Positions 1-64,000 of a stretch of 64,000 nt of DNA are shown here, in pieces. The notes below the pieces were generated by a model. It worked only from the letters and a program-made list of their open reading frames with translations, was not told the DNA's origin and did no database searches. The DNA lies in contig CM041203.1 of NCBI GenBank assembly GCA_023078555.1, positions 4,982,538 to 5,046,537 of the forward strand, given 5' to 3'. Numbering within the stretch: position 1 is the stretch's first letter; each line of letters opens with the position of its first letter. The stretch is from Ulva prolifera. Taxonomy: Eukaryota; Chlorophyta; Ulvophyceae; Ulvales; Ulvaceae. The translations under genes and the position numbers were made by a program.

Positions 1-101
1 CCGGCGACCGCCCATTCCCCTGACGTGCACGCTCTTCACGCATGTGCTCCGACACAAGCGCCAGCCCCGCGCGCTCCAATGCATGCGCCCCGCCGCACGC
101 G

Positions 102-3100
102 TCAGACCATCGGGTAGGGGAACCCCGGATGGCCCTGCGCGATCGCGACCGATCCGGACTGCATCGAGTCCGTCCCGGCGTCGCCATACGGCAGCGTCGA
201 CGCGGAGTTGATCAGCACCTTGTCGTTCAGCGGCAGCGCGCGCACGTGCGACCACAGCGCCGCCGCGCCGACGTCCGTCACCCCCGTCTTGAGGAGCCCG
301 AGGTGTTGGAGTCCGTGCAGGTGGCCGAGCGCCGGCGCGAGCATCGCCGCGCCCTCGTCCCCTAGTGGCACGAAGCTCAGCTCCAACCGCTCGAGGGCAC
401 TGATCGGTTCAAGCGCGGTGGCGAGCCGCGCGGCCATGTCGCCGCCGCTCCACCCGGCCGCGAGCGCGCAGCCCCGCGGCGCCGTGTCGACGAGGCAGAG
501 GGCCGTGAGGCGCGTGAGCGGCGCGAGCTCGCCGACGAACGACGGGATGTCGGCGAGGGCGGTGTGGGAGAAGTCGAGGGAGCGGAGGTCGGTGAGGGCG
601 CCGAGGCCGCGGAAGCAGGAGGTCTCGAAAGAGGAGGGCATCGGGGCGGCGCTGCGGTCGGTGACGGTGACGCGCAGCCGCTGCAGGGCCGCCTGCGCGG
701 AAAAGTCGAGGACGGCGGGGGGGTCGTCGGGGAGGAAGCGATAGCAGCAGGAGAGCTCGAGCCGGGTGAGGCCGCGGATCATCGGCAGAAAACTGTACAA
801 TTTGCTCTGTTTGGTCTTTCCGTGTTGACCCGGCCTGGCATTGAGAGCAGCCCGCTAGGGGTGAGCACGTTCGACCGGTCCGAGGAGGCCAGCCTTGGGC
901 TCCATAAGCCACACAAGCTGCGGCATGCAGAAGACACCATGGGGGGGGGGGGGCTCACGATCTGGACCTCGGAGATGCATGGGAAGTTGGCGAGGTTGCC
1001 GCCGGTGGGGAATGTGAGGATGAGCGCCTGCAGGTGGGACATGCCACGCAGATGCGTGAAGGTGACGCGCCGCGCGTTCTCGTCCATGTCGCAGTCCACG
1101 AGCTCCACGGTGCGCATCGCCGAGAAGATCGCGGCGCCGCTCTGCACCACCGACTTGTACACCTGCATCTGTTGCCCACGCGTGAAAGGGAGGAGCGCGT
1201 TGTGTGGCGTGCGTCGCCTACCCGCAGCCGTGCTTACTGATGCTCAGACCTGCCAGAATGCGTGCTGTGCATGCTGGGAAGGTGACCTCCGCCCTCCCGC
1301 TCGGATCTTGACGACGCATGTGCTGTGTGTGCTGTGCGTGCTGTGCTGCGTGTGCTGTGCTGTGGAGCCGCACCTGCGCCGGCGGCGTGTGGCACTTGAT
1401 GCAGCAGTAGTCCCGCAGCAGCGGCAGGTGGCGCATGAGCGGCACGAAGAGGTGGCGCGACAGGTGCTTCAGCCGGACGGACGTCAGAGTTGTAAGCTGC
1501 GTGATCGGGGTGAGGTCAGGTCTGTGCGGCGGCGCCCCCGACATCGTCAGGGACTCGAGCCGCGGCAGCTCTGAGATCGCGGCCATGAAGCGGTCGATCG
1601 AGCCCGCGTCCACCGTCGTGCACGACCAGCCGAGGAGGTGCAGTTGACGCATGGCGCGCATGCGCGGCGCCTGGTCGGCGAGCGCGGCGTGCATCGGCGC
1701 GACGACGTCCTCCGCGCTCGAGACGTCGAGCGTCGTCAGGGTTTCAAACGGCAGGTGCGGGATGAGCGTGAGCGTCGCGGAGCCGAAGCCGCTGAGCCGC
1801 AGCGACTTGAGAGCTGTGAGCCGGCGGAGGGGGTCCGCGATCGGCTGGAGCAGGGGGACGTCCCCAATGCGCGGCGGCGCTGGCCCGAACGACAGCGACG
1901 CCAGGTTGTCCAGGAAGTTGAGCACCCCCGCGAGCGCCATAGGGTCTGAGCGGCTGCACCCGCTCAGGCCGAGGCGTGTCAGCCCGGTCTTGAGGTTCCG
2001 GCAGCCGCAGATGAGCGACGCAACGGCGCCTGCGGTGAGCTCAGGGTTGTCCGAGAGGTCGAGGGAGGCGAGTTGGGGCAGCGCAAACAGCGCGGCGCGC
2101 ATCGCGGCCGCGTCAACCGCCCGGAGGTGGTTGTTTGCGAGCGACAGGTGCTGGAGGTTGGGGAGGGAGGAGGGGAGGTCGAGGATGTAGGTGGAGATGA
2201 TGGGGTGTGCCGAGCCCGTGCGGCTACACGGCGACGTCAGGGTTCCCGAGAGGTCGAGCGCCGTGAGGGGGGTGGCGCCGCCGTTGTCCGGCGCGCGCGT
2301 CGCACGGCAGTGCAGCGCCACGGTGCGGAACCGCGGTGGCAGGTGGAGCGTGACGGTGAGGTGCAGGTGGCGGAGGATGGCTCCAAGGGGCCCCGGGGAC
2401 AGCGCGCACAGCGCGGCCATGACGGAGCGCGGGGGGAACGCCGGCTGCTCCGCCGGGGTGGCGCCTTCCAACGTGTCCAACCCTGCCTCACGCTGTGGCG
2501 CCACGGTGTGCGACGGCTCGTTGCTCGAAGGCTCCTGGGCCCCCCCGGCGGAGGACTTGGCCGGGGCGGCGGACGACGAGGGCGTCGCGGACGTGTGTGC
2601 GAACGGCGTGATGTGCTGCGGCGGCGACGTGCTGCGCATGCTGCGCTGCGCCGCGTTCGAACGGAACCCCGCCGACAGCGCCGGCGCCGGGCTCGCGGAG
2701 AAGCCCGGGACCGCGCTGCCGCTGCTGCTGCCAGCGGCGCTCATCAGCCGCCGTGTGTCCGCGATCGGGGTGCTGTTGCTGCCGACGCGGCTGCCCGCGA
2801 TGCTCGGCACGAGGCTGCTGCCGCTCAGGCGGCTGCCGCCGCGGAGCGTCTCGGCCGCCGTCTCGTTGCCGGAGGACGTCGCCGTCGTCGAGGCCGGGAA
2901 ATCGGAGCCCGGGGGCAAGAGGGAGGGTGACGCTGAGCAACCGTCGGGGAGCGGGAGGGATGGCTCGCTGTTCGGCACGGAGCGCAGGCGCTCGAGCGGC
3001 GTGCCGGGGATGTCCTTCCGGAAGCTACCGCGCACGATCAGCGCGAGCATGCGTGCGGCGGCGTCAACGGTGTCGCTGTCCTCCAGCGCCGTGGCGGCCT

Positions 3101-3104
3101 GCAT
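102..3104 (-). CDS. Leucine-rich-repeat protein, cassette copy 1 (frameshift in exon 3)
   Basis: Three exons on the minus strand: 3104-1374 (577 codons), 1168-959 (70 codons) and 792-102. The intron 1 donor is CAG|GTGCGG and the acceptor is ACAG|ATG; the intron 2 donor is ATC|GTGAGC and the acceptor is TACAG|TTT. All junctions are phase 0. Residues 1-225 are Ser/Pro/Ala-rich and probably disordered. Residues 226-250 are a short hydrophobic helix-like stretch, weakly F-box-like. From residue 280 to the end about 16 repeats of LxxLxLS type follow (LTALDLSG, LQHLSLAN, LASLDLSD, LRSLDFSH, LERLELSF), as in RNI-type LRR solenoids, which bind proteins. No signal peptide, membrane segment or catalytic domain is visible. 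Exon 3 has 691 nt against 690 in the other three copies: four T instead of three right after the acceptor (789-792). That would shift the frame and lose the last LRRs unless splicing adjusts. It is either a pseudogene in the making or a sequencing indel. Confidence 0.8.
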
Positions 3105-3912
3105 GCGGCATGGGAGGTCGACTGTTGGGGGTACAGAGATGTGCAGACTGTGTATGGAGAACGTTGGGGGGATCCGGACGTCCGGAAGTCATCGTGAGTG
3201 CTGTGAACTCTTCTGAGAGCTGTCACATGAGCATGGTCCCCGTTCGAAGTGGCCCGCGCGAGGGGCAATGGTCTAACGCTTTTACTTTGACCAAGCGCAG
3301 CATGTAGGAACACGTAGCATGTAGGAACACGTCACTTAGTGGAAGGACGCTAAACGTGGCCGCGATGCATGGGCACTACGGCGTGGACGAGACTCAGAGC
3401 TGCATGGATGCTGGCACATGCACAGGGGAGGTTGCTGTAAGCAGCACATCCCGCCAGAGTGGTGGGCTACAAGGACAAAGGCGTTGTCTGGTTAATCGGC
3501 TGGAGTGAGATTTGGTTGTTGCTCCTCGCGTGGACGCCATGATTGTGGTTGTATGTTGGCTGATTTGCGTAGACGCTCTGCCATACAATGGCTCGAGTTG
3601 TTGTAAATTTATTGTGTAAAACGATCAAGGCGGCAAGGCGGGCAGCCTAGCGAACCCTGGATGCAGCAAGTAGCATGCCCGCCAGACTGGTGTGCCACCG
3701 CGCTGCTCTAATGGCATTGGATGCTGTTACGACCAAGACTGGGTTGTGGATGCACATGGCATGCTCCAACGTCAGGATGTGTGTGGCAGATTCTGTGTGA
3801 CATTTGTGGCCACACACTGGCTGCAGCTGACAGGCGCCAAGACCGGATCCACGTTCGCAGGAGGCGATTTGGTGCGGCTTTGGAGTGTTCAGTCGACGTG
3901 CGGCCAGCCCAT
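3105..3912. other. Upstream region of LRR copy 1
   Basis: Presumed 5' flank of the LRR gene. No convincing TATA box or other core promoter motif was found. The same layout recurs at 29749-30650, 14779-16150 and 40835-41700. Around 3466 there is a partial match (CTACAAGGACAAAGGCG) to the head of the retroposon family described below. Confidence 0.4.
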
Positions 3913-4691
3913 CTAGCAGAGATGGGCAGTGCGGTGCTGATGCTCCTGCCGATAACAGGCGCGCAGGAGAAGCCGCCGAGAATCCCTCGCATCTAGGTAG
4001 GATGTTAGCTCGCCCAGCGATGAAGCGTATCTCACGCGCCTATTGTTGTGCGTGTACACGCACATGTGCTCCCACAACTCCTCGCACGCAGCGGTTGAGG
4101 CAACGCACACATCGGTGAAAGGCCGGTTGCAACGCGGCCAGCTAATTCCATACTTGCGGCAAGATATACGAAGAGCATAAGTGTGACTTGAGCCGTCGCG
4201 GAGAAGCAATGCTCCCTGTGTAATGTGAGCTTTACAATGCCATTGCAGTTGCGATGCGGTCACGTGCAGTCTCGTACATAGTGAGTCCAGGAAAGCAGCT
4301 CTGTGAAAGACAAACACGCTTATTTTTGTCACGGAATCGGTATGCACGAACAGCAGCTCTCTTTGCTTCCTAGGCACTGTGGCTATTGCCAGCGTCTTCA
4401 AAGCAGGTCTGACCGCACCTCGAGAACTGCTGCGAGCTTCTCGGCGGGAAGAATCTGCGCTTTTGTGAAGTGAAACCACGCAGTGAATTGGTCCTCAGGC
4501 AGTAGTGAGGCAATGGTGCTGGCTTGGATGGGCGGCCCTTCGGCCAGTCGGCGCAGGACACGGCTCCTCTTGATTTGCTCCGCGGACAATTTTTGACCGA
4601 ATGCAGTGATTTCACTTGAATTGTTGATTCTCTTCATGGTATGTTGAAGGGCAGGCGTAATCACCGCGCTCTTCTTCCACTGTCGAGTCAC
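3913..4691 (-). CDS. Conserved coding-like block of unknown function, cassette 1
   Basis: Two open segments overlap here in different minus-strand frames. 4691-4398 encodes a peptide containing RSRVLRRLAEGPPIQAS and ends at a possible donor CTCGAG|GTGCGG, the same donor type as LRR exon 1. The segment running to 3913 contains LGELTSYLDARDSRRLLLRA. Both frames stay open in the four cassettes although the DNA has diverged. By eye roughly half of the copy 1/copy 4 differences in the first segment are synonymous. They are probably exons of one small gene, but no start or full splice model could be fixed and no family was recognised. Confidence 0.35.
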
Positions 4692-5404
4692 ATTTTCATC
4701 CGGATTCTGACATGTGCTCTACTGTGCAAGCGACGACTTCACACAGCCGTACACAATCGGAAATTTAGTAATAATGTCCTGACGTCCATGGTGGCTGGTA
4801 CTACCGTACACTGTTGTCTGGTGGCAATGTCCTGAGCGTGTGGCCTGCTTCTCAGGTACGTCCCAGCAAGGACAATCGCGTCCGTCCTGCCAACGCTTCT
4901 CAAACATCAATCAGGTATGGGTGCCCAACTGTTCGTTTTGAGGTGGCCAATGCGATGGCGGTGCAAGACGTGCACGCGTGGGTGTGATGATGTGGAACCA
5001 TCTGCCAGCAGTATGGGCCATGGGCAGCGGAAATTGCTTGCGGGCCAATGCGATGGCGGTGCAAGAGCTGGCCCGCCCACGCCAGCCAGCCCCCCTCTCC
5101 CTTACCGCCCGCCAGCCAGCACTGCTATGGCACTGCTATGGCCGGTCAGTAGTGCCTATCGCCTATTGCGCCCGCCCGGTCCGGTCCATCCCACTGATGT
5201 CCCACTTAACCGTTTCTTAACCTACCTGCTTCCTAATGGCTTGTGGGCTTGCCCTGCTTGCCTTGCTTGCCTGTCCTTGATGACAGTCCCATGCATGATC
5301 ACCAGGGGGCCACCTGCTGCCGCCGCCGGAGTCACACCTCATATCCGAATCTCAAAAAGTCACACGGGGTAGCAGAAAAGCTAGGATCTGGTGCTTTGCA
5401 AACA

Positions 5405-5590
5405 GGTGACTGGCACCCGCCCACATGCCACCCCCCACATGTCCACATGCCACCCCCCACATGCCACCCCTGTGCATATGTCCAACAGGTCCAACAGGTC
5501 CAACAGTCCAATGACAAAGAGTCATGCAACAGAGGCATGCGATGCAACAGAGGCCAGAGGCATGCGATGCAACAGAGGCATGCGATGGCT
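5405..5590. repeat. Minisatellites (CCCCACATG and GCAACAGAGGCATGCGAT), cassette 1
   Basis: Two adjoining short tandem repeats: CCACATGCCACCCC-type units with AACAGGTCC triplets, then about three units containing AACAGAGGCATGCGATG. Equivalent loci are at 17575-17690, 32235-32420 and 43190-43310, with different unit numbers. Unit length and spacing are irregular and there are no spacers, so this is not a CRISPR array. Confidence 0.7.
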
Positions 5591-6937
5591 TTGCCACAAG
5601 GCCAAGTTGCTTGCTGCTCAGCTCAGCACTAGCCTGGATACGGTTGGAGATGAGGATCTCTGACTGAGGTGGCCCACAGTCTGAGCTGTGGGCTGAGGTG
5701 CTGTCACATGCCAGCGGATGCTAGATGCTTTAGATGCTTTCGTTCCAAGACATTGCCGTTTTTTCAATGTGTTAACATTTTGCTGCAACAGGATGCCAGC
5801 AGATGCAAGCACTGTCCTGTGGGAGCACTGTCCTTTGGGAACAAGACCATGAGCCAATGTGCCAATGCGAGATGATTGTGCTCATGCAATTGCAAGGCCT
5901 TGCAATTGCATGCTAATGTTGACAATGCTAGCATGATCAGAAGTAAAGTCCCCTTTCTCCTTGTGCTGTACATGCTCAGGCCACAGCTGTTAGACACCAT
6001 GCGGTTGCAGTGCCTTGCATGCTGACCTGCTGGTGATCAGGTCTGCTGGTGATCATGACCCAGAATGTGCATGCCATGCATGTGGGGTGTGCCTCGCCTA
6101 TTTGTCCCACTGTACTGTCCTTTTTCGAGATGTCTTGTCCCGTCTTGTCCTGGCATCGGTGAGGGATGCGAGGTGCTCGCCTCATGGATGAAGCCAACTT
6201 CAGCTGAGCTGCTAGAAGTATGGCTCCACCATGAGTAAAGTGCAGGTAAGGCATGTACACACAGTATAGAATGCATAAGCAACGCTTGCTTAAGCTTATT
6301 AATCGAGGTCCTTTTGAATAGGTAGGCCTTGCAAGGTGATGCTGGACACGGGTAATTCATGGAAAGTGATGATGTGCCTTGCAAAGTGATGCCGGACACG
6401 GGTAATTCATGGAAAGTGCTGATGTGCAATCGACATAACTGTGTTTGGACAGACACGACTGTGTATGCATGTCAGCTAACCAGTCTGGCCAATGGGCTTC
6501 CTGGATGGCCAAAGCTATAGCCTTCGCACGCAGGCCCACGCAGGCCCGCTGATGTGTTGTGTACAGACGTGTCTCAGACAAACAATAAGCAGGGAACCAG
6601 TTCTCTGCTCTTTGTGTGGCGGCGCCAGTGTCAGAGAGGCTGGTGCGCAGCCTGCGAGAAAACAACTCCCAGGTGGCTGCTTTCGAATTCTGAGGCAATG
6701 TAGTTGTGGCTCTGCTGCGCTGTCGCCCGTTGTCGCCCGCCCAAATTGCGCTGCTGCATATGCTATCCCGCTGGTGGCACGCGCGCCATAGCGCCATGCG
6801 CAGAGCTGCCGAATCACAGCCAACTCCGTGAAAAGCACAATTCCCACAGGCTCATTTCATTCCTTGGCTTCTAGCGTTCACTGAGTTTGTCGAGCTCCAC
6901 TCAGCGCAAGCGAATGTAAGACTGTATTGATCTGGCG

Positions 6938-7107
6938 GTGGTATCACTGGAGAAGAAAGAACGCGCAAACTTAACACAACACACAGAACCAATTCTACTG
7001 AGGGAGCATGCACGACATGAGAACCCCATCGTCAAAGTGGTCTGTCCACTCGTGCGTGCGGACCTGATCACGGACCTGCTCATTCAATGCATTGTGTTTT
7101 GTGGGTG
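6938..7107 (+). CDS. Possible conserved exon, cassette 1
   Basis: Open segment containing ILLREHARHENPIVK and VRADLITDLLIQC, repeated in cassettes 2 and 3. It stops being conserved where a minus-strand CA-tailed retroposon begins. In copy 2 the equivalent position is a good donor (GTAAGATG). No family recognised; start and partner exons unknown. Probably a relic of a gene disrupted by the retroposon. Confidence 0.25.
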
Positions 7108-7129
7108 CGATGTGCAGTCTCTGCATGTG

Positions 7130-7340
7130 TACCGTACACACTGTGCTGCCTCATGTGCCTGTGTGGGTGGGTGTGGGTGTGTGGCAACCTGGGATTCCAT
7201 CATTTGTGGGGGGCATTGTGGGTTATGCGCGTGTTGCGTGGATGTGACGGGAGCGATGGTGCGGGCGTGTTGGACTGGGTATATCCTTGATCTGCTTGCT
7301 GCATTCGCGGTGCTACCCGCCTCGCCGCCTTGATCCTTTT
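7130..7340 (-). mobile_element. CA-tailed retroposon, cassette 1 (ancestral insertion)
   Basis: Read on the minus strand it begins near 7337 with a variant of the family head (GGATCAAGGCGGCGAGGCGG then GTAGCACCGC) and ends in a CA-rich tail (plus strand GTGTGGGTGGGTGTGGG). The same insertion is at 21425-21635 and 33945-34145, so it predates duplication of the cassettes. Confidence 0.6.
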
Positions 7341-7737
7341 AACTCTAGTACTGTGCGATCCCTAGGAGATCCGGCTACTAGCTATAGCTCCCGCTAGCAC
7401 AGTATCTATTGGCCGCATCGGCCCGGGCGGCGCCTGGGTCCCGTACCGCCAAGCATGAATGGGGCTCACCGGCCGCAGGCATGGCAGGTTTGTTGGCATC
7501 CTGACTGAGGCCTAGATCTCATACGATGTATCGCTGTGGCACGGTGTGCATGCAGGCGGACGACCTCCAGCGGCTCCTTGGCCATCCGGCCTGATCAGGC
7601 AGCCAGCTAGGTGGGGATGTCGCCACATGTAGAGTAAATAGAAGCTGGGTTTTCTTAGCCGTATCCCTTGAAGGACATTGACGGCTCCGGATGAACATGC
7701 TGGAAGGGATAAAGCCCCTCGGACAATCGCACGCAAT

Positions 7738-7961
7738 CAGTGCTCTACAGTTGGATTTTTTCCTGGCGGGAAAACTGACGGCTCGCTTCGCTCGCCATCG
7801 GGGTTTTGCCACAATTCCCGAAATCTGGCGGGACATCGTCCGGATAGCACAGCGAGACCGCTTCGTGTCGGCGGGAAAACCGACGACTCCCTCGCTGGCC
7901 GTCGGATTTCCGCCATACTTTTCAATTTTTGTTGGGAAACCGATCGGTTTGTAGAGCACTG
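7738..7961. mobile_element. hAT-like MITE, cassette 1
   Basis: 224 bp with 12-bp perfect terminal inverted repeats CAGTGCTCTACA / TGTAGAGCACTG and flanking 8-bp direct repeats CACGCAAT (7730-7737) and CACGCAAC (7962-7969). Cassette 2 has the uninterrupted target at 21767-21774. CAGTG termini and an 8-bp target duplication are the hallmark of hAT transposons. No coding capacity, so non-autonomous. The interior holds two hairpins (7765-7810 and 7870-7914) starting GGCGGGAAAAC. Confidence 0.85.
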
Positions 7962-8559
7962 CACGCAACTCACAGAGCCTCCTCATGTGCTAATGTGTGG
8001 TGGTTTACCTCTTCGGCAAGAGCGGTCCCGTTGACTGGGAGTTGTCAATGTCCAATAGGATACGGCTCAGTAAATTCAGATTCACTTTACGTTGACGGAG
8101 CTGGACAAAGGTTTGCTTGCTTTCTGCAGTGGTACAGCGACAACCTCACATGCATGTCACAACCCGTGCATATGTCTGACTTTGCCGTGCCAGTAATGTT
8201 TCACCTCTCCGCCTGGTGACATTGCCTGGTATACTATAGCTGCTGTGTCAAGCAGGCTGCCACTCCGCTCCAGTGGTATAGCGGGCACATCAGAGCACAC
8301 GCGTACGGCAGCAGACCTACTGCCACAATAGGGCAAGAACCGGGACAGCGGCCTGCGAAGACGAAGACAATATTTGCTCCACCCGAAGGTATGGTGTCCT
8401 ATAGCTGACATGCATGGATACGTCGCTGGTTTGTGCTTGTGGACACATACTCTGCTGAGTTGGTGTAACTCAGCACGTGGAATGCAGGCTGCATGAATCT
8501 GTGAGTACTCTAGAGGGAGGTACGCTCACAGCAGCTGCCCATGTGTTCTTTCACAACTC

Positions 8560-8720
8560 CCCTGCCTAGGGTCTTGTTCTGTCCCGCAAGATCGCAGGCT
8601 CTAGAGCTTGTCTGCCAGCTCTAGAGCTTGTCTGTCCCGCAAGATCGCAGGCTCTAGAGAGATGCCAGTGGCATCTTGTCCTGCAAGATCGCAAGCTCTT
8701 GTCCAGCTGTGAGCACGTGG
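8560..8720. repeat. Variable-number repeat GCAAGATCGCAGGCTCT, cassette 1
   Basis: About three to four units of GCAAGATCGCAGGCTCT with linkers containing AGAGCTTGTCT. Cassette 3 (35380-35405) has one unit and cassette 2 (23045-23105) has two, so copy number differs between otherwise similar cassettes. Confidence 0.65.
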
Positions 8721-11122
8721 ACAGTACATGGAGGGAGTACAAGGCTACGCAATATTGGCTACACAATATTGTATTGAGAGATATCCCTCAAAAAATTTCG
8801 TGATGCTCGATGCTCGATGCTCGAGCTCTGGCACTCCCATACTCCCACGCGACACTCCCACATGGACTGTCATGTTCTTATTGTATACTATAGCAATCCA
8901 GTCATGGCATTTGATTTCCAAGTGAATCTAGATCAAACCCAGCTGGGTCTTCTGAGCTGTATCCTAATTATAAGGTGTAAAGCACCTGGACCCCCCCCTC
9001 CAGACGGCCGTATGCAACTCACAGGGCCTCCTCCCGTGGTGCTGGAAGGTATTGACAAGACATCAAAGCCAGCTGCGGCTGTGGCCGCAGAGGCATGTCC
9101 CGGAAAGCTACCTTATGAATCAATTCAGACAGCTTGCAGACAGCCTCTGATCAGCTCTCATGAGAGCTGCAAGCATCTCTGTGCACCGACTGTGATGTGG
9201 TGCAAGGACAAAGTCGGCGAGGCGGTGTTGTGGAGCGCTTCCAGGGGTGGCGTTGGTGAGCGATGTGAGTTGGCATTTGGTGCGACCGGTGGTTCAGGCT
9301 GCCTGCTCTGCGCAGGCGACCTTCTCAACACACGCATGCGTGAGGATTTGGCGCAGAGATTCCATGTACCTAGCATAACATCGCCAGGCTGACACGCATT
9401 TCCGCGTGAGCAGGGCACAGTGCTTCCGTGCAAATGGCGTCACCAAGATCCATCATGGACTGTATGTGTCGGTCGCATGGCGCTGCAGCAATCTCACCAC
9501 CTCAGCCGGCCGTGGCAATCAATCGGCTCGTACAGTCAACACACCTTTGCGCGGGCAATGGACTTTCATATTTGCAACGACGCAGCTGCGACAGTACTTT
9601 ACAAACAGTCCTACATGGGCGCTGAATGCATGCAAATCGCTGCGGTACATGCGAGCCCAGCCAGCCTCTGAGGCTCAGCACCAGCCACCAAGCACGCACC
9701 ATTCATTCACACACGAGCCCGTGTTCAGAGCAGCAGCGGCGCAAGCCCACCATGCGGTCACGGGGGCGGCATGTCCCGCGCGCCACCCTGTCCAAGGGCT
9801 GGCCCTCCAGAGTCCAGTGACTCTCTCCATACACATAACCTTACATTCCCTCCCATCTGAGCTTGCGTGTCGCACACGCCGCCGTTCCGAACACATGTGT
9901 GCTGATCGACGGCGGCCTGCCTGGCCACACGCTTCGCCGCAGCATCTGGGCGATGCGCAAGCGCGCAGCACGGTGGTCAAAGTGCACGCTCGCATGTTCG
10001 CCGTGATAGCATTCTCAGAGATACTGAGCGGTCGCCGCGCCGGGGTCAGGCCGCACTGCCTCCACAAGGCCGGCACACCACGCCAACACAAGCAATCACA
10101 GTCCCACAGACACCCCCATGGCCACAGCCGCAGCTGCCGGTGTGGCCCCCTCATGCATGTACGCACGCAGGAGCTCACCAGCGCACACACCCTTCGCCGT
10201 TGCAACACACCAGCACACAATCCCTCACAAGGGCACCACTCGTTCAACGCAGGGTTCAAAAACGGTGTGTCTACCAGCGGCCTCGCCCCGGTGCACCTCG
10301 GACCCCCTACACCACTCTCGATGCCAGGCACACAACCTCTCACGACACATCACAACAAACGCGGTCTCATGACCTTCAGTCCGGCCTCACACAGCTTTAT
10401 TGTCTCACACCGGCTCCCTGTCACTGCGTGGGGCGCACACCCCTCGCAAATGTTCTTGATGTTTGTTTGTAGCCTTGTTTGTAATTTTCAGATTTCTGAG
10501 CCCCGGCAGCAACGCCCAGCCGGCGCAAAGCCGATCACGGCGCCGCGCCGGGGCGTACACGCATGCATGCCGCAGGCCGCCTCGCCAGCCCGGCTGCAGG
10601 GGTTCCGCGGAGCTGTCAATACAGTTGTGGACAACGCTATGGCTCCATGCACACGCACAGCGCATGCATGCGAGCGCATATGCGCTCGCGGCCCCCGAGC
10701 ACGCTGTGGGCAGCGGGCCCCTGGTCACGCCTCATCTTCCCTCCTCCTTCACACGCACGAGGCCCTGACAAGCCCTCGGTCCTCCATGCCTCAACCCACC
10801 CATCTGAGCCCCCCCCTCCCGCCCTAGCCTCCATCCCGCCGACCAGCGCGCACACGACAGGACAGCCGTAGGCCCACGCGCCGCAACCCTAAGCCACCCC
10901 GAAGCGCGGCGGCACACATCCGTCGGGCACACCAGCCTCGCCGAAGAACCCCCGCACCCCAACCCACTTCGCGCTGAGCCCAAAATCCGCCATCCTTGTG
11001 CCCGTTTGGGCTGCGCCGCCGCCGGCGACCGCCCATTCCCCTGACGTGCACGCTCTTCACGCATGTGCTCCGACACGTGCGACAGCCCCGCGTGCTCCAG
11101 TACATGCGCCACACCGCACGCG
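8721..11122. other. Intergenic region between cassette 1 and the LRR gene of cassette 2
   Basis: No gene supported. The plus strand has long open frames (9406-10827), but they are broken in cassette 2 (25.36-26.5 kb) and low in complexity. On the minus strand downstream of the LRR stop, AATAAAGCTGTGTGAG lies about 730 bp beyond the stop (near 10395). It is conserved at the same distance in cassettes 3 and 4, so much of this could be LRR 3' UTR. On the plus strand TTTGTAATTTT occurs at about 10482. Confidence 0.4.
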
Positions 11123-14100
11123 TCAGATCATCGGGTAGGGGAACCCCGGGTGGCCCTGCGCGATCGCGACCGAACCAGACTGCATCGAGTCCGTCCCGGC
11201 GTCGCCGTACGGCAGCGTCGACGCGGAGTTGATCAGCACCTTGTCGTTCAGCGGCAGCGCGCGCACGTGCGACCACAGCGCCGCCGCGCCGACGTCCGTC
11301 ACCCCCGTCTTGAGCAGCCCGAGGTGCTGGAGGCCGTGCAGGTGGCCGAGTGCCGGCGCGAGCATCGCCGCGCCCTCGTCCCCTAGTGGCACGAAGCTTA
11401 GCTCCAAACGCTCGAGGGCACTGATCGGTTCGAGCGCGGTGGCGAGCCGCGCGGCCATGTCGCCGCCGCTCCACCCGGCCGCGAGCGCACAGCCCCGCGG
11501 CGCCGTGTCGGCGAGGCAGAGGGCCGTGAGGCGCGTGAGCGGCGCGAGCTCGCCGACAAACGACGGGATGTCGGCGAGGGCGGTGTGGGAGAAGTCGAGG
11601 GAGCGGAGGTCGGTGAGGGCGCCAAGGCCGCGGAAGCAGGAGGTCTCAAAGGAGGAGGGCATCGGGGCGGCGCTGCGGTCGGTGACGGTGACGCGCAGCC
11701 GCTGCAGGGCCGCCTGCGCGGAAAAGTCGAGGACGGCGGGGGGGTCGTCGGGGAGGAAACGATAGCAGCAGGAGAGCTCGAGCCGGGTGAGGCCGCGGAT
11801 CATCGGCAGAAACTGCACAATTTGCTCTGTTTGTTCTTTCCGTGTTGACCCGGCCTGGGATTGAGAGCAGCCCGCTGGGGGTTTGACGTTCGACCGGTCC
11901 GAGTAGGCCAGCCTCGGGCCGCATAAACCACACAAGCTGCGGCAGGCAGCAGACACCATGGGGGGGGGGGCGCACGATCTGGACCTCGGAGATGCATGGG
12001 AAGTTGGCGAGATTGCCGCCGGTGGGGAAGGTGAGGATGAGCGCCTGCAGGTGGGACATGCCACGCAGATGCGAGAAGGTGACGCGCCGCGCGTTCTCGT
12101 CCATGTCGCAGTCCACGAGCTCCACGGTGCGCATCGCCGAGAAGATCGCGGCGCCGCTCTGCACCACCGACTTGTACACCTGAATCTGTTGCCCCCGCCC
12201 CTGAGACGTGGCCCCCCGCAGCGGGCCCGCGAGGGCGCACTCGGTGATGGCAGCATGTGTGTGCGCAATGCATGCGAGCGCTTGCTGCCGCCCGGCCGCG
12301 GGTGTCGTCCGAAAAGCCCGGGACCGGGGGGCGTGGTGTCGACTGCCGTGTACGCTGTGGACAGTACACATGGCAAGTGAACAGTAACCCTGCGACGGGG
12401 GGCGCCATGGTTGGATGCACTGACGGCGGTGTGGGGGCTACACCAGGGCTTGACTAAACCGATCGGGTCCCCGATATCACTTGAAAAACGGGCGAAACAC
12501 TGACAGCGAGCCGAGTCGGATTCCCCGCCGCCGAGATGCATATGCCCGGCTCTACACAGCGATCAGTTTCCCAATACATTTCGTCTACATAGGCAAAACC
12601 CCAACGGCGAGCGAAGCAAGCGGCCAAATAGCCCGACCGGAAAAACAATCTAGTGTATACCCCCATAGTCTGCAGCCTACAGCTGACTCGGCCTACTCTG
12701 ACATAGAGCGCACGATCGACAAATTACGGCTCGACAGGCACGTGTTGTGGGCTCGGTGTGTGGCGTGTGCCGCCGCGTGCCAACGCCATCACGTGCCGAG
12801 TGCGCTACGCCCTACTGCGCAACGCTGAAACGCACCGAAGCCGTTACGGGGGCCACAAAACCCACCGCGTCCGCCGCTGCGGCGGCCGATCACTCACACG
12901 AGGCCCGCCAATGTGTTTGCTGATGCTTGGACCCGCAGGAAGGCGTGCTGTGCATGCTGGGAAGGTGACCCCCGCCCCCCCGCTCAGAACATGACCCAGC
13001 ATGTGCTGTGCGTGCTGTGCTGCGTGTGCTGTGCTGAGGAGCCGCACCTGCGCCGGCGGCGTGTGGCACTTGATGCAGCAGTAGTCCCGCAGCAGCGGCA
13101 GGTGGCGCATGAGCGGCACGAACAGGTGGCGCGACAGGTGCTTCAGCCGGATGGAGGTCAGGGTTGTCAGCTGCGTGATCGGGGTGAGGTCAGGTCTGTG
13201 CGGCGGCGCCCCCGACATCGTCAGGGACTCGAGCCGCGGCAGCTCTGAGATCGCGGCCATGAAGCGGTCGATCGAGTGCGCGTCCACTGTCGTGCACGAC
13301 CAGCCGAGGAAATGCAGCTGACGCATGGCGCGCATGCGCGGCGCCTGGTCGGCGAGCGCGGCGTGCATCGGCGCGACGACGTCCTCCGCGCTCGAGACGT
13401 CGAGCGTCGTCAGGGTTTCGAACGGCAGGTGCGGGATGAGCGTGAGCGTCGCGGAGCCGAAGCCGCTGAGCCGCAGCGACTTGAGAGTTGTGAGGCGGCG
13501 GAGGGGGTCCGCGATCGGCTGGAGCAGGGGGACGTCCCCAATGCGCGGCGGCGCTGGCCCGAACGACAGCGACGCCAGGTTGTCCAGGAAGTTGAGCACC
13601 CCCGCGAGCGCCATAGGGTCTGAGCGGCTGCACCCGCTCAGGCCGAGGCGCGTCAGCCCGGTCTTGAGGTTCTGGCAACCGCAGATGAGCGACGCAACGG
13701 TGCCTGCAGTGAGCTCAGGGTTGTCCGAGAGGTCGAGGGAGGCGAGTTGGGGCAGCGCGAACAGCGCGGCGCGCAGCGCAGCCGCGTCGACCGCCCGGAG
13801 GTGGTTGTTTGCGAGCGACAGGTGCTGGAGGTTGCGGAGGGAGGAGGGGAGGTCGAGGACGTAGTTGGAGATGATGGGGTGTGCCGAGCCCGTGCGGCTA
13901 CACGGCGACGTCAGGGTTCCCGAGAGGTCGAGCGCCGTGAGGGGGGTGGCGCCGCCGTAGGCTGGTGCGCGCGTCGCGCGGCATTGCAGCGCCACGGTGC
14001 GGAACCGCGGCGGCAGGTGGAGCGTGATGGTGAGGTGCAGGTGGCGGAGGATGGCTTCAAGGGGCCCCGGGGACAGCGCGCACAGCGCGGCCATGACAGA

Positions 14101-14778
14101 GCGCGGGGGGAACGCCGGCTGCTCCGCTGGGGTGGCGCCTTCCAACGTGTCCAACCCTGCCTCACGCTGTAGCGCCACGGTGTGCGATGGCTCGTTGCTC
14201 GAAGGCTTCTGGGCCCCCCCGGGGGAAGGTTTGGCCGGCGCGGCGGACGACGATGGCGTCGCGGACGTGTGCGCGAATGGCGTCGTGTGCTGCGGCGGCG
14301 ACGTGCTGCGCGTGCTGCGCTGCGCCGCGTTCGAACGGAACCCCGCCGACAGCGCCGGCGCTGGGCTCGCGGAGAAGCCGGGGACCGCGCTGCCGCTGCT
14401 GCTGCCAGCGGCGCTCATCAGCCGCCGCGTGTCCGCGATTGGGTAGCTGTTGCTGCCGGCGCGGCTGCCCGCGATGCTCGGCACGAGGCTGCTGCCGCTC
14501 AGGCGGCTGCCGCCGCGGAGCGTCTCGGCCGCCGCCGCGTTGCCGGAGGACGTCGCCGTCATAGAGGCCGGGAAATCGGAGCCCAGGGGGAAGAGGGAGG
14601 GTGACGCTGAGTGGCCGTCGGGGAGCGGGAGGGATGGCTCGCTGTTTGGCACGGAGCGCAGGCGCTGGAGTGGCGTGCCGGGGATGTCCTTCCGGAAGCT
14701 TCCACGCACGATCAGCGCGAGCATGCGTGCGGCGGCGTCAACGGTGTCGCTGTCCTCCAGCGCCGTGGCGGCCTGCAT
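11123..14778 (-). CDS. Leucine-rich-repeat protein, cassette copy 2
   Basis: Exons 14778-13048, 12185-11976 and 11812-11123 (1731, 210 and 690 nt) give 876 residues with an intact frame. The ATG is placed by agreement with the other copies; the upstream in-frame extension runs through a poly-G/C tract and is not conserved. Intron 1 is 862 bp against 187-205 bp in the other copies and carries a degenerate hAT-like MITE. The exon 2 start codes Ile (ATT) where the others have ATG, which supports this being an internal exon. The intron 2 donor is GTGCGC rather than GTGAGC. Architecture as in copy 1: disordered N-terminus, then about 16 LRRs. It ends in PMI, shared with copy 3. Confidence 0.85.
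12444..12660. mobile_element. Degenerate hAT-like MITE in LRR intron 1, cassette 2
   Basis: Aligns in opposite orientation with 7738-7961: begins CAGGGCTTGACTAAACCG (compare CAGTGCTCTACAAACCG) and contains GGCAAAACCCCAACGGCGAG. The right terminus is eroded, so its end is approximate. It accounts for part of the enlarged intron 1 of the copy 2 LRR gene. Confidence 0.6.
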
Positions 14779-14843
14779 GCGGCACGGGCAGTCGACTGTT
14801 GGGGGTACGGAGATGTGCGGGTTGTGTATCGAGAAAGGGGCCC

Positions 14844-14847
<4 letters not shown>

Positions 14848-14874
<27 letters not shown>
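14848..14874. repeat. Poly-G run upstream of LRR copy 2
   Basis: About 27 G (poly-C on the LRR sense strand) in the presumed 5' UTR. The equivalent site in copy 4 (about 40900-40918) is also G-rich; copies 1 and 3 have only short runs. Confidence 0.8.
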
Positions 14875-14878
<4 letters not shown>

Positions 14879-15723
14879 TCGGTTGTGTTGTGACTTCTCC
14901 CAATAACTATTACGTGGGCATGGTCGCCATTCGAAGTGGCCCGCGCAATGGGCAACGGTCTCGCACGTTTGCGTTTACCAAGCGCAGCGCGCAGGCAGAG
15001 CTATGCAGTGGTGGAAGGGCCGAGTCAGGCAGGTGGGTCTGTGGAGTGAAGTACACATACCTTTCGTGCAGTACACGTGGGTGTGTGGCGATGGACACTG
15101 AGACGCAGAAGGTGTACGACGTTCACGAACACAGGCCATACGAGGGCGCATGCATGGTTGCATGAGGTAGGGGTCCCGAGCCGGCAAGAGAGGGTTCCGG
15201 GGTTCCGGGATAGTCTGCAGACCACACACCCACATGCAGTGCAGGGCAACACGCTGCTTAGTGGGCGGGCAGTGACCTCGCGCGTCCGAAACACTGCGAT
15301 TCAACATGTGTACGTCCGTGCACATCAGAATGACGTGCACAAGCTGTCGCCGCTGCATGGAAGGACACTAAACGTGGCCGCGATGCATGGGCACTGCGGC
15401 GTGGACGAGACTCAGCGCTGCATGGACGCAGGCCCCCGTACACTGGCAGGGGAGGTTAACAATTGCTGTAAGCAGCACATCGTGCCAGAGTGTGTACAAG
15501 GCTTGCTCCTACACGTGGATGGCGCTACAAGGCTTGCTCCTCACGTGGATGCCATGATTGTAAAGTCAAGTAAATCTAATCAAAGTGTTGTTGTATGTTG
15601 GCTGATTTGCGTAGTTGCTATGTCATACAATGGCCCGAGATAGTCCCGAGATGTTGTAAATTGAGTATCAAGGCGGGCAGCCCCGCGAACCCAGGATGCA
15701 GCAAGTAGCATGCCCGCCAGTCT

Positions 15724-15896
15724 GTTGTGTGTTACAAGGACAAAGGCAGCAAGGCGGGCAGCACCGCGAAAGAAGCAAACAGACGAAGCAAACACCCAGA
15801 CATCCACGCCCAGAAAACCCATCACCGGCGCAGCAAACGACACAGATCCGCAGACCGCCAAGCACACACCCACACACCCATACACGCACGCACAGA
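15724..15896 (+). mobile_element. CA-tailed retroposon with 7-bp target duplication, cassette 2
   Basis: 173 bp inserted relative to cassettes 1 and 3 (empty site near 3683-3690). Flanked by CCAGTCT at 15717-15723 and 15897-15903. Head GTGTTACAAGGACAAAGGC followed by AGCACCGCGAAAG; the tail is CACACACCCACACACCC. No coding capacity. The structure (fixed 5' head, simple-sequence tail, target duplication) is that of a SINE or truncated LINE. Confidence 0.8.
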
Positions 15897-16150
15897 CCAG
15901 TCTGGTGTGCCACCGGCTGCTCTACTGGCGCGCCATGGCGTTGGATGCTGTTACTACCAAGACTGGGTTGTAGGGTCACATGGCGGGCGCCAACATGATG
16001 TGTGTGCCAGATTCTGTGTGACATTTGTGGCCACACACTGGCTGCAGCCGTCAAGACCGGATCCATGTTCGCAGGAGGCGGTTTCGGCTTTGGAGTGTTC
16101 AGTCGACGTGCGGAGTCTACGTGCGGCCAGTCTACGTGCGGCCAGCCCAT

Positions 16151-16921
16151 CTAGCAGAGAAGGGCAGTGCGGTGCTGATGCTCCTGCCGATAACAGGCGC
16201 GCAGGAGAAGCCGCCGAGAATCCCTCGCATCTAGGTAGGATGTTAGCTCGCCCAGCGATGAGGCGTATCTCACGCGCCTATTGTTGTGCATGTGCTCCCA
16301 CAACGCTGCTCCGGTCCTCGCACGCAGTGGTTGAGGCAACGCACACATCGGTGAAAGGCCGGTTGCAATGCGGCCAGCTAATTCCATACTTGCGTATACG
16401 AAGAGCAGAAATGTGACTTAAGCCGTCGCGGAGAACCAATGCTCTCTGTGTAATGTGAGCCTTACAATGCCATTGCAGTTGCGATGCGGTCACGTGCAGT
16501 CTCGTACATAGTGAGTCCAGGAAAGCAGCTCTGTGAAAGACAAACACGCTTATTTTTGTCACGGAATCGGTATGCACGAACAGCAGCTCTCTTTGCTTCC
16601 TAGACACTGTGGCTATTGCCAGCGTCTTCAAAGCAGGTCTGACCGCACCTCGAGAACTGCTGCAAGCTTCTCTGCGGGAAGAATCTGCGCTTTTGTGAAA
16701 TGAAACCACGCAGTAAAATGGTCTTCAGGCAGTAGTGAGGCGATGCTGCTGGCTTGGATGGGCGGCCCTTCGGCCAGTCGGCGCAGGACACGGCTCCTCT
16801 TGATGTGCTCCGTGGACAAGTTTTGACCGAATGCAGTGATTTCACTTGAATTGTTGATTCTCTTCATGGTATGTTGAAGGGCAGGCGTAATCACCGCGCT
16901 CTTCTTCCACTGTCGAGTCAC
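16151..16921 (-). CDS. Conserved coding-like block of unknown function, cassette 2
   Basis: Counterpart of the block at 3913-4691. Segment 16921-16628 is open with a few replacements (KLSAEQ becomes NLSTEH). The middle part is shifted by small indels, but the LTSYLDARDSRR end is kept to 16151. It is either a living small gene or a decaying copy. Confidence 0.33.
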
Positions 16922-17574
16922 AGTTTCATCCGGATTCTGACCTGTGCTCTACTGTGCAAGCGACGACTTCGCACAGTCATACACAAATGAAAACTTAATT
17001 GTAATGTCCTGACGTCCATGGTGGCTGGTACTACCGTACACTATTGTCTAGTGGCAATGTCCTGAGCTTGTGGCCTGCTTCTCAGGTCCGTCCCAGCAAG
17101 GACAATCGTGTCCGTCCTGTCAACGCAACTCAAACATCAATCAGGTATGGGCATCCAACTGTTCGTTTTGAGGTGGCCAATGCGATGGCGGTGCAAGACG
17201 TGCACGCGTGGGTGTGATGATGTGGAACCATCTGCCAGCAGTATGGGCCATTGCTTGCGGGCCGATGCGATGGCGGTGCAGGAGCTGGCCCATTTCCGGG
17301 GCCGCAAGCTGGCCCGTTTCCGCGCAAGCACGCCAGCCAGCCAGTCCTGACTGCTAGCACTGCTACTGTTCCTTAACCTGTCCCGCACCTGCTTCCTCAT
17401 TGGCTTGCCCTGCTTGCCTGTGCTTGATGACAGTCCCATGATCACGGGGCCCGGCCCCCTGCGGGCCCCCTGCCGCCGCCGGAAGGTACACCTCCTACCT
17501 CAGAAAGTCGGGCATGGGACACACAGGGTAGCAGAAAAGCTAAGATCTGGTGCTTCGCAATCAGGTGACCGGCA

Positions 17575-17690
17575 CCCGCCCACATGCCCACATGCCACCC
17601 CCGTGCGTGTGCGTCCAAAAGCTCAACAGTCCAACAACAGAGAGTCATGCAACAGAGGCATGCGATTCAACAGAGGCATGCGATGGCTTG
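17575..17690. repeat. Minisatellite, cassette 2 allele (contracted)
   Basis: Contracted version of the locus at 5405-5590, with only about two AACAGAGGCATGCGAT units. Confidence 0.55.
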
Positions 17691-18660
17691 GCCACAAGGC
17701 CAAGTTGCTTGAAGTTGCTTGCTGCTCAGCTCAGCACTAGCCTGGCTTAAAAAAAAAAGGAGATCCGATGACAGTCACATGCAAGCTTAAGCAGATGCTA
17801 GATGCTGTCCTTCCAAGACATTGCCCTTTTTTCAATGTGTCAACATTTTGCTCCAGCAGGATGCCAGTAGATGCAAGCACTGTCCTGTGGGAGCACTGTC
17901 CTTTGGGAGCAGAGCTGACGCAATGTGACTGTGGGCTAATGTTGACAATGCTGGCATGATCAGAAGCAAACTCTCCTTTCACCTGTTGCTCGTGTACAGT
18001 ATGACAGCATGCGCATGCTGTACATGCCCAGGCCACAGGTAGCTGTTAGACGCCATGCTCTTGCAGTGCCTGGCATGCTGACTTGCTGGTGCTGGTGATC
18101 ATGATCCAGATAAACATGCCATGTGCATGCCATGCATGTGGTGTGTGCCTTGTCCCACTGTACTGTCCTATTTCGAGATGTCCTGTCTTGTCCTGGCAAC
18201 TGTGCGGGATGCAAGGTGCTTGCCTCATGGATGAAGCCAGCTTCAGCTGAGCCAGTGGGGCACCACCATGAGTTAAGTGCAGGCACACACAGTATAGAAT
18301 GCATAAGCAATGCTTGCTTAACCGCTTATTATTAATCAGAGTGCTTTTGAATAGGCAGGCCTTGCAAATGATGCTGGACACGGGTAATTCATGGAAAGTG
18401 ATGATGTGCAGTCGACATAACTGTGCAGACATGACTGTGTATGCATTTAGTTACAAAGGACAGACTGTGTTACAAGGACAAAGCAAGCAAGGCAGGTAGC
18501 ACCGCAAGCAACAACTAGGGAACAACTAGGGAACCTCACACCATGCAACACCATGCAACAAGCCGCACACACCCACCCACGCAACGAAAAAAAAAAAAAA
18601 AGCACCCAGCACCTGCGCCAGCCACAGCCACACAGCCACACTCACGATCACACACACCCA

Positions 18661-18664
<4 letters not shown>

Positions 18665-18752
<88 letters not shown>
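18665..18752. repeat. (CA)n microsatellite, about 44 units
   Basis: Uninterrupted CA dinucleotides at the junction between the retroposon head and the LINE-like remnant. Confidence 0.95.
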
Positions 18753-18753
<1 letters not shown>

Positions 18754-18754
18754 G

Positions 18755-19580
18755 CCTCCCCTGGCCAGCGACCCCTGGCCAGCTCTCCCTGCAACAGCTC
18801 AGCCTGTCTCTGACACCTCCCCTGCCTCGGCCGCGCCCGCTCCCTCCCATGGCGCCCAGGCTCCCCCTCCTGTCACGTACGCAGCTGCTGTCTCCGCCTC
18901 GGGGTGTGCTCCCTGTGTCACGCCTGCCCCCGACGCTGGCCCGACCCCCACCCCGGCTGAGCCCGGAGCGGCGCCGCCAGCGGCGGCGGCGGCGGCGGCG
19001 GGCGACGAGCATGACGCCCCTGACCCTCAACGGCCTCTGGCGGCCGGGCAGCGTTCGCGGCGATCGGACAACGCCCGGAGTGCCCCTTCAGCTCCTCCTC
19101 CCCGGTCGCGCAGAGGCGCTCAGCGCGGTGACATTCTCGCGTTCTTCCCTGGCTCGCCGGTGATCGGCGACGTGTGCGTGTCTCACCCGCTGGCTGGCTC
19201 GAATGTCCGCTCCGCGGCAACCTGTGACGGCGCCGCTGCGGCGCAGTCCGACCAGCGCAAGCGCGACAAATACGGCCGGGCGGGCTCCGGCGCATACACC
19301 CTGGTGCCACTCTCTCACGAGACATATGGGAGGATTGGCCCTGCGCGTTCGCCTTCCTGAACCGGCTTGCCGACCTTGCTGCAGGTTCGGGCGCCGCCTC
19401 CCGGCGGCTGTTCTTGGAGAATGCGATGTGCGACCTGTCCACGACGCTGTGCCGCGCGGTGGCTCGGCAGGTGCACGCCGCTGCCCCGCTGATGGCGCGT
19501 CATGCAGGCAAGGCTGTTTTGACGGGGCTGGCAGTCCCGTCCGATGACCTCACGCCGCTCACAGGCCACCCGGCCTGAGT
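18755..19580 (+). pseudogene. LINE retrotransposon remnant (ORF1-like start joined to ORF2 C-terminus)
   Basis: One frame is open from 18755 to about 19335. It starts with a Pro/Ala-rich stretch containing PPPVTYAAAVSASG, like the start of LINE ORF1 proteins. Then comes PGSPVIGDVCVSHPLAG, KRDKYGRAGSGAYT and LVPLSHETYGRIG, which resemble the C-terminus seen in algal non-LTR retrotransposon polyproteins. A frameshift near 19340 moves the rest (AFAFLNRLADLAAGSG to the stop near 19578) to another frame. Reverse transcriptase and endonuclease are absent, so this is an internally deleted, inactive copy. Confidence 0.65.
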
Positions 19581-19667
19581 GGCGCTGCGCGCCCGCCCGG
19601 GCTGCGTGGTGGGCAGTCACCGCTGCGTGCGCGCTCGCAGCCTCGTCCACTTTGTTGTGATGGCGGC

Positions 19668-20544
19668 TTAGGCGTGCCGCGTTTCTCTGGTGTCTTCCCC
19701 GTGCGCCTGCTTGTGGCCCGCCGTTGGGACACAGCCGGGTAGTTTGGGCGGGCTGGGCTGGACTTTGGGGGTTACGGGTGTGGGTTTGCGGACAGGCGGG
19801 TTGGTGTGCGAGGGCTGGGCTTGGGGGGTTGTGCTGGGGGAGGCAGGGGCCTCCCCGGGTTGGGGGTTTTTGTTTCGGTCTCGCTGTTTGTTTGCTGGGC
19901 GGCCTTGGCTGCTTGTGCTTCCGGGTCTCGTGCGCCTGGCTGGTGGGCGGGGTCCGGCTGGGGGTGGGCGTGTGGGTGTGGGCGTGTGTGTGGCTGTGTG
20001 GCTGTGTTGCTGTGTGGCTGTGTGGCTGTGTCCGACGAGGGTGCTGCCGTTGCGTGGGTGTTTTGGTGTGCTGCGTGGTGTGCGGTTCCCCTGGTTCTTG
20101 TTTGCGGTGCTACCTGCCTCGCTTGCTTTGTCCTTGTAACACACACAAGCCTCCCACCCAATACCCACAAGCACACCCACACACCCACCCCCATCCGCAC
20201 CCCGCGCACCAGCCAGGCGCAAGAGCCCCGAAAGCACATGCGGCCAAGGCTGCCGTGCAAAGAAACATCGAGACCCCAACAACAACCCCCGCCCCGGGGA
20301 GGCCCCCGCCTCCCCCGGCACAACCCACCCCGCCCCGGCCCTGCACACCACCCCGCCCACCCGCAAACCCACACCCGCAACCCCCACACTCCAGCCCAGC
20401 CGGACCAGACTCCCTGGTTGCGCCCCAATGGCGGGCCACACGCAGACGCACGGGGAAGACAGCGGCGAAGCGCGGTACGCCAGAGCCGCCACTACGACAA
20501 AGCGGACGAGGCCGCAAGCGCACGCAGCGACGACCGCAACATAA
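19668..20544. repeat. Fold-back pair of retroposon copies (arms about 0.4 kb)
   Basis: 19668-20136 is a minus-strand copy and 20137-20544 a plus-strand copy of the same element, joined head to head at the TGTTACAAGG end. The arms are imperfect inverted repeats. The same element occurs singly at 48209-48724. Confidence 0.75.
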
Positions 20545-21204
20545 TGTGTATGCATGCAAGCTTACCAGTCTGGCCAATGGGCTTCCTGGATGGCCAAGGC
20601 TATAGCCTTCGCACGCAGGTCCGCAGATGTGTTGTGTACAGAGGTGTCTCAAATTTGTTTAAACAAACAATACGCAGGGAATTCGAACCAGTACTCTGCT
20701 TTTGTGTGGCGACGCCAGTGTCAGAGAGGCTGGTCCGCAGGCAACCACGTGCACACAGGTCGATGCAACTGAAGCTGAAACTTGCTTGAGCTCCGGGCTT
20801 GGCTGTGTGTCATTAATATTCTTGAGGTGCTTGGCCCCGACAATCACCCGACGCACCATGTCGAGGCTACACAGGCTCACTGCATACACATCGCCCTCGA
20901 AGTGCCTTACACCGAGACAGCCTGCGAGAGAACAACTCCCAGATGGCTATTTTTGAATTTTGAGGCAATGTGATTGTGGCTCGAGATCTGCTGCGCTGTC
21001 GCCCGCGAAACTTCGCTGCTGCAAATTTTACCCCGCTTCTGGCACGCCATAGCGCCATGCATATGCGCAGAGCTGCTGAATCCCAGTCACCTCCGTTAAG
21101 AGCACAATTCCCACAGTTTCATTGTATGCCTCGGCTTCTAGCGTTCACCGAATGTGTCGAGCTCCACTCATCGCAAGCGAATGTAAGACTGTCTTGATCT
21201 TGAG

Positions 21205-21376
21205 GTGGTATCACTGGAGAAGCAAGAACGCGCAAACACAACACAACACACAGACGCAATTCTACTGAGGGAGCATCATGATGCACGATATGAGAACCCT
21301 ATTGTCCAATCGGTCTGTCCACTCATGCGTGCGGACCTGATCACGGACCTGATCATTCAATGCATGGTGTTTGTGG
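21205..21376 (+). CDS. Possible conserved exon, cassette 2
   Basis: Counterpart of 6938-7107, with a 3-base insertion (HDARYENPIV) that keeps the frame, and a GTAAGATG donor-like end. A 1-base difference from copies 1 and 3 lies just before the donor. Too short for a family assignment. Confidence 0.25.
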
Positions 21377-21424
21377 GTAAGATGTGCAGTCTCTGCATGT
21401 GTACCGTCCACACTGTGCACGTGC

Positions 21425-21635
21425 TGCCTCATGTGCCTGTGTGGGTGGGTGTGGGGGTGTGGCAATCTGGGAGTCTGTCATTTGTTGGGGGCATTGTGGG
21501 TTTTGCGTGCGTTGCGTGGGTGTGACGGGTGCGTTGGACGTCCAACGCGCCGTTCGGGGTGTGTCCTTGATATGCTTGCTGCTTTCGCGGGTACCGGTGC
21601 TACCCTCCTCGGCGCCTTGATCGTTGTAACACTGT
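21425..21635 (-). mobile_element. CA-tailed retroposon, cassette 2 (ancestral insertion)
   Basis: Orthologous to 7130-7340, more diverged. Head on the minus strand near 21630, tail near 21440. Confidence 0.55.
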
Positions 21636-23153
21636 GCGGTCCCTAGGAGATCTGGCTACTAGCTCCCACTAGCACAGTCGCTATTAGCCGCACCGGCGGA
21701 GCCTGGGTCCCGTAGTACTGCCATGGAAACATGCATGGTGGCATGATAAAGCCCCTCGGACGATCGCACACAACTCACAGAGCCTCCTCATTTGCTAATG
21801 TGTGGTGCCTCTTCGGCATGTGTGGTCCTGTTAACTCGGATTTGTCAATGTCCAATAGGATACTGATCAGTAAATTCAGATTACTTTACCTTACCGAGGT
21901 GGCTACAAGTGGACACCGGCACCCAGCTGCGCCTGCTTGGCGCCTTCCGCGGTGCTGAAGGCCGCTGTTGTATCCGGGATCGACGTACGTACGATGCTTC
22001 AGTAGCTGCGACAGCTTCAGCGCGGCCTGGCATCCTGCTCATAGAAGCAAATCATAATATAGTGATGCCTGTCGGCGTGGCAGTTGCTTCGGCGTCGCGC
22101 CCCCGTGCTTACGGGGCCTGGGGTTAGGTGGGCGCTGACCGACCGCTGGTCGGCGGCCCTTGTCCGCCATAAAAGAAAAGCATGCATGAGTTTGCATTAG
22201 GTCTGCTGCCGTGTGCTGTGCTGTGCCCGCTACACCACTGGAGCGCCACAAATTGCCATAGATTCCGGTCCTCGCGGGTAGAATTCGAAGGCGGCCACTC
22301 CCCAGGGAATCCGGCCTGGGGAATGGCTGTTTGGGAGATTTTGGCACGCATGGGCGCACGCGGTGTGTCAAGGTCATGCTCGAGCCCAGCAGTGGCTACC
22401 AGTGACCTGAACACGTCAATCAGTCCCGTAGAGTCGATTGTCTCCCGATGAGGATGTGAGGCTTGTGTAGTGTCACATGGGTGCCAGCTCACAATGTTTC
22501 GTAACAGGTGGGTGTGGGGGGAGGTTCAAGGATGATGTGCATCATGATCAGGTCGCGGCTTTTAGCAGCGAGGCTGAGGCCGAGCTACAGTGGATGGGTT
22601 GCAGCTGCAGTAGCTACTAGCTACTATGCCAGCTACTATAGAAGCTACTACAGTAATCGGGTGTACCATGCATATGCGGGGGTGTACACATACTTCAGTA
22701 TGTAGCAGATCTGAGGCCCGGGCCTGGTGGGCTCCGGCGGCTGTGGCTGTTCTGCGCACATAGGCAGAGATGGTGTGTCTGTGTGCTTGAATGTATGTAA
22801 GCCTTGTGTTGACTCCAGTAGTACATCTTGTCTGTTGGAGTTAACCAAAGGTATGGTGTCCTCGAGCTGACATGCATGCATGGATGTGTCATTGGTTTGT
22901 GCTTGTGGACGCATAGTCTGCTGAGTTGGTATAAACTCAGCACGTGGAATGCAGGCTGCTTGAATCTGTGAGTACTCTAGAGGGAGGTACGCTCACAGCA
23001 GCTGTCCATGTGTTCTTTCACAACGCCCCTGTCCAGGGTCTTGTGCTGTCCCGCAAGATTGCAGGCTCTTGTCTGGCATCTTGTCCTGCAAGATCGCAAG
23101 CTCTTAACAATTGTCCAGCTGTGAGCGCATGAGTACAAGGCTACACAATATTG

Positions 23154-23198
23154 TGTGGTAGCCCAGTGGTAGAGCGGTCTTATCACTGGACTACCACA
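23154..23198. mobile_element. 45-bp hairpin micro-element with 5-bp target duplication, cassette 2
   Basis: Nearly self-complementary, with ends TGTGGTAG / CTACCACA. Flanked by TATTG at 23149-23153 and 23199-23203. Cassettes 1 and 3 have the empty site (8752 and 35465 regions, CAATATTGGC-like). Same family as 41380-41435 and 57238-57343. Confidence 0.8.
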
Positions 23199-23315
23199 TA
23201 TTGGCTACACAATGTTGTATTGAGAGATATCTCTCAATTGTCACGTGGCACTCCCATACTCCCACACGGCCTCTGAGAGCTACAAGCAGCACCCTGCTGC
23301 GGTCCAACTAGTGAT

Positions 23316-23365
23316 GTGTTACAAGGACAAAGGCGGCGAGGCGGACAGCTCCGCAAACCAAGAAC
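23316..23365 (+). mobile_element. Retroposon head fragment
   Basis: GTGTTACAAGGACAAAGGC followed by AGGCGGACAGCTCCGC; the body is truncated after about 50 bp. Confidence 0.5.
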
Positions 23366-23605
23366 AACTGTCTTAAACGGCAGTGTGCAAGTTGACACGC
23401 ACAGAGGACCTCGGAAACAGCGCTTTTGAGCTCAAAATTTTAAAAGCAGGCCTCACATGGTGCTAGGTCAGTGTGGGGCTGCATACAGGTGATTCGAGTC
23501 ACCTCCAGTTCACCCCGCGGTGCCTAACCAGTCCTCCACTTGATCATGGGGTGTGATCACATGTTACAAGGACACTTGTTACAACTTGAAGGACACTTGA
23601 TCATT

Positions 23606-23622
23606 GGGGGGGGGGGGGGGGG
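23606..23622. repeat. Poly-G run
   Basis: About 17 consecutive G in a segment shared with cassette 4, where the run is absent. Confidence 0.8.
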
Positions 23623-24021
23623 CGGAGGGTCTGGTCACATGTTCAGCACAAGGACAAATCTGTTAACTCAGAGAGGCGGGGTACTGGGGAACTGATGATG
23701 TGCTGTGGTCATAACTAGTGGTCATAACTTCATAACTGTGACATTATCGTGTGCACGTGGTACAACGGGTGTACAGATGGCCATGGACAGCTGGCTGGGA
23801 TTTGCAGACACAACTTCACTTGAGTGGAACCATGACCGTGTCCTCTGGCCAGTACTACTAGTAGTGCACTCAAGACGCACGGTGGTGTGGCTGACAGCCA
23901 TCCTGGATGGCCCAGGGCCCTGGCCTGAAGGCCGTTGAACTCTCATACAGACCTGTTGTGTGCAGACATCATGTCATGCATATGATATATGCATCTGATG
24001 TAGGACGTGTGTGTGTGTGTG

Positions 24022-25280
<1,259 letters not shown>

Positions 25281-25283
25281 CGC

Positions 25284-26754
25284 AGCTAGGGATACACAGA
25301 GATCCAGGGAGCACTGCAGGCGATCCAGGCAGCACTGCAGGCGCATGGGCCCTGAATGCATGCAAATCGCTGCGGTACATGCGAGCCCAGCCAGCCTCAG
25401 CACCAGCCATCAAGCGCGCACCATTCATTACACACGAGCCCTTGTTCAGAGGAGCAGCGGCGCAAGCCCACCATGCGGTCACGGGGGCGGCATGTCCCGC
25501 ACGTGCCACCCTGTCCAAGGGCTGGCCCTCCAGAGTCCAGTGACCCTCTCCATACACATAAACTTCCCCCCCAGCTGAGCTTGCGTGTCGCACACGCCGC
25601 CGTGCTGATTGCATGTGGGCTGATCGGCGGCGGCCTGTCTGGCCACGCGTTTTGCCGTAGCCCGCGGGCGACGTGGAAGCGCGCAGCACGCGCACGGCGG
25701 TCAAAGCCCGCGATCGCATGGTCACCTTGATAACATGCTCAAAATCGCTGCGTGGTTGCCGCGCCGGGGTCAGGCCGCACTGCCTCCACAAGGCCGGCAC
25801 ACCACGCCAACACAAGCAATCATAATCACACACACACCCCCTTTGCCACACCCGCAGCTGCCGGTGTGGCCCCCTCATGCATGTACACACGCAGGAGCTC
25901 ACCAGCGCACACACCCACCGCCCTTGCAACACACCAGAACACAAGCCCTCACAGGGGCACCACTCGTTCAACGTGGGGTTCAAAATATGGTGTGTCATCC
26001 GGCGCCGTCGCCCCGGTGCACCCCGGACCCCCTACGCCACTCTCGATGCAACGCACACAACCTCTCACAACACACCACAACAAACGCGGTCTCACGACCT
26101 TCAGTCCAGCATCACACAGCTTTATTATCATACACTGGCTCCCTGTCACTGCGTGGGGCGCACACCCCTCGCAAATGTTCTTGGTTCTTGTTTGTAGCCT
26201 TGTTTGTAATTTTAGAATTTCTGAGCCCCGGCAGCAACGCCCAGCCGGTGCAAAGGCGATCAGGGCGCTTTGCCGGGGCGCACACGCATGCATGCAGCAG
26301 GCCACCTCGCCAGCCCGGCCACGGGGGATCCGCGGAGCTGTCAGTACGCTGTGGGCAGCGGGCCCCTGGTCACGCCTCCTTCACACGCACGAGGCCCTGA
26401 CAAGCCCTCGGTCCTCCATGCCTCGGCCCACCCATCTGAGCCCCCCCCTCCCGCCCTAGCCTCCATCCCGCCGACCAGCGCGCACACGACCGGACAGCCG
26501 TAGGCCCACGCGCCGCAACCCTAAGCCACCCCGAAGCGCGGCGGCACACATCCGTCGGGCACACCAGCCTCGCCGAAGAACCCCCGCACCCCAACCCACT
26601 TCGCGCTGAGCCCAAAATCCGCCATCCTTGTGCCCGTTTGGGCTGCGCCGCCGCCGGCGACCGCCCATTCCCCTGACGTGCACGCTCTTCACGCATGTGC
26701 TCCGACACGTGCGACAGCCCCGCGTGCTCCAGTACATGCGCCACACCGCACGCG
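25284..26754. other. Intergenic region before the LRR gene of cassette 3
   Basis: Counterpart of 9.6-11.1 kb. Contains a duplicated GATCCAGG / GCACTGCAGGCG motif at 25300-25345. No gene supported. AATAAAGCTGTGTGAT-like sequence on the minus strand near 26125 may be the LRR poly(A) signal. Confidence 0.35.
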
Positions 26755-27584
26755 TCAGATCATCGGGTAGGGGAACCCCGGGTGGCCCTGCGCGATCGCG
26801 ACCGAACCAGACTGCATCGAGTCCGTCCCGGCGTCGCCGTACGGCAGCGTCGACGCGGAGTTTATCAGCACCTTGTCGTTCAGCGGCAGCGCGCGCACGT
26901 GCGACCACAGCGCCGCCGCGCCGACGTCCGTCACCCCCGTCTTGAGCAGCCCGAGGTGCTGGAGGCCGTGCAGGTGGCCAAGTGCCGGCGCGAGCATCGC
27001 CGCGCCCTCGTCCCCTAGTGGCACGAAGCTTAGCTCCAAACGCTCGAGGGCGCCGAGAGGTTCGAGCGCGGTGGCGAGCCGCGCGGCCATGTCGCCGCCG
27101 CTCCACCCGGCCGCGAGCGCACAGCCCCGCGGCGCCGTGTCGGCGAGGCAGAGGGCCGTGAGGCGCGTGAGCAGCGCGAGCTCGCCGACAAACGACGGGA
27201 TGTCGGCGAGGGCGGTGTGGGAGAAGTCGAGGGAGCGGAGGTCGGTGAGGGCGCCGAGGCCGCGGAAGCAGGAGGTCTCGAAGGAGGAGGGCATCGGGGC
27301 GGCGCTGCGGTCGGTGACGGTGACGCGCAGCCGCTGCAGGGCCGCCTGCGCGGAAAAGTCGAGGACGGCGGGGGGGTCGTCGGGGAGGAAACGATAGCAG
27401 CAGGAGAGCTCGAGCCGGGTGAGGCCGCGGATCATCGGCAGAAACTGTACAATTTGCTCTGTTCGTTCTTTCCGTGTTCACCCGGCCTGGGATTGAGAGC
27501 AGCCCGCTGGGGGTTTGACGTCCTACCGGTCCGAGTAGGCCAGCCTCGGGCCGCATGAACCACACAAGCTGCGGCAGGCAGAAT

Positions 27585-27615
<31 letters not shown>

Positions 27616-29748
27616 CTCACGATCTGGACCTCGGAGATGCATGGGAAGTTGGCAAGATTGCCGCCGGTGGGGAAGGTGAGGACGAGCGCGTGCAGGTGGG
27701 ACATGCCGCGTAGGTGCGAGAAGGTGACGCGCCGCGCGTTCTCGTCCATGTCGCAGTCCACGAGCTCCACGGTGCGCATCGCCGAGAAGATCGCGGCGCC
27801 GCTCTGCACCACCGACTTGTACACCTGCATCTGTTGCCCACGCGTGAACGGGAGGAGCGCGTTGTGTGGCGTGCGTCGCCTACCCGTAGCCGTGCTTACT
27901 GCTGCTTAGACCCGCCAGAACGCGTGCTGTGCATGCTGGGAAGGTGACCCCCGCCCTCCCGCTCGGATCACAATGACGCATGTGCTGTGCTGCGTGTGCT
28001 GTGCTGTGGAGCCGCACCTGCGCCGGCGGCGTGTGGCACTTGATGCAGCAGTAGTCCCGCAGCAGCGGCAGGTGGCGCATGAGCGGCACGAAGAGGTGGC
28101 GCGACAGGTGCTTCAGCCGGACGGACGTCAGAGTTGTAAGCTGCGTGATCGGGGTGAGGTCAGGTCTGTGCGGCGGCGCCCCCGACATCGTCAGGGACTC
28201 AAGCCGCGGCAGCTCTGAGATCGCGGCCATGAAGCGGTCGATCGAGCCCGCGTCCACCGTCGTGCACGACCAGCCGAGGAGGTGCAGTTGACGCATGGCG
28301 CGCATGCGCGGCGCCTGGTCGGCGAGCGCGGCGTGCATCGGCGCGACGACGTCCTCCGCGCTCGAGACGTCGAGCGTCGCCAGGGTTTCAAACGGCAGGT
28401 GCGGGATGAGCGTGAGCGTCGCGGAGCCGAAGCCGCTGAGCCGCAGCGACTTGAGAGATGTGAGGCGGCAGAGGGGGTCTGCGATCGGCTGGAGCAGGGG
28501 GACGTCCCCAATGCGCGGCGGCGCTGGCCCGAACGACAGTGACGCCAGTTTGTCCAGGAAGTTGAGCACCCCCGCGAGCGCCATAGGGTCTGAGCGGCTG
28601 CACCCGCTCAGGCCGAGGCGTGTCAGCCCGGTCTTGAGGTTCCGGCAGCCGCAGATGAGCGACGCAACGGCGCCTGCGGTGAGCTCAGGGTTGTCCGAGA
28701 GGTCGAGGGAGGCCAGTTGGGGCAGCGCGAACAGCGCAGCGCGCAGCGCGGCCGCGTCAACCGCCCGGAGGTGGTTGTTTACGAGCGACAGGTGCTGGAG
28801 GTTGGGGAGGGAGGAGGGGAGGTCGAGGATGTAGTTGGAGATGATGGGGTGTGCCGAGCCCGTGCGGCTACACGGCGACGTCAGGGTTCCCGAGAGGTCG
28901 AGCGCCGTGAGGGGGGTGGCGCCGCCGTAGGCCGGTGCGCGCGTCGCGCGGCACTGCAGCGCCACGGTGCGGAACCGCGGTGGCAGGTGGAGCGTGACGG
29001 TGAGGTGCAGGTGGCGGAGGATGGCTTCAAGGGGCCCCGGGGACAGCGCGCACAGCGCGGCCATGACAGAGCGCGGGGGGAACGCCGGCTGCTCCGCCGG
29101 GGTGGCGCCTTCCAACGTGTCCAACCCTGCCTCACGCTGTGGCGCCACGGTGTACGATGGCTCGTTGCTCGATGGCTCCTGGGCCCCCCCGGCGGAGGGC
29201 TTAGCCGGGGCGGCGGACGACGAGGGCGTCGCGGACGTGTGTGCGAACGGCGTCGTGTGCTGCGGCGGCGACGTGCTGCGCATGCTGCGCTGCACCGCAT
29301 TTGCGCGGAACCCCCCCGACAGCGCCGGCGCCGGGCTCGCGGAGGAGCCGAGGACCGCGCTGCCGCTGCTGCTGCCCGCGGCGCTCATCAGCCGCCGTGT
29401 GTCCGCGATCGGGGTGCTGTTGCTGCCGACGCGGCTGCCCGCGATGCTCGGCCCGTGGCTGCTGTTGCTCAGGCGGCTGCCGCCGCGGAGCGTCTCGGCC
29501 GCCGTCGCGTTGCCGGAGGACGTCGCCGTCGTCGAGGCCGGGAAATCGGAGCCCGGGGGCAAGTGGGAGGGTGACGCTGAGTGGCCATCGGGGAGCGGGA
29601 GGGATGGCTCGCTGTTCGGCACGGAGCGCAGGCGCTCGAGCGGCGTGCCGGGGATGTCCTTCCGGAAGCTACCGCGCACGATCAGCGCGAGCATGCGTGC
29701 GGCGGCGTCAACGGAGTCGCTGTCCTCCAGCGCCGTGGCGGCCTGCAT
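26755..29748 (-). CDS. Leucine-rich-repeat protein, cassette copy 3
   Basis: Exons 29748-28018, 27830-27621 and 27444-26755 (1731, 210 and 690 nt), all phase 0, 876 residues, no internal stop. Intron 2 begins with a donor followed at once by a run of 31 C (G at 27585-27615 on the plus strand), the longest of the four copies. The N-terminal region resembles copy 1 and the C-terminal region resembles copy 2. The invariant exon lengths despite many substitutions argue for selection on the protein. Confidence 0.87.
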
Positions 29749-30650
29749 GTGGCATGGGAGGTCGACTGTTGGGGGGAGAGATATGCAGACTGTGTATGGA
29801 GAACGTTGGGGGGATCCGGACGTCCGGAAGTCATCGTGAGTGCTGTGAACTCTCCTGAGAGCTGTCACATGAGCATGGTCCCCGTTCGAAGTGGCCCGCT
29901 CGAGGGGTAATGGTCTAACGCTTTTACTTTGACCAAGCGCAGCATGTAGGAACACGTAGCATGTAGGAACATGTCACTTAGTGGACGGGCAGCGACCTCG
30001 CGAGTCCGAAACACAGCGGTGTAATCATGCGTGCGTCCAAGCACATCAGAATGATGCGAACAAGCTGTTGCCACTGCGTGGAAGGACACTAAACGTGGCC
30101 GCGATGCATGGGCACTGCGGCGTGGACGAGACTCAGAGCCGCATGGATGCAGGCACCCGCACAGGGGAGGTTGCTGTAAGCAGCACATCCCGCCAGAGTG
30201 GTGGGCTACAAGGACAAAGGCGTTGTCTGGTTAATCGGCTGGAGTGAGATTTGGTTGTTGCTCCTCGCGTGGACGCCATGATTGTGGTTGTATGTTGGCT
30301 GATTTGCGTAGACGCTCTGCCATACAATGGCCCGAGATGTTGTAAATTGATTGTGTAAAACGATCAAGGCGGCAAGGCGGGCAGCCTAGCGAACCCGGAT
30401 GCAGCAAGTAGCATGCCCGCCAGACTGGTGTGCCACCGCGCTGCTCTAATGGCATTGGATGCTGTTACGACCAAGACTGGGTTGTGGATGCACATGGCAT
30501 GCTCCAACGTCAGGATGTGTGTGGCAGATTCTGTGTGACATTTGTGGCCACACACTGGCTGCAGCTGACAGGCGCCAAGACCGGATCCACGTTCGCAGGA
30601 GGCGATTTGGTGCGGCTTTGGAGTGTTCAGTCGACGTGCGGCCAGCCCAT

Positions 30651-31436
30651 CTAGCAGAGATGGGCAGTGCGGTGCTGATGCTCCTGCCGATAACAGGCGC
30701 GCAGGAGAAGCCGCCGAGAATCCCTCGCATCTAGGTAGGATGTTAGCTCGCCCAGCGATGAAGCGTATCTCACGCGCCTATTGTTGTGCGTGTACACGCA
30801 CATGTGCTCCCACGACTCCTCGCACTCAGCGGTTGAGGCAACGCACACATCGGTGAAAGGCCGGTTGCAATGCGGTCAGCTAATTCCATACTTGCGGCAA
30901 GGTATTTGAAAAGCATAAATGTGACTTGAGCCGTCGCGGAGACCCAATGCTCCCTGTGTAATGTGAGCTTTACATGTACAATGCCATTGCAGTTGCGATG
31001 CGGTCACGTGCAGTCTCGTACATAGTGAGTCCAGGGAAGCAGCTCTGTGAAAGACAAACATGCTTAATTTTGTCACGGAATCGGTATGCACGAACAGTAG
31101 CTCTCTTTGCTTCCCAAGACACTGCGGCCTTTGCCAGCGTCTTCAAAGCAGGTCTGACCGCACCTCGAGAACTGCTGCGAGCTTCTCTGCGGGAAGAATC
31201 TGCGCTTTTGTGAAATGAAACCACGCAGTAAAATGGTCTTCAGGCAGTAGTGAGGCGATGGTGCTGGCTTGGATGGGCGGCCCTTCGGCCAGTCGGCGCA
31301 GGACTCGGCTCCTCTTGATTTGATCCGCGGACAATTTTTGACCGAATGCAGTGATTTCACTTGAATTGTTGATTCTCTTCATGGTATGTTGAAGGGCAGG
31401 CGTAATCACCGCGCTCTTCTTCCACTGTCGAGTCAC
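30651..31436 (-). CDS. Conserved coding-like block of unknown function, cassette 3
   Basis: Counterpart of the cassette 1 block. Segment 31436-31143 is intact. The second segment is interrupted by a small insertion near 30972 and a stop near 30876, then resumes as LTSYLDARDSRR down to 30651. The broken middle suggests partial decay or an intron there. Confidence 0.33.
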
Positions 31437-32234
31437 ATTTTCATCCGGATTCTGACATGTGCTCTACTGTGCAAGCGACGACTTCACACAGCCGTACACA
31501 AACGGAAATTTAGTAATAATGTCCTGACGTCCATGGTGGCTGGTACTACCGTACACTGTTGTCTGGTGGCAATGTCCTGAGCGTGTGGCCTGCTTCTCAG
31601 GTACGTCCCAGCAAGGACAATCGCGTCCGTCCTGCCAACGCTTCTCAAACATCAATCAGGTATGGGTGCCCAACTGTTCGTTTTGAGGTGGCCAATGCGA
31701 TGGCGGTGCAAGACGTGCACGCGTGGGTGTGATGATGTGGAACCATCTGCCAGCAGTATGGGCCATGGGCAGCGGAAATTGCTTGCGGGCCAATGCGATG
31801 GCGGTGCAAGAGCTGGCCCGTTTCTGGGGGCCGCCCACGCCAGCCAGCCCCCCTCTCCCTTACCGCACGCCAGCCAGCCACCTCACCGCTAGCACTGCTA
31901 TGGCACTGCTATGGCCGGTCAGTAGTGCCCATCGCCTATCGCCTATTGCCCGCCCGCATATGGCCATGGCCCATACTGCCCATCCCACTGATGTCCCACT
32001 TAACCGTTTCATAACCTTCCCATAACCTTCCCGTACCTGATTCCTAATGGCTTGTGGGCTTGCCCTGCTTGCATTGCTCGCCTGTCCTTGATGACAGTCC
32101 CGTGATCACCAGGGGGCCACCTGCTGCCGCCGCCGTAAGTCAAACCTCATATCCGAATCTCAAAAAGTCGGGCATGGGACACGGACACACGGGGTAGCAG
32201 AAAAGCTAGGATGTGGTGCTTTGCAAACAGGTGA

Positions 32235-32420
32235 CTGGCACCCGGCCACATGCCGCCCCCCACATGTCCACATGCCACCCCCGTGCATACGTCCAACAGG
32301 TCCAACAGGTCCAACAGTCCAACGACAAAGAGTCATGCAACAGAGGCATGTGATGCAACAGAGGCATGCGGTGCAACAGAGGCCAGAGGCATGCGATGCA
32401 ACAGAGGCATGCGATGGCTT
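32235..32420. repeat. Minisatellite, cassette 3 allele (expanded)
   Basis: Version with about five GCAACAGAGGC units, more than the otherwise near-identical cassette 1. Confidence 0.6.
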
Positions 32421-33741
32421 TGCCACAAGGCCAAGTTGCTTGCTGCTTAGCTCAGCACTAGCCTGGATACGGTTGGAGATGAGGATCTCTGACTGAGGTG
32501 GCCCACAGTCTGAGCTGTGGGCTGAGGTGCTGTCACATGCCAGCAGATGCTAGATGCTTTAGATGCTTTCGTTCCATTGCCGTTTTTTCAATGTGTCAAC
32601 ATTTTGCTGCAACAGGATGCCAGCAGATGCAAGCACTGTCCTGTGGGAGCACTGTCCTTTTGGAACAAGACCATGGGCCAATGTGCCAATGCGAGATGAC
32701 TGTGCTCATGCAATTGCAAGGCCTTGCAATTGCATGCTAGTGTTGACAATGCTGGCATGATCAGAAGCAAAGTCCCCTTTCACCTTGTGCTGTACATGCT
32801 CAGGCCACAGGTAGCTGTTAGACACCATGCGGTCGCAGTGCCTTGCATGCTGACCTGCTGGTGATCAGGTCTGCTGGTGATCATGACCCAGAATGTGCAT
32901 GCCATGCATGTGGGGTGTGCCTCACCTATTTGTCCCACTGTTTTGTCCTTTTTCGAGATGTCTTGTCCCGTCTTGTCCTGGCATCTGTGAGGGATGCAAG
33001 GTGCTTGCCTCATGGATGAAGCCAACTTCAGCTGAGCTACTAGTAGTATGGCTCCACCATGAGTAAAGTGCAGGTAAGGCATGTACACACAGTATAGAAT
33101 GCACAAGCAATGCTTGCTTAAACTTATTAATCGAGGTGCTTTTGAATAGGCAGGCGATGCTGGACACGGATAATTCATGGAAAGTGATGATGTGCCTTGC
33201 AAAGTGATGCCAGACACGGGTAATTCATGGAAAGTGATGATGTGCAATCGACATAACTGTGTTTGGACAGACACCACTGTGTATGCATGTCAGCTGACCA
33301 GTCTGGCCAATGGGCTTCCTGGATGGCCAAAGCTATAGCCTTCGCACGCAGGTCCGCAGATGTGTTGTGTACAGATGTGTCTCAGACAAACAATACGCAG
33401 GGAACCAGTACTCTGCTCTTTGTGTGGCGGCGCCAGTGTCAGAGAGGCTGGTGCGCAGCCTGCGAGAAAACAACTCCCAGGTGGCTGCTTTCGAATTTTG
33501 AGGCAATGTAGTTGTGGCTCTGCTGCGCTGTCGCCCGTTGTCGCCCAAATTGCGCTGCTGCATATGCTATCCCGCTGGTGGCACGCGCGCCATAGCGCCA
33601 TGCGCAGAGCTGCCGAATCACAGCCAACTCCGTGAAAAGCACAATTCCCACAGGCTCATTTCATTCCTTGGCTTCTAGCGTTCACTGAGTTTGTCGAGCT
33701 CCACTCAGCGCAAGCGAATGTAAGACTGTACTGATCTGGCG

Positions 33742-33911
33742 GTGGTATCACTGGAGAAGAAAGAACGCGCAAAGTTAACACAACACACAGAACCAATTCT
33801 ACTGAGGGAGCATGCACGACATGAGAACCCCATCGTCGAAGTGGTCTGTCCACTCGTGCGTGCGGACCTGATCACGGACCTGCTCATTCAATGCATGGTG
33901 TTTTGTGGGTG
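33742..33911 (+). CDS. Possible conserved exon, cassette 3
   Basis: Near-identical counterpart of 6938-7107, so its open frame adds little independent evidence. Followed at once by the same minus-strand retroposon. Confidence 0.22.
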
Positions 33912-33944
33912 CGATGTGCAGTCTCTGCATGTGTACCGTACACA

Positions 33945-34145
33945 CTGTGCTGCCTCATGTGCCTGTGTGGGTGGGTGTGGGTGTGTGGCAACCTGGGAGT
34001 CCATCATTTGTGGGGGGCATTGTGGGTTATGCGCGTGTTGCGTGGATGTGACGGGAGCGATGGCGCGGGCGTGTTGGACTGGGTATGTCCTTGATCTGCT
34101 TGCTGCTTTCGCGGTGCTACCCGCCTCGCCACCTTGATCCTTGTA
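33945..34145 (-). mobile_element. CA-tailed retroposon, cassette 3 (ancestral insertion)
   Basis: Orthologous to 7130-7340. Its head near 34143 reads GTTACAAGGATCAAGG on the minus strand, closer to the family consensus than copy 1. Confidence 0.6.
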
Positions 34146-34541
34146 ACTCTAGTACTGTGCGATCCCTCGGAGATCCGCCTACTAGCTATAGCTCCCGCTA
34201 GCACAGTATCTATTGGCCGCATCGGCCCGGGCGGCGCCTGGGTCCCGTACCGCCAAGCATGAATGGGGCTCACCGGCCGCAGGCATGGCAGGTTTGTTGG
34301 CATCCTGACTGAGGCCTAGATCTCATACGATGTATCGCTGTGGCACGGTGTGCATGCAGGCGGACGACCTCCAGCGGCTCCTTGGCCATCCGGCCTGATC
34401 AGGCAGCCAGCTAGGTGGGGATGTCGCCACATGTAGAGTAAATAGAAGCTGGGTTTTCTTAGCCGTATCCCTTGAAGGACATTGACGGCTCCGGATGAAC
34501 ATGCTGGAAGGGATAAAGCCCCTCGGACAATCGCACGCAAT

Positions 34542-34765
34542 CAGTGCTCTACAGTTGGATTTTTTCCTGGCGGGAAAACTGACGGCTCGCTTCGCTCGCC
34601 ATCGGGGTTTTGCCAAAATTCCCGAAATCTGGCGGGACATCGTCCGGATAGCACAGCGAGACCGCTTCGTGTCGGCGGGAAAACCGACGACTCCCTCGCT
34701 GGCCGTCGGATTTCCGCCATACTTTTCAATTTTTGTTGGGAAACCGATCGGTTTGTAGAGCACTG
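34542..34765. mobile_element. hAT-like MITE, cassette 3
   Basis: Same insertion as 7738-7961, near identical, with the same flanks. Carried along by cassette duplication rather than inserted independently. Confidence 0.85.
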
Positions 34766-37700
34766 CACGCAACTCACAGAGCCTCCTCATGTGCTAATGT
34801 GTGGTGGTTTACCTCTTCGGCAGGTCCCGTGGACTGGGAGTTGTCAATGTCCAATAGGATACGGCTCAGTAAATTCAGATTCACTTTACGTTGACGGAGC
34901 TGGACAAAGGTTTGCTTGCTTTCTGCAGTGGTACAGCGACAACCTCACATGCATGTCACAACCCGTGCATATGTCTGACTTTGCCGTGCCAGTAATGTTT
35001 CACCTCTCCGCCTGGTGACATTGCCTGGTATACTATAGCTGCTGTGTCAAGCAGGCTGCCACTCCGCTCCAGTGGTATAGCGGGCACATCAGAGCACACG
35101 CGTACGGCAGCAGACCTACTGCCACAATAGGGCAAGAACCGGGACAGCGGCCTGCGAAGACGAAGACAATATTTGCTCCACCCGAAGGTATGGTGTCCTA
35201 TAGCTGGCATGCATGGATGCGTCGCTGGTTTGTGCTTGTGGACACATACTCTGCTGAGTTGGTGTAACTCAGCACGTGGAATGCAGGCTGCATGAATCTG
35301 TGAGTACTCTAGAGGGAGGTACGCTCACAGCAGCTGTCCATGTGTTCTTTCACAACGCCCCTGCCCAGGGTCTTGTTCTGTCCTGCAAGATTGCAGGCTC
35401 TTGTCCAGCTGTGAGCACATGGACAGTACATGGAGGGAGTACAGGGAGTACAAGGCTACACAAGATTGGCTACACAATATTGTTTTGAGAGATATCTCTC
35501 AATTTTTTTCGTGATGCTCGATGCTCGAGCTCTGGCACTCCCATTCTCCCACACGACACTCCCACATGGACTGTCATGTTCCTATTGTATGCTATAGCAA
35601 TCCAGTCATGGCGTCTGATTTTCAAGTGAATCTAGATCAAACCCAGCTGGGTTTCCTGAGCTGTATCCTAATTATAAGGTGTAAAGCACCTGGACCCCCC
35701 CCTCCAGACGGCCGTATGCAACTCACAGGGCCTCCTCCTGTGGTGCTGGAAGGTATTGACAAGACATCAACGCCAGCTGCGGCTGTGGCCGCAGAGGCAT
35801 GTCCCGGAAAGCTACCTTATGAATCAATTCAGATGGCTTGCAGACAGCCACTAATCAGCTCTCATAAGAGCTGCAAGCATCTCTGTGCACCGACCGTGAT
35901 GTGGTGCAAGGACAAAGTCGGCGAGGCGGTGTTGTGGAGCGCTTCCAGGGGTGGCGTTGGTGAGCGATGTGAGTTGGCATTTGGTGCGACCGGTGGTTCA
36001 GGCTGCCTGCTCTGCGCAGGCGACCTTCTCAACACACGCACGCGTGAGGATTTGGCGCAGCGATTCCATGTACCTAGCATAACATCGCCAGGATGACACG
36101 CATTTCCGCGTGAGCAGGGCACAGTGCTTCCGTGCAAATGGCATCACCAAGATCCATCATGGACTGTATGTGTCGGTCGCATGGCGCTGCAGCAATCTCA
36201 CCACCTCAGCCGGCCGTGGCAATCAATCGCCTCGTACAGTCAACACACCTTTGCTCGGGCAATGGACTTTCATATCTGCAACGACGCAGCTGCGACAGTA
36301 CTTCAAGTCTTTAAAGTTTACAAACAGTCCTACATGGGCGCTGAATGCATGCAAATCGCTGCGGTACATGCGAGCCCAGCCAGCCTCTGAGGCTCAGCAC
36401 CAGCCACCAAGCACGCACCATTCATTCACACACGAGCCCGTGTTCAGAGCAGCAGCGGCGCAAGCCCACCATGCGGTCACGGGGGCGGCATGTCCCGCGC
36501 GCCACCCTGTCCAAGGGCTGGCCCTCCAGAGTCCAGTGACTCTCTCCATACACATAACCTTACATTCCCTCCCAGCTGAGCTTGCGTGTCGCACACGCCG
36601 CCGTTCCGAACACATGTGTGCTGATCGACGGCGGCCTGCCTGGCCACGCGCTTCGCCGCAGCATCTGGGCGATGCGGAAGCGCGCAGCACGGTGGTCAAA
36701 GTGCACGCTCGCATGTTCGCCGTGATAGCATTCTCAGAGACACTGAGCGGTCACCGCGCCGGGGTCAGGCCGCACTGCCTCCACAAGGCCGGCACACCAC
36801 GCCAACACAAGCAATCACAGTCCCACAGACACCCCCATGGCCACAGCCGCAGCTGCCGGTGTGGCCCCCTCATGCATGTACGCACGCAGGAGCTCACCAG
36901 CGCACACACCCTTCGCCGTTGCAACACACCAGCACACAATCCCTCACAAGGGCACCACTCGTTCAACGCAGGGTTCAAAAACGGTGTGTCTACCAGCGGC
37001 CTCGCCCCGGTGCACCTCGGACCCCCTACACCACTCTCGATGCCAGGCACACAACCTCTCACGACACATCACAACAAACGCGGTCTCATGACCTTCAGTC
37101 CGGCCTCACACAGCTTTATTGTCTCACACCGGCTCCCTGTCACTGCGTGGGGCGCACACCCCTCGCAAATGTTCTTGATGTTTTTTTGTAGCCTTGTTTG
37201 TAATTTTCAGATTTCTGAGCCCCGGCAGCAACGCCCAGCCGGCGCAAAGCCGATCACGGCGCCGCGCCGGGGCGTACACGCATGCATGCCGCAGGCCGCC
37301 TCGCCAGCCCGGCTGCAGGGGATCCGCGGAGCTGACAATACAGTCGTGGACAACGCGACGGCTCCATGCACACGCACACGCGCATGCGCTCGCGGCCCCC
37401 GAGCACGCTGTGGGCAGCGGGCCCCCGTTCACGCCTCGTCTTCCCTCCTCCTTCACACGCACGAGGCCCTGACAAGCCCTCGGTCCTCCATGCCTCGGCC
37501 CACCCATCTGAGCCCCCACCTCCCGCCCTAGACTCCATCCCGCCGACCAGCGCGCACACGACAGGACAGCCGTAGGCCCACGCGCCGCAACCCTAAGCCA
37601 CCCCGAAGCGCGCCGGCACACATCCGTCGGGCACACCAGCCTCGCTGAAGAACCCCCGCACCCCAGCCCACTTCGCGCTGAGCCCAAAATCCGCCATCCT

Positions 37701-37826
37701 TGTGCCCGTTTGGGCTGCGCCGCCGCCGGCGACCGCCCATTCCCCTGACGTGCACGCTCTTCACGCATGTGCTCCGACACAAGCGCCAGCCCCGCGCGCT
37801 CCAATGCATGCGCCCCGCCGCACGCG
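34766..37826. other. Cassette 3 intergenic region up to the LRR gene of cassette 4
   Basis: Nearly identical to 7962-11122. Open frames here mirror those of cassette 1 without independent support. Contains the single-unit version of the GCAAGAT repeat near 35385. Confidence 0.4.
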
Positions 37827-40800
37827 TCAGACCATCGGGTAGGGGAACCCCGGATGGCCCTGCGCGATCGCGACCGATCCGGACTGCATCGAGTCCGTCC
37901 CGGCGTCGCCATACGGCAGCGTCGACGCGGAGTTGATCAGCACCTTGTCGCTCAGCGGCAGCGCGCGCACGTGCGACCACAGCGCCGCCGCGCCGACGTC
38001 CGTCACCCCCGTCTTGAGGAGCCCGAGGTGTTGGAGTCCGTGCAGGTGGCCGAGCGCCGGCGCGAGCATCGCCGCGCCCTCGTCCCCTAGTGGCACGAAG
38101 CTCAGCTCCAACCGCTCGAGGGCACTGATCGGTTCAAGCGCGGTGGCGAGCCGCGCGGCCATGTCGCCGCCGCTCCACCCGGCCGCGAGCGCGCAGCCCC
38201 GCGGCGCCGTGTCGACGAGGCAGAGGGCCGTGAGGCGCGTGAGCGGCGCGAGCTCGCCGACGAACGACGGGATGTCGGCGAGGGCGGTGTGGGAGAAGTC
38301 GAGGGAGCGGAGGTCGGTGAGGGCGCCGAGGCCGCGGAAGCAGGAGGTCTCGAAAGAGGAGGGCATCGGGGCGGCGCTGCGGTCGGTGACGGTGACGCGC
38401 AGCCGCTGCAGGGCCGCCTGCGCGGAAAAGTCGAGGACGGCGGGGGGGTCGTCGGGGAGGAAGCGATAGCAGCAGGAGAGCTCGAGCCGGGTGAGGCCGC
38501 GGATCATCGGCAGAAACTGTACAATTTGCTCTGTTTGGTCTTTCCGTGTTGACCCGGCCTGGCATTGAGAGCAGCCCGCTAGGGGTGAGCACGTTCGACC
38601 GGTCCGAGGAGGCCAGCCTTGGGCTCCATAAGCCACACAAGCTGCGGCATGCAGAAGACACCATGGGGGGGGGGGGGGGGGGGCTCACGATCTGGACCTC
38701 GGAGATGCATGGGAAGTTGGCGAGGTTGCCGCCGGTGGGGAATGTGAGGATGAGCGCCTGCAGGTGGGACATGCCACGCAGATGCGTGAAGGTGACGCGC
38801 CGCGCGTTCTCGTCCATGTCGCAGTCCACGAGCTCCACGGTGCGCATCGCCGAGAAGATCGCGGCGCCGCTCTGCACCACCGACTTGTACACCTGCATCT
38901 GTTGCCCACGCGTGAAAGGGAGGAGCGCGTTGTGTGGCGTGCGTCGCCTACCCGCAGCCGTGCTTACTGATGCTCAGACCTGCCAGAATGCGTGCTGTGC
39001 ATGCTGGGAAGGTGACCTCCGCCCTCCCGCTCGGATCTTGACGACGCATGTGCTGTGTGTGCTGTGCGTGCTGTGCTGCGTGTGCTGTGCTGAGGAGCCG
39101 CACCTGCTCCGGCGGCGTGTGGCACTTGATGCAGCAGTAGTCCCGCAGCAGCGGCAGGTGGCGCATGAGCGGCACGAAGAGGTGGCGCGACAGGTGCTTC
39201 AGCCGGACGGACGTCAGAGTTTTAAGCCGCGTGATCGGGGTGAGGTCAGGGTTATGCGGCGGCGCCCCCGACATCGTCAGGGACTCGAGCCGCGGCAGCT
39301 CTGAGATCGCGGCCATGAAGCGGTCGATCGAGCCCGCGTCCACCGTTGTGCACGACCAGCCGAGGAAGTGCAGTTGACGCATGGCACGCATGCGCGGCGC
39401 CTGGTCGGCGAGCGCGGCGTGCATCGGCGCGACGACGTCCTCTGCGCTCGAGACGTCGAGCGTCGTCAGGGTTTCAAACGGCAGGTGCGGGATGAGCGTG
39501 AGCGTCGCGGAGCCGAAGCCGCTGAGCCGCAGCGACTTGAGAGATGTGAGGCGGCGGAGGGGGTCCGCGATCGGCTGGAGCAGGGGGACGTCCCCAATGC
39601 GCGGCGGCGCTGGCCCGAACGACAGCGACGCCAGGTTGTCCAGGAAGTTGAGCACCCCCGCGAGCGCCATAGGGTCTGAGCGGCTGCACCCGCTCAGGCC
39701 GAGGCACGTCAGCCCGGTCTTGAGGTTCCGGCAGCCGCAGATGAGCGACGCAACGGCGCCTGCGGTGAGCTCAGGGTTGTCCGAGAGGTCGAGGGAGGCC
39801 AGTTGGGGCAGCGCGAACAGCGCGGCGCGCAGCGCGGCCGCGTCACCCGCCCGGAGGTGGTTGTTTGCGAGCGACAGGTGCTGGAGGTTGGGGAGGGAGG
39901 AGGGGAGGTCGAGGATGTAGGTGGAGATGATGGGGTGTGCCGAGCCCGTGCGGCTACACGGCGACGTCAGGGTTCCCGAGAGGTCGAGCGCCGTGAGGGG
40001 GGTGGCGCCGCCGTAGGCCGGTGCGCGCGTCGCGCGGCATTGCAGCGCCACGGTGCGGAACCGCGGCGGCAGGTGGAGCGTGATGGTGAGGTGCAGGTGG
40101 CGGAGGATGGCTTCAAGGGGCCCCGGGGACAGCGCGCACAGCGCGGCCATGACGGAGCGCGGGGGGAACGCCGGCTGCTCCGCCGGGGTGGCGCCTTCCA
40201 ACGTGTCCAACCCTGCCTCACGCTGTGGCGCCACGGTGTGCGACGGCTCGTTGCTCGAAGGCTTCTGGGCCCCCCCGGGGGAAGGTTTGGCCGGCGCGGC
40301 GGACGACGATGGCGTCGCGGACGTGTGTGCGAATGGCGTCGTGTGCTGCGGCGGCGACGTGCTGCGCGTGCTGCGCTGCGCCGCGTTCGAACGGAACCCC
40401 GCCGACAGCGCCGGCGCTGGGCTCGCGGAGAAGCCGGGGACCGCGCTGCCGCTGCTGCTGCCCGCGGCGCTCATCAGCCGCCGTGTGTCCGCGATTGGGT
40501 AGCTGTTGCTGCCGGCGCGGCTGCCCGCGATGCTCGGCACGAGGCTGCTGCCGCTCAGGCGGCTGCCGCCGCGGAGCGTCTCGGCCGCCGCCGCGTTGCC
40601 GGAGGACGTCACCGTCATAGAGGCCGGGAAATCGGAGCCCAGGGGGAAGAGGGAGGGTGACGCTGAGTGGCCGTCGGGGAGCGGGAGGGATGGCTCGCTG
40701 TTTGGCACGGAGCGCAGGCGCTCGAGTGGCGTGCCGGGGATGTCCTTCCGGAAGCTTCCACGCACGATCAGCGCGAGCATGCGTGCGGCGGCGTCAACGG

Positions 40801-40834
40801 TGTCGCTGTCCTCCAGCGCCGTGGCGGCCTGCAT
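37827..40834 (-). CDS. Leucine-rich-repeat protein, cassette copy 4
   Basis: Exons 40834-39104, 38898-38689 and 38516-37827 (1731, 210 and 690 nt), intact, 876 residues. Exons 2-3 and intron 1 are almost identical to copy 1. The N-terminal third of exon 1 matches copy 2 (GSNSYPIADT against GSNSTPIADT in copies 1 and 3). LRR layout as in copy 1. Function is unknown; a protein-interaction scaffold is the only safe inference. Confidence 0.87.
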
Positions 40835-41379
40835 GCGGCACGGGCAGTCGACTGTTGGGGGTACGGAGATGTGCGGGTTGTGTATCCCAAAGGGGGTGGG
40901 GAGGGGGGGGGGGGGGGGTCATCGGGTGTGCTGTGAACTCTCCCAAGAACTTTTACGTGAGCATTGAGCATGGCCGCCGTTCGAAGTGACCCACGCGAGG
41001 GGCAACGGTCTCACGCTTTTGCGTTGACCAAGCACAACACGCAGCACATAGGAACACGTCAATGTCCAACAGGATACGGCTCAGCACATTCACATTTACT
41101 TTATCTTACATGTCACTGAGTGGGCGGGCAGTGACCTAGCGCGCCCGAGACACTGCAATATAATCATGCGTGCGGACATGCACATCAGAACGAAGTGCAC
41201 AAGCTGTCGCCACTGCGTGGAAGGACACTGAACGTGGCCGCGATGCATGGGCACTGCGGCGTGGACACTACTCAGAGCCGGACAATACTCAGAGCCGCAT
41301 GGGTGCTGGCACATGCATGGATGCAGGCACCCGCACAGGGGAGGTTGCTGTAAGCAGCACATGCCGACTGGTGTGCCAC

Positions 41380-41435
41380 TGTGGACCCTTCCAAGTGGTA
41401 TAGCGGTATAGCGGTCATATCACTGGATTGCCACA
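41380..41435. mobile_element. 56-bp TGTGG...CCACA micro-element with 5-bp target duplication, cassette 4
   Basis: Ends TGTGG / CCACA; flanked by GCCAC at 41375-41379 and 41436-41440. The empty equivalent in cassette 1 is near 3691-3697 (GTGTGCCACCGCG). The interior TAGCGGTCATATCACTGG is shared with the other members. Confidence 0.75.
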
Positions 41436-41699
41436 GCCACTGCAGTGCTCTACAGGCATTGGATGCTGTTACTAACAAGACTGGGTTGTGGGATCACATG
41501 GCGTGCGCCAATGTCATGATGTGGTGCGCCAATGTCATGATGTGCGTGTGGCAGATTCTGTGTGATCAACATTTTTGCGGCCACAAACTGGCTGCAGCTG
41601 ACAGACGTCAAGACAGGATCCATGTTTGCAGGAGGCGATTTGGTGCGGCTTTGAAGTGCAAAGTGGCTTTAGTAGACGTGCGGCCAGACCATCTCTAGC

Positions 41700-42457
41700 A
41701 GAGAAGGGCAGTGCGGTGCTGATGCTCCTGCCGATAACAGGCCGACAAGAGAAGCCGCGGAGAATTCCTCGCATCGAGGTAGGATGTTGGCTCACCCAGC
41801 GGTGAAGCGTATGTCACGGGCTAGTTGTAGTGCGCGCGTACATGTGCGCCGACAACGCTGCTCCAATCCTCGCAAGCAGCGGTCGAGGCAACGCCGCTTT
41901 AATGCACACATCGGCGAAAGGCCGAATGCAACGCGGTCAGCTAATTTCATTCTTGCGGCAAGGTATATGAAGAGCGTAAATGTGACTTAAGCCGTCGCCG
42001 AGAACCACTGCTCCCTGTGGAATGTGAGCCTTCCAATGCAGTCGCGATGCGGTCACGTGCAGTCTTGTACACAGTGAGTCCAGGCAAGCAGCTCTGTGAA
42101 AGACAAACACATGTATGTTGTCACAGATCCGGTATGCACAAACAGTAGCTCGCTCTGGTTCCCAAGACACTGTGGCTATTGCTAGCGTCTTCAAAGCAGG
42201 CCTGACCGCACCTCGAGAACTGCTGCAAGCTTCTCGGCGGGAAGAATCTGCGCTTTTGTGAAATGAAACCACGCAGTGAATTGGTCTTCAGGCAGTATTG
42301 ATGCGATGGTGCTGGCTTGGATGGGCGGCCCTTCGGCCAGTCGGCGCAGAACACCGCTCCTCTTGATTTGCTCCGCGGACAAATTTTGACCGAATGCATT
42401 GATTTCACTTGAACTTTTGATTCTCTTCATGGTATGTTGAAGGGCAGGCGTAATCAC
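41700..42457 (-). pseudogene. Conserved coding-like block, cassette 4 (probably decayed)
   Basis: The segment with VLRRLAEGPPIQAS is open from 42457. Just upstream, where the others read TGG (Trp), this copy has TGA (plus strand TCA near 42470). The downstream LTSYLDAR part is recognisable with several replacements (GEPTSYLDARNSPR). It is the most diverged of the four copies. Confidence 0.3.
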
Positions 42458-43189
42458 CGCGCTCTTCTTTCAATGTCGAGTCACATTTTCATCCGGTACC
42501 TGACCTGTGTTCTACTGTGCAAGCGACGATTTCGCACAGCCGTAATGAAACAAAATTTGAATAACATTGTCCTGACGTCCGTGGTGGCTGGTACTACCGT
42601 ACACTGTTGTCCTGTGGCAATGTCCTGAGCGCGTGGCTTGCTTCGTAGGTACGTCCCAGCAAGGACAATCGCGTCTGTCCTGCCAACGCTTCTCAAAAAT
42701 CAATCAGGCATGGGTGTCCAACTGTTCGTTTTGAGGTGGCCAATGCGACGGCGGTGCAGGACGTGCGTGGGTGTGATGATGGGATCCATCTGCCAGCAGC
42801 ATGGGCCATGGGCAGCGGAAAGCAAGAGCTGGCCCCTTTCTGGGGCCGCAAGCGTAAGCACACACGCCAGGCAGCCCCCCTCTCCTTTACCGCTGGCACC
42901 GCTGCCAGCCGCTGCCGCTGCTGCTGCTGCTGCAGTGCTTCCACTGCTGCTACCGTCTCACTGTTGTCCCACTGTCACATGACCTGTACCTGCTTGCTGA
43001 TATCATATGGCTCATTGGCTTGCCCGCATGCCTGTTCTGGATGACAGTCACTTTGTCAACGGGCCCCCCTGCCGCCGCCGGAAGTCACACCTAATATCCG
43101 GATCTCAAAAAGTCGGCATTGGACACACATGGGACACACGGGGTTGCGGAAAAGCTAACATCTGGTGCTTCGCAATCAGATGACCGGCA

Positions 43190-43310
43190 CCCACCCACAT
43201 GCCAGTCTGCCACCTCCGTGCGTGCGTGCCACAGCCCAGCACTCCCGCAACAGACTCATCAGAGTCATGCTGCAGAGGCATGGAATGGCTTTGCGCAAGG
43301 CCAGGCATCC
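43190..43310. repeat. Minisatellite locus, cassette 4 (degenerate)
   Basis: Equivalent position to 5405-5590, but the units are eroded: only scattered CACCCACATGCC and GCAGAGGCATGGAATG motifs remain. Confidence 0.4.
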
Positions 43311-44794
43311 AAGTTGCTTGCTGATCTGCTCAGCACTGGCCTGACTACAGTGGCGAAGATCTGCTGAGGTGGCCCAAGGCCACATGCACATGCCAGCAGA
43401 GGCTTTCATTCCGGCAATGGCAATGCCTTTGTCGAAATAACAGCAGACACAAGCACTGGCCTTTGGGTGCATGTGACTGTGCCCATGCAATGCCTTTCAA
43501 TCACATGCAAATGTTGACAGCAGGTCAACATGAACCAGCTCATCAGCAGCTCATCAGCACAGCATGCACAACATGCATAGCATGTGCAGCATGCACATGC
43601 TGCACACGAATAGGCCACAGGTAGCAGGCAGACACCATGCTTTTGCCAGGCCTTGCAGACTGCCCTGCTGACCTTCAGGGCTGCTGTTAGCGCAGGTGGT
43701 CCTGTGTTGGGACAGAGATGATCCAGAATGTGCATGCCATGCATGCGTTGTCTCGCCTCTATCTTGTCCCACTGGACTGTCCTATTTGAGACGTGCCTTG
43801 TCCTGGCATGCCTTGTCCTGGCAACTGTGACGGATGTGCTGTCACTTGCCAGCCAGCTGAGTTGAGTCCAACATATGTTTAAGATGAGGTAAATACACCT
43901 GACGGCATACACAGGCAATGAATGCTGGATCTGAGTTGTCTGGAGCTAGCTCCAGCTGAGTTGTCAGAGCTCTTGAATTCAATGTCAACAGGCAGGACAT
44001 GCGCAGCTGCGCATGCACAATGATGCCGGAAACGGGTAATGCATGGGGCCTGATGATGTGCAGTGGACATAACCAGTGGAACGCTGTATGCATGAAAGCC
44101 CAACAGTCTGGCCACTGGGCTTCCTGGATGGCCTGGGCCTCTGGCCCTCGTACGCAGACGGCAGACGGTATGCAGGCGTGGACACCAGTTTGTGTACACA
44201 CATGACACTTCTAGAATCATGACACTTCTAGATCTGTCATAGGCAAACAATTCGCAGGGAACCAGAGCACTCTGATGCTTGCGTGGCAACGCGCGAACGC
44301 CAGAGAGAGGCTGGTGCGCAGGCAGCCACACGGGTCGATTCAGCCCAAGTTGATCCTGTCTCAGGCTCCGGTCCGGGATGTGTGTTATATCTGAGATGCT
44401 CGGCCGGCCGTCTCCCGTCGGCCCATGCATATGTCGCGAGGTTTCCTCGATCGAGGCGCTGCACATGTTCGCTGCGTGCAGCTCTGCGTATGCACCGCAC
44501 TCGAAGTGCTACACAGAGACAGCCTGCGACGGTGTAAATCCCGACGGCGGTGTTCGACGTTCAATGCGATGCCGTTCGCGACGACGCTCTGCCGCTGCGC
44601 TGTCGCCCGCTCAACTGCGGCGGCGCTGCATATGCTGACGCTTCTGGCACGCCGTGCACGGCGCCATGGCGCCATGCGCGAAGCTGCTGAATCGCAATCA
44701 GCTCTTTTCAACGCGCCATGTGGACGGGGCTGCACGGTCCAGCAGCAGCCACTTCAAAACCGGCGTCCAGGGCTGGACAGCCCCGTCAGGCCGG

Positions 44795-44878
44795 ATGGGC
44801 CGTGAGCGGCGCGAGGTCATCGGACGGGACCGTCAGCCCCGACAAAGATGCCTCGCCCGCATGACGCGCCATCAGCAC
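44795..44878 (-). pseudogene. Fragment of LINE 3' end
   Basis: On the minus strand it matches about 80 bp of 19492-19575, including GACGGGACxxxCAGCCCCG-type sequence (plus strand GCGAGGTCATCGGACGGGAC). Only the last codons of the LINE coding region are represented. Confidence 0.6.
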
Positions 44879-45150
44879 CAGCGGACCCGGGCAGTGACGG
44901 TCCACAGTGTCTCAGAGCCTGAGGCTGCCCTGCTCGTGAGACCTGGCTGCTGGCTGCCACTGGTACAGTCTCTATTGGCCGCGTTGCGCATGCCTGGGTC
45001 CCCTACTGCCAAGCATGCCTGGGCTCACCAAGCGCAGGTGCGGCAACTTTTTTGGGATCCTGGCTGAGGCCCATATGGCGCCAGCTATAGACCTCACAAG
45101 ATGTATCACGGTGATGGCAGCGGAATGGCCTGGTTGCAGTGGTGGTCAGC

Positions 45151-45170
45151 CCCCCCCCCCCCCCCCCCCT
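45151..45170. repeat. Poly-C run
   Basis: About 20 consecutive C just before a retroposon head. Confidence 0.85.
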
Positions 45171-45185
45171 CCCCATGGGGGCGTG

Positions 45186-45240
45186 TATGTTACAAGGACA
45201 AAATTGGGGAGGCCGGTAGCTCCTCTGTGGATACACACAT
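45186..45240 (+). mobile_element. Retroposon head fragment
   Basis: TGTTACAAGGACAAAATTGG followed by GGCCGGTAGCTCCTC. It runs directly into the hairpin cluster. Confidence 0.5.
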
Positions 45241-45536
45241 GTGCTTGTACGTACAAGTACAGGGGTGTATACAAGCACAAAATTTTGACGTTTGACAGCC
45301 TCTGGGGGCTTTGGTGTGACACCAAAGCTCCCAGAGGCGCCTGTCACACGTCAAAATGTCAAATCCGTCCACGGCTGCATGGCAGGTCGGCCACACATTC
45401 CACGCCCAGAGCCACCACAGGGTTGCCACACACGCAGGCGTGCGTAGCGTGTGTTTAGCGCTGCTGGGGGCTGTTGAGGTGGGATCCCGCCTCAACCCCC
45501 ACATGCATGTGCGCCTCCGGAGGCGCACATGCATGT

Positions 45537-45573
<37 letters not shown>
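45240..45573. repeat. Cluster of consecutive hairpins ending in a 37-G run
   Basis: Successive inverted repeats. 45240-45279 has 10-bp arms TGTGCTTGTA / TACAAGCACA. 45283-45356 has arms of about 35 nt with two mismatches and a 3-nt bulge. 45473-45496 is GTTGAGG...CCTCAAC around GGGATCCC. 45496-45541 is a perfect 46-bp palindrome centred between 45518 and 45519. The last merges into 37 G at 45537-45573. No coding function is inferred. Confidence 0.8.
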
Positions 45574-46278
45574 CGCAGGGGCGCGACGGAGGGCTGCGCG
45601 CGGCAGGGCACTGGTACCGGTGTCTGTGGGGTGTGGTGGGGTGGGCCTGGGGCGGACGGACATCAGTGTTTGCGTCATCGCGATGACCTGCGGGTCATCG
45701 ATCTTCTTCTTCTTCTTTTTTCAAATTAAGAGCAAAAATATGAATTCGGTCGGTTGTCTAGATCTAGAGCTGACTTTGAGATGCCTGCGGTGGGTGGTGC
45801 TTCCAGCCAGTCCGACACCGGTACCGGTGTGCCCCAGGCACGTGGCAGTATTGCCATCTGTCGCCACGGCAGCTGCCTAGGCGGGGAGGCCAAAACGGAC
45901 AGGCGAGATGACGATCAGGCAGCTGCATGCACGGGTTGTGATATGCCTCTGACGTTGGCGACAGGTCGTTGCTGTACCACCGCTGCAGTGTGCGGGAAGC
46001 AAGCAATCCGTTGCAATATTGTCCACCTACGTAAATGATTGTTTGCTAGCTGTAGGCTGATTCTCTGAAGCCAGGCTGAGCGCACGTGCCTGCCCCATGC
46101 CAGAGGGCCTGCTGACTGTGCTCAGCACCAGCCTGTTAGAAACACAGGCCCTTGCCCAGGCTCTAGACCGGCTGGAGTCTTGCTGTTAATGCATGGACAG
46201 TGCATGGAGACAGCATGCAGGGGATCTGTTATCTGTCATGTGATGCTCCCACCCTCCCACACTCCCACGTGGACTGTC

Positions 46279-46292
46279 CTTTCGTGTTGTGG
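46279..46292. repeat. 14-bp palindrome TGTGGCAAGCCACA
   Basis: Has the same termini as the micro-element family but no target duplication; possibly coincidental. Confidence 0.3.
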
Positions 46293-47468
46293 CAAGCCAC
46301 ACCTGGTGTCTGATCATAAAGGGAATCCGGATCTACTGAGCCGTATCTTCTTTTAGCGGACATTGACATTGTACAATTCCGGCTGAACGGGCCCACATGC
46401 TGAAGGTGTTTCACATGACAGCTTGGTTGAACCCCCGTCAGATCCTCACAGCTGCATGCAAATCACAGGGGCTCCTCCTGCCAGTGTGGTGCTTGCAGGT
46501 ATTGACAATTGTCAAGTTGACTTGAAGAGATCAAAGCCAGCTGCGGCTGCGGCCGGGGAGGGATGTGCCTGAAGCCTACCACATGAATAAATTCAGGCAG
46601 CTTGCAGAGAGAACTACTTGTACACTAGTATGTAGTACACTACGTATAGTACATGCGCCAACCAGCAATGGCCCAGCTGGCAGTGCGTTGCGAGGAGGAC
46701 CAGGCATAGTGCTTTTTGAGCTCAAAAAGCGGGCTAGTTTGCCTCTCACGGTGCTAGGACAGACAGCGTGGGGCTGCACATGTACAGGGGTGATTCGAAT
46801 TACCTCTGTACACCCCCAACCAGTCCTCCAATTGATCATGGGGTCTGATCACGTGTGAATCACAAGGACAAATTTGTTGACTCGGGGAGAGGGAGAGGGA
46901 GAGGGGGAGGCGGGGTACTGAAGTACTGATGATGTGCTGTCGTCATAATTATAGTTAACTGTGACACAATTGTGCACGTGGCGGCACAGTGGCGGCACAA
47001 CGGCACAGATGGACAGATGGACCGATGGACAGCTCGCTGGGATTTGCAGGCACAGCTCGTGACCATGATTTACTTTACTTTTACCAGGGTCATCATCCCA
47101 GTCATGGTTCTACCGACTTGAGTGGAATCATGACAGTGGAAACATGGCCATGTCCGCTGGCCAGTACTAGTGACTCACAGTGGTGAGGCAGACAGGCATC
47201 CTGAATGGCCCGATTCGAAGGCCCTGGCCTGACGGCTCCGAGGGTGAGTCAGACATGTTGTGTGCAGACAAATCCATCTGATGTAGAATGGTGAGAATCA
47301 AACAAGTGCTGATACCTGGCTTGAGGACAATTCCAGAGATGCAGGTATTGCAGAAGAGTGCACAGGGGCATGAACACAGGTGAACACAGACTCATGTGAA
47401 CCTCTCGTGAACCGAGCTGCTTCAGACAGCGCCACACAGCCACACAGCCACACAGCCGCGGCCCCAGG

Positions 47469-47600
47469 CCCCATACCCAAAAACAAAATAAAGGACTGCC
47501 TGGATGGCTGTGCACACCCACACACAGGCTCTGGCCCCATACCCAAAAACAAAACAAAGGACGGCCTGGACGGCTGTGCACACCCACACACAGGCTCTGG
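47469..47600. repeat. 66-bp tandem duplication
   Basis: Two copies, 47469-47534 and 47535-47600, each starting CCCCATACCCAAAAAC and ending CACACAGGCTCTGG, with four differences or so. Confidence 0.85.
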
Positions 47601-47755
47601 CGGTGTGGTGACAGCTGCAAGGTGGCTTGGCCACTGGCATGAACTCTATCTGTATACAGGTACACCTGTGCATCGCATCCTGCAGTGCTACCTGTCTGAC
47701 GTTGTCCTTGTGGACACACACGCAGCTAGGTACACACAGAGATCCAGGTGTGGGG

Positions 47756-47918
47756 GTTGGTTCATGTGGTAGTGTGTAGGAGTGTGGGGGTGTGTGGGTG
47801 CTTGTTGTGCCTTGGCGTTGGCTGTTGCTCTCCTGCTACGTGCGCATTGCGTGTCTCGTGCTCTCCCTCTTGGTCCTGGCGGTGCTACCGGCCCCTCCGG
47901 CTTTTTCCTTTGTAACAC
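47756..47918 (-). mobile_element. CA-tailed retroposon, same subfamily as 24022-24221
   Basis: On the minus strand: head GTGTTACAAAGGAAAAAGCC, then GGTAGCACCGCCAGGACC and a body closely matching 24022-24221; tail GT-rich on the plus strand. Confidence 0.65.
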
Positions 47919-48208
47919 AGAGATCCAGGCACCACTGCAGGCGCCGGCGCCCGCCCTGGCTGCAGGCGCCGGCGCCTGCCCTGGAGGCATATGGTGAGAC
48001 AGCCTCAAAGTGATTTTTGCAAAACGTACAGGTTCAATCATCGGCCCTGGACATGCCGTGGCTCCTGCTGCAGGCTGCAGGTGGCGCCTGCAGCATGCTA
48101 TGCGCTATGCCATTATACCACTGCCCTCTGGCGGCGCAGGGTGGCTGCTTCCACATGGTCACGCACTCCCAGTTTGTCATGCACCTGGGTGTCACATGCA
48201 CCTGTGTG

Positions 48209-48724
48209 TGTTACAAGGACAAAGCAAGCGAGGCAGGTAGCACCGCAAGCAAGAAGCAGGGGAAACTCACACCACGCAGCAAGCCACACGAAGCGCACCC
48301 CAAAACACCCACGCAACGGCAGCACCCGCGCCGGACACAGCGACACGGCCACACAACCACACACACGCCCATGCCCACACGCCCATCCCCACCCGAACCC
48401 CGCCCAACAGCAAGGCGCACGAGCCCCGGAAGCACAAGCAGCCAAGGCCGCCCAGCAAACAAACAGCGAGACCGCAACAACCCCCAGCCCGGGGAGGCCC
48501 CCGCCTTCCCCAGCACAACCCCCCAACCCCAGCCCGCGCACACCACCCCGCCCGCCCGCAAACCCACACCCGCAACCCCCAGAGGCCAGCCCAGCCCGCC
48601 CAAACCACCCGGCCGAGCCCCAACGGCGGGCCACACACAGGCGCACGGGGAAGACACCAGCGAAACGCGGCACGCCCGAGCCGTCACCACAATAAATTTA
48701 CTTAAGCGGACAAGGCTGCGAGCG
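48209..48724 (+). mobile_element. 516-bp retroposon flanked by 31-bp direct repeats
   Basis: Head TGTTACAAGGACAAAGC then GAGGCAGGTAGCACCGC; the body is Pro/Ala-codon-like GC-rich DNA; the end is GGACAAGGCTGCGAGCG. Flanked by 31-nt direct repeats at 48178-48208 and 48725-48755 with one mismatch. It matches both arms of the fold-back pair at 19668-20544. A long open frame on the opposite strand is low in complexity and not taken as a gene. Confidence 0.75.
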
Positions 48725-48755
48725 CATGCACCTGTGTGTCACATGCACCTGTGTG

Positions 48756-50422
48756 AGCAGTCAGCAGATCGCGTTGAGGCCACCAGCACTGACCACTGAC
48801 CAGCGCTGACCGCCAGCTCATGGCAATCGAGTTGTACTTCTGCTTGTTACCTGTGCACTCCGGCCCAGCCCTGATTTGCAGCCCTGATTCGCACGACTCG
48901 AGCACTTTGACTCGAGCACTTTGTGCGGTGGAGAGGGTGGAGAGGGTCCAGACACCACCGCTTTTGATGTGCCCCTGGTGGTGGTGTGAAGCGATTCTGA
49001 CGAGTATGTCATGTCTGCCTGTGTGCATACATGGCTACATGCACAACACAGTTCTGTTCCTCTAGAGCAGATCTGCTCTCCATGCAGTCACACTTGCACT
49101 GATGAACGGGCCATTGGACATCATACAAGCACAGCACGAGTCAGGTGGATTGTCCGTCTGCCCTGGACCATGATACGCTTGTTCTGGCAGGGCCCTGGCA
49201 GGGCCACAGGCAGCACCATGCAGTCACTGCAGGGAGCGATTAGTGACAGCATGCTGTCGACTCCATTTGCCCATGTGAGCACCATCATTGCTGCAGTTTG
49301 AAATCATGGTCAGGACTGCACCGATGTAGTCCACAGCCACCACCTGGATCGATGTGTGCTTGCATGTGCATGCACTGGTGCATTGATGAGCTCAGGAGGT
49401 TGACGTTCATCAAATCATGCTTAGTAAAGCTGCATCAGCACAGATCACATGCCAGTGCAGCTGAATGCCAATTTATGATGGCAGTCCACTTCCATAGGCG
49501 TTATGATTGGATGCAGACCCAGCATGGCCATTGGGCTGTCTAGACAATTGCTTAAGCTTCTGTGTCCAGCCAGCAGTCTGACTGCCTCTGAGTTTAAAGG
49601 CCTGGCACTGATGTTTGGGACAAGCATTCAAGCCGAAAATTATGGCTGTTCGCGTGCAAGCTTGCCAAGTGTAATCACTCGTTGGATTGTCTGTGCCCTA
49701 GCTAGCTAGTCCGATATTGTATGTGTCCTAGCGTGTCATAGAGTAAATGCAGCAACCCGCATTCCTATGTGTGACTGAATGGAAGGATCAGCAGAAGTGT
49801 GTCAATCGGCCGAAGAGGGCGATTTGGATGCCAATTGTGGTCGCAAGGCTCAACGAAATCATTTGGCTCTGAAATGATTGGCTCTTGTACTGAGCACATT
49901 CGCCATCTGAGCTTGGCAGACTGCTCTCTTTCTGTCTGTTGAGTGTGTACCTAACAAAAAAAAATTGCTGCGGAAAACCCACACTGTCTGGTAAGGCGTG
50001 GTGTGTCCTGCACAGGTGTCTACACACGTACATGCTTGCAGATATGATCCCGTCCGCAAGGGATGCAGCAGATATGCATGAGCTCATCATGACGCAGGTG
50101 TGCTGCATGTAAGTACCGCGGTACACCGCGATGCATCGGCTGCCCGGTAGTCATGCATAGCAAGTCTCCCGAGACGGTGGAGAACCAGACGCGAATATGC
50201 TAGCTTCGTTGTGGCCGCAGAGCCTTGCTGAGGCGATCGATTATGGCATGTTCGATCGTTGCCAGCTGCGACGTCACTTCAAGTGAAGCATCCACGAACT
50301 TTATAAAAGCCATGGTCGACCTTTGTGAGATCATATACATATCGGTATACCAGACCGCTTGAGCTCCGTTATCACGCCTACAGCCGCCTTGGCTTCGCGC
50401 AAGAGCTTCCGAACCTAAACAG
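48756..50422. other. Intergenic region between LRR array and gene pair
   Basis: No supported gene. Short open frames (e.g. 49298-49543) have no conserved partner in the window. 49961-49969 is an A-run. The 5' exons of the gene at 50423-53593 may lie in the last few hundred bases. Confidence 0.4.
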
Positions 50423-53400
50423 CTTCGCATCCCAACCAAGCCTAGATCAGCCACTATGGCGCCAGGTACGTGCTGCTCCGCCACGTGTCGTGCTGTCGAT
50501 GGTGTCTATCTCCGTTAACGAAATTTACTCTTCTGCCACTGCTGTACAATTGCTCAATCGAAGGATCAGCGGCGGGCACCTAGGCAGCTGCGCATGCGGC
50601 AGGACTGTATCGCTGGTAGCTATAGAGTCTGGCTTGAAGCTTGGCCATCTGTTCAGTCTCGTGAGTATGACTGGATTGGAGGTCATGTGGCTGCTTCTCG
50701 TCGCCGGCACACTGTGAAAACGCGTACGCAGTACCATTCGTCTGAGATAGAGCTTTGCCACGGGAAAGCATCTAGGGCTGATAAAGCGGCATGTGCGCCT
50801 GCGACTGCTCTGCTTGGCGTGTGCAGAAAGCGTGTTGTGCCTGTTCTGGAGCCTTCCGGAGTATTCGATTGCCACGTCGCGATTGCTCCCTCCGTTTCAT
50901 TTCATTCAATGGAGAACTTGCGGGATGTCGATCGATTCGATCGATCAGGCGGCCGGGTTGCATAACAAACCCGCATGTGCCGCATCCGTGAACATGCAAT
51001 GTTGTGAGATTTGGCGCCAAAGCAAAGCGCTTTGCTGCAGTTGCATGCGGCGTTGCGCCATGCAGCCGCGGGCATGCCCGTGCGCACGTACATGCCTCCG
51101 AGAACTAGCTGCCATTGCGAGGCTCGTGGAAATCTGGAGGTCCCGAGACGGCTATAGTATGCCCTGTGTGGGCGACAGCGCTTTACTTACGTTGTCGACG
51201 GCTTCTGCAGGCAAGTGGCCTGCTGAAGCCGTCGACGGCGTGATTGTTGCTTCGAGTCGCTTGGATGTGTTGCCCGCGGGGAGACGAATTCTTACAACGC
51301 TTCCGTGCCTTTTCTGATCTGCGGATTTGCCTGTGGCCGATCACGTGGCGGGGTGCGTCGTGAGTCAACGTTCCAGCTCAGCACTAAATGCCAGCTCAGC
51401 ATCTGCAGCCGCCCGTACATCCCCTCATGCTTGCCACTGACAACCCGCCCTTCTGCTTGTGCAGCTGCAGACCTAGCGTTCCAGGCACGCCACAACGCCC
51501 TCATAGAGTCGGCAGCGTTGCCGCATGAGCAAGCCATGCACTGGCTGCGTGCCTACATGTGCTCTCCAGACGCCGGCGACCAAGCAGGCCCGACTTCTGC
51601 TAGCAGCGGCAGGCCCTCTCCTGCCGACAGACCAGCACACCCGGGCCCTCCCAGAGCGGCTGACGCAGGCTGCATGCATGCACCGCAACGGCCTCCCAAT
51701 CAGATCTCCGGGCTCATCGCAGAGGTATGAGCACAGCTGTGGCCGCACGGAAGTGGCCCCGCATGTCGGAGTTGCTGTTGTCTGTGGCAATCCAATGCAT
51801 GTCGCCATGTAATTATGCGTTCATGTATATATATGCAGAAATACGTACCACCAGACCACGCGTCACGATGCCCCCCCCCCCCCCCCCCCCCCCCCTAGCT
51901 GCTAGCTAGCCCCCGGCCGCCCCTGCGCCGGCATGTGAGGTACCGGCTGGGTCACTCCGGCCGACCATTGAAGCACTGACACGAGATGGTCTGCAGGTGC
52001 AGCATGCATACGAGCCACTGTTCCAGGACACAACCAACCTGTCCATGCTCGTCGCCAGAGCCTTGGCCGGCGGAGGCGAGGCGGCCCGCCTGGGCATGCT
52101 CGCCGCCCTGAGCGACGCGCGCATGCTGCTGCTGGCTCACAGGATCATGCTTCAACAGGTTCGCCCCGCCAGCCTCGGCCACCGGCAGCACGCCGTGCCG
52201 CATGCAAACACCCTGCCCTGCTGATATTATATGGACTGCTGAAGGTGATACGCCGCTGTCATGCATATGAGCGAGGCGGCGGCCGTGTGCCTGCCCCTGC
52301 GTGAACCCCATGGCCACCTGCATCGCCAATTCCGTTGCAATGAACAGTGTGAAATCTTTCCTCGACGTTGAGTCGATTTGGACTTAATGTTGATATTACT
52401 GTGGATCAATCCAGGATATCTAACACCACCTCTCGGCATGCAGCACCTGGCATCAAAACCACATACGCCCCCCGAGGCGTTTGAAGACACCCTCCGCCGC
52501 GCTCGTGACAACGTCTGCTGGATCACAGACACCCTCGCGACACTCGCGCCCGTGCACGCGCCCAAGTGGACGCTGCCGCAGCGCCACTTTCTCGCCGCCT
52601 TCCTCGCCACAACGGACGTCGCCGCCCTGCTGCACGACGTGATGGACGCGGACGCGCACAGCCGCGAGCCCGTCCTGGTGCTGTTCAACAGCCGCGTCCA
52701 TGCGCACGCGGCCACGCTCGGAGTCGAGGGGGCGAGTGTGGAGGCTGCCGGGGGGGGTGCCGGCGCGGGCGCGCTGGTCGCGCAGCTGCGGGCGACGCTC
52801 GGCGCGGCGAAGCCGCGAGGACACGCCGAGTCGGTGTGGGTGACGGCGGCGGTGTGGACGCTGCTGACCGGCCTGTGCAAGAGGGCCCACGCGGAGCTGG
52901 GGTGGCACCTGCTGGGGGATACCCTCAAGCTGCCAGGTGCGGAGCTGAACCGCCATGCAAAAACACCATTGTTTCGAAAGGTCCTAGGCCGCTGTTGACA
53001 TTCTCGTGGCCTCTAGCTGTCGCTGCCTGTGGCATAGTGTGTGCATGCTACGCGTGTCGGTGTTGACTTCGTCGTAGCACAGCAGCTGCATGAGCACCGG
53101 CGGTCATGCATATGGTACGGACAGCAGCCGGAGGTTCGCCACTGACCCCGTGTGCATCAGTGTTGGGTCGTCTGGCCAGCTGCAGATCACATAGAAGATG
53201 TCCGGATATTCAGGTGTAATTTCTGGGTGTTAGTCCAGGAAATGCTGCAAAGCGACCCAACACTGGTGTGCATGTGCAGACACTCTCGGGCAGGTGCCCG
53301 TGGAGGCGGAGGCGCTGGCGGCCGCCCCGCCCCCGGAGCAGCCTGTGTCGCCGCACGCATGCACCGCTGCTGCGGAAATTGTGAAGCAGGCGGTTCTGGA

Positions 53401-53593
53401 TGCCGGCATGGCGAGCGCCGTGGACCCGGAGGCGGCTGCCCCCCAGGAGAGCCCCAACGCCACCCCCCGTTTGCCCCTCGCCGCGCTGGCCCCCCCGGTG
53501 CTGGACACCCTGGTGGGGACATCGATCTATGGTCACGGGCCAGAACTGCAGCCGGCAGGCCCGATGCCACTCTTCAAACAACGAGCCGAATAG
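50423..53593 (+). CDS. Unrecognised protein, paralogue A of tandem pair (5' end unresolved)
   Basis: Exon model from comparison with paralogue B: 50423-50465, 51465-51724, 51997-52158, 52444-52936 and 53280-53593. Introns are GT-AG; phases are 1, 0, 0, 1, the same as in B. Exon lengths sum to 1272 nt, a whole number of codons. Middle exons encode YEPLFQDTTNLSMLV and GGEAARLGMLAALSDAR. The large exon contains LAAFLATTDVAALLHDVM, LVLFNSRVHAHAA and TLLTGLCKRAHAELGWHL. The last is Pro/Ala-rich and ends PMPLFKQRAE. Mostly helical in appearance, no membrane segment, no catalytic motif, family not recognised. An in-frame ATG exists at 50456, but B lacks it, so the true start is probably in an upstream exon. 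Intron 1 (999 bp) contains a 19-bp-stem hairpin and intron 2 a poly-C run. Confidence 0.6.
51194..51236. repeat. Hairpin in intron 1 of paralogue A
   Basis: 19-nt arms (51194-51212 and 51218-51236) starting GTCGACGGCTTC, one mismatch, 5-nt loop AAGTG. Not seen in intron 1 of paralogue B. Confidence 0.8.
51871..51895. repeat. Poly-C run in intron 2 of paralogue A
   Basis: About 25 C followed by CTAGCTGCTAGCTAG. Absent from the equivalent intron of paralogue B. Confidence 0.85.
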
Positions 53594-53679
53594 AAGTAGA
53601 GAGCGAAGAGAGAACTAGCTAGGGAGAAGAGAGAGGCATTAGAGGTGTAGAGAGAATGTCAGTACTGACTTGTTTGTGG

Positions 53680-53684
53680 TGTAA
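53680..53684 (+). terminator. TGTAA poly(A) signal of paralogue A
   Basis: GTGGTGTAATCGTG, about 87 bp after the stop codon, in a position matching TGTAA at 59864-59868 after paralogue B. The intervening 3' UTR is GAGA-rich in both. Confidence 0.55.
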
Positions 53685-54052
53685 TCGTGTATGCATGTAC
53701 CAAGGATGTCATCTGCATGCATATGCTATCAAAGGGTGGACGCATCTGTTGCGTTTGCTTGAAGGAACTCTCGCCGACCAGCACCGAAGCCACAGCATTC
53801 CGCACCATGCGAGGCCCGCGTAAGCACCTCAGGACACCTTTCTGGAGGAAGAGTGGATCGCTACAGCACTCACCAGTCATTCACGTGCACTGAGCTGGCA
53901 CGGCAGCAGGCCACAAACAGGCACGCATGCTGTGAGGCTCTGGTGGTCCTTGCAGCACCGTGCAAACGCATCTAAAGCCACTCCCTGACACCCCGCGATG
54001 TGCCATAAGCAGCAGAAACCTGTAGGGGTAGCTGGACATTCTAGCCCCCAGT

Positions 54053-54380
54053 GTTACAAGGACAAAGCCGGAGAGACCGCTAGCACCGCCAGGACAGCGA
54101 CGAAGCACACGAACAGCCCAAAGCACGCGCGTCAGGAGAGCGGCGACCACCCCGAATCCGCCCGAACGCATGGGCAAGTCACAACAGCACCCGTACACGG
54201 CACCCTGCCCCAGCCTGACAGGAACCTGCTGATCACGCACCCACACACCCCTACACCACACCCATCCCGTCCCCGCTCCTCCCCCCAACACATGCACCCC
54301 CGCGCATGCGCGCAGTTCAACCCCGCCGCCCGCGCGGACACAGCGGCCCAGGCAGCCCGGCCGGCGCCGGCCCAATATTA
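54053..54380 (+). mobile_element. CA/CC-tailed retroposon
   Basis: Head GTGTTACAAGGACAAAGCC then AGCACCGCCAGGACAGC. The body is about 280 bp, rich in CCCACACACCCC, ending near CCCAATATTAATGCG. Absent from the homologous spacer after paralogue B. Target duplication not determined. Confidence 0.6.
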
Positions 54381-55417
54381 ATGCGCAAGTCGCTGGGGGC
54401 ACTCCAGCCGTGCGGCTGCAGGCCCCAACCCTATCCCCCCACCGCAGCCGTCCCTCGCTGCACTCCCGTGCCGAGCGGCGGAGCAACACGGCAGCGCCGT
54501 CGTCCGCCGGCCTTCTCAGGACAGAGCATGCCTTCCACAGTGTGGGTCAGAGATCGATGTGCACCCTGGCAACTCGATACGTCTCTGCGCGAGCATTCCG
54601 GGACCTCTCCTGGAAACAGAGCCATAATGCATTCCACGAACCAGGCCTGCAGTTTTTGGCGACGCTTCCGCAGCTAGCCACACGCAGATGGAGGAGCAGA
54701 AACGCATGAGCAGAAGCGCGCCACGTCACTGCAGTCATCAGGCGTCGGCTACACCACCTCTGTTGCATGTATACCCGTGCATACATACCTGCACCCATTG
54801 GTGATGCAAACCCGTCCCCGCAGCCATTAATCAAGTGCAATATTGCGAAAAGCGCAAAGCTTTGCATCAAAGCAGTAATGAAACCAAAGAAAGCATTGCA
54901 ACTCAACTGGTCATGGGTGCAGCCACGCTATATCGGGGGGTGGCCACGCACGGCCGGGCTGCTGGTGCCCTGCCAGGGTTCTTAGTTGCACCCTATGCGG
55001 CCGTATGCAAGCGGCAGCACCTCATGCATTGTAGCGGCAGCACACGCACGCGCGCAGACCTCCGTGATCCAGCTTTCACACCTGCTGACGCAGCGAGCCA
55101 GATCGACCCCGGCGGGGTGAAGGTGGAAGCTGTAGCAGGGGTTGCCGTGCCTTGTGTCCCAGGCCCCAGGGAAGCAGCGCATGATGGCGCCGTGTGCACC
55201 CTGCAGCCCCCGTGCTGATGATTTCGCAGCACGTCAGCGCGCCGACGCGCTCGTGCTGCGCAGGGGTGGGGACGCGTAGCCCCAAGGAGGGTGCGGCACC
55301 TCCCCCAGCCGGTGCTCGGTAGACTACCCGCCGTAGGGCTATAGCCTACGTAGCCCCCCCTGCATGCATGCAAGCGCCGCGCCAGCACGGCGCAGCGTGG
55401 CGCAGCACGCCACAGCA

Positions 55418-55500
55418 TGCCAGAAACTGCAGTTCCCTGGATCGCGCCGGCGGGGAGGCCGCCGACGAGGATGAGCTTGAGCTCATCGGCCTCGAAGGCC
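55418..55500 (-). pseudogene. Relic of DUF445 gene last exon
   Basis: The minus strand encodes FEADELKLILVGGL followed by AGAIQ, matching the end of the gene at 62393-63657 (FEADELKLILVGGLLGAAAG). It has lost 9 nt in the glycine-rich segment and the terminal FFIF. The remaining exons are absent, so this is the truncated end of a duplicated segment. Confidence 0.8.
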
Positions 55501-55694
55501 TGTGATGTAGTGCTATAGCTAGCTTGTCTGTGTGGGCAGGAGTTTTCCTGGCCTTGCAAACATGCCCCGAACATCAGTGCCCGGAGTTGACATGTGTTGT
55601 CCCGCCGAATGACAACTTCACATATGATTGGGGCCCGGAAATGATCCACTAATGACAATGCTGCATGCATCATGAGGCAGCAAGGATGCATGCA

Positions 55695-56048
55695 TCAGGT
55701 ATGCATGCGTACACCGTGACGCAGGCCCTCTGCATGTGCTGCGTGTGCATGCTGCGTGTGAGCATCTGGTGTCTGGAAGTCATGCACAAAAAGTATCCCA
55801 TTATCATGCAGTAGCTGACGCGTTTCATGTAGTGTGGTTTGTGGCTTTGAGACATGAAGCGTCACATGCTCGAGGCGATCGCACTTGCGAATGGTGACAG
55901 CCGCGACATCGCTTGAGCCATAGGCCGGCCATGCTATATATCGACGAACACGACCCAGACACGGGAAGCAGGAGTTGGCCTTTGCGAGGATACGCAGGAT
56001 CGCTGGAATCACAACGCCTGCCATCAACATATGTACCTCAGACTCCAA
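55695..56048 (-). other. Open frame of uncertain status
   Basis: 117 codons, lower GC than neighbours, containing VVIPAILRILAKANSCFPC and TIRKCDRLEHVTLHVSK. It lies just upstream of paralogue B on the opposite strand. No homologue elsewhere in the window and no splice evidence. Could be an exon of an unknown gene or chance. Confidence 0.15.
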
Positions 56049-56102
56049 TCCCGCACCAACAGCTTCTGAAACTATCTCGAGATATTGGCAGCTTACAAGC
56101 AG

Positions 56103-59100
56103 CTTCGCATCCCAGGCAAACCTAGATCACCAACAACGGCTCCAGGTGCTCCTCCTTGTCTTGTCGTGCTCTCGAGGATGTGTATCGCGGCTCGGACTCA
56201 CGATATGCGCAAGTGCTCGAGCTCAAGCAATGGCTCATCCGTAGGGGGCGCTGTAGCTGTGGCTCGGGTTTGACACCCATAGAATATGGCGTGAAGGTAG
56301 AATGCCGATTCGGTCTCGCGAGATCTCGTGAGCATGCGTACTTCGGAGGTACTGTTGCTAGCTGCATGCTGCTCTTCGCCGCGGGCGCCGGCACTGTGAA
56401 TAATGCATGTGCTCCTGCGCATTCGTCTGCGCCATGTACATAGCGGGATCCCCGTTCACTCTTTGGAAAATTGATCATATGTATACAACGTTGCGAGTAC
56501 AGCATCTGCTGCTCACATCCACGTGGCGTCACATCCACGTGGCGAGGTGGGAGCTGCCTCGTCACCAATCGCGCCGCCTCAGCAATGCATGCCAGCTCAG
56601 CATTGCTGAGTCAGCTAGTTCATGCATGCGCTTATGCATGTCACTGCCAACCCGCCCTTCTGTTCTTGCAGCTGCGGAGATGCAACCGCGAGAACGTCAC
56701 AACGCCCCCGTCGAGCCGGCCACGGCAGTGCAATTGCCACATGTGGTGCAGTGGCTGCGGGACTGTATTGGCACGGCAGATGCCACCTCACCAGCACAGC
56801 TACTAGTAGTACCAGGCCCCAGCTCAACTAGCAGACCAGCGGGCCTCACTTCTAGTGGCAGCTGCGCACCGGCATCTGCCGGCAGTGCAGCCGCAACCCC
56901 GCTCAGGCTGACTGCCGCGACTGCAGGGTCGGGCCACATGCATACGCTTACGTGTACGCCGCAACGAGACTTGAGCTTCTTCGTGGACAACGCAGAGGTA
57001 TGAGCACAGCACGATTGCCGGCGAGCAGTCGGTCTTGCCTCACGCAGTGATCTATGTCCCGTTGCAGTGCATGCATATATCCAGGAAATTATGCATCCGT
57101 GCAGGCATGCGTATGTATAGCTAGACCTTGGCGGGTATCGCTACGCGATCGGGCTGAGGTGCGGGCTTGAGCCCAGGCGATGTGCCGGGCCTAGTGCCAT
57201 GAATGAGTGAGTAGGTTGAACGTTTGCGAGTGGATTCTGTGGCAATCCAGTGATATGGCCGGCGCCGCTTTTCCACTGGGCCCTTGCATGTCGCGACGTT
57301 CAAGGGTCCAGTGGTATAGCGGCCATACCACTCGATTGCCACAGATTCCGAGAGCTGGTAGCATGCCCGGCCTCTGTCCGTTTCATGTACACATGTACAG
57401 CCAGACCACGTCTCTGCGAGATGCATGGACGCATTCCCCCCGCGGTACTCCGGCACGTCCATTGAAGCATTGACGGGGGTCGCCTGCAGGTGAATCGCGC
57501 ATATGAGCCGCTGTTTGCGGACATACGCAGCCTCGTCGTGCTCCTCAGCGACGCTGTGTGCCGCGGAGGCGAGGCGGCCCGCCTCGGCACGCTCGCCGCC
57601 CTGAGCGACGCGCGCACGCTGCTGCTGGCTCACAGGATCGTGCTCCAAAAGGTCCGCCCCCCATCCCCAGCCACATGTTGCACGCGGCCGCCCTGCCCTG
57701 CATATGCATGGACTAGTGTAGCTGTTGAGGGCGCTTCGCAGCACGGCGTTCAGCGAGGCGGCACAGCCACACGCCTCGCCCGGAGGCCTGCACAGAATCC
57801 TGCGTGCAGAATCCCGCGTGCATTCCCAACATCAGTGTGAAGTAGAGCAATCGCTCTACTTCACATTCCAGATTTGAATCTGGAACATCAACCTGGTACA
57901 GCCGTGCCCGCGTGGGACATTGATATTGACAGCTCCGGAGGATCGGGACCGCGTGCACCCCAATGTGGGGGGGCAGAAGTTGCATGGTGCGTGGTGTATG
58001 GTGCATGTCGCATGTGCACTTCGAACCGGTCTGGTGTGCACGGAGCTGGGCTGGTGAGCCTGCGCCAAGTTGCCCCAGGTAGACACCATGCGTTGTCTGG
58101 CTGGGCATGCATTGTCTGGCTGGGCACCTGTCACCACGTGTATACGCATGGGTGCCTCCATCGAAGTCTACCTCTTCCAACTCCCTCAGCCGCCCCTCGA
58201 GGCAGCCATGGTGGCAGAAAGGAAAGCCACGGTGGTGGCTGTGATGTTCTGTCAGCTGCAGTCAAGCTCGATCGGGTCGTAACCGTAAGCGTTTTTTGTG
58301 TATGTCGATCTTTGTTGAAATTCCAAAGATCCGACGCCACCTCTGCCATGCAGACACTGGCGACGACCCCGTACATGCCGCCCCAAGAAGTCAACGCCGC
58401 CCTACGCTGCACTCGCGACCACGTCCGCTGGATCATCGACACCATCGCACAGGTGGCGGCCAAGCACGCGCCCGCGTGGACGCCGCCGCAGCGCGACTTC
58501 CTCGCCGCCTTCCTCGCCGCCATGGACGCTGCCGCCCTGCTCCACAATGTCATGCACTCGACCGCAAACAGCCGTGAGTCTATCCTGGTGCTGTTCAACA
58601 GCCGCGTCAACGCGCACGCGGCCGCGCTTGGAGGTGTGGGTCCTAGTGTCGGCGCGGCGGGGGGTGGGGCAGGCGCGGGCGCGTTGGTCGCGCAGCTGCG
58701 GGCAACGCTTGCCGTGCCGAATCCAATTTGTCCACGCACCGAGCCGGCGTGGGTGGCGGCGGCGGTGTGGACGCTGCTGACCGGCCTTTGCAAGAGGGCC
58801 CACGCAGAACTGGGGTGGCACCTGCTGGGAAACACGCTCAAACTGCCAGGTGTGAAGGAGCTGAACCGCGGCCACGCGCTGCTGATGTGCCTTTCTTCCG
58901 CCCCCGGCTGCCGCTGCATATACAAGTGAACCAGAATTCCGGGGCACTCGGCCGTCTCTTTGAGAGCACGTTCAAGTTGCCAAGTCCAAATATGCACGAC
59001 GGCGTGCGGCATCTGCAGCGTGGCGTGTGCCTGCGACAGGCACTTCATGTATTTCTAGTACACACAGCACAGCCGCCCACTCGTACTTCGTCCTTGCACA

Positions 59101-59773
59101 CACACAGCACAGCACAGCACACACAGCACAGCACAGCACACACAGCACAGCAGCAACGTGACTGCACGGTGGGCGTACGGCATCAGGAGCGTCCGCCTTG
59201 CCGGCAATGACCCTATCCGCACGTGCAGACACTCTCGGACAGATCGCATAGAACATTTCTGAATATTCAGGTGTAATTTCTGGGTGTTAGTCCAGGAAAT
59301 GCTGCAAAGCGACCCAACACTGGTGTGCACGTGCAGACACTCTCGGGCAGGTGCCCGTGGAGACAGACGCGGCGGCCGCCCCGCCGACGGCGCAGGACGC
59401 ACCGGAGCATGCATGCACCAACGCTGTGGGTATTGTGTCGCGGGCTGTGCTCGATGCCGGGTTAGCGAGCCGCGTCGACCCCGAGCCGGCAGGTTCGCCC
59501 CCGGCGCAGAACAGGTCCAAGCGCCCATACGCCGCTGCTTATATTGTGGCGCGGTTTGTTCTCGATGCCGAATTGGCGAGCCGCGTCGACCCCGAGCCGG
59601 CGACCCCCGAGGGGAGTCCAGCCCCCCAGGAGGGCCTCGTCGCCCCCAAGGCGTCCCTCGCCGCGCTGGCCCCCCCGTCACTGGACGCCCTGGTGGGAAC
59701 GTCGATTTTTGGAGTCGGGCCTATGCTGCAAACGGCAATCCCGATGCCATGCTTTAGACATCGAGCCGGCTAG
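56103..59773 (+). CDS. Unrecognised protein, paralogue B of tandem pair (5' end unresolved)
   Basis: Exons 56103-56145, 56672-56997, 57490-57651, 58354-58849 and 59337-59773 total 1464 nt, a whole number of codons. Intron phases 1, 0, 0, 1 match paralogue A. Exons 1 and 3 are the same length in both genes (43 and 162 nt), and exon 4 differs by one codon. Conserved parts include YEPLFADIRSLVVLL, LAAFLAAMDAAALLHNVM, LVLFNSRVNAHAA and TLLTGLCKRAHAELGWHL. The C-terminal exon is longer than in A because VLDAGLASRVDPEPA occurs twice. Donors after exon 2 are identical in both genes (GAG|GTATGAGC). No in-frame ATG in exon 1, so the start lies upstream or in exon 2 (ATG at 56680). Intron 2 carries a TGTGG...CCACA element. 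Function unknown. Confidence 0.6.
57238..57343. mobile_element. 106-bp TGTGG...CCACA micro-element in intron 2 of paralogue B
   Basis: Ends TGTGGCAATCCAGTG / CACTCGATTGCCACA; flanked by GATTC at 57233-57237 and 57344-57348. The interior arms contain GTGATATGGCCG and CGGCCATACCAC. Intron 2 of paralogue A has only a half-like sequence TGTGGCAATCCAATG near 51791. Confidence 0.8.
57836..57885. repeat. Two abutting hairpins in intron 3 of paralogue B
   Basis: 57836-57865: 13-bp perfect arms TGTGAAGTAGAGC / GCTCTACTTCACA, loop AATC. 57866-57885: 9-bp arms TTCCAGATT / AATCTGGAA. No spacer between them. Not conserved in paralogue A. Confidence 0.85.
59096..59153. repeat. CACAGCACAG microsatellite in intron 4 of paralogue B
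   Basis: Three irregular units of CACAGCACAGCACA. A similar CAGCACA motif occurs in LRR intron 1, suggesting a genome-wide simple repeat. Confidence 0.75.
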
Positions 59774-62392
59774 GAATAGAGAACGAAGGGAGAAGTAGAG
59801 AGGAGGGAGAGAAGTAAGAGGAGAGAATTCGAAGTAGAGAGAATCTGTACTGACTTGTTGTGTTGTAATCAAGTGTGCATGCACCAAGTGTCTCAACTGA
59901 ATCTTATATGAAAACGCAAAAGCTGCATCTGTTGCTCCTGCTCAAGTGAGGCCTCCTGTCATTGAGCACAGAACTCAAAGTAATCATAAGGACTGTCAGG
60001 GCACCTGAGCCCAGAACTGTAGACGACTGATTGATTGCTACAGAGCTTGCCAGCCTTCAGTGCACACTAAGATGGCACAGTCTCGTAGCAGGCCCCGACG
60101 TCCATGCAGAGCCAGCATGCCACAGACACGTGCAGGGCTGCGTCCCCGCACCAGTCCTGCTGCAGCACTGCCAAAACACCAGCACAGCCAACGATGTAAT
60201 CCGTTTCCCATGCGCCGTACCCGCTTTACCTGTCCTACAAATCCTTGCGAAAATTTGTCCGGCGAAGAGCATTCCGCCTGCGCATGCTGGGCATGGATTG
60301 GTGGCCCTGTTCGACCTGGTGACAATGATGCCGATGTCCAGACGGCATGTCCATTGGATTTGAAGCTCAGGACGGGAGCCTTAACCTCCTAGATTCACAT
60401 ACGATACTAGTCAAAGCTACAAACGAAATGTACATGCCCAGATCACACTGCACGTCGATCGGAAGTCGTGGAAGCGCTGATCATCAGGAGAGCAAGGCAA
60501 AGCGGGTATCGTTATTGAGGAAGGCTCTGCCACGTACTGAATCAGCCTGACTGTCAAGCTCTGACTTGTTGTCAGCGCGCATCGGGCCCATCGCTGATGT
60601 ACGTATTTTCCAACCGTGCCACGGCCATGCATGGGAGGCTGTCAGCCGTTGCAACATCCTCACGACGCTGGCAGTAGTGCGCTGTTCACCCTCCTCAAAG
60701 AGTGCTCCCACCTCTGTCCAGTCAGGTCCTCCTGATATTTCCCCATGTGCTCACACGCCCGTGGCCCAGGTCGAAGACGGTGTCTGAACAGTGTCACGCT
60801 GGTCGCTGACTCTACAGGCCTGTAGGCCGGCCTGCTGAAGGCTGCAGGCTGCGCCAGCACTCCAGCAACACCTCTGAGTATGTGTGTCAAGTGAACTTCA
60901 ATAGACTGAGCCGTATCCTCAGAGGACATTGACAACTCCAAATTGACGGGGCAACATATGCCAAGTATGTATTAGTATAAGCACGGCACACTTCTGAAGG
61001 CCTCATTCAACAGCCGCCTCTGAGTACTCAAGCTCCTCGCATACTGGCCGAGCACAATCAGCGCGTCAATGAAGACAGAGCCTCACTCGTGGCAACTGTC
61101 TCTGGCCGAAAGTACTCACGTGAGATTCAGGCGGGAAACCACGTCCGCAAGAGAGAGTTTTTTCAGTGCCGCTCACAAGCACCATAAGCCGCAGCTGCCC
61201 TCCCACAGTGTGCATCAGAGAACGATCACGTCTCTGTCAAGGCAGCCCATGCGCTGGGTTGGAAATAGAGCCAGTTTACGTACTAGGCCTACAGTCGATA
61301 GCCAAAGCTTGCTGCACACCCTCTCTGTTACCGGCACAGATACTCATATGTCCAGGCGCCGCTGTTTACGAGAACAAACGTTGAAACGTCCCGTTTGAAC
61401 GCATCACAGACCATGGCAGTGAGCCATGTGGAGGTGTCCCCGCCGACTCTCTGGGTGCTGGCAGGTGCCAGGCGTTCTCATTCTTCACATGCCTTCACAT
61501 CCGCTGCCAGCAGCAGCGTTGTGTCGAGTGACGCACCAGGCTCAGCATGCGGCGCGGACCGCAAGAGCCTCAACGGCGTGGTTGGGACGCAGATGCCACA
61601 ACCCTGAAACAGCAGCTGGCGGCACGGGGATGGAGCGGCACAATGGCGCGACGGGCAGGCATGCATCGGGCGTCAACTGCACCACCTTTGCTGCATTCCT
61701 GGCACATCTGCGCCCATTGTTGATGCAGACCCGTCCCGTAGTCGCTGCGAAAAGAGTAAACACTCCTCATCAAAGCGTTGATCACACGAAAGAAAGCATT
61801 GACTCTCACACTGGTTGTGGGTGCAGCAACGCTATTGCGGGGTGGCCACGCACGCCCACGCTGCCGCTGCTCTGCCAGGTTTAAATTTTTTTGTTGCAGC
61901 CTACGAGCTCGGTTTAGGCCGCATGCAAGAGACCGCATCACATGCATTGTAGGGGCAGCACACACACGCGCGCGCAGCCCTCCACGATCCACCCCTTCTC
62001 ACCCCTCCTGACGCAGCGAGACAGATCAACCCCGGCGGACTGAAGCTCGACGCTGCAGCGTGGGTTGCCTTGGCCAGGCAAAGTTTCGCAGCACCGTCAG
62101 ACCCCCAGACACCCCTTATCCCCAGACAAGTAGCGCCTGCCGGATTATGGCGCCGCGTGAACCCTGCAGCCCGTGCGCTACGGGTTCGAAGCACGTCAGA
62201 GCGCCGACGCTCACGCTGCGCTGCGGCAGGGGCGGGGGCCCGTAGCCCTGAGGCGGGCCCAGCACCTCCCCCCAGCTGGCACTCCACAAACCGCCACAGA
62301 CCCCGGCTGCCCCGGAAGCACGCCATACCCCGGCCCAGCGCGGCCCAGCGTGGCGCAGCACGTCACAGCCCGGCCCAGCGTGGTGCAGCGCA
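59774..62392. other. Spacer between paralogue B and the DUF445 gene
   Basis: The GA-rich 3' UTR at 59774-59860 and the part from 61450 on match the left unit. 59900-61440 shows no match inside the window and no supported gene. The end (62330-62400) has three to four GGCCCAGCGTGG-type repeats. Confidence 0.4.
59864..59868 (+). terminator. TGTAA poly(A) signal of paralogue B
   Basis: TTGTTGTGTTGTAATC about 90 bp after the stop, matching the site after paralogue A. UGUAA is the usual green-algal poly(A) signal. Confidence 0.6.
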
Positions 62393-63657
62393 TCACAGCA
62401 TGCCAAAGATAAAAAACTGCTGGATCGCGCCGGCGGCGGCACCGAGGAGGCCGCCGACGAGGATGAGCTTGAGCTCGTCGGCCTCGAAGGCGGGGCGCAG
62501 GATGCCGATGAACTCGGGGGCCGGCATCGCCTGCAGCTTGTCGCGGATCGTCGCGGTGAGCTGCATCGCGTCGTCCATGTACTCAAACGTGCGCGGCAGG
62601 ATGTCCGGCAGCGCCTCGTTGATGTGCTCCGTGCTCTGCATGCCGCGCGCGCGTCGGTGGCGAAAACTGACGCAGAAAGGTTGATCTTCCTGGGGAATGG
62701 GCGCTAGACATCAGCAGGAACTGCTCCCACGCTGCGGTGTCACTATCTAATGCATGGCGTGGTACCTGGCCATGTACAGATAGCCGCACGTGTGATACAG
62801 GACAGACTGATTTGGATGAAAATAATCAAAAAAAATTACTGCGTGTACATCCCCGGTAAACAGAAAGGGGTTTTGGAGGAACGCGCGGCTGCGCACCACC
62901 CGCACGATCTCCTGCAGGCGGTCCTCCCCGACAAGCACGCCGGCGGCGAGGCGCTCCGCGACGCCGGCGGCGGCGCGCTCGCGCACGAAGCGCTCGGTCA
63001 CGCCGCGCAGCAGGCGCAGCCAGCGGTCGCGGTACGTGCCGTGCAGGATCTCGTTCCACAGCAGCGGCTGGCGCAGGAAGAAGCGCTGCGAGTTGTCCGC
63101 GATCACGACCGCCGCCTCGTGCTGCCGCTTCAGAAATAGCCCCTGCAGTCCGGGCGTCGGTACATGCTGCTGCGTTATACAAGGGAGATCTCGGAGAGGC
63201 AGGCTGCACCGCCAGGGCAACACTGCAACAGCACACCAAAGCCACCAATCACAGGACATGGTGCTGTGTGGTCCACGCATTGTGTTGAAAGAATTCCCTT
63301 GATTGCGACTCGAGCGTTCACTTGCGACTTTCACTATACGCCACCCCTCCCGGTCACAAACCCACACGATCTTCACAGACCCGAGAACTCCTTCAACACT
63401 GTCTGTATTAGCTGACGGTTCTTTTTAATCTGGGCGGAGATCACGTTGGTTTACACAAAGCTGGGCGGAGATCACGTTGGTAGCGCCGGGCACAGCACGG
63501 GGGCAGCACGGCGCACCTGGAGGGTGAAGCAGCCGAGGCTGCGCGGGTGCGCGGGCTCGAAGATGAGCTTTAGAGCGACCCAGTTGGTGCCGTAGCCGAC
63601 AAGGAAGCCGGCGACCGGCAGCACCCATACGCCCTTGTAGAAGAAGTACACCAGTGC
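62393..63657 (-). CDS. DUF445 family membrane protein (5' part not found)
   Basis: Three exons recognised: 63657-63517, 63142-62849 and 62635-62393, all joined in phase 0 (CTCCAG|GTGCGC; TGCAG|GGG; GAT|GTACAC; TGCAG|AGC). The first encodes FFYKGVWVLPVAGFLVGYGT followed by NWVALKLIFEP, the N-terminal hydrophobic signature of DUF445 (Pfam PF04286). Then comes LQGLFLKRQHEAAVVIAD. The middle exon covers the amphipathic helical region, and the last gives ILRPAFEADELKLILVGGL with a C-terminal hydrophobic GAAAGAIQQFFIF, also typical. Bacterial members are membrane proteins of unknown function, and plastid-type homologues exist in algae and plants. The reading frame enters at an acceptor (GTGCAG|GCA), so at least one upstream exon is missing, probably beyond 64000. 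The intron at 63143-63516 holds a degenerate retroposon head. Confidence 0.8.
63165..63240 (+). mobile_element. Degenerate retroposon head in DUF445 intron
   Basis: GTTATACAAGGGAGATCTCG then GAGGCAGGCTGCACCGCCAG, matching the family head with several substitutions; it lies antisense to the gene. Confidence 0.45.
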
Positions 63658-63677
63658 CTGCACTCTCCGCCCGGCAA

Positions 63678-63765
63678 TCACTCCGGGGGCACCTTTCTGG
63701 AGGCAGTCATTCTGGAGGCAGTCACTCCGGGGGCACCTTTCTGGAGGCAGTCACTCCGGGGGGCA
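63678..63765. repeat. Tandem repeat of GGCACCTTTCTGGAGGCAGT
   Basis: Two full units and one partial unit of about 28-45 bp containing TCACTCCGGGGGCACC. Probably intronic to the DUF445 gene; 63766-64000 shows nothing else recognisable. Confidence 0.75.
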
Positions 63766-64000
63766 CCGGGGGGCTCGCGGACGCGAGGCACGCACGGGGA
63801 CCGTGGCTGCGGAGCTTGGTGACCCAGCTCCGACTCGATTGCCGTACGGAACTGCGGGCAGATTTGTGAGGAGCCCGTTCAACAGGTGGCGCCCCGAGGG
63901 CACACGGAGGGTGCCCGGATGTACGCTGATATGAGTGATCGCAGGTACACCAGCGTCTGCTCACACCGGCCGGCGGCCGCGCTGAGGGCACCGTGGACTC

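What the first reader, a model, noticed from the sequence alone, without database searches (positions are those of the whole stretch)
1..47740. Four tandem LRR cassettes show a crossed mosaic of relationships
In exons 2-3 and the 3' flank, copy 1 matches copy 4 (PMV ending, identical intron text) and copy 2 matches copy 3 (PMI ending). In the N-terminal part of exon 1 and upstream DNA, copy 1 matches copy 3 (GSNSTPIADT) and copy 2 matches copy 4 (GSNSYPIADT). The switch lies inside exon 1. This pattern needs unequal crossing-over or gene conversion within the LRR coding region, a route to new LRR specificities like that known for plant NLR arrays.
Basis: partly seen in the sequence, partly recalled or inferred. 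Interest (0 to 1): 0.75.

Follow-up and report, generated by a model that had tools for sequence, protein, structure and literature searches.

The report
Recombined algal LRR gene array
Neighbouring copies of a leucine-rich-repeat gene, in what is probably a green alga, have swapped their front and back halves by recombination, a real but ordinary process, at a spot where the genome assembly also seems to hold some stretches twice.

Summary
The crossed mosaic is real. Of 116 two-against-two sites among the four cassettes, 63 group copies 1+3 against 2+4, 51 group 1+4 against 2+3, and 2 group 1+2 against 3+4; they are sharply sorted by position. AU tests accept only 13|24 just upstream and in the exon 1 N-terminus, only 14|23 from intron 1 to the 3' flank, and cannot choose in the LRR part of exon 1. 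Copy 4 is a hybrid: its 3' half is 99.8% identical to copy 1, its 5' end groups with copy 2; a piece of contig C7 carries the same hybrid.

Seven more copies lie left of the window, but a 47-kb block there matches the DNA right of an 850-N gap with 7 substitutions and 84 indels. I read it as the same DNA assembled twice, leaving six distinct genes; read depth could not be checked.

The "new LRR specificities" reading is not supported: no NB-ARC found, pN/pS 0.10-0.42, no detected excess of variation at exposed LRR positions, and most split residues lie in the low-complexity N-terminus. This is ordinary concerted evolution of a tandem family.

The parts
1374..3104 (-). copy 1, exon 1 (577 codons: low-complexity N-terminus, then LRRs); A-type 5' end
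959..1168 (-). copy 1, exon 2 (LRR)
   Evidence: AG before and GT after it in all six distinct copies; length and frame kept
102..791 (-). copy 1, exon 3 (LRR, ends PMV). One extra T at its start (about 789-792) is absent from the ten other C8 copies, its near-identical twin included: probable consensus error
13048..14778 (-). copy 2, exon 1; B-type 5' end
11976..12185 (-). copy 2, exon 2; intron 1 (12186-13047) is 862 bases against 187-205 in the other five copies
11123..11812 (-). copy 2, exon 3 (ends PMI)
28018..29748 (-). copy 3, exon 1; A-type 5' end, 98-100% identical by bin to the copy left of copy 1 (g2)
27621..27830 (-). copy 3, exon 2
26755..27444 (-). copy 3, exon 3 (ends PMI); its end and the 3' flank are near-identical to copy 2
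39104..40834 (-). copy 4, exon 1; B-type 5' end
38689..38898 (-). copy 4, exon 2, no difference from copy 1
37827..38516 (-). copy 4, exon 3 (ends PMV); 99.8% identical to copy 1 over intron 1 to the stop region
1308..2534 (.). switch zone in copy 1 coordinates: mostly 13|24 sites to the right, 14|23 sites to the left, mixed in between
3333..8602 (.). spacer upstream of copy 1, 94.8% identical to 30072-35401 upstream of copy 3
36540..39057 (.). tract of copy 4 (3' flank to intron 1) near-identical to copy 1: 99.7-100% in 9 of the 10 bins that start at 36540 to 38790, 98% in the other

Best explanation
The four cassettes are part of a tandem array of an 876-residue LRR-only gene family, probably in a green alga. 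The array probably holds six distinct genes (g1, g2, c1, c2, c3, c4) and undergoes concerted evolution: repeated unequal crossing-over and gene conversion between neighbours, with break zones in and next to the LRR coding region, cut the genes into 5' and 3' halves with different histories. SHOWN: two 5' types (A: g1, g2, c1, c3; B: c2, c4); a near-identical 3' tract shared by c1 and c4; near-identical tracts shared by g2 and c3 and, at the end of exon 3 and in the 3' flank, by c2 and c3; pN/pS well under 1. INFERRED: that g2 = c3 and c1(3') = c4(3') come from one block event of about 12 kb which placed [g2 + 3' half of c1] beside the 5' half of an older terminal gene, making c4 a hybrid; that exchange here mainly keeps copies alike rather than creating new binding specificities; that the 59-kb offset repeat is the same DNA assembled twice.
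For: Informative sites sorted by position. AU tests by segment: 13|24 in the upstream (300 columns) and N-terminal (571) segments, 14|23 in intron 1-exon 3 (2025) and the 3' flank (579). Inner-fragment test on six copies, 453 polymorphic sites: c1-c4 share 129 in a row (c1 positions 1327 to 240), c2-c3 73, g2-c3 136; 0 of 2000 shuffles as good; PHI-like test 0 of 1000. Identity by segment (5', LRR part of exon 1, 3' half, 3' flank): c1-c4 0.895, 0.978, 0.998, 1.000; g2-c3 0.991, 1.000, 0.985, 0.873. Block [g2...c1 3' half] against [c3...c4 3' half]: 14.8 kb at 97.0%, with 0-2 mismatches in 6 of 15 kb bins. Six-copy trees: c2+c4 together at 100/100 in the 5' segment, c1+c4 at 100/100 in the 3' segment. 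pN/pS 0.10-0.43. Hybrid c4 also on C7.
Against: The one-block reading is imperfect: c3 differs from g2 by 10-34 mismatches per kb in the five bins 4974-4978 kb, so further exchanges are needed, and tract ends do not coincide. Crossing-over and conversion cannot be told apart from one genome. The LRR part of exon 1 supports no one tree. Five sites upstream go against the 13|24 pattern. Many other pairs also share significant tracts (11 of 15 pairs at global P 0.0, 13 of 15 below 0.05), so the four-copy cross is one slice of a more tangled history. No reads, expression data or second strain were available, and six as the true copy number is an inference.
Confidence: 0.82

Rival explanations
1. 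One reading: an NLR-like diversifying array in which exchange inside the LRR region is selected because it yields new recognition specificities.
For: Tandem LRR array with demonstrated exchange; 29 of 347 residues of the exon 1 LRR part vary among six copies; 7 of 45 variable residues at putative exposed positions against 4.5 expected, in the predicted direction but P 0.16.
Against: pN/pS 0.10-0.36 in the LRR-coding parts; variation is densest in the low-complexity N-terminus (25 of 190 residues against 29 of 347 and 11 of 229); only LRR families in the Pfam scan of copy 4. For contrast, Arabidopsis RPP8 LRRs have Ka:Ks 0.75-0.97 (PMC6771003, passages).
Confidence: 0.08
2. The mosaic inside the window is made by the assembler: reads of different copies were joined or polished into one another.
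For: The surroundings look poorly assembled: 850-N gap, substitution-poor 47-kb repeat across it, indel-rich tail of the left sub-contig that passes from a c3-like to a g2-like path near 4954.4 kb, an identical fragment on C7 beside a single N, and C44.
Against: The junctions that matter occur twice: copies 1-3 in the left block, part of copy 3 on C44, hybrid copy 4 on C7, with 7, 0 and 1 substitutions. c1 and c4 differ by 10% in the 5' segment, so long reads should separate them. The support is not independent if the pieces share reads, and window about 34.6-37.5 kb is not doubled.
Confidence: 0.08
3. The 59-kb offset repeat, the C7 copy and C44 are real, very recent duplications, so the array has about eleven genes and is still expanding. 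(This rival concerns copy number and does not exclude the best explanation.)
For: 11 gene places on C8 by tblastn; the left sub-contig tail (c3, then g2, then c1) is also what an unequal crossover between c3 and g2 would give.
Against: Only 7 substitutions against 84 indel events over about 47 kb, 4 of the 7 within about 640 bases of the right block's first base and 2 in a TG repeat. Each of the three redundant stretches has one end at N; the tool notes that withheld stretches also read N, so these need not all be gaps. An assembly gap between copies is a stated mark of false duplication (PMC9516828, passages).
Confidence: 0.18

Closest known systems
Arabidopsis RPP8 NLR family (PMC6771003; passages read)
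   Same: Tandem LRR-encoding paralogues with exchange between loci, and different trees for different parts of the gene.
   Different: RPP8 genes are NLRs with Ka:Ks 0.75-0.97 in the LRR, and SNPs shared between paralogues are about twice as dense in the exon that encodes it; here no NB-ARC was found and LRR parts are at pN/pS 0.10-0.36.
SH3 NBS-LRR cluster of coffee (PMC3113787; search listing with start of abstract only)
   Same: Clustered LRR genes; the paper mentions gene conversion 22 times by the listing's count.
   Different: NBS-LRR genes of a land plant.
Chlorophyte NLRs such as those of Chromochloris zofingiensis (PMC7145615; abstract and passages)
   Same: LRR genes in clusters in a green alga.
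   Different: They have an NB domain; none was found in the genes here. This genome has 33 listed NB-ARC matches elsewhere.
False (homotype) duplications in assemblies (PMC9516828; passages)
   Same: Near-identical neighbours separated by a gap, with differences like sequencing errors, as at 4906-4965 / 4966-5024 kb of C8.
   Different: Read depth, a main test there, was not available here.

Membership tests
Tandem gene family under concerted evolution | several homologous genes in head-to-tail order | tested here: met
   four in the window, all - strand; 11 gene places on C8 by tblastn, about six distinct
Tandem gene family under concerted evolution | exchange tracts between paralogues / conflicting trees | tested here: met
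Tandem gene family under concerted evolution | paralogues within a species more alike than orthologues between species | not testable with these tools
   no relative's genome available ('It has no relatives here')
Plant-type NLR (NB-LRR) | NB-ARC domain | tested here: not met
   Pfam scan of the spliced copy 4 protein to E 1 lists only LRR families; exon 1 ORFs of all four copies and exon 3 ORFs of copies 1 and 2 to E 0.1 list LRR families and one weak DUF6931; nearest NB-ARC listed is C8:5232714, about 186 kb right of the window
Plant-type NLR (NB-LRR) | C-terminal LRR domain | tested here: met
   LRR_4 over its cut-off; 13 strict LxxLxL motifs in copy 4
Plant-type NLR (NB-LRR) | diversifying selection at exposed LRR residues | tested here: inconclusive
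   no sign found: pN/pS 0.10-0.36 in LRR parts, 7 of 45 variable residues at exposed x positions, 4.5 expected, P 0.16; low power, no population data
False duplication in an assembly (59-kb offset repeat) | near-identical blocks separated by an assembly gap | tested here: met
   850 N between blocks; 7 substitutions, 84 indel events; N could also mark a withheld stretch
False duplication in an assembly (59-kb offset repeat) | reduced read depth in each block | not testable with these tools
   no reads

The most novel reading that the evidence does not exclude
The redundancy is biological: this LRR-only locus is an active rearrangement hotspot that has just duplicated about 59 kb in tandem and sent an inverted copy of at least 17 kb (probably about 21 kb: c4 plus its flank) to another contig, while exchange around the exon 1/intron 1 boundary keeps re-pairing two promoter/N-terminus types with a conserved LRR body, so that expression class and LRR body are shuffled like cassettes.
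Probability: 0.1. Interest if true: 0.55.

Novelty: new member of a known kind. Interest (0 to 1): 0.28.

Why it matters
It is a clean, testable example of exchange between tandem LRR genes outside the NLR families where I know it best (recalled), and it separates two claims that are often merged: that LRR paralogues recombine (shown here) and that recombination is favoured for new specificities (not supported here). It also warns that copy number at this locus in this assembly is probably inflated about twofold.

Tried and rejected
Paper searches on LRR genes, exchange and algal genomes (listings capped at 15 of 66, 12 of 341, 10 of 14 and 7 of 7) showed no title on an LRR-only array of a green alga; that is not proof that none is in print. 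That it is a green alga is inferred from chlorophyll a-b binding proteins; the nearest CP29 chains in the PDB are 8bd3 and 9hd7; that 8bd3 is from Chlorella ohadii is recalled.

Considered and rejected: copies as haplotypes of one locus (they differ by 4-14% in the 5' segment and the window has no N). A frameshift in copy 1 as a real pseudogene mark: the extra T is absent from its twin and from the nine other C8 copies. Frameshifts in the right-block copy of g2: its twin in the left block is intact, so I used the left one; the first dN/dS run, with the right-block g2, gave inflated values for pairs with g2 and is superseded. Rows left out: the twin copies, g6, C7 (frame also broken) and C44. 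C44 was dropped from the gene alignment, where it aligned badly. Searches use the right-block g2.
Full report
WHAT IS THERE. The window is G000:C8:4982538-5046537 of an 88.9-Mb genome in 44 contigs. The genome has many chlorophyll a/b-binding protein exons (38 matches). One translated stretch matches LHCII-type chains of the PDB and another matches CP29 chains, so the host is most likely a green alga (inference); I did not name it. Four genes of one family lie on the - strand. Each is modelled with three exons; borders are GT/AG and in frame in all six distinct copies except that copy 1 has an extra T at the start of exon 3. Read past that T, each gives an 876-residue protein. The extra T is missing from copy 1's near-identical twin and from the nine other C8 copies, so it is probably a consensus error. 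About 190 residues of Ser/Ala/Pro-rich sequence are followed by LRRs: LRR_4 at E 2.4e-11 and 13 strict LxxLxL motifs in copy 4.

THE OBSERVATION. In the alignment of the four cassettes, 116 sites split the copies two against two: 63 13|24, 51 14|23, 2 12|34. They are sorted by place: upstream 36 to 5, and exon 1 N-terminus 22 to 0, for 13|24; rest of exon 1 mixed (4, 3, 1); intron 1 to 3' flank 43 to 1 for 14|23. The five contrary upstream sites lie at c1 positions 3344-3399, the outer edge of the alignment. With the two 12|34 sites left out, a one-breakpoint model fits 106 of 114 sites; 0 of 20,000 shuffles reached that, their best being 82. AU tests on separate segments accept only 13|24 upstream (c1 3105-3340, so without those five sites) and in N-terminal exon 1, cannot choose in the LRR part of exon 1 (p 0.165, 0.626, 0.499), and accept only 14|23 from intron 1 on. 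On the whole alignment both 13|24 (0.873) and 14|23 (0.127) survive, as expected of a mixture. The switch is a zone of about 1.2 kb from mid exon 1 to the start of intron 1.

THE WHOLE ARRAY. A tblastn search with the copy 1 exon 1 ORF gives 21 matches in the genome, which fall into 11 gene places on C8 (4902-5023 kb), one on C7 and one on the short contig C44, some split by frameshifts. An 850-N run lies at C8:4964977-4965826. The block left of it (4906.5-4953.9 kb) aligns with the block right of it at an offset of about 59.3 kb with 7 substitutions and 84 indel events, mostly single bases. Four of the 7 substitutions lie within about 640 bases of the right block's first base, two in the TG repeat, one elsewhere. 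C44 from 5001 on equals the copy 3 region with 0 substitutions and 7 indels; C44 1-5000 reads N. C7:6398001-6411417 equals copy 4 and its right flank, inverted, with 1 substitution and 32 gap bases in 13.4 kb; it ends beside a single N at 6411418. The C7 likeness goes on to window 54.5 kb (99%). It probably reaches about 58.9 kb, because C7 carries a relative of the 58.4-58.9 kb piece at the expected distance (inferred). No match at E 1e-100 or better was found for 61.5-63.9 kb apart from the window itself. The tail of the left sub-contig (4954-4965 kb) passes from a c3-like to a g2-like and then a c1/c4-like sequence, with many gap bases around 4955-4958 kb. These look like the same DNA assembled more than once; an assembly gap between copies is one of the stated marks of false duplication (PMC9516828, passages). 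Two cautions: the tool says that withheld stretches also read N, and a real, very recent duplication is not excluded, since no read depth was available. Merged, the array would be g1, g2, c1, c2, c3, c4.

This bears on the finding in two ways. It warns against the copy number, and it doubles the evidence for the mosaic: the left block holds copies 1 to 3 again, and C7 holds the hybrid copy 4 again (3' half 0.998 to c1; 5' segment 0.930 to c2 and 0.887 to c1). If these pieces come from the same reads, the support is not independent.

HOW IT CAME ABOUT. Painting the array in 300-base bins shows stretches of 99.7-100% identity with changing partners: g2 with c3 over most of the gene and parts of the spacer; c1 with c4 from the 3' flank to intron 1; c2 with c3 at the end of the gene; and parts of the spacers g1-g2 and c1-c2 with each other. 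The block [g2 ... 3' half of c1] matches [c3 ... 3' half of c4] over 14.8 kb at 97.0%. So c1 = c4 (3' half) and g2 = c3 may be one event, which left c4 as a hybrid of a c1-like 3' half and an older 5' half of type B. That step is inferred. Five bins with 10-34 mismatches per kb inside the block need later exchanges. Crossing-over and conversion cannot be told apart here.

FUNCTION AND SELECTION. Pooled over the four window copies, pN/pS is 0.42 in codons 1-190, 0.36 in the rest of exon 1, 0.20 in exon 2 and 0.10 in exon 3; over six copies 0.43, 0.33, 0.18 and 0.11 (point values without a significance test). The genes therefore look like functional proteins under constraint. Of 62 variable residues among the four copies, 47 are not two-against-two, 11 are 13|24 and 4 are 14|23; nine of the 11 lie in the first 191 residues. 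Exchange has thus moved little LRR variation; what it re-pairs is mainly the promoter and N-terminus with a nearly constant LRR body. Positions flanking the LRR beta-strand leucines show no clear excess of variation (7 of 45, 4.5 expected, P 0.16; 13 strict motifs only, low power). RPP8, a plant NLR family with exchange, has Ka:Ks 0.75-0.97 in its LRR (PMC6771003, passages). No NB-ARC was found in the copy 4 protein, although the genome has 33 listed NB-ARC matches elsewhere. The likely role, a scaffold or recognition protein built on an LRR solenoid, is inference from the domain alone; sequence matches in the PDB are weak and mostly to LRR proteins (12 distinct sequences at E 0.01 or better, best 2.6e-06).

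VERDICT. Observation confirmed, recombination supported, diversification reading not supported. It is an ordinary case of concerted evolution in a tandem family, with a probable assembly problem beside it. Interest 0.28.

Noticed in passing
window 24222-25103: TG dinucleotide repeat of 882 bases at the border between the copy 2 spacer and the copy 3 3' flank; a similar repeat lies on C7 at about 6412.9-6414.2 kb, about 1.5 kb beyond the single N.
   Followed up: partly
window 52490-62491: A second, older tandem duplication: four pieces repeat at a spacing of about 5.9-6.9 kb (69-83% identity). The ORFs at 52378-52998 and 57874-58929 (+) share 119 of 174 aligned residues and had no Pfam match at E 0.1.
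   Followed up: partly
window 19613-20537 and 48203-48730: An inverted repeat (arms 82.6% identical) with a relative at 48.2-48.7 kb; bins at 19.5-20.3 kb also match C7 at 81-85%. Looks like a dispersed mobile element.
   Followed up: no
G000:C7:6411418: Single N exactly where likeness to C8 ends, so perhaps a scaffold join; the inverted copy of the array's right end on C7 may be a misplaced sub-contig.
   Followed up: partly
G000:C4:7455203-7511893: NB-ARC matches come in pairs with equal scores at an offset of 35342 bases (7465261/7500603 and 7475994/7511336), and C1:4819382 and C6:36034 also have equal scores: recent duplication of NB-ARC genes or more assembly redundancy.
   Followed up: no
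window 12186-13047: Copy 2 intron 1 is 862 bases long against 187-205 in the other five distinct copies, and bins at 12290 and 12540 match no other copy.
   Followed up: no
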